Shown piece by piece: positions 1 to 64,000 of a stretch of 64,000 nucleotides of DNA (position 1 is the first letter of the stretch; every line of letters begins with the position of its first letter). The notes under the pieces are model-generated. The model was not told where the DNA came from. It saw nothing but the letters and a program-made list of their open reading frames with translations, and did not search any database. Location of the stretch: the NCBI GenBank assembly GCA_951799425.1, contig OX637402.1, positions 9,390,001-9,454,000 on the forward strand, in the 5' to 3' direction. A program made the position numbers and the translations under genes. The stretch comes from Ilex aquifolium. Its lineage: Eukaryota > Streptophyta > Magnoliopsida > Aquifoliales > Aquifoliaceae.

Positions 1-1
1 A

Positions 2-577
2 AGAGTTTGTGCGATGTGTGGGAAAAAATTTCTTCAAAAATTGTTTCTGCATCTCTTGCCATGTTCCTATAGACCTAGATCTCAACGAATATAACCAAGT
101 TTTAGCTTTTTCCTTTAATGAAAAAGGAAATAACTTCAGCCTGACTATATCCATTGCCACATTCTGGTCATGGAACGTAGCACATACATCCCCAAATTCT
201 CTGATATGCAAATATGGGTTTTCTTCACCTATACCAAGGAATTTTGGAAGTAATTGAATCATGCCAGGTTTGAAAACAAAATGTATGGCATTCAATGGAA
301 AAATGATGCATGATGGCTCAGTGAGAAGAACAGGTTGTAGATACTCACGCAAAGTCCTACCCTGATTAACATTATCCACCTCATTCTCATCATGATTACT
401 TATTCTATCAACATGATCCTCCCGTTCAGGAAGATCATTATGCCTATGATCATTAGGATTAGCAGCCATTGTGTGCAAGAAGTGATTTGACACAGATAAA
501 TCAAATAAATTTCCAAACCAAGTATCTGAATCCTCTCTTGTTAAACGTCCACTTAAATCACGATGCCAAAAGCTCAT
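2..577 (-). CDS. gag: Retrotransposon gag polyprotein, N-terminal part (open to window edge)
   Basis: The frame starts at the ATG complementary to 575-577 and has no stop codon in 192 codons, running off the left edge. The first ~90 residues are polar and poorly conserved. The rest matches the plant gypsy gag core (Retrotrans_gag family), with IREFGDVCATFHDQN, then LKLFPFSLKEKAKTWL and finally FLKKFFPTHRT, which together form the usual helical capsid block. The product would package element RNA into cytoplasmic particles. The start is the first ATG after the primer site and lies about 115 bp downstream of it, a normal leader. Unlike every other retroelement frame in the window it has no break, so the element may be young or still coding. 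Protease, RT and integrase would lie outside the window. Confidence 0.85.
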   Translation of the reverse strand, partial: MSFWHRDLSGRLTREDSDTWFGNLFDLSVSNHFLHTMAANPNDHRHNDLPEREDHVDRISNHDENEVDNVNQGRTLREYLQPVLLTEPSCIIFPLNAIHFVFKPGMIQLLPKFLGIGEENPYLHIREFGDVCATFHDQNVAMDIVRLKLFPFSLKEKAKTWLYSLRSRSIGTWQEMQKQFLKKFFPTHRTNS

Positions 578-690
578 AAAAAAAAATAAATAAATAAAAA
601 TAAACTGAAAATTAGAACGAAGTTACCGGATTTCCGAAGACTCGCAAATACCGCAAACCTCAATGATGTAATGGCTCCTTGTCTTTCAAT

Positions 691-708
691 TCCCCGGCAA
701 CGGCGCCA
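691..708 (-). promoter_or_regulatory. Primer-binding site, tRNA-Asp type
   Basis: The minus strand reads tggcgccgttgccgggga, the primer site shared by Athila/Tat-type plant gypsy elements. It lies just inside the LTR and upstream of gag, where minus-strand DNA synthesis would be primed. Confidence 0.85.
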
Positions 709-1395
709 AAAACTTGCTTCAACTTTAAAAGTGTAAACCCAAGCGCAGGTTGAGCAGAGTAATATAATCTCGGAAGTCCGAGGTCGATCCCACGAGGAAG
801 TGTAACAAGGAACAATCACACAAACAACAACAGTAATTTGGAAGGAAAAAGATTTGTGTGGTAAATTGTTGATTGGAGAAAAGTGATTTTTGGTATTTGA
901 AACAGTAATAAATAAAATACTAGAGCATCAGGTACTCCCTCTCAACTTCATACAATAATAGTTAAAGACTCAAAGCTTGACTTGAAAGAGGAATTAAATG
1001 TCAGTTAACCCAATTAACAAATCAAGTGATAAATCCAAAAGTTATAATCAAACGACTACCAGGAACCTGAATAATCATTCAATCATATTATTCTATGAAA
1101 TAATGTTAATCCTTCCAGCGTGGAATAACTAGTGATTTACACGCAGGGAAACTCAAGCAATTGATGTACGTGGCACAACAACTCAAGAATTTATACAGCA
1201 TAAACACTTTGCTAAAATATTAGGAATTAAATTAACACAGTTCCATAAATCCTTAAGTACAAGAGTCAATAAAAATACCGTACTCCGTCGAGAGATTTTC
1301 CCCTAGCCCTAGCTTAGCCTTCTAGCCAGACATAATACAGGATGCAGAAAAAAGACTAAGAACAAAAGACCCCCCTTTACAAGGTCCTAGGTTCG

Positions 1396-1403
1396 TATTT
1401 ATA
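1396..1403 (-). promoter_or_regulatory. TATA box of the Athila/Tat-type LTR
   Basis: The minus strand reads tataaata in an AT-rich context followed by a C- and A-rich putative 5' transcript end. It lies 63 bp downstream of the nearest CCGG palindrome. Confidence 0.6.
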
Positions 1404-1465
1404 AATTACATTCCCAAGAGATTGCATCCCACTAGGATTCTAACTTCGGCAGCAGAGGCTTTACA

Positions 1466-1581
1466 CGCGTCCGGACGCGCCTCTCTCAACCGTCCGGACG
1501 CAACTTCCAGAATGGTCATTCCTGCGTTTATCAACTTTCTGCCAATCGCGTCCGGACGCGTACACTCCATCCGTCCGGACG
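1466..1581. repeat. Cluster of CGTCCGGACG palindromes upstream of TATA
   Basis: Four perfect palindromes with core cgtccggacg are present: cgcgtccggacgcg at 1466-1479 and 1547-1560, and cgtccggacg at 1491-1500 and 1572-1581. They come in two pairs about 80 bp apart. The short open frames translated through them are by-products of the repeats. Confidence 0.85.
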
Positions 1582-1837
1582 CGTATTCCAGTGTGATCCC
1601 TCCTGAGCTATGCTTCTTCTTTCCATAATTTGTCCCCAAAACTATGCTTTTTACCTGCAAATTATCACAGATCAACATTTACTAGCATAACACTCAATTT
1701 GGATAAACTCTTATTTTTATCACAATTTTACAATTAAAATATCATCTTTTCATAATAATAATTGTGATTATTTGGACTTAATCACATTATCATCCATCAA
1801 GGACCGATTGTAGGCGAGTACCGGTGACGAGGGATAG

Positions 1838-3192
1838 GCCATTCACTCGGATGGCAATCTTCGGTATAGGGGAAGGGTTGTGGTTCCCCAGTTAGCGGAT
1901 CTGAGAGAGGAGATCCATAGGGAGTTCAATTGCTCCCGATTTACTGTGCACCCAGGTGGCACGAAGATGTACCACGATCTTCGTCACCAATACTATTGGA
2001 GCGGGATGAAGAGACACATCGGAGACTTTGTTAGTCGCTGTCTCACGTGTCAGCAGGTCAAGGCTGAGTACCAAAGACCAGCAGGGTTGCTCCAGCATTT
2101 GGAGGTGGCTGAGTGGAAGTGGGAGCACATCACGATGGATTTTGTGACCCACTTGCCACGGACATCGCGGGGACATGACGCGGTGTGGGTGATAGTGGAC
2201 CAACTTACAAAGTCGGCACACTTTTTGGTTGTGCGAATGACCTTCACACTGGATGAATTCTATAGATTTTATATACGGGAGATAGTCCGGTTGCATGGGG
2301 TGCCCATATCTATAGTATCGAATTGGGATCCCAGGTTCACGGCCCATTTTTGGGAGAGTTTCCAACAGCCATGGGGACACAGTTGATGATGAGCACAGCT
2401 TTTCATCCCTAGACGAACGGCCAGTCGGAGAGGACAATCCAGACATTAGAGGACATGCTACCGGCATGTGTCCTAGATCTTAAAGGTAGCTGGGAAGAGC
2501 ATTTACCCTTAGTGGAGTTCGCCTACAACAATAGTTATCAAGCGAGCATTCAGATGGCACCCTATGAGACATTATATGGGAAGCCTTTTCGTTCTTCGGT
2601 GTGTTGGACAGAGGTAGGAGAGAGACCCTTTACGGGTCCGAATTTGATTAGAGACACCTCGGAGAAGGTGGACCTGATACGAAAACGTCTTCTTACGGCT
2701 CAAAGCCGACAGAAGAGCTGTGCTGACAGACAGCGGCGACCTCTAGAGTTTGAGGTTGGTGATCATGCCTTCTTGAAGGTGATGCCTAAGAGGGGAGTGG
2801 TCAGGTTCGGAAAGCAGGGAAAGCTGTCGCCGAGGTTTATCGGGCCCTTCGAGGTACTCGAAAGGGTGAGTACAGTGGCTTTTTGGTTGGCGTTACCGCC
2901 AAATCTATCTGGTGTTCACGCTGTGTTCCATGTCTCCATGCTCCGGAAGTATACTCCAGATCCGACGCATATAGTGGATTGGGGTGAGCTGATTGTTGGT
3001 GCGGATGGGACCTTCGAGGAGGGACTAGTGCGCATCATGGATAGCCGGGAGCAAATTTTGCGAGGCAAGACTGTGTGGCTAGTGAAGGTGCTATGGCAGC
3101 ACCGAGATATGGAGGATGCGACATGGGAGCGTGAGGACACCATACGTACCAGTTATCCGTTCTTGTTCGAGGATGGAGGTATATGTTTATAA
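1838..3192 (+). pseudogene. Chromovirus integrase with C-terminal chromodomain, broken
   Basis: This is the 3' end of a Ty3/gypsy pol gene. In order it shows the zinc-binding HHCC domain (HPGGTKMYHDLRHQYYW, then CLTCQQVK), the integrase core beginning at TMDFV (first catalytic Asp), the GPFEVLERV C-terminal domain and a chromodomain (VKVLWQHRDMEDATWERED). This family inserts cDNA into chromatin, with the chromodomain guiding it to marked histones. It is dead. There is a stop at 1835-1837 just before it, the second catalytic Asp is Asn (SNWDPRF instead of the usual SDRDPRF), one base is lost near 2371 shifting the frame, and there is an in-frame stop at 2410-2412. The stops and the Asp-to-Asn change fit decay of methylated cytosines. 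From 2413 the frame is open to the natural stop at 3190. The clade assignment (Tekay/Del) rests on the chromodomain and the LTR. Confidence 0.9.
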
Positions 3193-3273
3193 TTTTAAAT
3201 ATAGTATTACTTGTTGCATAAGCATGCGGTTAAGTGTGTATATGTGTGTGAATTTCGGGGACGAAATTGTTTT

Positions 3274-3286
3274 AAGCGGGGAAGAA
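3274..3286 (+). promoter_or_regulatory. Polypurine tract
   Basis: The purine run aagcggggaagaa abuts the LTR start at 3287. It is preceded by the aatttcggggacgaaat block found just before the 3' LTR of many plant chromoviruses. It would prime plus-strand DNA synthesis. Confidence 0.8.
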
Positions 3287-5601
3287 TGTAAAACCCGGGG
3301 TAAATTTGAACTTTTTATGAAAAGGGGCAAAATGGTAATTTGCCACTACGTTACGAGTTACAAAATTAATTTTTTCTAGAGCTCGGATGAAGAAATGGAC
3401 CTCACCGTTGGATTGGTCTCGCGAAATCTAGCAACCCTGTCAATTTTCATCGAATTCCGAGATAGTCAGATTTTTTGCTTTTTACGAGGCGGTCGGGTCT
3501 CGAGTGACCCAAAAACAACTTTTTGAATAAAATTTCGAAAGTTGAACAATAATTTAAAGCAAGTTGAAATAAAAATATTTTAAACTTGAACCGGGGCGAA
3601 ATTTAATCGCTTCGGGGCGAAAACGGACCTAGAAAAAAGAGACCATGTGGCGCGATGAAGACCAAGTATTTAGGGAGTACAAAAAGGGGAGAAATATCAG
3701 ATTTCTCTCCATTTGGTCTATTGGTTCTCACGTTGGGGAGGAAGAGAGGGAAAAAGAGAAAGCTCTCCACCTTCTCTCTACGATCTATGGAGATTGGGTG
3801 CACAAATCAACGTGAGCCAAGAGGAAAATTTGTTCCTCTCGTCGAGGGCTAGGCAGCTATACCAAAAAGCGCGGGTTTTACCGAAGTTCAAGGAACGAGA
3901 TTTTTGGAAGCTAGGGCTTTGGGCTAGAAGCGGGTTCTTGGAGCTTCCTATGGTTGTTCTTTACACTTCAAGAGGTAGAATTTTCTCCCTAATTAGGTTT
4001 ATTTCCAACCTAGGGTGAGTATATGGAATTGATAGGGTTACATGTGTATGACCCATGCCTATTGTTGTAAAAAATTTGAGGAAATGGGTGTTGATATTAG
4101 GTAGAATAAATTCTATCTTGAATTGGTGTGTGAAAATTGCTAATTTGTGATTTCTGAGAAAAATAGTATTATGTGGGCATGCTATGTGTTTATATTGTGC
4201 TTTGTGAATTAAGTGTGTTATTGGCATAGATTACGTGCTAACATGTTTGGGATTTGTTGTTGGGTATAATGTTAAAATATGTTTTATGATATGTTAGCAT
4301 TATGATGATTGTGAAATTATATGCTTTTGATATAATTGGCAATAGATTGGTGGAAATTGCTCATTTGGCATACATTGCATATTGGGCATGATGTTGGCAT
4401 CACATTCATGGGCATTGGGCATGAGTGTGGGTGTGTGTGTGCATGGTTCAATCAAACGCCATACTTGGTGGATAATGGGTGGGCTCGGGAAAAGTTGGAA
4501 CGAAGTTCCGACTGAGTCGCACGGTTGCATGAAAAACTTGTGTCGGGTATAGCAAGAATGACTACCCAACAAAGCCACAAGATTTTGTTTTATAAAACAG
4601 TCATTTGATGTGAAACATCAATGGCGGGGGCTTGGGATGCCTGAATTTTTATACATGAAAATTGCATGTGTTTAGGGAGCCGGCAAAGGCTCGGGTTGAT
4701 GTACATGAGTGAGTCTCATCTGATGCATGTTCTTGATTGGAATGTTTGTTGTTTTGATGAATGTTGCATGTGACCATTTCATATGCACTTAGGTTAGGGA
4801 GTAACCTCTTTAGGAGATACCCTATTGAGCATGGCTCACCCTTCGTGGGACAACATTTCAGGTGCGGGATATGCTCCGGCGGACGACTCTCAATTGGGCC
4901 CCCATGGTTGAAGAAAAAAAAAATGACATGTGGCTTTTATGTCTTATTTTTGTAAAACTTCATGTAAATTCCTTTTGGACAAGTAATTGTATGAAATAAA
5001 TTGTAATCGAACTTGTATTAACTATGTTTGATGCATAAATACATGTTATATAAGTTGAGAATGAATTGAAATTGAAAAAGGAAGGAATTGTAGGAAAACA
5101 GGCAAAACCTTCTAGAAGGTCGATGAAAACCTTCCGGAAGAACTTTTCTAGTAGGCAAAACCTTCCGGAAGGTTGATGAAAACCTTCCGGAAGAACTTTT
5201 CCAGTGGACAAAACCTTCCGGAAGGTTTTCCAAAAATCTGAAATTTTAAGAGTTTTGAGTTCTTTTGTTCAAATGATATATATTGACTTTAAATGAGGAT
5301 AAATTGTTGTATATTGGACCTCGGATGGGTCATGTGAACATCGTGTACACAGGTTATGCAATGGGAGTTCCCGGTACAAGGGAGACTCTGTCCAAATTTT
5401 GGGTTTTGTGATCCCGGTTATGGGGTTGCTATTGACGTGAGGTCGGATTGTGCGACAATGATGGGTATTTTTGCGGGTTGATGGGTGATCAACGGTTAAC
5501 AAAGGACCCTCGGTTTTAGGGGTATCAGAGCGTATTGATATCTTAGCTTAATTCGAATTAATCATGGGTAAATTACAGCACCCAAAATTTGGGGTGTTAC
5601 A
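3287..5601 (+). repeat. 3' LTR of the chromovirus
   Basis: The LTR begins TGTAAAACCCGG after the polypurine tract and ends GGGGTGTTACA at 5601, 2315 bp in all. Its first 200 bp resemble the LTRs of the array at 20254-59992 and the solo LTR at 28039, so these belong to one broad LTR lineage. It is directly followed by a tRNA-Met-type primer site (5605-5616), which a 3' LTR should not be; see the duplication at 5521-5690. It contains no gene. Confidence 0.75.
5104..5228. repeat. Cluster of CCTTCCGGAAGG palindromes in the chromovirus LTR
   Basis: Five copies of an aaaaccttccggaag module occur, three of them full palindromes (one degenerate with tctaga core) and two running into aacttttccagtgg or a close variant. 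They form two and a half tandem units of about 54 bp. The cluster lies in the last fifth of the LTR, not next to a TATA box. The same module occurs in an unrelated LTR at 27692-27766. Confidence 0.8.
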
Positions 5602-5690
5602 GCTTGGTATCAGAGCGTATTGATATCTTAGCTTAATTCGAATTAATCATGATGATACCCAGAATAAAACTGGCACGTGCTCAGTAAGAG
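5521..5690 (+). repeat. 85-bp duplication of the LTR-end/primer-site junction
   Basis: The string ggtatcagagcgtattgata starts at 5521 and again at 5606, a period of 85 bp. Each copy holds the tRNA-Met-type primer site and about 35 bp of leader. Between them is an LTR end (cacccaaaatttggggtgttaca, given here only by its ends cacccaaaa and gtgttaca). The second copy is interrupted at 5650 by a solo LTR and resumes at 6366 with a third LTR-end remnant stopping at 6403. This looks like the collapsed remains of LTR-primer site-LTR tandem copies. Confidence 0.7.
5605..5616 (+). promoter_or_regulatory. Primer-binding site, tRNA-Met type
   Basis: The sequence tggtatcagagc lies 3 bp after the LTR end at 5601. 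This primer site is standard for plant chromoviruses. Confidence 0.8.
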
Positions 5691-5771
5691 AGCTCAGCTC
5701 GGGAGCTCAGGCAAAATAAGCTGAGCTCCCCTAGCCATGAGCAGAGCTCATCCAGTCAGCACTAAGAGCTC
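5690..5771. repeat. Five GAGCTC palindromes in the solo LTR U3
   Basis: GAGCTC occurs at 5690, 5703, 5723, 5744 and 5766, the last four spaced 20-22 bp apart. The cluster sits 270 bp or more upstream of the TATA box at 6041. Confidence 0.75.
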
Positions 5772-6040
5772 CTAATCGAAGGCGCGAGAGGAGAAATGCT
5801 GAGGGAACAACAAGATGACTCGGATACCCTTATTAAGGAGGTAGAATCCAATCCGAGGCAGAGAACCCGTATTTAACCATGATCTCCTCCTAAAACTAAG
5901 GAGGATCCCACAGAAGAAGGCAAAGATCTCTCCGTTTAAAGCCAGCCATAAGGAATTTAGGTAACTCCGGAATTGTGGATGAAGATAGGGCACGATCCCT
6001 TCAATGTAGGATAGTCCCGTATTAGAGGTAAATATGAGGC

Positions 6041-6047
6041 TATAAAA
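6041..6047 (+). promoter_or_regulatory. TATA box of the 711-bp solo LTR
   Basis: Tataaaa in the context gaggctataaaaagaaag, followed about 90 bp later by an aataaa signal. This is the normal spacing of an LTR promoter and poly(A) region. Confidence 0.6.
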
Positions 6048-6403
6048 AGAAAGAGATATCCCCCATTAGAGGGGAGAGATTTTTTGAAACCCTAGTTCCC
6101 TGAGTATTCGACTGTAACACCCTCAATTCATCAATAAAGAAGAAGGAGCAAGAGCCTCCATTAGAGAGTGGACTAGCCGAGCTCACTGGCCGGTGAACCA
6201 CTATATTTCCATCGTATTTCACACATTATACACGACTAATTAGAGCTTTCATTCTCCACTTCATGAGCCTTGTAACTCAGATGCCATATTAGTCCCCATG
6301 CAAACTGTTCACGCCAATTAATCTGGTTCCTTAGCTCGTATCCGGAGGTTTACACCATCAAATCATGTGTAAATTACGGACACCCAAATTTTGGGATGTC
6401 ACA

Positions 6404-6773
6404 GAGAGATAAAAGAAAAATGGGAGAGACAGAGACAAAGAGGATTTCAGGAGAGAGACGTTGGGGGTGGGGCCTTTGCCAGAAGGGAGGAAGTGATTTT
6501 TTTTTTTTTTTTTTGGGGGGGGGGGGGGGGGAGGGGGGGAATATATAGGGATAAAAATTCAACTTACAACCTATCTTATTATGTAGATATAGATTGTAAT
6601 AAACTTTTGGAGTTGAAGTCAAATAAAGTTCAGTCATTTTAGATTACTCATTGAGTTACGGATTGTAAACCTTTGTTTTTAATGGTTATTGCTTTGGATT
6701 TGGATCGGATGATCTAATTTTTTTTAGTTTGTTGGATAGACGATGTAGATGTTTGGTTAGTTTTGTATATAAA
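6404..6773. other. Unassigned spacer with a T18/G17 run
   Basis: No gene or element was recognised here. The notable feature is a homopolymer pair at 6497-6539 (18 T, then 17 G, A and 7 G), which is prone to sequencing and assembly error. The short open frames across it are low-complexity artefacts. The rest is AT-rich sequence up to the Helitron start. Confidence 0.6.
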
Positions 6774-8803
6774 TCTATATTACTACTAAAAGACAGCTAA
6801 AGATAAAAAATTTTAATTTTCAAATTTGTCCATATTTAATTTTTCTTATAAATTAATCTTCATGTATTCAGCTAAAGACATCCTTCATGTATTTAATCTT
6901 CCTTTAATACTAGTTAATTATTTATATAATATATGTTAATTAGTTTTAATGAATCTTCGGCTTTTTGTCTTCCACAATACACTTCTTTTTTTCTGTCATT
7001 ATGAGCTCATTGTCTTCTCTGTCATTGCCTTTTGTGTCTGTGGAAGCATTAGTGTCTAATAAGATTGAATAATTTGAAAAAATAATATTTTGGCAAGCTA
7101 GAACTATGTTGGAAAATTTTTGGACCATAAAAGCCTCCCCGTGTTAGAAATCCAACACATATTCAGACCTTACAGAAATCATAAACTATTCCTCAAGTAG
7201 AAACAATTGTGCCATCACATTTCAAATAATAATGACAATGATGATTTTAATACAAATACGTAAAATATTTCAGTTTTTGTATATGTTGGTCTTTTAATTT
7301 TTAACTTCCAATTATACTCATGATTTTGATAGGGCTCAGGGTTTGACGATGCTATAGGAGGATGTTTCTAATTGATTTCCTTTGGGCAACTTGCTTTTCC
7401 AGATGCTATATATTCGATTGAGGGTATTTAGAGTGGGAAAGATCTGACGAATGCCTATACGATTGTTCCTGAATCTACTTGCATCACAAAATCACCACTG
7501 GAAATAGGACAATGAGGTTAGGAAAATGATTCAGTAGTTCCCCACGCCTCCCTACAAATGATTTTCCCTAATTTTCTGCCCTTGCCCACCCTGAATATCT
7601 TTCTTCTTGCAGGCATTGTATATCGCTTTGGTATCAAGTTGCACAATCTTGTGACCTTTTTTTTTTTTGGTTGGCCTATTTTTTTAAAGGAAAAGTTTTA
7701 TAGTCTGGATTTAAGTTGTTAACTAGGGACTGCCACTTTCAGTAGTGCTCAGTTGCTTCGATATTGTTGCACTTGTTCTAGCAAGATAAGTTGACATATA
7801 GTTTTGCACCTTACGGCTTTTAATTTTTGATTTTACCCTTTGATTTTTTATTTTATCCTTAAATATTACTAAATCACACCCATCATGTCTGTTTTTCTTC
7901 CGTTAATATTCAATTAATTACACACATCCTTTAATTAGTCTCGAAACAAAATCCTCAGTGTCTACAACAAGAGTTACTCCATTTTACTTTGCATGTAATG
8001 AAAATGGGCAAAAAGAGTTTGTGATGAATCAGATTAGGGACTCAGTGTGACTTGTTAGGGTAGTTTTACCAAAGATAATAATATTTGGCAAAAAACAAAG
8101 CCATTAAGATGACAAAAATGCTAAATTACTCACAAACAGTAGAGCAAGACCCTTCATCTTCAAATATTAAATTGGGTTAATTCTAAATTTTTCTGGTAAG
8201 ATAAATATAAAACTTGACAAAGGAACAAAAAGAAAAGCATTTATACCAATTCACAAAAAGTATTAATCTTAGATAGATTGCAATGAAAGAACATGTGAAC
8301 ACTATCCGTAAAAGAGTTATGCCTGAGCACCATATAGTTAATTGAAATGTTTTTCTAGAAAAGTTATTGTGGCAATTAATGGATGGTTCTCGAAACCTGG
8401 GGGGCTTCTTGCATTAGGTGATAATAGATATGATCCAAAGGAGAGTATCTATATAATATTGTAGCTACAAAGTTGAATTCTCAACTTATAAGAATACAAC
8501 AAGGGTTAAGATTAATCTAATCTTTATCTACCTTAATCCAATAGTATAAAATTCATCCCAAAAATTATTTTTCAGTTCAAAAACATCATTTTTATTGCAC
8601 GACCCTCAATACTAGGCAATTCCACGAATTCATGCCTAGGCCTCCCTTCTCTATCTCCTACCCCTTTCTTATTTTATTTTTGTTCATTTAATATTAGATT
8701 GTGTGATTAAAGAGAAAAAAAGAAAAATAAATTTTAAATGTTGTCTGATCAATGTTCGATTTTTAGTATTATAAAGTGTCTTCAGACACGGGGTTATTAC
8801 TAA
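6774..8803 (+). mobile_element. Non-autonomous Helitron-like element
   Basis: The left end is TCTATATTACTACTAAAAG, a typical plant Helitron 5' end. The right end is the hairpin gtgtc-ttca-gacac (8776-8789) followed by a short spacer and CTAA (8800-8803). The flanking bases are A (6773) and T (8804), as expected for insertion between A and T without target duplication. At about 2.0 kb it has no Rep/helicase frame. Around 7330-7480 a short stretch could encode GFDDAIGG-like peptide and is followed near 7605-7613 by an intron-like ttcttgcag. It may be a captured gene fragment, but I do not recognise it. Confidence 0.55.
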
Positions 8804-8844
8804 TTTATCTATATATTCCTTATCTTTTTCTAGACCATTAATTT

Positions 8845-9157
8845 TGAGAACTCCCAAGTGGTAAACCAGTAAATGAGAAGAAAACAATGGCCTTGTAGAA
8901 ATGGTCACTATATAATGATGTATTTATTGAAAACAAAGTCACATGCGGATGGCCACCATACACATCCGCAATTCAATTCACAACCTCCACTAAGCCCAAG
9001 TGTACTCATCTGTTTGACTATAAAAGGCCTCTGAATGTGTTGAATCATAATGCAGACAGAAGAAAACAGAAAGAAAAGAGAGCTGCATTATTCTTTTAAT
9101 TTTCGTTCATTTAGTTTCATTTTATCTATTTTCAATTAATTTAATAAATTTACTACA
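8845..9157 (+). repeat. 5' LTR of the copia element
   Basis: A TATA box (ctataaaagg, 9018-9027) and a transcript-start-like purine-rich stretch precede the end ttactaca at 9157. The primer site tatcagcacgag follows at 9161-9172. The left boundary (tgagaactcccaagtgg, 8845) is a guess because the partner LTR is not in the window. A length near 313 bp is normal for plant copia LTRs. Confidence 0.6.
9018..9027 (+). promoter_or_regulatory. TATA box of the copia LTR
   Basis: Ctataaaagg lies 130 bp before the LTR end. It is the only good TATA match in this LTR. Confidence 0.6.
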
Positions 9158-9160
9158 TGT

Positions 9161-9172
9161 TATCAGCACGAG
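9161..9172 (+). promoter_or_regulatory. Primer-binding site of the copia element
   Basis: Tatcagcacgag is the primer-site sequence seen in many plant Ty1/copia elements. It lies 3 bp after the LTR end at 9157. Confidence 0.7.
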
Positions 9173-10972
9173 AGGTAACCAATTGAATCACAACCGAGTA
9201 CTATTTTATATTTGAAAGGTAAAATTAGGCAAATGATTTTATCAATTTTATTAACACCATACATGTTATGAGAAGATCATGATGTGGGTGTTCATTTTCC
9301 TATTTTTAAATTGTCATTATATTTGAATTAGTGTCTGTAGCACATATATTGTGTACCAGAGTTACATAAATACTTAATACAAATTATGTTCTTGAAGAAC
9401 ATGAAAACAAATCTAATACCTGAAATATATAGAATTTTATTGTGTTAGAAAAGGACACAAAAATAATAGACATGAAGTTTTTAAATTATACATAAATTAT
9501 AGGGAAATTTTGTAACACCCCAAAACACACCCTGGACGGCATTACATTCTAAAACTATTGACACAATGAGAGCACTAAGATAATCCATCCATAAGAAAAT
9601 TTTTCATTCATCATCCATAGAATTTACAATATCATCCCCAAAAGAATAAGCCAAGTCATGGCCACAATATCAAAAGAATAAGCCCAACAATGGCATTTAC
9701 ATTTCCCAAAGAAAACATTGACTATTATAGCGCAGTGGAAATTACAAAAGAGATCTAGACTATACAGTATTTCAAAAGAATATTCTAGTCTAGAACAAAA
9801 GTCAAAGACATCTCTAGATGTCCCACTCGGGATACAAGTATCCCTCGAGTGAAGCCTCTCCATAGCCCGGCTCGTTAGCACTTAGCTCATCCTCTAGCAC
9901 AAACTCTGAAAAATGTTCAACTGTAGGGGGTGAGCACAAAACTCTGTAGAAAAATCCTCCCAAACTCAAACAAGGTTTAGAAAAGTATATAAAACGGTCG
10001 GTCTCATTTCACAACTAACATATATAACATTTGAGGTAAAACGAGGACATTTAAACAGATCTCAAGTTTAGATAGCAACATTAATTGAAATGGATAAATA
10101 AACACAATATACCATTGGTAATTCATTCTACCATAAACCGTTTTCAACAAGTTCTCGCGGAATCCCATACTTCCCGAAACTCTTGTCAAAACCATTTCTG
10201 GTACAATACACGAGGACCCACACTGTGTGCTCGATACAACCCACGTTACTAACCCGTGATCATTAGTGATAGGAAAAGTTTATACCCACACGGCGTACAA
10301 AGGCGTCTACCCACTCCATGTGGTAGGAAAAGTTCATACCCGCGTGGCATACAAAGACGTCTACCCACTACATGATACCCGGTCCATAGTAATCCATGTT
10401 CGTATCGTACAACCACGCAAGCGATAAAATTCTCACAAATGTCTCACATTCTAACAATACCTTAAACCCCCAAATTCTCACGCAAATGCCACAAAATCCA
10501 CAAATCCATCATGAGACAATTTCAAATAACAATGAAGAAAAATACAAGAGATCATGTACAATAGCATTTCAATACTCAACACAAAGTACTATAGTTTTCA
10601 AAACCAATTTTGAGTGAAGATAGAGAGAGAAATCCATGTTTCTCAAAAATTAAGTTTTCTTATGACTCTCCACCCATAAATTTTCTCAAAACACAATCAA
10701 GTTTACAATAATACCAAGAGACAAGGAACCCACAGCAAATAGATATGATTAGAAGTCCAAATCATACATATATAATAACCCTAGCCTCAATGTAAGTGAA
10801 TGGAAGGAAACCCCTACCTTGATGTTCTTGGAAATCTAGGGCTTGGATCTTGAATCACCCTTAAATTCCTTGTTTTTCACCTTTGATCTTGTGTTTTTCT
10901 CTTCCCCTCTTTCTCTCTAATGTTTTCTAGGGTTTTAAGGTGTGTAATGAAGGCTAAGGGGATGGCAAGAAG

Positions 10973-10980
10973 TATTTATA
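10973..10980 (-). promoter_or_regulatory. TATA box of the 1,990-bp solo LTR
   Basis: The minus strand reads tataaata in cccactataaatacttc. The nearest palindrome of the cluster lies 54 bp upstream. Confidence 0.65.
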
Positions 10981-11033
10981 GTGGGGGAAAAACCGGCTGT
11001 TCGCGAACTAAAATTGTCTGATTTTTACAGTGA

Positions 11034-11238
11034 CTACCGGTAGTTAATTTTGACTACCGGTAGCTCGGGTACATTGGCACTCGACTACCTGTTGACTACC
11101 GGTAGCTCGGGTACACTGGACACTCGACTACCTGTTGACTACCGGTAGCTCGGGCACACTGGACCATTGACTACCGGTAGTTACTACAGGTAGCTCGGGC
11201 ACACTGGACCATTGACTACCGGTAGTTACTACCGGTAG
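11034..11238. repeat. Cluster of CTACCGGTAG palindromes upstream of TATA
   Basis: Seven perfect ctaccggtag palindromes (starting at 11034, 11054, 11096, 11140, 11171, 11216 and 11229) and several one-base variants occur, some separated by repeats of agctcgggtacactggac. They occupy the U3 part of the minus-strand LTR. Confidence 0.9.
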
Positions 11239-11688
11239 TTGATCCCAGATTTGCCTACTTCCTTTATTTTTCATTTCTAATCCATTCCAATCTCTTCCAA
11301 AACCATCCCAAACCTCTCCAACATATATTTCTACCTCAAACCTATTTAGTACAAGTTCTAGGACATAAAATTTCATATTTTTACATACTAAAACTAAATT
11401 TCAAATATTATTTCCTCGAGTTATACTATATCAACATTTTTACAACTATTATTTAGTATATATCTATATACATATATAAACGAAAATGCGGGGTGTTACA
11501 AATTTGGAGGGCAGTCCCCCTATATGGACTTGTTTGGACTTAAGTCCGTCAAGGAAATTTATTTGTTATGAAGTCTGTTTTTTGTCAATTTTACCATACT
11601 ATCTCTTCCCTTTAGAAGTGAAATAAAACTAAAAATTAAAAAGTCCTAAATCTTAGGAGTTTGACTAACATTAAAATTTTCCCTTTCT

Positions 11689-11690
<2 letters not shown>

Positions 11691-11733
<43 letters not shown>
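11691..11733. repeat. (TA)n microsatellite
   Basis: About 21 TA units lie between the Mutator-like left terminal repeat and its cargo. Confidence 0.9.
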
Positions 11734-11737
<4 letters not shown>

Positions 11738-11965
11738 AAGTAGCTTACAATTCAAATCTCAAAACATAAACAAAATGACTTTTGCTTTTCGCGGTTGAGA
11801 TCACTTTAAATTTTACTTTAAAGTTAATCTAACGGCTAATATTAACACCCTAAATTTAATAGGAAAAATAGGCCACTAAGGATGTGTTGAGTTACTTTTT
11901 AAAATGACTTATAGAAATTATTTCTCATAAGTACTTTAAAAAAAAAATAATGTTTGAAATCGCTC

Positions 11966-12240
11966 CACCACTACCTCTACCACCGCCACCCCCACCACCA
12001 CTACCACCACCACCACCGCCGCCACCACCACCACTATCGCCACCGCTATCGTCATCGCCGCCGCCGCCGCCACCACCACTGCCACCGCCGCCATCGTCGT
12101 CGCCACCACCACCACCACCGTCGCCACCATCACCGCCGCCATCGCCACCACCACCGCCGCTGCCATCACGGTAATTGCCACCCACCACAACCATCATATT
12201 CTCCTACCACCACCACCTGTCACCTCCACTACAACCGATG
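11966..12240. repeat. Imperfect (CCN)n tract
   Basis: A long imperfect tract of cca, ccg and tcg triplets. Read as protein it gives only proline, histidine or glycine runs in different frames and strands, so it is a simple repeat and not a gene. A shorter tract of the same kind lies at 17663-17845. Confidence 0.85.
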
Positions 12241-12327
12241 ATTAATTCATTTATCTCTCCTTTATGTTTGTGATTTGATTTTGGATATGAATACAAATAT
12301 GTTTATTGTTTACCATTTTTTATTACT

Positions 12328-12356
12328 CTGTGCCTTCAGGCACAGGCAATAACTAG
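12328..12356 (+). mobile_element. Helitron-like 3' terminus
   Basis: A perfect 7-bp stem (ctgtgcc / ggcacag) with loop ttca is followed 7 bp later by CTAG and then T, the plant Helitron 3' signature. The loop and the spacer resemble the end at 8776-8803. The matching 5' end could not be placed; the (TA)n region near 11690 is a possible start. Confidence 0.45.
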
Positions 12357-12365
12357 TATATATAT

Positions 12366-12811
12366 ATATAGTAACATTAAAAATAAAAAATAGTAGCATT
12401 CAAATACAAAAAAAAAGTTATCATTTAAACACAAAAAAATAGTAACATTTAAATACAAAAAAATAGTAACATTTAAACATAAAAAAAAATTGAAACATTC
12501 AATATTAATATTTTTAAAAAATAACAACAGTAAATGTTCAACAAAAATATTAACATGTTCAACAAAAATAGTAACATGCTTAAGAAAAACTGTAACATAC
12601 TTAACAATAATTATTTCTCTCAAATTCAAACGCAAAAAATAGTACCATTCAAATACAAAAAATAGTAATATTCAAAAACAAAATAAATAGTAACATTGAA
12701 TATTAATATTTAGTAAAATAATAGTAGTAACATGTTCAAAAAAAACAGTAACATGCTCAAAATAATAGTAACATGAACAGTAACATACTCAACAAAAACA
12801 GTAACATGAAT

Positions 12812-12815
<4 letters not shown>
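12366..12815. repeat. Degenerate ~20-bp repeats with agtaacat core
   Basis: About twenty diverged copies of a unit like agtaacatttaaacacaaaa or agtaacatgttcaacaaaaa fill this AT-rich stretch. The open frames on either strand are translations of the repeat. Confidence 0.75.

Positions 12816-12894
<79 letters not shown>
12816..12894. repeat. (TA)n microsatellite
   Basis: About 39 uninterrupted TA units lie just left of the LTR at 12920. Confidence 0.95.
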
Positions 12895-12895
<1 letters not shown>

Positions 12896-13235
12896 TCGGC
12901 TACCACTTTCCTCACCATATGTAACACCCTGCATTTTCTTTTATATATGCATATAGATATATAGATATAGCAAATAATGGTTGTAAAGATGTGGATAGGG
13001 GAATTGAAGTGGGTTTGAACTTTGAAAAATTGAAAAGTAAAGATTTAAAATGTTAATGAAAATCATAGTTGAAATTTAGTTTTAGTGAGTGAAAATATAA
13101 AATGTTAGGTCCTATAACTTGTATTAGATAGGTTTGGTGTATAAATATGTGTTGGAGAGGTTTGTGATGGATTTGGTTAGTTTTGGAATGGATTGGAAAT
13201 GGAAAACAAAAGAAATAGGCAAAACTGGGTAATTG

Positions 13236-13347
13236 GTACCGGTACTGGGTACCGGTACTGAATGGTACCGGTACTGAGTACCGGTACCCCGATTCCAGAA
13301 GGTTTCTTGTACCGGTACTGGGTACTGGTACTGAATGGTACCGGTAC
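13236..13347. repeat. Cluster of GTACCGGTAC palindromes upstream of TATA
   Basis: Six perfect gtaccggtac palindromes (13236, 13249, 13265, 13278, 13309 and 13338) plus gtactggtac at 13322. The last ends 48 bp before the TATA box. Confidence 0.9.
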
Positions 13348-13395
13348 CATCTGTCTGACGCCCGCTAAACAGTTAAAAAGTCGGGATTTTTGTGT

Positions 13396-13402
13396 TATAA
13401 AA
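13396..13402 (+). promoter_or_regulatory. TATA box of the LTR at 12920
   Basis: Tataaaa in tgtgttataaaacccatcc. In the related LTR at 14419 the equivalent site has decayed to tttcaaaac. Confidence 0.6.
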
Positions 13403-15640
13403 CCCATCCCACATCCCATTTGCCCCATTTCTTCATCTCCCTCTTACCCTAACCCTCCTAGAAACCCTTAGAGAGGAAGAGAGAAAGATAAAACTCAAGA
13501 TCAAAAGGAAAGACAAAGGGTTCACAAGTGATCCAAGACTCAAACCCTAGGTTTCTTCAAGAGTATAAGGTAGGGGATTTCTTCTCTTTCTCTTACATTG
13601 ATGTTAGGGTTAATAATTATGTATGTTTTGATTCTTAATGATATGTATTTGCTATGACTCCATTGTTTCTTGGTTCTTGTTCAATTGTTAACATGTTTTA
13701 CACAAATCCCTCTTTTGTTTGAAAAACCCTAGTTTTCAAGAGTGATGGGTTTTCCTCTTGAACTCTTCCTTTATTCTTGATTTCAAAATCATAGTGTTTT
13801 GTGTTGAGTAATAAAATGATATTGTTGTGATCTCTTGCATTTTCTTGGTTGGTTATTGAAAATGTCAAATGCTCAATTTGGGGATTTTTAAGATATACTT
13901 GTAAATTGTGGAATTGGATTTGGTATTGTATCTCTTATGAGTGTGGGATGACCATGGGTGGCCTTTGACGAGATATCGTAGAGTGGGTAGACGTGTTGCT
14001 TGTTCCGTGTGGGTTGGCATTTCTCCTACCACTCGTAGTGGGGTTAGTGCTTTGGTAAGACTAAACCGCTATTGCTCACGGGTGCCGTGTAAGAGGGTTA
14101 GTATACTAATACCTGGGTTGGATACGTCACTGCCATTGGTGTGGCATACGCCCTTCCTAAAGGATGGATATCTTTGATAAGATTTGTGTGGGTGTGTGTG
14201 AGTTAGATATTACTCAATGTGTCGATTCATGGGGTTTGCCTTACATCATGTTTGAGATACATATACATATTGATGGATTGTTGTATTATTGTGGAAAATG
14301 GTTTCCTACAAGGACTTGTGGGAGTATGGGATTCCACAAGGTCTTGTGGGAAACTGGTTTATATTTTGGAAAATGGATATGTATTGGATCTTGGTTTCTT
14401 TTACTGTTTATGTAAATTTGTAACGTCCCAAATACCACCCTGGACGGCATTACATTCTACAACCATTCATATCATGAGAGCACTAATATAATTCATTCAT
14501 AAATAAAAGTTCATTCACCATATCTAATGATTACAACATTATCCCAAAAGATCAAGCCAAAATGTGGCGATTTCATCCCAAAAGATTCAAAGTTAATCTA
14601 GCAGCGGACTAACAAAAGATTATATTTTTTTTTTACATGATCTCAAAATAACTCTTCCATCTAATACAAAGATGGACAGTCTAAATATCCCCATCTGGAT
14701 CCACATGCCCGTCACCTATACGATCTCCTTCTGAAGCATCACCTGAAAAATGGATTGTTTGTAGGGGGTGAGCACTAAGCTCTGTAGGAAAATCCTCCCA
14801 AACCCGAACAAGGTTTAGAAAACATAGAAAACGGTCGGTCTCTTTTCACAAATAACATATATAGATTTTGAGATAACACCGGGACATTTAACGGATCTCA
14901 AGTTTAAGTAAAAACAGTAATTGAATGAATAAATGCACACAATATACAATTAATACACCATTCCACCATTCACCGTTTCCACAATAACCCATATATAATT
15001 TATAATCCATTTCCACCATACACCGCTTCCACAAGTTCTCGTGGCATCCCATACTACCCCAGGACTCTTGTAGAAACTGTCTATGGTAGAATGAACAATA
15101 TACTACTGTACTCGTATCTCAGGTATGAAGCACGACTCCGCATGGTCACCATCGAGAATATCATGTCCCACGCAAGTACATACCAATGCTACCCCGTGAG
15201 CAATAGTGGTTTAGTCTTACCAAAGCACTAACCCCACTATGAGTGGTAGGAAAAGTTCTTACCAAAGAAGACGTCTACCCACTCCATGATACCTAGTCAA
15301 TAGTAACCCATGTTCATATCGAGCAACCATACAAGAGATACGATACCAACTACTTTCTCAATTAACAAGCAAGTTCCACAATTTAGTTTTCTGTGGTATG
15401 AGCATCCTTTCAAGGAACTTCTCACCCATGTTCATCCAAACAACATTCCATAATTTCAATACCAACACGTATTACACATATCCAACAATTCCCCCAAATC
15501 CACAACTTTCGCAAGTGATATTTCCCATAAAACATATTTAAGAAAAAGTACATGAGATCATCAAAAGTATCATTTTATTGTTCAATACAAATCGCTAGAG
15601 TTTTGAAATCAAGAACAAATGAAAGATCAAGCTTTGGAAC

Positions 15641-15874
15641 TCAAGAACAAAGGACAAATCAATTCTTGAATCCCTAACAACAAATATCAAGCTTGAAATC
15701 AAGAATAAAGGGTAAATCAAGTCTTGAATCCATAACAACAAATATCAAGCTTGGAATCAAGAATAAAGGAACAATTAAGTATTGAAATCGACAACAACGA
15801 ATATCAAGATTGAAATCAATAACCAAGGATAAATCAAGAGAAAACCCACTTCCCTTGAAGAACTAGGGCATACA
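15641..15874. repeat. 58-bp tandem repeat, four copies
   Basis: Units start at 15641, 15699, 15757 and 15816 with tcaagaataaagg-like sequence and share aacaacaaatatcaagcttg. Copies diverge by a few bases each. A partial unit precedes the first. Confidence 0.8.
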
Positions 15875-16390
15875 AGAGGTTTAGTGATTACCCAACCATC
15901 ACATAGTTTAATACAAGGTAATAATTGCAAGAATAACAAGAAATGATGAATTCATAGCAAGTATATATGATTGAGAGTCAAGAGAATGCATATATATAGT
16001 AGCCCTAACCTCAATGTAAGAGAATGGAAGAAAACCCCTACCTTGAATCCAAGAGTTGTAAGCTAACCCAAGCTCCAAATATCTCTTTCCTCCCTTCTCC
16101 TTCTCCTTCTTGTCTTCTCTTAGGGTTCTAAGAGATGTGGGTAAGGGTGTAGTGAAAGTGTATAGGAAGAGAGGAGAAGAATGGTGTTCTTGAGGAATTT
16201 CGGTTTTGATTTCTATGAGGTGTGAATCTATCTTGATCTTGGTGTTTCTTCCCTTTCTTTATCTCCTCCTAGGGCTCTAAGATGTTTGTGGTGAGGATGA
16301 GATGAAGAATGGGGCAAATAGGGCTTGGAATGGGTGTTTTGAAACCCAAAATCCCGACTTTTTACTGTTCGGGAAGGCTCCAGTCAAAGG

Positions 16391-16486
16391 GTACCGGTAC
16401 CGGGTACCGGTACCAATTAGCTACTGGTTCCGGGGTACCGGTACTGGGTACCGGTACTGTTCGGTACCGGTACTGGGTACCGGTAC
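16391..16486. repeat. Cluster of GTACCGGTAC palindromes (minus-strand LTR)
   Basis: Six perfect gtaccggtac palindromes start at 16391, 16404, 16435, 16448, 16464 and 16477. The nearest is about 46 bp upstream of the decayed TATA position (16336-16345, minus strand). Confidence 0.9.
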
Positions 16487-17662
16487 TGTTTGGCTGCTTC
16501 GACTTCCAGGGCAGTTTTGACCCCTTTAGAGGTCGAATTGGAAAACTTCCAAGAGATACACTTTTGTAGCCCTAGATGTCTACTATCTACTGTAAAAATT
16601 TCAGATCAATTGGATGTAAGGATAAAAAGTTATGGCTAAAATACTAGAAGGTGTCCAAGATACTTTTTACCCAATTTCACTCTAAAGTGGGTTTTAACTC
16701 CAAAATACTTCCTAGCTTCCAATACACCTCATATTACCTCTCCCAAGGTTGTTCGACCTTCCGGATTCAATGGAAGCATTATTTTGACCTAAAAACCTTT
16801 AGAAAATTGTCTAATCACCCTTTCCAAGTTTAAACATCTTCGACACGTAGCTTCCCAATCAAATTGTCTCCATAGCATTTATTCCTACGGTTTATTCTTA
16901 TGTCACTACATATATCTACAGTTTTAAAACAATTATCTACTATATATCTATATACATATATAAAAGAAAAATGCGGGGTGTTACAAAATTACTGTTGCTA
17001 CTTAAACTTGAGATCCATTTTAAAATGTCCTGCTTTTCCTTCAAAATGTTATATATGCTATTTGTGAAAATGAGACCAACCGTTTTATATGCTTTCATAA
17101 ACCTTGTTTGAGTTTGGGAAGATTTTGCTACAGAGCTTCGTGCTCATCCCCTATAATTAACATTTTTCAGATTATGCTATAGAGGAGGAGCTTGGCGCTA
17201 ATGAGTCGGGCCTTGGGGAAGCCTCTTTAGAGGGGTACCTGGATCCCGAGTGGGACATTTAGAGATGCCCCTTTTATTTTTGTACTAGACTAGGAACCAA
17301 TATGTACAAACATTGTAAAGTCTAGTTTCTTTTGAAATTCCGCTGCAATATATTCACGTAATTCTTTTGGGTTGTAATGGCCTTAGTTTGGCTTATTCTT
17401 TTGGGAGGATTGTTGTGGATAGTATATATGGTGAATGAAATATTTTGGATTTGATGGTTAGATAGACCCGGTGTGGTCATTGTATTATAAATGTACAGGT
17501 TGTGAGTTTTGGGAGAGCTTCCTGTACAAAGGAGACTCTGCCCAAATTTTGTTAAAAATTAAGAATGTTTCTTATTTGATGGATATATATTTAGTGCTCT
17601 CATGATGTGAATGTTTTAGAATGTAATGCCGTCCAGGGTGGTATTTGGGGCGTTACACCATA

Positions 17663-17850
17663 GCACTGCCACCATCGCACCATCGTCACCTCCCGAGCAA
17701 CGCCAACCATCGCATTGTCATCACCTCCACAACAACGCTCACCACCATCACCACCACACAAAAGCCCATTCAAGTTCCACTTCGATAGCTCATTTTTACT
17801 CCACACCACCGTCACCACTATACTTGCATCATCTCCATAACAACTAGTGT

Positions 17851-17891
<41 letters not shown>

Positions 17892-18045
17892 GAGAGAGAG
17901 AGAAAGAGAGAGAGCTTTGAATTTTAAATTTATGATGGAGATTTTATATATATATACAGAGAGAGAGAACTTTGAATTTGATATATATATAGATAAAGAG
18001 AGAGAGAGTTTTGAATTTGAATTTTAAATTTATGATGGAGATTTT
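17663..18045. repeat. CAC-rich tract, compound microsatellite and AG-rich repeats
   Basis: A cac/tcg-rich tract (to about 17845) is followed by (AC)12 at 17851-17874, (AT)8 at 17875-17890 and (AG)n to about 17914. After that come three diverged copies of an agagagag...ctttgaatttg block with intervening atatatat. All of this is cargo of the Mutator-like element; no gene is seen. Confidence 0.8.
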
Positions 18046-18273
18046 ATTGGCATATTTTAATTGACCTTGAATTAAAGGATAACAATTTCCAAAATAGGAA
18101 ATTAATTTAACTTCCTTTCAAGGAAGGGTATTTTTGAGATTAAAAAAAAAAGTGGACTTAAGTCATTACATATAATTTTAAACATGTACTTAGCCTCTTA
18201 TAAGTTTCCTTGCAGGACTTATCTCCAAACAAGTACATCTAGGGGACTCACTTCCAATTTTCACTAAATTATA

Positions 18274-19234
18274 TACCTGAAGTTTGTAAATTATTCTGAT
18301 ACCAAAAGATTACGATTTAATTTGTAGAGCTTGCAGCTCATGCATAAAATCGTGTCAGCAGCACTTGACATATTAATTGATGCCTGCACTATTTGTCTAT
18401 ATATAAATATATATATATATATATTCAAAACTTCAGGTCTATCTAAGATGGTTAACCCCACTTTGAGGGAGTTGAGGTTACCTTTCAAATATGATATCTA
18501 TCAGTTATTATTTAGTTAACCTGTATGAAAAATAATTATTTTCAAGCTCAAAAATATTGAAGGAATCAATCCCATGGATTTAGAGATTAATCCCAGACTT
18601 GCATAGAACTAAAAGACTACAGTGGGCTTAATATAACTATTTTTATACTTTAACCCCCTTATCTTATAATGAACACTAGTTAGGTTTCTTAACTTTTAAA
18701 ATTTCTACTTTTAACTCATAATTTTTATGACAGATTTATAAATATATTCCTTTGATGGCAAAGCAAATAAATAGATAAGATCTTTTTATTAATGATACAA
18801 GTTTACAAGAAGTATTAATAACTTGCCAGAAACACATAAAACTAAACTACAAATGCCTCTTCGATAAGATTACATCAAATAAATTTGTAAAAATTATGAC
18901 TATAGTGATACATGATTTGAAAAATAAAATTATCATTACACAGAGAATTAGAAAACAAAAGAGATAACAAAGAAAAGCCTATAAGAAATTTTTTTTTGAA
19001 GCCATAGAAGAAAAATTTACTTTCTATGGTTTGTATTCTACAACATATGTATATCACATACACAATTGAAGAGACAAATATTTTTATGTAATCTTAAAAT
19101 TCACACTCAAAATTAAATAAAGATATTAAAATATTTGGTGTACGCGTGATCAGCCGCTACTAATGACAACAATTTTCCTAGCGTATTTTATTTTTATCTA
19201 ATTTGATTATTTTATTTTATATAGTTTTGAGAAA
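18274..19234 (+). other. Copia leader region, no gene seen
   Basis: AT-rich sequence lies between the Mutator-like element's right target duplication and the copia gag start. It carries a short (AT)n at about 18406-18422. I found no additional element ends and no supported coding frame. Together with 9173-9501 it gives a leader of about 1.3 kb, long for copia, so an unrecognised insertion may remain. Confidence 0.5.
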
Positions 19235-20253
19235 ATGGCCAACATTACCAAATTGAAATTTTCGGCTCTAGACATCTCAGGTCACAACTACATGTCATGT
19301 ACTCTAGATGTTGACCTTTTACTAGATTCAAAAAGTATTGGTGACACCGTAAAGGATAAAAACAAGGCAACTCTTAAGGATGGCACAAAGTCATTGGTTT
19401 TTCTATTCATCACATTAACGAAGGATAAAAAAATGAGTACCTCATTGTCAAAGATACTTTAGACTTGTGACAAAATTTAAAGGCTGGTTTTAATCACCAA
19501 AAAACCACCATCCTTTCGAAGGCTAGACATAAATGGTTTAGCCTTCAATTCCATGATTTTAAGATCGTACGCAAATACAATTTAGTAGTACAAAGCGTCA
19601 TTGCTAAACTGGAATTATGTGGTCAGTCTATACCAGATTTAGAAATATTAGAGAAGGCATATTCCACACGTCAGACATTTTATTACAACAACAATATAGG
19701 CAACATGGGTTCAAGACATATGATGAACTCATAGTATGTCTTTTACTTGCCGAGGAGAATAATGAAGTAGTAATGATGAATCATGATCTCATTTAATTGG
19801 CCTTCAATTCTTTCTAGAAGTAAATGTCACATCTTTTCATGGTCAAGAAAGAGGGTGTGGTCATGGCAATGGTAAAAATAAAAATAAATATTTTCGCAAG
19901 GGTTACCGTGGAGGTCCGAAGGCTTTCATACTAAGTCATAAATGGAGCAATGTTGCACACCACAAGAAGTGAAACAATAGTAAACATCACCAGAAGTGGA
20001 ACATCCATAGAAAAGAATAGAAAGAGAAGAGTTTGTCAAAATAAACTCTCAAAAAAATTGAAGATAGTTGTTATATATATGGAATGAAAGGACACTAGTC
20101 ATGTACCTATCGTATGCCGAACATCTCGCAGATCTCTATCAAAAAATCCATCAATGAAAAAAAGAGTTAATAGAGATGAATTTTGGTGAGGGGACATCAA
20201 TCATAGCCCTCATCGATTATCCATAAGATATTATCAATCTGGATGTTTATAAC
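19235..20253 (+). pseudogene. gag: Copia gag, degenerate, cut by the tandem LTR array
   Basis: The start MANITKLKFSALDISGHNY is the characteristic N-terminus of a plant Ty1/copia gag that would form the particle shell. The first frame stops at 19460-19462. Weaker gag similarity continues in shifted frames (HKWFSLQFHDFK near 19530, AKLELCGQSIPDLEILEKAY near 19610). A zinc-knuckle remnant near 20070 (CYIYGMKGH) has lost its second Cys to Tyr and has a stop inside. At 20249-20253 the sequence meets the target duplication ataac, and the same reading frame resumes beyond the array at 59998. This is an old, non-functional copy. Confidence 0.85.
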
Positions 20254-22275
20254 TGTGACACCCCAAAATACGGGGGTCCGTTGATTACCCATCAACCCGC
20301 GGAATACCTGTAGATACCTAGTATCTCGATATCACACTGTTATGCCCCATTTACCGGGGTCCATAACTTAACGAAATTTGGGCAGAGTCTCCTTTGTATG
20401 GGGAGCTCTACCTAATACCCAACCTGTGCAATACACAATTACCAGACCCATCCGAGGTCAAATATAAAGCAAAGGCCGCACCGGGTCCATGTATAAGTAA
20501 ACATTGGCCACACTGGGTCCAATTAACCATACTTAAATCAAAACATGAAAGACTAATCTAACAATAGTCTTTATAAGTTTTATTACAATTATTTTACGCA
20601 TTACATGCCCCAAAATATAGTTTCTAACATGTAATTACACAAAACATTAAGTAAAGCCACATGCGGCTTTCTTCAAGCATGAGGGTCCAAAATGGAGCCA
20701 TCCGCCGGTGTATCTCTCCCACCTGAAATGTGTTCCCGTATAGGGTGAGTCAACGCCCAGTAGAGTATTTCCTACAGAGGCTACTCCTCAACCTATATGC
20801 ATATGAAATGTTCACATGCAACATTCATAAATCTGTAACCATTCCATCAAATAATATACAATTAAATGATGTAATGCTATAATGTGATGCCATGAATGAG
20901 GTGAGACCCACCCATGTGCACTCAACCCGAGTCCACTCTGACTCCCTTTACATGTCAATACCATGTATGTTAAACCGGGCTACCTAAGCCCCATGAAATG
21001 AGATGAGACTCATGTACTCAACCCGAGCCCTTCCCGGCTCCTTTCCCCCATGCAATGCCATGAGTATAAAAACCGGACTTCTCAAGCCCCCGCCATTGGT
21101 ATTACTCACCCAATAACAAATTTAAGAAAATCTCCGGGTCTTTCTTTGGGGTGGGCGTTTATGGACTTCCACCAACGGAACCCAACCGACACGGGATTTG
21201 TGGACTCTTTCCACCAACGGTGCCGCGTACACCAACACACTTTATGGGCTCTTATACCAACGGAAGTGCGTATCCGAAACACCGGGCCTTACACCCGAGA
21301 GGTCGTCTTGCCCCTTCTTGCTAACCCCGACCCAATCTTTTTCTTCTTTTTCATGCAACCATGCGACTCAGTTGAATAATCAATCCAACTTTCCCGAGCC
21401 CATCCACCAACCACCAAGCATGATGATTGATATATGCAACTACCCCCCCACACTCATGCAAGTTTCCCATGAATGTGACATTACCTTATGCCGAATATTT
21501 CATGAATGCCAATGAGCAATTTATCTCCATATTAGACTCCCATAATACCACATAGCTTGTGGTACAAACACCCATGCACAACATCATTATGACACAATGT
21601 CCATGTATGTGATGTTCCCGTACATATGCAATGTAATGACCCATTGCTTCTCTCATGCAAGGTTCATATGTAATGAATGCCATATGAACTGTCTCTACCA
21701 CATTCCAACATATGGTATTAACAACAACCATGCACACACACACACCACTCATGATGTGAATTCCCCGTGCATATGCAATGCGATGTATCATTGCAATAAA
21801 ATTATGTCACATATGTAATGCATGCCATATGGACTAAATTAACATAATCAATTCCATTCCATGGCAATTTACATTATAAACGTATAAATTCCATGCTTCA
21901 TCACAACAATTGATATATCAAAATATATATCTAACATTCACAATTTCAACATAAATCATATCGTACACATATGATTTTCATTTACCACATAAGGCATAAC
22001 ATGTTATTTATCATATAACAATTTCAATCCATTTAGGTATTTTGTCAAACACCTTCAAGGCAAACAACATGATAACATATATCATGCCCAATTTCCACAT
22101 AATTCAAGAAATTCCAATAGGCAATTTCTACATACCAATTTAGGATAAAATTATTTTACCTAAATTCTACCAATAGGCAAGTGTAATTTTCTAACAACCT
22201 ACCCACCATCTTCATTATTCCATAACCATATACATTTAAATATATGTATACATAGGTCAATATATATAGATATAC

Positions 22276-22325
<50 letters not shown>

Positions 22326-23198
22326 AGCCCATTTATCATAGGCATTTCTAGGTAAGAAATCAACCCAAGTAGGAGAACCCCTACCTCTTGTAGCATGAGA
22401 ATCCCGTAGGAAGCTCCCAAGACCCGAAAACCCAACTCGAAGCTTGATTTTCCCAACTCCCGAAATTTCACCTTCGGTGAATTTCGTTGTTTTTGGTACC
22501 CACGCGTAGCCTTCGTCGACGTGATCACTTCTCCCTTCTAGCTCAACGGAATCCGAGCAACAAAATACAACTCGAATCTTGATTTTCGTATACCCTCATC
22601 CGTTCACCTTCGGTAAAACTTGTGGTTTTTGGTACCCACGCGTAGATGAACTTTGCCTTTTGAATCGACGAATTCCGACAGACAGAACTCCCGGAATCGG
22701 AGCGGGAAGCTTGGAGATGAATTTTTTTCCTTCTCTTTTCTCCCCAACGTCCAGATCAGTAAACACACTGGTTTTTGTGTCTAAAACACAGATATTTGTG
22801 GATATTTATAACCCCGATGCGCGGTGCACGTCGCGCCACATGCCCCCCTTGTCCGGGTCCGTTTTTCGTCCCAAAATGATTCATTAAGTCCCGGATTAAG
22901 TCCAAATGAATTTTATTGGAACTTTAATCCAATTATAAGGAAATTTTATAAAATCCATTATTGGGGACCTTTAAAATTACATTCGCCACGCAGTCGCCTC
23001 GAACGACGTGCAAAAATCCGACTATCTCGGAATTCGACGAAATTTCTAGTGATTACTAGATTTCGCGTTGCGAATCCAATGGCGCACTCTGTTTCCTCAT
23101 CCGAGGTCTAGAACATGATTATTTCAAATACGCATAAGGGTAGAGAATTACCATTTTTCCCTTTTTCAGAAAAAGTTCAAATTTTCCCGGGTTTTACA
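20254..23198 (-). repeat. Array LTR 1 (3'-most in element sense), 2,945 bp
   Basis: The minus-strand LTR runs from TGTAAAACCCGGG (at 23198) to GGGGTGTCACA (at 20254). It keeps states that look ancestral (taccggggtcc, gggtccatgtat, gagcaattt, aatggcgcac), shared with LTR 2 or LTR 9 but not the central copies. Private changes include gggcgttta near 21152. The TATA box (minus strand) is at 22803-22810. Its outer edge carries the target duplication. Confidence 0.92.
22803..22810 (-). promoter_or_regulatory. TATA box of the array LTR (copy 1)
   Basis: The minus strand reads tataaata in ggttataaatatcc, about 390 bp from the LTR start. The same site recurs in all nine LTRs, for example at 35120-35127. 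The minus-strand open frames seen beyond it in each copy are duplicated leader sequence. Confidence 0.6.
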
Positions 23199-24321
23199 TT
23201 CTTCCCCCCTTAAAAAGAATTTTGTCCCCAAAATTCACACCCACGTGCACATTCAACCATATGCATATGTCACAACAATACAGTCTAAACTGTCCCACAT
23301 GTATCCGTCTCTCTCCCGGACTAGGTTCTAAACTCAACCAAGTTCGTTCGTAAAGGCACCACATATCCTGTGTACCTCTGTCCCATTTCCGGGACTACTA
23401 GAATACGAGGTAAAGTAACCTTCTTTGTAATTTGACAATAGTACCGAAACATCCCAAGGCGAGGCATTCGGTAGTGAAGTCCTTATTCAACCTAGAGTTC
23501 TCACAACTCTACCAGTGTCATTCTATGAAGAGCCATAGAGTAGACAACATACCGGGGTGTAACTCAACACTGAAGTCTACATCCCTACATGGAGGCAAAC
23601 ATTCGTAAGCTCATAAACATCTGAGGTGGACCAAATCTCTGTCTCACCTCGTTCTCTAGGGTAAAGCTTGCTAGCTAACCCATGAACTGTCCGTACCAAC
23701 GGAATTCATACTTTATTTGAGGTAAAACGTCATGCGTTTCTCCTAAAACTTAAAACATACACACTCCGAGGTGTAAACAGTGACCCGCTGACGATCACAA
23801 TCACTGACGACTCAGTGTGCCGTCAATCCGTCCATCCCAAGGATGACATCAAATTCTAACATGTCTGTGGAGTAGAATCCCCAACAATCCTAGCTCACAT
23901 TCCCGACATACCCATTTAGTACTCGCCCTAGCTCCTAGGGGAGAACTCACAAACAATGGCTCTTCCAAGATTACAATCTCTGAGCCCATTCCCTTACTCA
24001 AGTTAAATTGTCATAGGACAATAACTTAATATCCCAATGTAGGGACCAAGTTCAAAACAAGGAGAATTCCCTCACCGTCTCACTAGTAGACATTTAACCC
24101 ATGAACTCTCCCGTTCATCCTTTTTCGAACTCCCAAGGTTATGTTTTCTAACCCTAGTGTTCCTCTTTTTCATATACATTTTACCATGTATACAATTTAC
24201 ACATAACACATAATCATGTAACAAATAAAACACATAACATGAATGCACATGGAATGCAATGGTGTAAACCCATTTCCCTCAAGCCCTAGGTAAATCGTAT
24301 ACCTATGCTCTGATACCAAGC
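23199..24321 (-). pseudogene. Array internal segment 1 (1,123 bp): PPT, RT/protease remnant, PBS
   Basis: The plus strand starts with the complement of a polypurine tract and ends with the complement of tggtatcagagc (24307-24318). Between them, on the minus strand, are pieces of chromovirus pol: a protease C-terminal region (LEFDVILGMD, about 23831-23866) and the start of reverse transcriptase (DVDFSVELHPG, about 23551-23586, then a decayed PWG region). Gag, most of RT, RNase H, integrase and chromodomain are deleted. This copy lacks the 15-bp duplication present in all the others. Confidence 0.8.
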
Positions 24322-27300
24322 TGTGACACCCCAAAATCCGGGGGTCCGTTGATTACCCATCAACCCGCGGAATACCTGTAGATACCTAGTATCTCGATAT
24401 CACACTGTTATGCCCCATTTACCGGGGTCCATAACTTAACGAAATTTGGGCAGAGTTTCCTTTGTATGGGGAGCTCTACCCAATACCCAACCTGTGCAAT
24501 ACACAATTACCAGACCCATCCGAGGTCAAATATAATGCAAAGGCCGCACCGGGTCCATGTATAAGTAAACATTGGCCACACTGGGTCCAATTAACCATAC
24601 TTAAATCAAAACATGAAAGACTAATCTAACAATAGTCTTTATAAGTTCTATTACAATTATTTTACGCATTACATGCCCCAAAATATAGTTTCTAACATGT
24701 AATTACACAAAACATTAAGTAAAGCCACATGCGGCTTTCTTCAAGCATGAGGGTCCAAAATGGAGCCATCCGCCGGTGTATCTCTCCCACCTGATATGTG
24801 TTCCCGTATAGGGTGAGTCAACGCCCAGTAGAGTATTTCCTACAGAGGCTACTCCTCAACCTATATGCATATGAAATGTTCACATGCAACATTCATAAAT
24901 CCGTAACCATTCCATCAAATAATATACAAATAAATGATGTAATGCTATAATGTGATGCCATGAATGAGGTGAGACCCACCCATGTGCACTCAACCCGAGT
25001 CCACTCTGACTCCCTTTACATGTCAATGCCATGTATGTTAAACCGGGCTACCTAAGCCCCATGAAATGAGATGAGACTCATGTACTCAACCCGAACCCTT
25101 CCCGGCTCCTTTCCCCCATGCAATGCCATGAGTATAAAAACCGGACTTCTCAAGCCCCCGCCATTGGTATTACTCACCCAATAACTAATTTAAGAAAATC
25201 TCCGGGTCTTTCTTTGGGGTGGGCATTTATGGACTTCCACCAACGGAACCCAACCGACACGGGATTTATGGACTCTTTCCACCAACGGTGCCGCGTACAC
25301 CAACACACTTTATGGGCTCTTATACCAACGGAAGTGCGTATCTGAAACACCGGGCCTTGCACCCGAGAGGTCGTCTTGCCCCTTCTTGCTAACCCCGACC
25401 CAATCTTTTTCTTCTTTTTCATGCAACCATGCGACTCAGTTGAATAATCAATCCAACTTTCCCGAGCCCATCCACGAACCACCAAGCATGATGATTGATA
25501 TATGCAACTACCCCCTCACACTCATGCAAGTTTCCCATGAATGTGACATCACCTTATGCCCAATATGTCATGAATGCCAATGAGCAATTTATCTCCATAT
25601 TAGACTCCCATAATACCACATAGCTTGTGGTACAAACACCCATGCACAACATCATTATGACACAATGTCCATGTATGTGATGTTCCCGTACATATGCAAT
25701 GTAATGACCCATTGCTTCTCTCATGCAAGGTTCATATGTAATGAATGCCATATGAACTGTCTCTACCACATTCCAACATATGGTATTAACAACAACCATG
25801 CACACACACACACCACTCATGATGTGAATTCCCCGTGCATATGCAATGCGATGTATCATTGCAATAAAATTATGTCACATATGTAATGCATGCCATTTGG
25901 ACTAAATTAACATAATCAATTCCATTCCATGGCAATTTACATTATAAACGTATAAATTCCATGCTTCATCACAACAATTGATATATCAAAATATATATCT
26001 AACATTCACAATTTCAACATAAATCATATCGTACACATATGATTTTCATTTACCACATAAGGCATAACATGTTATTTATCATATAACAATTTCAATCCAT
26101 TTAGGTATTTTGTCAAACACCTTCAAGGCAAACAACATGATAACATATATCATGCCCAATTTCCACATAATTCAAGAAATTCCAATAGGCAATTTCTACA
26201 TACCAATTTAGGATAAAATTATTTTACCTAAATTCTACCAATAGGCAAGTGTAATTTTCTAACAACCTACCCACCATCTTCATTATTCCATAACCATATA
26301 CATTTAAATATATGTATACATAGGTCAATATATATAGATATACATGATTGATCAAAAACACGGTGTTGTTTTCTAACCTTTAAACATCACCCTCACCCTC
26401 AATGTGTGTATGGCTTATAGGAATGGGGGAGTGTCACTCTCCCTCGGAATGATGCAAAAGATTAGGCAACAACGGAATGGTGGTGGATGGAATTGTGGAA
26501 TGAACAAAATGTTATGAAATGGAATGCGTGTGTGGTGAACAGAAGTGCTCCCCAATCGCAAGGAGTCTTTCGTTGTCGATGTTTTACTTGGAAGAGTATT
26601 CCAAGGTCGTCTCCTCAGGGAAGGAAATGGAGTTTTGTGAAAGTGATTTTGCAAAAGTGAAAAGAAAGTGTAAAATCTTGTATTTGAGTTTTGTGTTTGG
26701 TTTGTGAATGAAAATGCAAATAAAGCAAGTGTTGATTAACCACAAAGGTTCACTCCAAAGAGAATGTCAAGCCAACTCAAAGCCTTCCTCCGATTGAGCA
26801 TGAATGAACGATTGATTCGGGAGAAGCTAGGGACGAGATTGGTGAGTAATCTAAGCATAAACCGTGACTAGGCCTACGGAATATCAAAGGCTCACCAACT
26901 CATCCACTCTCAACCCCGTCAAACCGAACCATTTGACTCTAAAGGGAGGAATGAAGAAGAGTTGAAAATGGTATTCCCAAGAGGAATTTTCCCTTGGATT
27001 AACCAACTTAAATCCTAGCTAATCATACATAAAAATGAAAGACAAGCATAATGTAAAGACATATAATGAAGACATGAAGCATGAAAATTAACTTACAACA
27101 AGAAATCTAAAGCTATGAAGAGAAATATTCAAAACCCATTTTAAGCTAAAAATGAAGAACTTGAAAGCATAACAATGGTGAAAAGTAAAGTGCAAGGCTA
27201 AACTTGAAATGAACATGAAATAGATGAGATTAAAGTGCAAGGATTAAGAATTACAAGAGTATGAAAGCTTACTACAACAAAAACGGAGAAGAAAATGCAA

Positions 27301-27691
27301 AAACGAAAATACTATTCATCATCTTCCTCCTTGGAGCTTTCTATCTCTACTCCTAAGCTTAGGTAGCCAACCCCCTTTCCAATGTGTGTTGAATGCTAAA
27401 TAAATGGAGTGTGAAAGACTTCCAATTTCGTGCATGGTGGTCCCCCTAGCATGTGCAAGCTCTCCCATCAAGAGAGGTTGAATGGATGGCTCTTCAAAGG
27501 CTATGGAGACAACCCACATGGTAGCCACATCTCTCCCATCCTCCATTAATTGCAAAGCCTCCAAAGTCTTCCAATAGGGTGTAGGAGGGATGTGGTTGTG
27601 TAAGAAAATGTTGGGGAGCAAGTGGGAGAAGAGTAGGTGGGACCCCCAAGCCTCAAAGATGAGTTACAGGCTGTTTTCGGCATTCTGGGCA

Positions 27692-27766
27692 AAACCTTCC
27701 GGAAGGTTTTTGTAAACCTTCCGGAAGGTCGACTCCAGTAGGCAAAACCTTCCGGAAGGTCTTTCG
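27692..27766. repeat. Cluster of CCTTCCGGAAGG palindromes
   Basis: Perfect palindromes occur at 27692-27709 (aaaccttccggaaggttt), 27716-27729 and 27747-27760, followed by a partial copy (ctttcggaagg). They are in the expected U3 position, but the TATA box here appears decayed. Confidence 0.85.
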
Positions 27767-28038
27767 GAAGGTGACAGCTCCGGACCAGTTTTGGTAGAAA
27801 TTTCATAACTCTTGATCGAACCGTTGGATTGAGCTGAAATTTTGACACCAAACAGAAGACACCCATATCTACAACTTTCATGTTTTGAACTTTTCCAAAT
27901 TATGAGTAGATCATGGTCAAAATGGAGGAATTCAGAGGCAGTGCTTCCAATTGTTGCTGCAGCTGGTGCCCTTGTTCCCAAGCACCAATGCCTTCTTGAT
28001 TTCTTCACTTTTAAGCCTCCAATTCTTCATGTATTGTG

Positions 28039-30326
28039 TGTGAAACCCGGGAAAATTTGATTTTTTTCTGAAAAGGGGCAAAATAGTCATTTGCCACTAC
28101 TGAGCGTATTTAAAATACATATGTTCTAGACCTCGGATGAGGAAACGGAGTGCGTCGTTGGATTCGCAACGCGAAATATAGTAACCACCAGAAAATTCGT
28201 CGAATTCCGAGATAGTCGGATTTTTGCACGTAGTTCGAGACGACTGCGTGGCGATGGATCTTTTAAAGGTCCCCAGTAATGGATTTTATAAAATTTCCTT
28301 ATAATTGGATTAAAGTTCCAATAAAATTAATTTGGACTTAATCCGGGATTTAATGAGTCGTTTCGGGACGAAAAACGGACCCGAAAGTCGAAAATATGCG
28401 GTGCGATGTGGACCGCTCATTTGCGACTATAAATAGGGAACAAATATCTGATTTTATTCAGATTCTTCAGCTAAAAAAACAGTATACACGTTTTTGGAGA
28501 GAGAGGAGAGAAAAAGTGGGTTTTTAAATTTTCTTTCGCCGATTCCGGGAGTTCCGTCCGTCGGAATTCGTCGATTCAAAAGGCAAAGTTGATCTACGCG
28601 ACAAGGGCTACGCGTGGGCACCAAAAACAAGGAATTTCACCGAAGATCTAAAGAGGCGATCTTGAGAGATTCAAAGTTTTGGAGTGGTTTTGGTGTTTTT
28701 GGGGGTTTTCTACACTCCTAAGAGGTAGGGGTTCTCCTACTTTGGTCTATTCTTGTTCTAGATGTAGATAAGTGTATATATATATATATATATATATGTA
28801 GGTTTATATATAGATATGCATGGTTCCATGAATTTGGGATGAGGAAGTGTGTTTGGAAAGTATTCATAACAAATTCAACCTTGAAATTAACTATAGAGAA
28901 TTACATGTGTGAATTCTCCTTAGGATTTGATGAATGTGGGCATGAATTGTTTGTAAATATATTGTATGCATTTAAGGTGTTTGTTTAAATGTCTTGGTTG
29001 ATGAAATGAGGTTATTTCAATGATATTGTGATAACATGTTTATGTGTATAGAGACAATTGAAATTATGCTCTATGTTGTCAAGCCATGACTTTGATATGT
29101 TGACATGAATATGAGATTTGGTAGTTATATGCACTTGATATAATTGTCATGAAGTTATGACATGTTGAACATGTGGATACATTGCTCATGTGGTAGTTAT
29201 TGCATTTTGAGCATTTTCATGGCATCACATTCATGGGACTATTGCATGAGTGTTGGTGTGTGGGAGATGCATGGATATAATCAACACCTTGTTTGGTAGT
29301 TGATATGTGGGCTTGGAAATGTGGACCGATGGTCACATGGAGTCACATGATTGCATTGCATAAGGAAAACTTGTGTTGGGTATAGCAAGAAGGGGCATGG
29401 CGACTTCCTTGGGTGAAAAGCCCTAAACCACTTGGTTCATACACTTCCCGGGGTGAAATTCCGCAAAAGTGTAATGCTTACGGAGCCAGGGTGAAATTCC
29501 AAAATCCGTTGCCCAAAGGAAACACAAGATTTGGTTATAAAAACACCCATTCAATGGGTAGATTCCAATAATGATCGGATTTCATAACGATCATTGGAAG
29601 GATTTTTTTCGTCAATAGACGGGTTGCATTACACTTTGGCGTTGCATTGTGTTGTGTGAGTCGGTGAGGACTCGGGTTGAAACGCATGGGTGAATGTTAC
29701 TTCATTCCATGGCATAGCATTGTTGCATTCCATCATAGAATGCATAAGTATGAGAAATGTTTAGTTATATGTTTATGTGATGATTACATGAGCATGTGCA
29801 TCTAGGGGAAGAGTAACCTCTATAGGTTTATCTCTACTGGGCGTTGTGCTCACCCTATACGGGAAACAATTTCAGGTGTTGGGTTTACACCGGCGATTGG
29901 CTCCCATGGAGAGCATCAAGGGTGAAGGGGGCCTATGTGTGGCCTTATCTCAAGATTTTGTAAACCTTTTGTTTTAAGATGGTTTATGACATGTAAATAT
30001 GGTAATCATATTTGACTACTTATAATGGAACCTTGTATGTTATATAAGTATGGTTAATTGGACTCAGTGTGGCCAATGTTTACTTATACATGGACCCGGT
30101 GCGGCAATTGCTTTATATTTGACCTCGGATGGGTCTGGAAATTGTGTATTGCAAAGGTTGGGTATTGGGTAGAGCTCCCCATACAAAGGAGACTCTGCCC
30201 AAATTTCGTAAGTTATGGACCCCGGTAAGTGGGGCATAACAGTGTGATATCGAGACACAAGGTATCTATAGGTATTCCGCGGGTTGATGGGTAATCAACG
30301 GACCCCCGGATTTTTGGGGCGTCACA
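28039..30326 (+). mobile_element. Solo LTR of the array's lineage, 2,288 bp, target duplication ttgtg
   Basis: It begins TGTGAAACCCGGG and ends GGGGCGTCACA, flanked by ttgtg (28034-28038 and 30327-30331). The 3' part (ggtattccgcgggttgatgg and following) closely matches the array LTRs in reverse, and the 5' block with cgaattccgagatagtcgg is also shared. The middle differs. It carries a good TATA box at 28428-28435. It lies opposite to the array in orientation and is the deepest insertion in this nest. Confidence 0.9.
28428..28435 (+). promoter_or_regulatory. TATA box of the solo LTR at 28039
   Basis: Tataaata in gcgactataaataggg, about 390 bp from the LTR start, the same relative position as in the array LTRs. 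Confidence 0.6.
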
Positions 30327-30519
30327 TTGTGTCCATGCCTTCACCACACATCCAACATAGTTGCAATGTCCTAAAATACATGATTTAAGCAATAAAAACT
30401 TGCAACATCAAAATATCAACATTATTCATAAATCGGCTAACCCTAAGTACTTAAATGCAAAAGTTGAGTTAAAATGCATGTAATGAGGCCTTGATATATG
30501 CAATATTATGTGCTCATCA

Positions 30520-30555
<36 letters not shown>

Positions 30556-31442
30556 AGCCCATTTATCATAGGCATTTCTAGGTAAGAAATCAACCCAAGT
30601 AGGAGAACTCCTACCTCTTGTAGCGTGAGAATCCCGTAGGAAGCTCCCAAGACCCGAAAACCCAACTCGAAGCTTGATTTTCCCAACTCCCGAAATTTCA
30701 CCTTCGGTGAAATTCGTTGTTTTTGGTACCCACGCGTAGCCTTCGTCGACGTGATCACTTCTCCCTTCTAGCTCAACGGAATCCGAGCAACAAAATACAA
30801 CTCGAATCTTGATTTTCGTATACCCTCATCCGTTCACCTTCGGTAAAACTTGTGGTTTTTGGTACCCACGTGTAGCCCTCGTCGCGTAGATGAACTTTGC
30901 CTTTTGAATCGACGAATTCCGACAGACGGAACTCCCGGAATCAGAGCGGGAAGCTTGGAGATGAATTTTTTTCCTTCTCTTTTCTCCCCAACGTCCAGAC
31001 CAGTAAACACACTGGTTTTTGTGTCTAAAACACAGATATTTGTGGATATTTATAACCCCGATGCGCGGTGCACGTCGCGCCACATGTCCCCCTCGTCCGG
31101 GTCCGTTTTTCGTCCCAAAATGATTCAGTAAGTCCCGGATTAAGTCCAAATGAATTTTATTGGAACTTTAATCCAATTATAAGGAAATTTTATAAAATCC
31201 AATATTGGGGACCTTTAAAATTACATTCGCCACGCAGTCGCCTCGAACGACGTGCAAAAATCTGACTATCTCGGAATTCGACGAAATTTCTAGTGATTAC
31301 TAGATTTCGCGTTGCGAATCCAATGGCGCACTCTGTTTCCTCATCCGAGGTCTAGAACATGATTATTTCAAATACGCATAAGGGTAGAGAATTACCATTT
31401 TGCCCTTTTTCAGAAAAAGTTCAAATTTTCTCGGGTTTTACA

Positions 31443-32580
31443 TTATTCCCCCCTTAAAAAGAATTTCGTCCCCGAAATTCACACCCACGTGCACATTCAA
31501 CCATATGCATATGTCACAACAATACAGTCTAAACTGTCCCACATGTATCCGTCTCTCTCCCGGACTAGGTTCTAAACTCAACCAAGTTCGTTCGTAAAGG
31601 CACCACATATCCCGTGTACCTCTGTCCCATTTCCGGGACCACTAGAATACGAGGTAAAGTAACCTTCTTTGTAATTTGACAATAGTACCGAAACATCCCA
31701 AGGCGAGGCATTCGGTAGTGAAGTCCTTATTCAACCTAGAGTTCTCACAACTCTACCAGTGTCATTCTATGAGGAGCCATAGAGTAGACAACATACCGGG
31801 GTGTAACTCAACACTGAAGTCTACATCCCTACATGGAGGCAAACATTCGTAAGCTCATAAACATCTGAGGTGGACCAAATCTCTGTCTCACCTCGTTCTC
31901 TAGGGTAAAGCTTGCTAGCTAACCCATGAACTGTCCGTACCAACGGAATTCATACTTTATTTGAGGTAAAACGTCATGCGTTTCTCCTAAAACTTAAAAC
32001 ATACACACTCCGAGGTGTAAACAGTGACCCGCTGACGATCACAATCACTGACGACTCAGTGTGCCGTCAATCCGTCCATCCCAAGGATGACATCAAATTC
32101 TAACATGTCTGTGGAGTAGAATCCCCAAGAATCCTAGCTCACATTCCCGACATACCCATTTAGTACTCACCCTAGCTCCTAGGGGAGAACTCACAAACAA
32201 TGGCTCTTCCAAGATTACAATCTCTGAGCCCATTCCCTTACTCAAGTTAAATTGTCATAGGACAATAACTTAATATCCCAATGTAGGGACCAAGTTCAAA
32301 ACAAGGAGAATTCCCTCACCGTCTCACTAGTAGACATTTAACCCATGAACTCTCCCGTTCATCCTTTTTCGAACTCCCAAGGTTATGTTTTCTAACCCTA
32401 GTGTTCCTCTTTTTCATATACATTTTACCATGTATACAATTTACACATAACACATAATCATGTAGCACATAATCATGTAACAAATAAAACACATAACATG
32501 AATGCACATGGAATGCAATGGTGTAAACCCATTTCCCTCAAGCCCTAGGTAAATCGTATACCTATGCTCTGATACCAAGC
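31443..32580 (-). pseudogene. Array internal segment 2 (1,138 bp)
   Basis: Same layout as segment 1, with a 15-bp direct duplication (acataatcatgtagc region, near 32455-32480) found in segments 2 to 8. It still reads cgtccccgaaattc next to the polypurine tract, so it is intermediate between segment 1 and the central copies. Confidence 0.8.
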
Positions 32581-35515
32581 TGTGACACCCCAAAATCCGG
32601 GGGTCCGTTGATTACCCATCAACCCGCGGAATACCTGTAGATACCTAGTATCTCGATATCACACTGTTATGCCCCATTTATCGGGGTCCATAACTTAACG
32701 AAATTTGGGCAGAGTCTCCTTTGTATGGGGAGCTCTACCCAATACCCAACCTGTGCAATACACAATTACCAGACCCATCCGAGGTCAAATATAAAGCAAA
32801 GGCCGCACCGAGTCGATGTATAAGTAAACATTGGCCACACTGGGTCCAATTAACCATACTTAAATCAAAACATGAAAGACTAATCTAACAATAGTCTTTA
32901 TAAGTTCTATTACAATTATTTTACGCATTACATGCCCCAAAATATAGTTTCTAACATGTAATTACACAAAACATTAAGTAAAGCCACATGCGGCTTTCTT
33001 CAAGCATGAGGGTCCAAAATGGAGCCATACGCCGGTGTATCTCTCCCACCTGAAATGTGTTCCCGTATAGGGTGAGTCAACGCCCAGTAGAGTATTTCCT
33101 ACAGAGGCTACTCCTCAACCTATATGCATATGAAATGTTCACATGCAACATTCATAAATCCGTAACCATTCCATCAAATAATATACAATTAAATGATGTA
33201 ATGCTATAATGTGATGCCATGAATGAGGTGAGACCCACCCATGTGCACTCAACCCGAGTCCACTCTGACTCCCTTTACATGTCAATGCCATGTATGTTAA
33301 ACCGGGCTACCTAAGCCCCATGAAATGAGACGAGACTCATGTACTCAACCCGAGCCCTTCCCGGCTCCTTTCCCCCATGCAATGCCATGAGTATAAAAAC
33401 CGGACTTCTCAAGCCCCCGCCATTGGTATTACTCACCCAATAACTAATTTAAGAAAATCTCCGGGTCTTTCTTTGGGGTGGGCATTTATGGACTTCCACC
33501 AACGGAACCCAACCGACACGGGATTTATGGACTCTTTCCACCAACGGTGCCGCGTACACCAACACACTTTATGGGCTCTTATACCAACGGAAGTGCGTAT
33601 CTGAAACACCGGGCCTTGCACCCGAGAGGTCGTCTTGCCCCTTCTTGCTAACCCCGACCCAATCTTTTTCTTCTTTTTCATGCAACCATGCGACTCAGTT
33701 GAATAATCAATCCAACTTTCCCGAGCCCATCCACCAACCACCAAGCATGATGATTGATATATGCAACTACCCCCCCACACTCATGCAAGTTTCCCATGAA
33801 TGTGACATCACCTTATGCCTAATATGTCATGAATGCCAATGAGAAATTTATCTCCATATTAGACTCCCATAATACCACATAGCTTGTGGTACAAACACCC
33901 ATGCACAACATCATTATGACACAATGTCCATGTATGTGATGTTCCCGTACATATGCAATGTAATGACCCATTGCTTCTCTCATGCAAGGTTCATATGTAA
34001 TGAATGCCATATGAACTGTCTCTACCACATTCCAACATATGGTATTAACAACAACCATGCACACACACACCACTCATGATGTGAATTCCCCGTGCATATG
34101 CAATGCGATGTATCATTGCAATAAAATTATGTCACATATGTAATGCATGCCATATGGACTAAATTAACATAATCAATTCCATTCCATGGCAATTTACATT
34201 ATAAACGTATAAATTCCATGCTTCATCACAACAATTGATATATCAAAATATATATCTGACATTCACAATTTCAACATAAATCATATCGTACACATATGAT
34301 TTTCATTTACCACATAAGACATAACATGTTATTTATCATATAACAATTTCAATCCATCTAGGTATTTTGTCAAACACCTTCAAGGCAAACAACATGGTAA
34401 CATATATCATGCCCAATTTCCACATAATTCAAGAAATTCCAATAGGCAATTTCTACATACCAATTTAGGATAAAATTATTTTACCTAAATTCCACCAATA
34501 GGCAAGTGTAATTTTCTCACAACCTACCCACCATCTTCATTATTCCATAACCATAACCATATAAATATATGTATACATAGGTCAATATATATAAAAATAC
34601 ATATATATATATATATATATATATATCCAGCCCATTTATCATAGGCATTTCTAGGTAAGAAATCAACCCAAGTAGGAGAACCCCTACCTCTTGTAGCGTG
34701 AGAATCCCGTAGGAAGCTCCCAAGACCCGAAAACCCAACTCGAAGCTTGATTTTCCCAACTCCCGAAATTTCACCTTCGGAGAAATTCGTTGTTTTTGGT
34801 ACCCACGCGTAGCCTTCGTCGACGTGATCACTTCTCCCTTCTAGCTCAACGGAATCCGAGCAACAAAATACAACTCGAATCTTGATTTTCGTATACCCTC
34901 ATCCGTTCACCATCGGTAAAACTTGTGGTTTTTGGTACCCACGCGTACCCCTCGTCGCGTAGATGAACTTTGCCTTTTGAATCGACGAATTCCGACAGAC
35001 GGAACTCCCGGAATCGGAGCGGGAAGCTTGGAGATGAATTTTTTTCCTTCTCTTTTCTCCCCAACGTCCAGACCAGTAAACACACTGGTTTTTGTGTCTA
35101 AAACACAGATATTTGTGGATATTTATAACCCCGATGCGCGGTGCACGTCGCGCCACATGCCCCCCTCGTCCGGGTCCGTTTTTCGTCCCAAAATGATTCA
35201 GTAAGTCCCGGATTAAGTCCAAATGAATTTTATTGGAACTTTAATCCAATTATAAGGAAATTTTATAAAATCCATTATTGGGGACCTTTAAAATTACATT
35301 CGCCACGCAGTCGCCTCGAACGACGTGCAAAAATCCGACTATCTCGGAATTCGACGAAATTTCTAGTGATTACTAGATTTCGCGTTGCGAATCCAATAGC
35401 GCACTCTGTTTCCTCATCCGAGGTCTAGAACATGATTATTTCAAATACGCATAAGGGTAGAGAATTACCATTTTGCCCTTTTTCAGAAAAAGTTCAAATT
35501 TTCCCGAGTTTTACA
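32581..35515 (-). repeat. Array LTR 3, 2,935 bp
   Basis: First of the six near-identical central LTRs. Private states of that group are seen (tatcggggtcc, gagaaattt, catctaggt, ccatcggtaa, aatagcgcac, cgagttttaca). It shares atacgccgg (33028) with LTR 5 only, and cctaatatgtc (33818) and a shorter CA run with LTR 4 only. Confidence 0.92.
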
Positions 35516-36653
35516 TTCTTCCCCCCTTAAAAAGAATTTCGTCCCCGTAATTCACACCCACGTGCACATTCAACCATATGCATATGTCACAACAATACAG
35601 TCTAAACTGTCCCACATGTATCCGTCTCTCTCCCGGACTAGGTTCTAAACTCAACCAAGTTCGTTCGTAAAGGCACCACATATCCCGTGTACCTCTGTCC
35701 CATTTCCGGGACTACTAGAATACGAGGTAAAGTAACCTTCTTTGTAATTTGACAATAGTACCGAAACATCCCAAGGCGAGGCATTCGGTAGTGAAGTCCT
35801 TATTCAACCTAGAGTTCTCACAACTCTACCAGTGTCATTCTATGAGGAGCCATAGAGTAGACAACATACCGGGGTGTAACTCAACACTGAAGTCTACATC
35901 CCTACATGGAGGCAAACATTCGTAAGCTCATAAACATCTGAGGTGGACCAAATCTCTGTCTCACCTCGTTCTCTAGGGTAAAGCTTGCTAGCTAACCCAT
36001 GAACTGTCCGTACCAACGGAATTCATACTTTATTTGAGGTAAAACGTCATGCGTTTCTCCTAAAACTTAAAACATACACACTCCGAGGTGTAAACAGTGA
36101 CCCGCTGACGATCACAATCACTGACGACTCAGTGTGCCGTCAATCCGTCCATCCCAAGGATGACATCAAATTCTAACATGTCTGTGGAGTAGAATCCCCA
36201 AGAATCCTAGCTCACATTCCCGACATACCCATTTAGTACTCACCCTAGCTCCTAGGGGAGAACTCACAAACAATGGCTCTTCCAAGATTACAATCTCTGA
36301 GCCCATTCCCTTACTCAAGTTAAATTGTCATAGGACAATAACTTAATATCCCAATGTAGGGACCAAGTTCAAAACAAGGAGAATTCCCTCACCGTCTCAC
36401 TAGTAGACATTTAACCCATGAACTCTCCCGTTCATCCTTTTTCGAACTCCCAAGGTTATGTTTTCTAACCCTAGTGTTCCTCTTTTTCATATACATTTTA
36501 CCATGTATACAATTTACACATAACACATAATCATGTAGCACATAATCATGTAACAAATAAAACACATAACATGAATGCACATGGAATGCAATGGTGTAAA
36601 CCCATTTCCCTCAAGCCCTAGGTAAATCGTATACCTATGCTCTGATACCAAGC
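35516..36653 (-). pseudogene. Array internal segment 3 (1,138 bp)
   Basis: Central-group copy with cgtccccgtaattc beside the polypurine tract and the 15-bp duplication. It is a non-coding protease/RT remnant with stops. Confidence 0.8.
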
Positions 36654-38669
36654 TGTGACACCCCAAAATCCGGGGGTCCGTTGATTACCCATCAACCCGC
36701 GGAATACCTGTAGATACCTAGTATCTCGATATCACACTGTTATGCCCCATTTATCGGGGTCCATAACTTAACGAAATTTGGGCAGAGTCTCCTTTGTATG
36801 GGGAGCTCTACCCAATACCCAACCTGTGCAATACACAATTACCAGACCCATCCGAGGTCAAATATAAAGCAAAGGCCGCACCGAGTCGATGTATAAGTAA
36901 ACATTGGCCACACTGGGTCCAATTAACCATACTTAAATCAAAACATGAAAGACTAATCTAACAATAGTCTTTATAAGTTCTATTACAATTATTTTACGCA
37001 TTACATGCCCCAAAATATAGTTTCTAACATGTAATTACACAAAACATTAAGTAAAGCCACATGCGGCTTTCTTCAAGCATGAGGGTCCAAAATGGAGCCA
37101 TCCGCCGGTGTATCTCTCCCACCTGAAATGTGTTCCCGTATAGGGTGAGTCAACGCCCAGTAGAGTATTTCCTACAGAGGCTACTCCTCAACCTATATGC
37201 ATATGAAATGTTCACATGCAACATTCATAAATCCGTAACCATTCCATCAAATAATATACAATTAAATGATGTAATGCTATAATGTGATGCCATGAATGAG
37301 GTGAGACCCACCCATGTGCACTCAACCCGAGTCCACTCTGACTCCCTTTACATGTCAATGCCATGTATGTTAAACCGGGCTACCTAAGCCCCATGAAATG
37401 AGACGAGACTCATGTACTCAACCCGAGCCCTTCCCGGCTCCTTTCCCCCATGCAATGCCATGAGTATAAAAACCGGACTTCTCAAGCCCCCGCCATTGGT
37501 ATTACTCACCCAATAACTAATTTAAGAAAATCTCCGGGTCTTTCTTTGGGGTGGGCATTTATGGACTTCCACCAACGGAACCCAACCGACACGGGATTTA
37601 TGGACTCTTTCCACCAACGGTGCCGCGTACACCAACACACTTTATGGGCTCTTATACCAACGGAAGTGCGTATCTGAAACACCGGGCCTTGCACCCGAGA
37701 GGTCGTCTTGCCCCTTCTTGCTAACCCCGACCCAATCTTTTTCTTCTTTTTCATGCAACCATGCGACTCAGTTGAATAATCAATCCAACTTTCCCGAGCC
37801 CATCCACCAACCACCAAGCATGATGATTGATATATGCAACTACCCCCCCACACTCATGCAAGTTTCCCATGAATGTGACATCACCTTATGCCTAATATGT
37901 CATGAATGCCAATGAGAAATTTATCTCCATATTAGACTCCCATAATACCACATAGCTTGTGGTACAAACACCCATGCACAACATCATTATGACACAATGT
38001 CCATGTATGTGATGTTCCCGTACATATGCAATGTAATGACCCATTGCTTCTCTCATGCAAGGTTCATATGTAATGAATGCCATATGAACTGTCTCTACCA
38101 CATTCCAACATATGGTATTAACAACAACCATGCACACACACACCACTCATGATGTGAATTCCCCGTGCATATGCAATGCGATGTATCATTGCAATAAAAT
38201 TATGTCACATATGTAATGCATGCCATATGGACTAAATTAACATAATCAATTCCATTCCATGGCAATTTACATTATAAACGTATAAATTCCATGCTTCATC
38301 ACAACAATTGATATATCAAAATATATATCTGACATTCACAATTTCAACATAAATCATATCGTACACATATGATTTTCATTTACCACATAAGACATAACAT
38401 GTTATTTATCATATAACAATTTCAATCCATCTAGGTATTTTGTCAAACACCTTCAAGGCAAACAACATGGTAACATATATCATGCCCAATTTCCACATAA
38501 TTCAAGAAATTCCAATAGGCAATTTCTACATACCAATTTAGGATAAAATTATTTTACCTAAATTCCACCAATAGGCAAGTGTAATTTTCTCACAACCTAC
38601 CCACCATCTTCATTATTCCATAACCATAACCATATAAATATATGTATACATAGGTCAATATATATAAAA

Positions 38670-38707
<38 letters not shown>

Positions 38708-39594
38708 ATCCCATTTATCATAGGCATTTCTAGGTAAGAAATCAACCCAAGTAGGAGAACCCCTACCTCTTGTAGCGTGAGAATCCCGTAGGAAGCTCCC
38801 AAGACCCGAAAACCCAACTCGAAGCTTGATTTTCCCAACTCCCGAAATTTCACCTTCGGAGAAATTCGTTGTTTTTGGTACCCACGCGTAGCCTTCGTCG
38901 ACGTGATCACTTCTCCCTTCTAGCTCAACGGAATCCGAGCAACAAAATACAACTCGAATCTTGATTTTCGTATACCCTCATCCGTTCACCATCGGTAAAA
39001 CTTGTGGTTTTTGGTACCCACGCGTACCCCTCGTCGCGTAGATGAACTTTGCCTTTTGAATCGACGAATTCCGACAGACGGAACTCCCGGAATCGGAGCG
39101 GGAAGCTTGGAGATGAATTTTTTTCCTTCTCTTTTCTCCCCAACGTCCAGACCAGTAAACACACTGGTTTTTGTGTCTAAAACACAGATATTTGTGGATA
39201 TTTATAACCCCGATGCGCGGTGCACGTCGCGCCACATGCCCCCCTCGTCCGGGTCCGTTTTTCGTCCCAAAATGATTCAGTAAGTCCCGGATTAAGTCCA
39301 AATGAATTTTATTGGAACTTTAATCCAATTATAAGGAAATTTTATAAAATCCATTATTGGGGACCTTTAAAATTACATTCGCCACGCAGTCGCCTCGAAC
39401 GACGTGCAAAAATCCGACTATCTCGGAATTCGACGAAATTTCTAGTGATTACTAGATTTCGCGTTGCGAATCCAATAGCGCACTCTGTTTCCTCATCCGA
39501 GGTCTAGAACATGATTATTTCAAATACGCATAAGGGTAGAGAATTACCATTTTGCCCTTTTTCAGAAAAAGTTCAAATTTTCCCGAGTTTTACA
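36654..39594 (-). repeat. Array LTR 4, 2,941 bp
   Basis: Central-group copy. It shares cctaatatgtc and the shorter CA run with LTR 3 but has the common atccgccgg. Private change: ccatcccattt just after the (TA)n tract near 38706. Confidence 0.92.
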
Positions 39595-40732
39595 TTCTTC
39601 CCCCCTTAAAAAGAATTTCGTCCCCGTAATTCACACCCACGTGCACATTCAACCATATGCATATGTCACAACAATACAGTCTAAACTGTCCCACATGTAT
39701 CCGTCTCTCTCCCGGACTAGGTTCTAAACTCAACCAAGTTCGTTCGTAAAGGCACCACATATCCCGTGTACCTCTGTCCCATTTCCGGGACTACTAGAAT
39801 ACGAGGTAAAGTAACCTTCTTTGTAATTTGACAATAGTACCGAAACATCCCAAGGCGAGGCATTCGGTAGTGAAGTCCTTATTCAACCTAGAGTTCTCAC
39901 AACTCTACCAGTGTCATTCTATGAGGAGCCATAGAGTAGACAACATACCGGGGTGTAACTCAACACTGAAGTCTACATCCCTACATGGAGGCAAACATTC
40001 GTAAGCTCATAAACATCTGAGGTGGACCAAATCTCTGTCTCACCTCGTTCTCTAGGGTAAAGCTTGCTAGCTAACCCATGAACTGTCCGTACCAACGGAA
40101 TTCATACTTTATTTGAGGTAAAACGTCATGCGTTTCTCCTAAAACTTAAAACATACACACTCCGAGGTGTAAACAGTGACCCGCTGACGATCACAATCAC
40201 TGACGACTCAGTGTGCCGTCAATCCGTCCATCCCAAGGATGACATCAAATTCTAACATGTCTGTGGAGTAGAATCCCCAAGAATCCTAGCTCACATTCCC
40301 GACATACCCATTTAGTACTCACCCTAGCTCCTAGGGGAGAACTCACAAACAATGGCTCTTCCAAGATTACAATCTCTGAGCCCATTCCCTTACTCAAGTT
40401 AAATTGTCATAGGACAATAACTTAATATCCCAATGTAGGGACCAAGTTCAAAACAAGGAGAATTCCCTCACCGTCTCACTAGTAGACATTTAACCCATGA
40501 ACTCTCCCGTTCATCCTTTTTCGAACTCCCAAGGTTATGTTTTCTAACCCTAGTGTTCCTCTTTTTCATATACATTTTACCATGTATACAATTTACACAT
40601 AACACATAATCATGTAGCACATAATCATGTAACAAATAAAACACATAACATGAATGCACATGGAATGCAATGGTGTAAACCCATTTCCCTCAAGCCCTAG
40701 GTAAATCGTATACCTATGCTCTGATACCAAGC
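39595..40732 (-). pseudogene. Array internal segment 4 (1,138 bp)
   Basis: Central-group copy, the same length and layout as segment 3. Confidence 0.8.
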
Positions 40733-42750
40733 TGTGACACCCCAAAATCCGGGGGTCCGTTGATTACCCATCAACCCGCGGAATACCTGTAGATACCTAG
40801 TATCTCGATATCACACTGTTATGCCCCATTTATCGGGGTCCATAACTTAACGAAATTTGGGCAGAGTCTCCTTTGTATGGGGAGCTCTACCCAATACCCA
40901 ACCTGTGCAATACACAATTACCAGACCCATCCGAGGTCAAATATAAAGCAAAGGCCGCACCGAGTCGATGTATAAGTAAACATTGGCCACACTGGGTCCA
41001 ATTAACCATACTTAAATCAAAACATGAAAGACTAATCTAACAATAGTCTTTATAAGTTCTATTACAATTATTTTACGCATTACATGCCCCAAAATATAGT
41101 TTCTAACATGTAATTACACAAAACATTAAGTAAAGCCACATGCGGCTTTCTTCAAGCATGAGGGTCCAAAATGGAGCCATACGCCGGTGTATCTCTCCCA
41201 CCTGAAATGTGTTCCCGTATAGGGTGAGTCAACGCCCAGTAGAGTATTTCCTACAGAGGCTACTCCTCAACCTATATGCATATGAAATGTTCACATGCAA
41301 CATTCATAAATCCGTAACCATTCCATCAAATAATATACAATTAAATGATGTAATGCTATAATGTGATGCCATGAATGAGGTGAGACCCACCCATGTGCAC
41401 TCAACCCGAGTCCACTCTGACTCCCTTTACATGTCAATGCCATGTATGTTAAACCGGGCTACCTAAGCCCCATGAAATGAGACGAGACTCATGTACTCAA
41501 CCCGAGCCCTTCCCGGCTCCTTTCCCCCATGCAATGCCATGAGTATAAAAACCGGACTTCTCAAGCCCCCGCCATTGGTATTACTCACCCAATAACTAAT
41601 TTAAGAAAATCTCCGGGTCTTTCTTTGGGGTGGGCATTTATGGACTTCCACCAACGGAACCCAACCGACACGGGATTTATGGACTCTTTCCACCAACGGT
41701 GCCGCGTACACCAACACACTTTATGGGCTCTTATACCAACGGAAGTGCGTATCTGAAACACCGGGCCTTGCACCCGAGAGGTCGTCTTGCCCCTTCTTGC
41801 TAACCCCGACCCAATCTTTTTCTTCTTTTTCATGCAACCATGCGACTCAGTTGAATAATCAATCCAACTTTCCCGAGCCCATCCACCAACCACCAAGCAT
41901 GATGATTGATATATGCAACTACCCCCCCACACTCATGCAAGTTTCCCATGAATGTGACATCACCTTATGCCCAATATGTCATGAATGCCAATGAGAAATT
42001 TATCTCCATATTAGACTCCCATAATACCACATAGCTTGTGGTACAAACACCCATGCACAACATCATTATGACACAATGTCCATGTATGTGATGTTCCCGT
42101 ACATATGCAATGTAATGACCCATTGCTTCTCTCATGCAAGGTTCATATGTAATGAATGCCATATGAACTGTCTCTACCACATTCCAACATATGGTATTAA
42201 CAACAACCATGCACACACACACACCACTCATGATGTGAATTCCCCGTGCATATGCAATGCGATGTATCATTGCAATAAAATTATGTCACATATGTAATGC
42301 ATGCCATATGGACTAAATTAACATAATCAATTCCATTCCATGGCAATTTACATTATAAACGTATAAATTCCATGCTTCATCACAACAATTGATATATCAA
42401 AATATATATCTGACATTCACAATTTCAACATAAATCATATCGTACACATATGATTTTCATTTACCACATAAGACATAACATGTTATTTATCATATAACAA
42501 TTTCAATCCATCTAGGTATTTTGTCAAACACCTTCAAGGCAAACAACATGGTAACATATATCATGCCCAATTTCCACATAATTCAAGAAATTCCAATAGG
42601 CAATTTCTACATACCAATTTAGGATAAAATTATTTTACCTAAATTCCACCAATAGGCAAGTGTAATTTTCTCACAATCTACCCACCATCTTCATTATTCC
42701 ATAACCATAACCATATAAATATATGTATACATAGGTCAATATATATAAAA

Positions 42751-42814
<64 letters not shown>

Positions 42815-43701
42815 AGCCCATTTATCATAGGCATTTCTAGGTAAGAAATCAACCCAAGTAGGAGAACCCCTACCTCTTGTAGCGTGAGAATCCCGTAGGA
42901 AGCTCCCAAGACCCGAAAACCCAACTCGAAGCTTGATTTTCCCAACTCCCGAAATTTCACCTTCGGAGAAATTCGTTGTTTTTGGTACCCACGCGTAGCC
43001 TTCGTCGACGTGATCACTTCTCCCTTCTAGCTCAACGGAATCCGAGCAACAAAATACAACTCGAATCTTGATTTTCGTATACCCTCATCCGTTCACCATC
43101 GGTAAAACTTGTGGTTTTTGGTACCCACGCGTACCCCTCGTCGCGTAGATGAACTTTGCCTTTTGAATCGACGAATTCCGACAGACGGAACTCCCGGAAT
43201 CGGAGCGGGAAGCTTGGAGATGAATTTTTTTCCTTCTCTTTTCTCCCCAACGTCCAGACCAGTAAACACACTGGTTTTTGTGTCTAAAACACAGATATTT
43301 GTGGATATTTATAACCCCGATGCGCGGTGCACGTCGCGCCACATGCCCCCCTCGTCCGGGTCCGTTTTTCGTCCCAAAATGATTCAGTAAGTCCCGGATT
43401 AAGTCCAAATGAATTTTATTGGAACTTTAATCCAATTATAAGGAAATTTTATAAAATCCATTATTGGGGACCTTTAAAATTACATTCGCCACGCAGTCGC
43501 CTCGAACGACGTGCAAAAATCCGACTATCTCGGAATTCGACGAAATTTCTAGTGATTACTAGATTTCGCGTTGCGAATCCAATAGCGCACTCTGTTTCCT
43601 CATCCGAGGTCTAGAACATGATTATTTCAAATACGCATAAGGGTAGAGAATTACCATTTTGCCCTTTTTCAGAAAAAGTTCAAATTTTCCCGAGTTTTAC
43701 A
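40733..43701 (-). repeat. Array LTR 5, 2,969 bp
   Basis: Central-group copy and the longest LTR, because its (TA)n tract (about 42757-42812) has expanded. It shares atacgccgg with LTR 3 but has cccaatatgtc like LTRs 6 to 8. Confidence 0.92.
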
Positions 43702-44839
43702 TTCTTCCCCCCTTAAAAAGAATTTCGTCCCCGTAATTCACACCCACGTGCACATTCAACCATATGCATATGTCACAACAATACAGTCTAAACTGTCCCA
43801 CATGTATCCGTCTCTCTCCCGGACTAGGTTCTAAACTCAACCAAGTTCGTTCGTAAAGGCACCACATATCCCGTGTACCTCTGTCCCATTTCCGGGACTA
43901 CTAGAATACGAGGTAAAGTAACCTTCTTTGTAATTTGACAATAGTACCGAAACATCCCAAGGCGAGGCATTCGGTAGTGAAGTCCTTATTCAACCTAGAG
44001 TTCTCACAACTCTACCAGTGTCATTCTATGAGGAGCCATAGAGTAGACAACATACCGGGGTGTAACTCAACACTGAAGTCTACATCCCTACATGGAGGCA
44101 AACATTCGTAAGCTCATAAACATCTGAGGTGGACCAAATCTCTGTCTCACCTCGTTCTCTAGGGTAAAGCTTGCTAGCTAACCCATGAACTGTCCGTACC
44201 AACGGAATTCATACTTTATTTGAGGTAAAACGTCATGCGTTTCTCCTAAAACTTAAAACATACACACTCCGAGGTGTAAACAGTGACCCGCTGACGATCA
44301 CAATCACTGACGACTCAGTGTGCCGTCAATCCGTCCATCCCAAGGATGACATCAAATTCTAACATGTCTGTGGAGTAGAATCCCCAAGAATCCTAGCTCA
44401 CATTCCCGACATACCCATTTAGTACTCACCCTAGCTCCTAGGGGAGAACTCACAAACAATGGCTCTTCCAAGATTACAATCTCTGAGCCCATTCCCTTAC
44501 TCAAGTTAAATTGTCATAGGACAATAACTTAATATCCCAATGTAGGGACCAAGTTCAAAACAAGGAGAATTCCCTCACCGTCTCACTAGTAGACATTTAA
44601 CCCATGAACTCTCCCGTTCATCCTTTTTCGAACTCCCAAGGTTATGTTTTCTAACCCTAGTGTTCCTCTTTTTCATATACATTTTACCATGTATACAATT
44701 TACACATAACACATAATCATGTAGCACATAATCATGTAACAAATAAAACACATAACATGAATGCACATGGAATGCAATGGTGTAAACCCATTTCCCTCAA
44801 GCCCTAGGTAAATCGTATACCTATGCTCTGATACCAAGC
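43702..44839 (-). pseudogene. Array internal segment 5 (1,138 bp)
   Basis: Central-group copy, the same length and layout as segment 3. Confidence 0.8.
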
Positions 44840-46857
44840 TGTGACACCCCAAAATCCGGGCGTCCGTTGATTACCCATCAACCCGCGGAATACCTGTAGA
44901 TACCTAGTATCTCGATATCACACTGTTATGCCCCATTTATCGGGGTCCATAACTTAACGAAATTTGGGCAGAGTCTCCTTTGTATGGGGAGCTCTACCCA
45001 ATACCCAACCTGTGCAATACACAATTACCAGACCCATCCGAGGTCAAATATAAAGCAAAGGCCGCACCGAGTCGATGTATAAGTAAACATTGGCCACACT
45101 GGGTCCAATTAACCATACTTAAATCAAAACATGAAAGACTAATCTAACAATAGTCTTTATAAGTTCTATTACAATTATTTTACGCATTACATGCCCCAAA
45201 ATATAGTTTCTAACATGTAATTACACAAAACATTAAGTAAAGCCACATGCGGCTTTCTTCAAGCATGAGGGTCCAAAATGGAGCCATCCGCCGGTGTATC
45301 TCTCCCACCTGAAATGTGTTCCCGTATAGGGTGAGTCAACGCCCAGTAGAGTATTTCCTACAGAGGCTACTCCTCAACCTATATGCATATGAAATGTTCA
45401 CATGCAACATTCATAAATCCGTAACCATTCCATCAAATAATATACAATTAAATGATGTAATGCTATAATGTGATGCCATGAATGAGGTGAGACCCACCCA
45501 TGTGCACTCAACCCGAGTCCACTCTGACTCCCTTTACATGTCAATGCCATGTATGTTAAACCGGGCTACCTAAGCCCCATGAAATGAGACGAGACTCATG
45601 TACTCAACCCGAGCCCTTCCCGGCTCCTTTCCCCCATGCAATGCCATGAGTATAAAAACCGGACTTCTCAAGCCCCCGCCATTGGTATTACTCACCCAAT
45701 AACTAATTTAAGAAAATCTTCGGGTCTTTCTTTGGGGTGGGCATTTATGGACTTCCACCAACGGAACCCAACCGACACGGGATTTATGGACTCTTTCCAC
45801 CAACGGTGCCGCGTACACCAACACACTTTATGGGCTCTTATACCAACGGAAGTGCGTATCTGAAACACCGGGCCTTGCACTCGAGAGGTCGTCTTGCCCC
45901 TTCTTGCTAACCCCGACCCAATCTTTTTCTTCTTTTTCATGCAACCATGCGACTCAGTTGAATAATCAATCCAACTTTCCCGAGCCCATCCACCAACCAC
46001 CAAGCATGATGATTGATATATGCAACTACCCCCCCACACTCATGCAAGTTTCCCATGAATGTGACATCACCTTATGCCCAATATGTCATGAATGCCAATG
46101 AGAAATTTATCTCCATATTAGACTCCCATAATACCACATAGCTTGTGGTACAAACACCCATGCACAACATCATTATGACACAATGTCCATGTATGTGATG
46201 TTCCCGTACATATGCAATGTAATGACCCATTGCTTCTCTCATGCAAGGTTCATATGTAATGAATGCCATATGAACTGTCTCTACCACATTCCAACATATG
46301 GTATTAACAACAACCATGCACACACACACACCACTCATGATGTGAATTCCCCGTGCATATGCAATGCGATGTATCATTGCAATAAAATTATGTCACATAT
46401 GTAATGCATGCCATATGGACTAAATTAACATAATCAATTCCATTCCATGGCAATTTACATTATAAACGTATAAATTCCATGCTTCATCACAACAATTGAT
46501 ATATCAAAATATATATCTGACATTCACAATTTCAACATAAATCATATCGTACACATATGATTTTCATTTACCACATAAGACATAACATGTTATTTATCAT
46601 ATAACAATTTCAATCCATCTAGGTATTTTGTCAAACACCTTCAAGGCAAACAACATGGTAACATATATCATGCCCAATTTCCACATAATTCAAGAAATTC
46701 CAATAGGCAATTTCTACATACCAATTTAGGATAAAATTATTTTACCTAAATTCCACCAATAGGCAAGTGTAATTTTCTCACAACCTACCCACCATCTTCA
46801 TTATTCCATAACCATAACCATATAAATATATGTATACATAGGTCAATATATATAAAA

Positions 46858-46901
<44 letters not shown>

Positions 46902-47788
46902 AGCCCATTTATCATAGGCATTTCTAGGTAAGAAATCAACCCAAGTAGGAGAACCCCTACCTCTTGTAGCGTGAGAATCCCGTAGGAAGCTCCCAAGACC
47001 CGAAAACCCAACTCGAAGCTTGATTTTCCCAACTCCCGAAATTTCACCTTCGGAGAAATTCGTTGTTTTTGGTACCCACGCGTAGCCTTCGTCGACGTGA
47101 TCACTTCTCCCTTCTAGCTCAACGGAATCCGAGCAACAAAATACAACTCGAATCTTGATTTTCGTATACCCTCATCCGTTCACCATCGGTAAAACTTGTG
47201 GTTTTTGGTACCCACGCGTACCCCTCGTCGCGTAGATGAACTTTGCCTTTTGAATCGACGAATTCCGACAGACGGAACTCCCGGAATCGGAGCGGGAAGC
47301 TTGGAGATGAATTTTTTTCCTTCTCTTTTCTCCCCAACGTCCAGACCAGTAAACACACTGGTTTTTGTGTCTAAAACACAGATATTTGTGGATATTTATA
47401 ACCCCGATGCGCGGTGCACGTCGCGCCACATGCCCCCCTCGTCCGGGTCCGTTTTTCGTCCCAAAATGATTCAGTAAGTCCCGGATTAAGTCCAAATGAA
47501 TTTTATTGGAACTTTAATCCAATTATAAGGAAATTTTATAAAATCCATTATTGGGGACCTTTAAAATTACATTCGCCACGCAGTCGCCTCGAACGACGTG
47601 CAAAAATCCGACTATCTCGGAATTCGACGAAATTTCTAGTGATTACTAGATTTCGCGTTGCGAATCCAATAGCGCACTCTGTTTCCTCATCCGAGGTCTA
47701 GAACATGATTATTTCAAATACGCATAAGGGTAGAGAATTACCATTTTGCCCTTTTTCAGAAAAAGTTCAAATTTTCCCGAGTTTTACA
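44840..47788 (-). repeat. Array LTR 6, 2,949 bp
   Basis: Central-group copy with private changes ccgggcgtccg (near 44857), aatcttcggg (near 45716) and gcactcgagag (near 45877). Confidence 0.92.
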
Positions 47789-48926
47789 TTCTTCCCCCCT
47801 TAAAAAGAATTTCGTCCCCGTAATTCACACCCACGTGCACATTCAACCATATGCATATGTCACAACAATACAGTCTAAACTGTCCCACATGTATCCGTCT
47901 CTCTCCCGGACTAGGTTCTAAACTCAACCAAGTTCGTTCGTAAAGGCACCACATATCCCGTGTACCTCTGTCCCATTTCCGGGACTACTAGAATACGAGG
48001 TAAAGTAACCTTCTTTGTAATTTGACAATAGTACCGAAACATCCCAAGGCGAGGCATTCGGTAGTGAAGTCCTTATTCAACCTAGAGTTCTCACAACTCT
48101 ACCAGTGTCATTCTATGAGGAGCCATAGAGTAGACAACATACCGGGGTGTAACTCAACACTGAAGTCTACATCCCTACATGGAGGCAAACATTCGTAAGC
48201 TCATAAACATCTGAGGTGGACCAAATCTCTGTCTCACCTCGTTCTCTAGGGTAAAGCTTGCTAGCTAACCCATGAACTGTCCGTACCAACGGAATTCATA
48301 CTTTATTTGAGGTAAAACGTCATGCGTTTCTCCTAAAACTTAAAACATACACACTCCGAGGTGTAAACAGTGACCCGCTGACGATCACAATCACTGACGA
48401 CTCAGTGTGCCGTCAATCCGTCCATCCCAAGGATGACATCAAATTCTAACATGTCTGTGGAGTAGAATCCCCAAGAATCCTAGCTCACATTCCCGACATA
48501 CCCATTTAGTACTCACCCTAGCTCCTAGGGGAGAACTCACAAACAATGGCTCTTCCAATATTACAATCTCTGAGCCCATTCCCTTACTCAAGTTAAATTG
48601 TCATAGGACAATAACTTAATATCCCAATGTAGGGACCAAGTTCAAAACAAGGAGAATTCCCTCACCGTCTCACTAGTAGACATTTAACCCATGAACTCTC
48701 CCGTTCATCCTTTTTCGAACTCCCAAGGTTATGTTTTCTAACCCTAGTGTTCCTCTTTTTCATATACATTTTACCATGTATACAATTTACACATAACACA
48801 TAATCATGTAGCACATAATCATGTAACAAATAAAACACATAACATGAATGCACATGGAATGCAATGGTGTAAACCCATTTCCCTCAAGCCCTAGGTAAAT
48901 CGTATACCTATGCTCTGATACCAAGC
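47789..48926 (-). pseudogene. Array internal segment 6 (1,138 bp)
   Basis: Central-group copy with the private change cttccaatatt (near 48553). Confidence 0.8.
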
Positions 48927-50944
48927 TGTGACACCCCAAAATCCGGGGGTCCGTTGATTACCCATCAACCCGCGGAATACCTGTAGATACCTAGTATCTC
49001 GATATCACACTGTTATGCCCCATTTATCGGGGTCCATAACTTAACGAAATTTGGGCAGAGTCTCCTTTGTATGGGGAGCTCTACCCAATACCCAACCTGT
49101 GCAATACACAATTACCAGACCCATCCGAGGTCAAATATAAAGCAAAGGCCGCACCGAGTCGATGTATAAGTAAACATTGGCCACACTGGGTCCAATTAAC
49201 CATACTTAAATCAAAACATGAAAGACTAATCTAACAATAGTCTTTATAAGTTCTATTACAATTATTTTACGCATTACATGCCCCAAAATATAGTTTCTAA
49301 CATGTAATTACACAAAACATTAAGTAAAGCCACATGCGGCTTTCTTCAAGCATGAGGGTCCAAAATGGAGCCATCCGCCGGTGTATCTCTCCCACCTGAA
49401 ATGTGTTCCCGTATAGGGTGAGTCAACGCCCAGTAGAGTATTTCCTACAGAGGCTACTCCTCAACCTATATGCATATGAAATGTTCACATGCAACATTCA
49501 TAAATCCGTAACCATTCCATCAAATAATATACAATTAAATGATGTAATGCTATAATGTGATGCCATGAATGAGGTGAGACCCACCCATGTGCACTCAACC
49601 CGAGTCCACTCTGACTCCCTTTACATGTCAATGCCATGTATGTTAAACCGGGCTACCTAAGCCCCATGAAATGAGACGAGACTCATGTACTCAACCCGAG
49701 CCCTTCCCGGCTCCTTTCCCCCATGCAATGCCATGAGTATAAAAACCGGACTTCTCAAGCCCCCGCCATTGGTATTACTCACCCAATAACTAATTTAAGA
49801 AAATCTCCGGGTCTTTCTTTGGGGTGGGCATTTATGGACTTCCACCAACGGAACCCAACCGACACGGGATTTATGGACTCTTTCCACCAACGGTGCCGCG
49901 TACACCAACACACTTTATGGGCTCTTATACCAACGGAAGTGCGTATCTGAAACACCGGGCCTTGCACCCGAGAGGTCGTCTTGCCCCTTCTTGCTAACCC
50001 CGACCCAATCTTTTTCTTCTTTTTCATGCAACCATGCGACTCAGTTGAATAATCAATCCAACTTTCCCGAGCCCATCCACCAACCACCAAGCATGATGAT
50101 TGATATATGCAACTACCCCCCCACACTCATGCAAGTTTCCCATGAATGTGACATCACCTTATGCCCAATATGTCATGAATGCCAATGAGAAATTTATCTC
50201 CATATTAGACTCCCATAATACCACATAGCTTGTGGTACAAACACCCATGCACAACATCATTATGACACAATGTCCATGTATGTGATGTTCCCGTACATAT
50301 GCAATGTAATGACCCATTGCTTCTCTCATGCAAGGTTCATATGTAATGAATGCCATATGAACTGTCTCTACCACATTCCAACATATGGTATTAACAACAA
50401 CCATGCACACACACACACCACTCATGATGTGAATTCCCCGTGCATATGCAATGCGATGTATCATTGCAATAAAATTATGTCACATATGTAATGCATGCCA
50501 TATGGACTAAATTAACATAATCAATTCCATTCCATGGCAATTTACATTATAAACGTATAAATTCCATGCTTCATCACAACAATTGATATATCAAAATATA
50601 TATCTGACATTCACAATTTCAACATAAATCATATCGTACACATATGATTTTCATTTACCACATAAGACATAACATGTTATTTAGCATATAACAATTTCAA
50701 TCCATCTAGGTATTTTGTCAAACACCTTCAAGGCAAACAACATGGTAACATATATCATGCCCAATTTCCACATAATTCAAGAAATTCCAATAGGCAATTT
50801 CTACATACCAATTTAGGATAAAATTATTTTACCTAAATTCCACCAATAGGCAAGTGTAATTTTCTCACAACCTACCCACCATCTTCATTATTCCATAACC
50901 ATAACCATATAAATATATGTATACATAGGTCAATATATATAAAA

Positions 50945-50982
<38 letters not shown>

Positions 50983-51869
50983 AGCCCATTTATCATAGGC
51001 ATTTCTAGGTAAGAAATCAACCCAAGTAGGAGAACCCCTACCTCTTGTAGCGTGAGAATCCCGTAGGAAGCTCCCAAGACCCGAAAACCCAACTCGAAGC
51101 TTGATTTTCCCAACTCCCGAAATTTCACCTTCGGAGAAATTCGTTGTTTTTGGTACCCACGCGTAGCCTTCGTCGACGTGATCACTTCTCCCTTCTAGCT
51201 CAACGGAATCCGAGCAACAAAATACAACTCGAATCTTGATTTTCGTATACCCTCATCCGTTCACCATCGGTAAAACTTGTGGTTTTTGGTACCCACGCGT
51301 ACCCCTCGTCGCGTAGATGAACTTTGCCTTTTGAATCGACGAATTCCGACAGACGGAACTCCCGGAATCGGAGCGGGAAGCTTGGAGATGAATTTTTTTC
51401 CTTCTCTTTTCTCCCCAACGTCCAGACCAGTAAACACACTGGTTTTTGTGTCTAAAACACAGATATTTGTGGATATTTATAACCCCGATGCGCGGTGCAC
51501 GTCGCGCCACATGCCCCCCTCGTCCGGGTCCGTTTTTCGTCCCAAAATGATTCAGTAAGTCCCGGATTAAGTCCAAATGAATTTTATTGGAACTTTAATC
51601 CAATTATAAGGAAATTTTATAAAATCCATTATTGGGGACCTTTAAAATTACATTCGCCACGCAGTCGCCTCGAACGACGTGCAAAAATCCGACTATCTCG
51701 GAATTCGACGAAATTTCTAGTGATTACTAGATTTCGCGTTGCGAATCCAATAGCGCACTCTGTTTCCTCATCCGAGGTCTAGAACATGATTATTTCAAAT
51801 ACGCATAAGGGTAGAGAATTACCATTTTGCCCTTTTTCAGAAAAAGTTCAAATTTTCCCGAGTTTTACA
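48927..51869 (-). repeat. Array LTR 7, 2,943 bp
   Basis: Central-group copy with the private change ttatttagcat (near 50678). Confidence 0.92.
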
Positions 51870-53007
51870 TTCTTCCCCCCTTAAAAAGAATTTCGTCCCC
51901 GTAATTCACACCCACGTGCACATTCAACCATATGCATATGTCACAACAATACAGTCTAAACTGTCCCACATGTATCCGTCTCTCTCCCGGACTAGGTTCT
52001 AAACTCAACCAAGTTCGTTCGTAAAGGCACCACATATCCCGTGTACCTCTGTCCCATTTCCGGGACTACTAGAATACGAGGTAAAGTAACCTTCTTTGTA
52101 ATTTGACAATAGTACCGAAACATCCCAAGGCGAGGCATTCGGTAGTGAAGTCCTTATTCAACCTAGAGTTCTCACAACTCTACCAGTGTCATTCTATGAG
52201 GAGCCATAGAGTAGACAACATACCGGGGTGTAACTCAACACTGAAGTCTACATCCCTACATGGAGGCAAACATTCGTAAGCTCATAAACATCTGAGGTGG
52301 ACCAAATCTCTGTCTCACCTCGTTCTCTAGGGTAAAGCTTGCTAGCTAACCCATGAACTGTCCGTACCAACGGAATTCATACTTTATTTGAGGTAAAACG
52401 TCATGCGTTTCTCCTAAAACTTAAAACATACACACTCCGAGGTGTAAACAGTGACCCGCTGACGATCACAATCACTGACGACTCAGTGTGCCGTCAATCC
52501 GTCCATCCCAAGGATGACATCAAATTCTAACATGTCTGTGGAGTAGAATCCCCAAGAATCCTAGCTCACATTCCCGACATACCCATTTAGTACTCACCCT
52601 AGCTCCTAGGGGAGAACTCACAAACAATGGCTCTTCCAAGATTACAATCTCTGAGCCCATTCCCTTACTCAAGTTAAATTGTCATAGGACAATAACTTAA
52701 TATCCCAATGTAGGGACCAAGTTCAAAACAAGGAGAATTCCCTCACCGTCTCACTAGTAGACATTTAACCCATGAACTCTCCCGTTCATCCTTTTTCGAA
52801 CTCCCAAGGTTATGTTTTCTAACCCTAGTGTTCCTCTTTTTCATATACATTTTACCATGTATACAATTTACACATAACACATAATCATGTAGCACATAAT
52901 CATGTAACAAATAAAACACATAACATGAATGCACATGGAATGCAATGGTGTAAACCCATTTCCCTCAAGCCCTAGGTAAATCGTATACCTATGCTCTGAT
53001 ACCAAGC
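51870..53007 (-). pseudogene. Array internal segment 7 (1,138 bp)
   Basis: Central-group copy, the same length and layout as segment 3. Confidence 0.8.
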
Positions 53008-55025
53008 TGTGACACCCCAAAATCCGGGGGTCCGTTGATTACCCATCAACCCGCGGAATACCTGTAGATACCTAGTATCTCGATATCACACTGTTATGCC
53101 CCATTTATCGGGGTCCATAACTTAACGAAATTTGGGCAGAGTCTCCTTTGTATGGGGAGCTCTACCCAATACCCAACCTGTGCAATACACAATTACCAGA
53201 CCCATCCGAGGTCAAATATAAAGCAAAGGCCGCACCGAGTCGATGTATAAGTAAACATTGGCCACACTGGGTCCAATTAACCATACTTAAATCAAAACAT
53301 GAAAGACTAATCTAACAATAGTCTTTATAAGTTCTATTACAATTATTTTACGCATTACATGCCCCAAAATATAGTTTCTAACATGTAATTACACAAAACA
53401 TTAAGTAAAGCCACATGCGGCTTTCTTCAAGCATGAGGGTCCAAAATGGAGCCATCCGCCGGTGTATCTCTCCCACCTGAAATGTGTTCCCGTATAGGGT
53501 GAGTCAACGCCCAGTAGAGTATTTCCTACAGAGGCTACTCCTCAACCTATATGCATATGAAATGTTCACATGCAACATTCATAAATCCGTAACCATTCCA
53601 TCAAATAATATACAATTAAATGATGTAATGCTATAATGTGATGCCATGAATGAGGTGAGACCCACCCATGTGCACTCAACCCGAGTCCACTCTGACTCCC
53701 TTTACATGTCAATGCCATGTATGTTAAACCGGGCTACCTAAGCCCCATGAAATGAGACGAGACTCATGTACTCAACCCGAGCCCTTCCCGGCTCCTTTCC
53801 CCCATGCAATGCCATGAGTATAAAAACCGGACTTCTCAAGCCCCCGCCATTGGTATTACTCACCCAATAACTAATTTAAGAAAATCTCCGGGTCTTTCTT
53901 TGGGGTGGGCATTTATGGACTTCCACCAACGGAACCCAACCGACACGGGATTTATGGACTCTTTCCACCAACGGTGCCGCGTACACCAACACACTTTATG
54001 GGCTCTTATACCAACGGAAGTGCGTATCTGAAACACCGGGCCTTGCACCCGAGAGGTCGTCTTGCCCCTTCTTGCTAACCCCGACCCAATCTTTTTCTTC
54101 TTTTTCATGCAACCATGCGACTCAGTTGAATAATCAATCCAACTTTCCCGAGCCCATCCACCAACCACCAAGCATGATGATTGATATATGCAACTACCCC
54201 CCCACACTCATGCAAGTTTCCCATGAATGTGACATCACCTTATGCCCAATATGTCATGAATGCCAATGAGAAATTTATCTCCATATTAGACTCCCATAAT
54301 ACCACATAGCTTGTGGTACAAACACCCATGCACAACATCATTATGACACAATGTCCATGTATGTGATGTTCCCGTACATATGCAATGTAATGACCCATTG
54401 CTTCTCTCATGCAAGGTTCATATGTAATGAATGCCATATGAACTGTCTCTACCACATTCCAACATATGGTATTAACAACAACCATGCACACACACACACC
54501 ACTCATGATGTGAATTCCCCGTGCATATGCAATGCGATGTATCATTGCAATAAAATTATGTCACATATGTAATGCATGCCATATGGACTAAATTAACATA
54601 ATCAATTCCATTCCATGGCAATTTACATTATAAACGTATAAATTCCATGCTTCATCACAACAATTGATATATCAAAATATATATCTGACATTCACAATTT
54701 CAACATAAATCATATCGTACACATATGATTTTCATTTACCACATAAGACATAACATGTTATTTATCATATAACAATTTCAATCCATCTAGGTATTTTGTC
54801 AAACACCTTCAAGGCAAACAACATGGTAACATATATCATGCCCAATTTCCACATAATTCAAGAAATTCCAATAGGCAATTTCTACATACCAATTTAGGAT
54901 AAAATTATTTTACCTAAATTCCACCAATAGGCAAGTGTAATTTTCTCACAACCTACCCACCATCTTCATTATTCCATAACCATAACCATATAAATATATG
55001 TATACATAGGTCAATATATATAAAA

Positions 55026-55057
<32 letters not shown>

Positions 55058-55946
55058 CCAGCCCATTTATCATAGGCATTTCTAGGTAAGAAATCAACCC
55101 AAGTAGGAGAACCCCTACCTCTTGTAGCGTGAGAATCCCGTAGGAAGCTCCCAAGACCCGAAAACCCAACTCGAAGCTTGATTTTCCCAACTCCCGAAAT
55201 TTCACCTTCGGAGAAATTCGTTGTTTTTGGTACCCACGCGTAGCCTTCGTCGACGTGATCACTTCTCCCTTCTAGCTCAACGGAATCCGAGCAACAAAAT
55301 ACAACTCGAATCTTGATTTTCGTATACCCTCATCCGTTCACCATCGGTAAAACTTGTGGTTTTTGGTACCCACGCGTACCCCTCGTCGCGTAGATGAACT
55401 TTGCCTTTTGAATCGACGAATTCCGACAGACGGAACTCCCGGAATCGGAGCGGGAAGCTTGGAGATGAATTTTTTTCCTTCTCTTTTCTCCCCAACGTCC
55501 AGACCAGTAAACACACTGGTTTTTGTGTCTAAAACACAGATATTTGTGGATATTTATAACCCCGATGCGCGGTGCACGTCGCGCCACATGCCCCCCTCGT
55601 CCGGGTCCGTTTTTCGTCCCAAAATGATTCAGTAAGTCCCGGATTAAGTCCAAATGAATTTTATTGGAACTTTAATCCAATTATAAGGAAATTTTATAAA
55701 ATCCATTATTGGGGACCTTTAAAATTACATTCGCCACGCAGTCGCCTCGAACGACGTGCAAAAATCCGACTATCTCGGAATTCGACGAAATTTCTAGTGA
55801 TTACTAGATTTCGCGTTGCGAATCCAATAGCGCACTCTGTTTCCTCATCTGAGGTCTAGAACATGATTATTTCAAATACGCATAAGGGTAGAGAATTACC
55901 ATTTTGCCCTTTTTCAGAAAAAGTTCAAATTTTCCCGAGTTTTACA
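53008..55946 (-). repeat. Array LTR 8, 2,939 bp
   Basis: Central-group copy with the private change catctgaggtc (near 55847). Like LTR 5 it has cccaatatgtc. Confidence 0.92.
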
Positions 55947-57084
55947 TTCTTCCCCCCTTAAAAAGAATTTCGTCCCCGTAATTCACACCCACGTGCACAT
56001 TCAACCATATGCATATGTCACAACAATACAGTCTAAACTGTCCCACATGTATCCGTCTCTCTCCCGGACTAGGTTCTAAACTCAACCAAGTTCGTTCGTA
56101 AAGGCACCACATATCCCGTGTACCTCTGTCCCATTTCCGGGACTACTAGAATACGAGGTAAAGTAACCTTCTTTGTAATTTGACAATAGTACCGAAACAT
56201 CCCAAGGCGAGGCATTCGGTAGTGAAGTCCTTATTCAACCTAGAGTTCTCACAACTCTACCAGTGTCATTCTATGAGGAGCCATAGAGTAGACAACATAC
56301 CGGGGTGTAACTCAACACTGAAGTCTACATCCCTACATGGAGGCAAACATTCGTAAGCTCATAAACATCTGAGGTGGACCAAATCTCTGTCTCACCTCGT
56401 TCTCTAGGGTAAAGCTTGCTAGCTAACCCATGAACTGTCCGTACCAACGGAATTCATACTTTATTTGAGGTAAAACGTCATGCGTTTCTCCTAAAACTTA
56501 AAACATACACACTCCGAGGTGTAAACAGTGACCCGCTGACGATCACAATCACTGACGACTCAGTGTGCCGTCAATCCGTCCATCCCAAGGATGACATCAA
56601 ATTCTAACATGTCTGTGGAGTAGAATCCCCAAGAATCCTAGCTCACATTCCCGACATACCCATTTAGTACTCACCCTAGCTCCTAGGGGAGAACTCACAA
56701 ACAATGGCTCTTCCAAGATTACAATCTCTGAGCCCATTCCCTTACTCAAGTTAAATTGTCATAGGACAATAACTTAATATCCCAATGTAGGGACCAAGTT
56801 CAAAACAAGGAGAATTCCCTCACCGTCTCACTAGTAGACATTTAACCCATGAACTCTCCCGTTCATCCTTTTTCGAACTCCCAAGGTTATGTTTTCTAAC
56901 CCTAGTGTTCCTCTTTTTCATATACATTTTACCATGTATACAATTTACACATAACACATAATCATGTAGCACATAATCATGTAACAAATAAAACACATAA
57001 CATGAATGCACATGGAATGCAATGGTGTAAACCCATTTCCCTCAAGCCCTAGGTAAATCGTATACCTATGCTCTGATACCAAGC
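55947..57084 (-). pseudogene. Array internal segment 8 (1,138 bp)
   Basis: Last internal segment. It carries the central-group cgtccccgtaattc, although the adjoining LTR 9 does not belong to the central group. Confidence 0.8.
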
Positions 57085-59992
57085 TGTGACACCCCAAAAT
57101 CCGGGGGTCCGTTGATTACCCATCAACCCGCGGAATACATGTAGATACCTAGTATCTCGATATCACACTGTTATGCCCCATTTATCGGGGTCCATAACTT
57201 AACGAAATTTGGGCAGAGTCTCCTTTGTATGGGGAGCTCTACCCAATACCCAACCTGTGCAATACACAATTACCAGACCCATCCGAGGTCAAATATAAAG
57301 CAAAGGCCGCACCGAGTCGATGTATAAGTAAACATTGGCCACACTGGGTCCAATTAACCATACTTAAATCAAAACATGAAAGACTAATCTAACAATAGTC
57401 TTTATAAGTTCTATTACAATTATTTTACGCATTACATGCCCCAAAATATAGTTTCTAACATGTAATTACACAAAACATTAAGTAAAGCCACATGCGGCTT
57501 TCTTCAAGCATGAGGGTCCAAAATGGAGCCATCCGCCGGTGTATCTCTCCCACCTGAAATGTGTTCCCGTATAGGGTGAGTCAACGCCCAGTAGAGTATT
57601 TCCTACAGAGGCTACTCCTCAACCTATATGCATATGAAATGTTCACATGCAACATTCATAAATCCGTAACCATTCCATCAAATAATATACAATTAAATGA
57701 TGTAATGCTATAATGTGATGCCATGAATGAGGTGAGATCCACCCATGTGCACTCAACCCGAGTCCACTCTTACTCGCTTTACATGTCAATGCCATGTATG
57801 TTAAACCGGGCTACCTAAGCCCCATGAAATGAGATGAGACTCATGTACTCAACCCGAGCCCTTCCCGGCTCCTTTCCCCCATGCAATGCCATGAGTATAA
57901 AAACCGGACTTCTCAAGCCCCCGCCATTGGTATTACTCACCCAATAACTAATTTAAGAAAATCTCCGGGTCTTTCTTTGGGATGGGCATTTATGGACTTC
58001 CACCAACGGAACCCAACCGACACGGGATTTATGGATTCTTTCCACCAACGGTGCCGCGTACACCAACACACTTTATGGGCTCTTATACCAACGGAAGTGC
58101 GTATCTGAAACACCGGGCCTTGCACCCGAGAGGTCGTCTTGCCCCTTCTTGCTAACCCCGACCCAATCTTTTTCTTCTTTTTCATGCAACCATGCGACTC
58201 AGTTGAATAATCAATCCAACTTTCCCGAGCCCATCCACCAACCACCAAGCATGATGATTGATATATGCAACTACCCCCCCACACTCATGCAAGTTTCCCA
58301 TGAATGTGACATCACCTTATGCCCAATATGTCATGAATGCCAATGAGCAATTTATCTCCATAATAGACTCCCATAATACCACATAGCTTGTGGTACAAAC
58401 ACCCATGCACAACATCATTATGACACAATGTCCATGTATGTGATGTTCCCGTACATATGCAATGTAATGACCCATTGCTTCTCTCATGCAAGGTTCATAT
58501 GTAATGAATGCCATTGTCTCTACCACATTCCAACATATGGTATTAACAACAACCATGCACACACACACACCACTCATGATGTGAATTCCCCGTGCATATG
58601 CAATGCGATGTATCATTGCAATAAAATTATGTCACATATGTAATGCATGCCATATGGACTAAATTAACATAATCAATTCCATTCCATGGCAATTTACATT
58701 ATAAACGTATAAATTCCATGCTTCATCACAACAATTGATATATCAAAATATATATCTGACATTCACAATTTCAACATAAATCATATCGTACACATATGAT
58801 TTTCATTTACCACATAAGGCATAACATGTTATTTATCATATAACAATTTCAATCCATTTAGGTATTTTGTCAAACACCTTCAAGGCAAACAACATGGTAA
58901 CATATATCATGCCCAATTTCCACATAATTCAAGAAATTCCAATAGGCAATTTCTACATACCAATTTAGGATAAAATTATTTTACCTAAATTCCACCAATA
59001 GGCAAGTGTAATTTTCTAACAACCTACCCACCATCTTCATTATTCCATAACCATATACATATAAATATATGTATACATAGGTCAATATATATATATATAT
59101 CCAGCCCATTTATCATAGGCATTTCTAGGTAAGAAATCAACCCAAGTAGGAGAACCCCTACCTCTTGTAGCGTGAGAATCCCGTAGGAAGCTCCCAAGAC
59201 CCGAAAACCCAACTCGAAGCTTGATTTACCCAACTCCCGAAATTTCACCTTCGGTGAAATTCGGTTTTTTTGGTACCAACGCGTAGCCTTCGTCGACGTG
59301 ATCACTTCTCCCTTCTAGCTCAACGGAATCCGAGCAACAAAATACAACTCGAATCTTGATTTTCGTATACCCTCATCCGTTCACCTTCGGTAAAACTTGT
59401 GGTTTTTGGTACCCACGCGTAGCCCTCGTCATGTAGATGAACTTTGCCTTTTGAATCGACGAATTCCGACAGACGGAACTCCCGGAATCGGAGCGGGAAG
59501 CTTGGAGATGAATTTTTTTCCTTCTCTTTTCTCCCCAACGTCCAGACCAGTAAACACACTGGTTTTTGTGTCTAAAACACAGATATTTGTGGATATTTAT
59601 AACCCCAATGCGCGGTGCACGTCGCGCCACATGCCCCCCTCGTCCGGGTCCGTTTTTCGTCCCAAAATGATTCATTAAGTCCCGGATTAAGTCCAAATGA
59701 ATTTTATTGGAACTTTAATCCAATTATAAGGAAATTTTATAAAATCCATTATTGGGGACCTTTAAAATTACATTCGCCACGCAGTCGCCTCGAACGACGT
59801 GCAAAAATCTGACTATCTCGGAATTCGACGAAATTTCTAGTGATTACTAAATTTCGCGTTGCGAATCCAATGGCGCACTCTGTTTCCTCATCCGAGGTCG
59901 TCTAGAACATGATTATTTCAAATACGCATAAGGGTGGAGAATTACCATTTTGCCCTTTTTCAGAAAAAGTTCAAATTTTCCCGGGTTTTACA
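57085..59992 (-). repeat. Array LTR 9 (5'-most in element sense), 2,908 bp
   Basis: The outer LTR begins (minus) TGTAAAACCCGGG at 59992 and is followed by the target duplication ataac. It shares tatcggggtcc and gagtcgatgtat with the central group but keeps older states elsewhere (gagcaattt, catttaggt, ccttcggtaa, aatggcgcac). It has a private 6-bp deletion near 58513 and the shortest (TA)n tract. Confidence 0.92.
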
Positions 59993-59997
59993 ATAAC

Positions 59998-62661
59998 TTC
60001 TTTGTGAACCCGAATGAAAATAAAATAGAAAAATTGATTAAGAATATTATCTTTAAGTAATGATTTGTATGTCTATGTGTGATATTTCTTATTTTCGTAT
60101 TATCCATATATGTGTATCTTCTCTATTAATAAAACTAGGTGTAAAATTATCATATAGAGACATGGATCATGATAATTCATTTGTTAACTACAAGCTGAAC
60201 AACGAAGATATATGCCTAGCGGATAGTACTACGATACATACAAGCCTTCGCAATAGAAAATATTTCTCAGAACTATTTTTATCTAAAATAGGTGTTAATA
60301 CAATATCAAGTCCTATAAAATGGATTGAAGGCTCTGGCAGAGTGAATATGACACTACTCCGAGGAACAAAACTATTTATTGAAAATGCATTATATCCTAG
60401 TAGATCCAGTAGAAATCTACTAAGCTTCATAGATATACGTCGTAGTGGATATTACATTGAAATGACGAATAAGGATGTGATATAGTATTTATGCAACATA
60501 TCTAGTGTACCATGCCAGAAGCATGTACTAGAAAAACTTCACACTCTCTCTTATAGGTTTTACTATATCAGAATCAATTGTTGTGATGCACCAGAAGTGC
60601 TCTGATCCAAAGGCTTTTATGATTTGAAATGATCATATTGGTCATCTAGGATCAATAATGATGCCCATGATCATTAAGAAATCAAAAAAATATTTTCTAA
60701 AGAACCAGAAGATTATTTTACCAAGTGATTATCCATATTTTGCTTGTTCGCAAGGTAAACTGATTAATTAGACCATCCCCCTAGAAAGTGATTTCTAAAT
60801 CTCATAATTTTTTCAACGATTTCGGGGAGATATATGTGGGCTAATATACCCTTCATGTGGCCGTTTCGTTATTTCATTGTTTTCATTGACGCGCCGACAA
60901 GATGATCACATGTGTGCTTACTTTCTACACGGAATGTTGCCTTCGAAAGGCTTCTCACTCAAAATAATCCAGTTGCAAGCAAAATTCCCAAATTATCCAA
61001 TCAAGACAATTCATCTAGATAATGTTAGGAGTTTACGTCCTAGACATTCAATAACTACTACATGTCCGTAAGAATGGATATTGAGTATCTTGTTGCACAC
61101 AGTCACACTCATAATGGTTTAGCTGAATCTTTTATTAAACGTATTCAATTGATAGTTTGACATATACTTATGAAGATAAAATTACCTGTTTGTCCTTAGG
61201 GACATGTTGTATTGCATTTAGTTTCTTTAATTCATATTCGACCAAATGCATATCACACATATTCACTAGCACAACTTGTTCTTGGTCAGCAACCAAATAA
61301 TTCTCAACTACGGATTTTTGGCTGTGTTTTATATGTTCCAATTTCACCACCACAATAGACCAAGATGGATCCACAATGTTGACTTGGAATTTATGTTGAA
61401 TTTTACTCTCCTTCGATAATTAGGTATCTTGAACTTTTAATTGGTGATTTATTTAAAACATGTTTTGCATATTATCATTTCGATGAGTTATTTTTTCCAC
61501 CATTTGGGGGAGAAAAAAATAAATTAGAGGAACAACGTGAAATCATTTGGAATGTTCTAGCATTATTGCATTTTGATCCCCGGATAAACCAATGTGAACT
61601 GGAAGAAAAAATGATCGTTCATTTACAATGTATTGCAAATAACTTATCTAATGCATTCACCACATAAATAAAGTAATAAATTCACATGTGCTAGCTACAA
61701 ATGCACCAGCAAGAATTGATGTCCCTATAAAATAATCTAGTAGCACAACTATAAATGAGTTTAAGATATGCCTAAAGCATGGTTGACCTGTTGGGCACAA
61801 AAGAGATTGTCCTTAGAAAGAGCGGACAAGAGAGAGTAAATAAGGAAGTTAATACTCCAGAAGAGAATAATAAAATCCAAAGTTTGTACCCCTGAAGATA
61901 GTCATCTCATAAAACAATTACCTTATGTAAAGGCTCAGTTAACTCCAGAAGAGTCCCAAATACGTCTTCATCATGCTTAGGTACATGAGAGTGATGAGAT
62001 CTCTATAAACTATGTGCACAATGCAAAAGATGGGATCAAAATAAAGCAATTGTGAATGACATATTTTCAGTTGTTGCTGCTCTTGATATTTCAAGAGAAC
62101 AAAAAAAAGTTGATGAATGCTAAAAGAGAAATGATTGGCCAAAATGGAAAGAAGTGATTCAAGCAAAGTTAAACTCAGTAGCAAAATGGAATGTGTTTGG
62201 GCTTGTAGTCCAAAGGCCACAAGGAGTTGAACCCGTTGGATGTAAATGGGTGTTCTTGAGAAAGCACAATGAGAAAAATAAAATTGTGCAGTATAAGGCA
62301 TAACTTGTGGCAAAAGGTTTCTTTATAGAGAATTGGTATTGATTACGAGGAGAGGTATTCCCCCGCAATGGATGCTATTATTTTTAGATTTTTGATAGGA
62401 CTCACAGACTTTGAAATACTGGGTATACGTTTGATGGACGTCGTTCCGTGTATTTGTATGGCTTATTGGACAATGAGATACATATGAGAATCCCTAAGGG
62501 GTTCAAAATGCCCAGGAGCATATAATTCATAGACCTGAAGGCTGTATTCCATTAAACTTCAACTACCATTGTATGGATTAAAACAATTAGGGTGGATGTG
62601 GTATAATCACATTAGTGAATATCTCTTGAAAGAGGAATATGCCAATGATTTGATATGTGCT
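59998..62661 (+). pseudogene. pol: Copia protease, integrase and partial reverse transcriptase, degenerate
   Basis: The gag/pol frame resumes right after the array's target duplication. A protease region (LADSTTIHTSL, then LIENALYPSRSSRNLLSF, about 60210-60430) lies in a 141-codon open stretch. Next come the GAG-pre-integrase zinc region (HIGHLGSIMM near 60630) and the integrase core, with catalytic residues still visible at 60829-60831 (Asp, GDICG), 61018-61020 (Asp, LDN) and 61125-61127 (Glu, GLAESF), but in different frames. Reverse transcriptase starts near 62160 (VGCKWVFLRK near 62235, IHMRIPKGF near 62480) and ends at LLKEEYANDLIC, where the LTR at 62662 interrupts it. Many stops and frameshifts make it non-functional. 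Confidence 0.88.
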
Positions 62662-63902
62662 TGATTGGTTTTCCTTGCTTCCCACGCGAACCCAATTATG
62701 TGTATGGCTTATAATGAAGAGTGAGTGTCACCCTCACTCAAGCTCATGCAAGATGTAGAAAATTTGTGTGTGGATGAACAAAAACGTGTGTGAATATGCA
62801 AAATTGCTCTCCAAGAGTAGAGAGACTTATAGTGTCGTGTTTTAACTCGGAAAAAGTTCTAAGGGTCCTCTCAGGGAATGAAAGGGCAAGTGTTTTCGAA
62901 AGTGATTTGTAAAAGGGAAAAACTGGAAAATATTGTGATTTGAAGTTTGGTGGTTTGTGGTTTGAGAAACATGCAAGAAAAAGAGGGTTGACTAATCCAT
63001 AGAGTTCATTCCAATGGGTATGCCAAATTGACTCATTCCATTCAACCAATGGTGTCTAGGTGTTTAATTGATTCGTAGCAAGCGAGAGATGAATGTAGTT
63101 GCTTGGACAAGAGTATACCCTGTGACAAGTTTATGGTGTATCAATAGCCTACAACCACATTCGTTCGCACTCAACCTAGTCAAATCAAACACTCAACACT
63201 ACGAGGAAGAATGAAAGTGAGTCAATTTCACATACACAATAGGGAATCCCTCTTGGATTAGCCAACTAAAGGTTTAGCTATCCATGATAAAGGCAAGAAC
63301 AAATATGGAATAGAAAGACATAATTATGAAATCAAACATGAACTTGCATTAATGTAAGGAGAAGTTCAAACTACAAAAGAAATGATATTCATACTCAAAA
63401 TGTAGAGCTTGAAGAGAATAATACTTAAATGCAACAATGAAACAAGGGAACCCTAGCCATACTTAATACAACTTCAACTAAATGAGATTAAAGTGCAAAA
63501 GGAAAGGATTACATGTAAAATGAATCTTACGATAAAGAAAATGGTGAAGGAAAATGTGAAAACCAACTTTCTCTCTCTAGAACATCATCTTCTTTCTTGG
63601 ACCTTCTCTCTCTAAAAGCTTGACAATGTAAAAGTCGTGTGTAATTTTTCGTCCATCCCCTATCTCTATCCCTGAGTTTGTAGAGGTTAGAAGCATTGGG
63701 AATAGGTTCACCAAAAAGGCTTCCAAAAAATTCAGACAAAGCATGGCCCCTTTCCTTTTCCAATCATTCCTTTTTCTCTCTCCTCTAATTTCCCCCTTCC
63801 ACTCCTTCATGTATAAAGGTTGAATGCAGAGATTAGAAGACTGTGTTAGGGTGTTGAAGTTGTCAAAATCATCATTAGAATAGTAGGAGTGGGGCCTGTT
63901 AG

Positions 63903-63910
63903 CTTATAAA
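63903..63910 (-). promoter_or_regulatory. TATA box of the LTR at 62662
   Basis: The minus strand reads tttataag in ctgctttataagctaac. The first GGTACTGGTACC motif lies 47 bp upstream. Confidence 0.55.
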
Positions 63911-63956
63911 GCAGTGTGGGAGGTGATCTGGAACTTCCAGTAAAGGCACAAGTGAT

Positions 63957-64000
63957 AGGTACTGGTACCTAAATTCCAGAAGGTTCAGGTACTGGTAGCT
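63957..64000. repeat. GGTACTGGTACC near-palindromes at the window end
   Basis: Aggtactggtacct (63957-63970) and aggtactggtagct (63987-64000) are near-palindromes whose centre is CTGG where the other clusters have CCGG. The cluster probably continues beyond the window. Confidence 0.7.

What the first reader, a model, noticed from the sequence alone, without database searches (positions are those of the whole stretch)
20254..59992. Retrotransposon turning into a satellite: nine-LTR, 4.08-kb-period tandem array
Nine 2.9-kb LTRs and eight 1.1-kb internal segments alternate head to tail over 39.7 kb. Adjacent copies share LTRs, so this is not a set of independent insertions. Tandem LTR-internal-LTR arrays are known, but nine LTRs from a deleted, non-autonomous chromovirus with near-identical central units is an unusually large and clean case of satellite birth.
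Basis: seen in the sequence. Interest (0 to 1): 0.88.

Follow-up and report, generated by a model that had tools for sequence, protein, structure and literature searches.

The report
Retrotransposon array with young core
In what is likely a plant genome, nine end-repeats and eight short middles of one jumping gene stand in a 40-kb row inside a single insertion scar; the row likely grew in place by misaligned recombination, with its centre likely copied or evened out ten or more times more recently than its edges, and rows of this kind are already known from plants.

Summary
From 20254 to 59992 nine head-to-tail LTRs (2908-2969 bp) alternate with eight internal segments (1123-1138 bp) at a 4.07-4.11 kb step. 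One 5-bp target duplication, ATAAC, bounds the whole array; no inner LTR has its own. The element lies on the minus strand with a PBS and PPT and only a faint protease trace inside. The copies fall into two age classes: LTR1, LTR2 and LTR9 differ from each other at 34-43 of 2889 sites, LTR3-8 at 2-5 (mean 3.4). So one old insertion has a centre that was amplified, or homogenised, about 10-13 times more recently. I read it as in-place unequal recombination between LTRs; founding and later growth are both inferred. Tandem LTR arrays are published for rice, maize, cotton, almond and Arabidopsis, and Cassandra arrays reach at least 12 LTRs, so this is a large new member of a known kind. Its added value: the two ages bear on how such arrays form, which a 2025 survey left open. 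Satellite status and true copy number could not be tested: the genome search did not complete and no reads are held.

The parts
20249..20253 (.). left copy of the array-wide 5-bp target-site duplication, ATAAC
20254..23198 (-). LTR1 (old class)
23199..24321 (-). I1, internal segment, 1123 bp, lacks 15 bp present in the others
24322..31442 (-). LTR2 (old class), split by the nested insertion 26345-30519
26345..30519 (.). nested insertion in LTR2: TG...CA ends, 5-bp duplication ATACA (26340-26344 and 30520-30524), likely a solo LTR of another family
28039..30326 (+). second-level nested solo LTR related to the array LTR (about 77-80% at both ends), duplication TTGTG (28034-28038 and 30327-30331)
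31443..32580 (-). I2; differs from the core at three sites, all in its first 198 bp
32581..35515 (-). LTR3 (young core)
35516..36653 (-). I3 (young core); PPT side 35516-35528, PBS-like 12-mer 36639-36650
   Evidence: the two small coordinates are counted from the boundaries
36654..39594 (-). LTR4 (young core)
39595..40732 (-). I4 (young core)
40733..43701 (-). LTR5 (young core)
43702..44839 (-). I5 (young core)
44840..47788 (-). LTR6 (young core)
47789..48926 (-). I6 (young core)
48927..51869 (-). LTR7 (young core)
51870..53007 (-). I7 (young core)
53008..55946 (-). LTR8 (young core)
55947..57084 (-). I8 (young core)
57085..59992 (-). LTR9 (old class; its first 653 columns are nearly core-like)
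59993..59997 (.). right copy of the array-wide target-site duplication, ATAAC
60057..60482 (+). ORF with a sub-cut-off Pol_BBD match (E 5.6e-5) just right of the array: possibly part of a Copia-type element into which the array inserted
   Evidence: a gag resemblance of the left flank is recalled and was not confirmed
1838..5495 (+). separate chromovirus 3' part: H2C2 integrase zinc finger, SH3_Tf2-1, weak chromodomain, PPT and LTR from 3287; distant relative of the array element

Best explanation
A likely single insertion of a non-autonomous, predicted chromovirus-derived retrotransposon, marked by one ATAAC target duplication around all nine LTRs, likely grew in place into the array by unequal recombination between its own LTRs, in an early step and a much later one. 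Shown: one TSD, alternating order, shared inner LTRs, two divergence classes of copies. Inferred: (1) a two-LTR element inserted, perhaps into an older Copia-type element; (2) misaligned LTR-LTR exchange between sister chromatids or homologues gave an early array of about four LTRs (ancestors of LTR1, LTR2, the core and LTR9); (3) those lineages diverged; at an undated point a solo LTR, itself carrying or later receiving another, came to lie inside LTR2; (4) about 10-13 times more recently, one middle unit was amplified to about six copies by further unequal exchange and kept alike. The recent tract runs from about 31641, inside I2, to between 57138 and 57737, inside LTR9, so its apparent limits are not those of the element.
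For: TSD ATAAC at both outer ends and no TSD at any of the 8 inner LTR starts or 8 inner LTR ends. Pairwise differences over 2889 shared columns: LTR1-LTR2 34, LTR1-LTR9 43, LTR2-LTR9 37; core (15 pairs) 2-5, mean 3.4. If all nine LTRs had evolved separately since one insertion, 5 or fewer differences at a mean of 34-43 has Poisson P below 1e-9. The core is a clade in both alignment parts (UFBoot 100 and 98), and core plus LTR9 is a clade in the left part (100). I3-I8 are identical apart from one site in I6. Tract limits: I2 differs from the core at 3 of 1138 sites, all in the first 198; its remaining 940 bp have 0 differences against 34 of 2889 for LTR2 versus core (Fisher P 0.00015); LTR9 has 1 of its 29 differences from the core consensus in its first 653 of 2889 columns (P 0.0056); both limits were chosen after looking. 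Neighbours resemble each other: 7 sites split LTR1,LTR2 from core,LTR9 against 1 and 1 for the other two splits (P 0.025); 3 of those 7 could be polarised with the related solo LTR, and each time LTR1,LTR2 have its state.
Against: Gene conversion could even out six old copies without adding any; sequence alone does not separate this from amplification. The early step is weak: a 7:1:1 split at P 0.025 does not exclude insertion of a ready-made tandem, and the right part of the alignment leaves the old lineages unresolved (UFBoot 53). The I2 limit is softer than its P value: internals seem to change less than LTRs (I1 versus core 7 of 1123, LTR1 versus core 39 of 2889, P 0.068), and even old I1 has only 3 substitutions plus a 15-bp gap in that stretch. 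Breakpoint tests on six LTR pairs gave one nominal hit (LTR9/core, permutation P 0.040; the other five 0.48-0.95), which does not survive correction for six tests. The four-gamete signal is one pair of sites (columns 449 and 1240, the only two core sites that are not singletons) and could be a recurrent mutation. Copy number is as assembled; no reads were available.
Confidence: 0.68

Rival explanations
1. The element inserted as a ready-made tandem (for example from a read-through transcript of a one-LTR circle or of an older tandem), and later recombination only added or evened out the core.
For: One TSD around the array fits. The four old lineages are not far from equidistant (30-43 pairwise differences). 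The 2025 survey calls both routes possible (PMC11899658, parts 1-4 of 6 read).
Against: Seven sites already separate LTR1,LTR2 from core,LTR9 against 1 and 1 for the other splits, which suggests some divergence before the first duplication. It cannot by itself explain a core 10-13 times younger than the edges.
Confidence: 0.18
2. All nine LTRs are old, and gene conversion has recently homogenised the six central ones without any change in copy number.
For: Core identity and the core-like left end of LTR9 and right end of I2 are also what conversion tracts would leave.
Against: Six whole LTRs and six whole internals evened out to about 0.1% over 25 kb, while LTR1 and LTR2 escaped, needs many conversions; one amplification does it with fewer events. 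This is an argument from economy, not a test.
Confidence: 0.1
3. Assembly artefact: the number of core units is wrong, or a unit was duplicated in assembly.
For: The core copies differ by only 2-5 sites per LTR, so their number is hard to assemble.
Against: The nine LTR lengths all differ, from 2908 to 2969 bp, with an AT block of 40, 72, 52, 46 and 42 bp in LTR3, 5, 6, 7 and 8 (the pattern did not match LTR4); nine sites segregate within the core; both outer ends leave the repeat with a matching TSD.
Confidence: 0.06
4. Independent insertions of related elements next to one another.
For: None found.
Against: No inner TSDs; every inner LTR is shared by two internal segments.
Confidence: 0.01

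Closest known systems
Tandem LTR-retrotransposon structures found by IDENTAM (Morales-Diaz et al. 2025, PMC11899658; parts 1-4 of 6 read)
   Same: Alternating LTR and internal segments sharing inner LTRs, a single TSD, one of the two loci described in detail sits inside another transposon; in rice enriched in the Tekay lineage, a chromovirus lineage by recall.
   Different: The two loci described in detail have three LTRs; here nine. The pipeline's maximum locus size was 40,000 bp. The paper could not decide between tandem insertion and later recombination; here the copies have two clearly different ages. Its 28 clear rice tandems contain coding domains; here none reached a cut-off.
Cassandra TRIM long tandem arrays (Kalendar et al. 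2020, PMC7215508; abstract, outline and four passages seen)
   Same: LTR-internal-LTR arrays in plants, at least 12 LTR copies, unequal exchange discussed for later changes in number.
   Different: TRIM elements carrying 5S sequence in their LTRs; here the LTR is 2.9 kb and no Rfam family reaches its gathering score anywhere in the window.
Wukong TRIM in maize (PMC4528315; passages seen)
   Same: Elements with three to seven LTRs, the majority with TSDs, explained by recombination.
   Different: Miniature element, fewer LTRs; that paper leans to recombination between two adjacent elements, which the single TSD here does not call for.
CRM1TR and CRM4TR of maize (PMC3648361; passages seen) and Sobo of potato (recalled; Sobo seen only as a search term in listings)
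   Same: Tandem repeats made from LTR-plus-internal pieces of an LTR retrotransposon.
   Different: 187 full-length CRM1TR monomers were extracted from two loci; here eight units at one locus, with complete LTRs and the element's outer boundary intact.

Membership tests
Tandem LTR-RT structure | alternating LTRs and internals, starting and ending with an LTR | tested here: met
   9 LTRs, 8 internals
Tandem LTR-RT structure | one TSD around the whole, none inside | tested here: met
   ATAAC outside; 8 of 8 inner LTR starts and 8 of 8 inner ends abut internal sequence
Tandem LTR-RT structure | confirmed by spanning reads | not testable with these tools
   no reads held
LTR retrotransposon | TG...CA LTRs with PBS and PPT | tested here: met
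   read by eye: minus-strand LTR TGTAAAACCC...GGTGTCACA, PBS-like TGGTATCAGAGC (initiator tRNA-Met match recalled), PPT AAGGGGGGAAGAA beside the LTR
Chromovirus (Ty3/gypsy) | integrase with a chromodomain in the element itself | tested here: not met
   none in the three internal pieces scanned (of 29 frames listed); the element is a deletion derivative, so this does not exclude descent
Chromovirus (Ty3/gypsy) | homology to a chromovirus | tested here: inconclusive
   LTR 72-76% alike in six pieces (and two of 23-29 bp at 90-96%), and 77 bp of the PPT side 81% alike, to the element at 1838-5495 with SH3_Tf2-1 (1.4e-24) and Chromo (0.0068, below cut-off); internal protease trace RVP_2 at E 0.026, in the same piece as DUF7838 at 0.017
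TRIM | miniature element with short LTRs | tested here: not met
   LTRs 2908-2969 bp
Satellite DNA | homogenised head-to-tail units | tested here: met
   LTR3-8 differ at 2-5 of 2889 sites; LTR1, LTR2 and LTR9 are not homogenised
Satellite DNA | long arrays or many copies in the genome | not tested
   The genome search unanswered six times

The most novel reading that the evidence does not exclude
The locus catches a retrotransposon changing into a satellite: after an early tandem of about four LTRs, one 4.08-kb unit began to amplify on its own by DNA recombination, with limits (inside I2 and inside LTR9) that ignore the element's own ends and long after the element arrived there.
Probability: 0.35. 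Interest if true: 0.58.

Novelty: new member of a known kind. Interest (0 to 1): 0.42.

Why it matters
The 2025 survey of plant tandem LTR retrotransposons could not tell whether such tandems insert ready-made or arise by recombination afterwards. Here the copies carry a relative record: old edges, young core. It indicates that most of the uniformity of a large array was gained long after insertion, and the locus could be compared between accessions to read the steps directly.

Tried and rejected
Independent insertions: rejected for lack of inner TSDs. TRIM: rejected by LTR length. RNA or tRNA genes inside LTRs, as in Cassandra: none at Rfam gathering scores or by ARAGORN. An open reading frame across the rejoined empty site looked like support for a Copia gag, but 1710 of 2000 random joins also had an open run of 29 or more codons in some frame, so it counts for nothing; protein searches with the joined peptide and with a left-flank ORF found no homologue, and Pfam found no gag in seven left-flank ORFs (one chance-level hit at E 0.3). 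A Copia-type target therefore rests only on Pol_BBD at the right (E 5.6e-5, below cut-off) and on recalled resemblance. Pfam on ten further ORFs (nine in the flanks, one in the nested insertion) gave one chance-level hit (E 0.057). A breakpoint test on six LTR pairs was negative in five. Dates with recalled rates of 1.3e-8 and 7e-9 per site and year would be about 0.57-1.06 My for LTR1/LTR9 and 0.045-0.084 My for the core; only the ratio is used.

Papers: 8 of 10 searches used. I noticed no array of nine or more full-size LTRs in those listings and the passages read, but supplementary tables were not readable and most listed papers were not opened, so no claim of a record is made.
Full report
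What is there. Self-comparison of the window shows one head-to-tail array from 20254 to 59992. Exact boundary searches give nine LTRs that on the plus strand begin TGTGACACCCC and end GTTTTACA. Their lengths are 2908-2969 bp and the eight internal segments measure 1123 bp (I1) or 1138 bp (I2-I8). The step is 4068-4107 bp, except for the second unit, whose 8259 bp include a nested insertion.

One insertion. The five bases before LTR1 and the five after LTR9 are both ATAAC. All 8 inner LTR starts follow CTGATACCAAGC, and the 8 inner LTR ends are followed by TTCTTCCCCCC (7) or TTATTCCCCCC (1), that is, by the two edges of the internal segment, so no inner copy has its own target duplication. In its outer boundary the array is one insertion.

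The element. Read on the minus strand, the LTR runs TGTAAAACCC...GGTGTCACA, is followed after three bases by TGGTATCAGAGC, which matches the usual plant initiator tRNA-Met primer site (recalled), and is preceded by the purine run AAGGGGGGAAGAA. The internal segment is small. Three internal pieces of I2 were scanned in Pfam, of 29 frames of 30 aa or more listed around it; one of the three runs over into LTR3. One gave two sub-threshold matches, DUF7838 (E 0.017) and retroviral protease RVP_2 (E 0.026), and none reached a cut-off; frame translations show the protease-like trace broken by a frame change and stops. The element is thus non-autonomous. A separate element at 1838-5495 has an integrase zinc finger (4.1e-15), SH3_Tf2-1 (1.4e-24) and a weak chromodomain (0.0068, below cut-off), followed by a PPT and an LTR starting at 3287. 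Six pieces of that LTR are 72-76% like the array LTR, two pieces of 23-29 bp are 90-96% alike, and 77 bp of the PPT side are 81% alike. A protein search with its integrase end scored 7996 relatives; of the 120 listed the only one with a name is from tea plant, so the host is likely a plant. A chromovirus origin is likely but is not shown in the array element itself.

Two ages. Over 2889 columns without gaps in any LTR, 76 vary. LTR1-LTR2 differ at 34 sites, LTR1-LTR9 at 43 and LTR2-LTR9 at 37. LTR3 to LTR8 differ at 2-5 sites in all 15 pairs, mean 3.4. The edge-to-core ratio is 10-13. I3-I8 are identical but for one site in I6; I2 differs from I3 at 3 sites and I1 at 7 plus a 15-bp gap. If all LTRs had evolved apart since one insertion, 5 or fewer differences where 34-43 are usual has P below 1e-9. 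Maximum-likelihood trees of the left (columns 1-2006) and right (2066-2972) parts both make the core a clade (UFBoot 100 and 98); core with LTR9 is a clade on the left (100), while the right part does not resolve the old lineages (53).

Where the young tract ends. I2 differs from the core only at columns 3, 33 and 198; its remaining 940 bp are identical to the core. LTR9 has 1 of its 29 differences from the core consensus within its first 653 columns. The young tract thus seems to run from about 31641 to somewhere between 57138 and 57737, about 25.5-26.1 kb or 6.2-6.4 units, starting and ending inside repeats instead of at element boundaries. Both limits were chosen after looking at the data. 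The I2 limit is the softer one, since internals seem to change less than LTRs (7 of 1123 against 39 of 2889 for copy 1 versus core, P 0.068). A breakpoint test gave P 0.040 for LTR9/core and 0.48-0.95 for the five other pairs, so it does not survive correction.

Exchange among copies. Within the core nine sites segregate; seven are singletons. The other two, columns 449 (LTR3 and LTR5 alike) and 1240 (LTR3 and LTR4 alike), show all four combinations, and a 2-bp gap shared by LTR3 and LTR4 (columns 1480-1481) agrees with column 1240. This is what exchange between units leaves, though one recurrent change would also do. The AT microsatellite block differs in length in the five core LTRs where the pattern matched (40, 72, 52, 46, 42 bp; LTR4 did not match), and the nine LTR lengths all differ, which speaks against a plain assembly duplication.

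The early step. Seven sites separate LTR1 and LTR2 from core and LTR9; one site each supports the other two splits (P 0.025 for such imbalance under a star). Three of those seven could be aligned with the related solo LTR at 28039-30326, and there it has the LTR1/LTR2 state, so core and LTR9 share derived changes; four could not be polarised. Of the 11 sites where the core stands alone, three could be polarised and in each the core has the derived state. Neighbours being alike fits duplication after some divergence of the two original LTRs, but the signal is weak, and a ready-made tandem of about four LTRs at insertion is not excluded.

Nested insertions. LTR2 is cut at 26345-30519 by a sequence with TG...CA ends and the duplication ATACA, itself cut by a solo LTR at 28039-30326 with the duplication TTGTG. 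Neither is present in any other copy, so neither was copied with the core; the data do not date them more closely.

Mechanism. The favoured account is unequal recombination between LTRs, first early after insertion and again much later within the middle of the array. Conversion without amplification, or insertion as a tandem, remain open for parts of it. Confidence 0.68.

Known kinds. The 2025 survey (PMC11899658, parts 1-4 of 6 read) reports 28 clear tandem LTR-RT structures in Nipponbare rice, 10 of them with perfect 5-nt TSDs, 266 candidates in a pangenome, and others in Arabidopsis, almond and cotton. It says that it could not determine whether they come from complex insertion or recombination. 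Its two detailed loci have three LTRs, and the pipeline's maximum locus size was 40,000 bp. Cassandra arrays have at least 12 LTR copies (abstract; passages); two Wukong elements have six and seven LTRs (passages). Arabidopsis has 10 three-LTR elements and four with more (PMC5379124, passages). The present array is a large member of this kind, not a new kind. Whether it is on its way to being a satellite needs genome-wide data: six requests to search the window's own genome did not complete.

Noticed in passing
26345-30519 within LTR2: A likely solo LTR (TG...CA, TSD ATACA) carries a second solo LTR (28039-30326, TSD TTGTG) that is a relative of the array LTR in the opposite orientation.
   Followed up: partly
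5131-5224 and 27696-27758: The palindrome CTTCCGGAAG is clustered (4 and 3 copies) in two LTR-like sequences of different families, the chromovirus LTR from 3287 and the outer nested insertion in LTR2.
   Followed up: no
11034-11238, 13235-13347, 16390-16486: Clusters of other palindromes centred on CCGG: CTACCGGTAG (7 copies) and GGTACCGGTAC (4 and 6 copies in two places).
   Followed up: no
17470-17555: A short piece 79% like the start of the array LTR and 86% (51 bp) like the nested solo LTR: a fragment of a further related LTR.
   Followed up: no
62699-63614: A region about 66% like the outer nested insertion of LTR2 over 852 bp, with a further 41-bp piece at 80%, likely a member of that wider repeat family near the window end.
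   Followed up: no
2-622: Minus-strand ORF with a Retrotrans_gag match (E 5.1e-9), a further retrotransposon fragment at the window edge.
   Followed up: no
9671-10086 and 16987-17403: An inverted repeat pair of about 420 bp, 78% alike.
   Followed up: no
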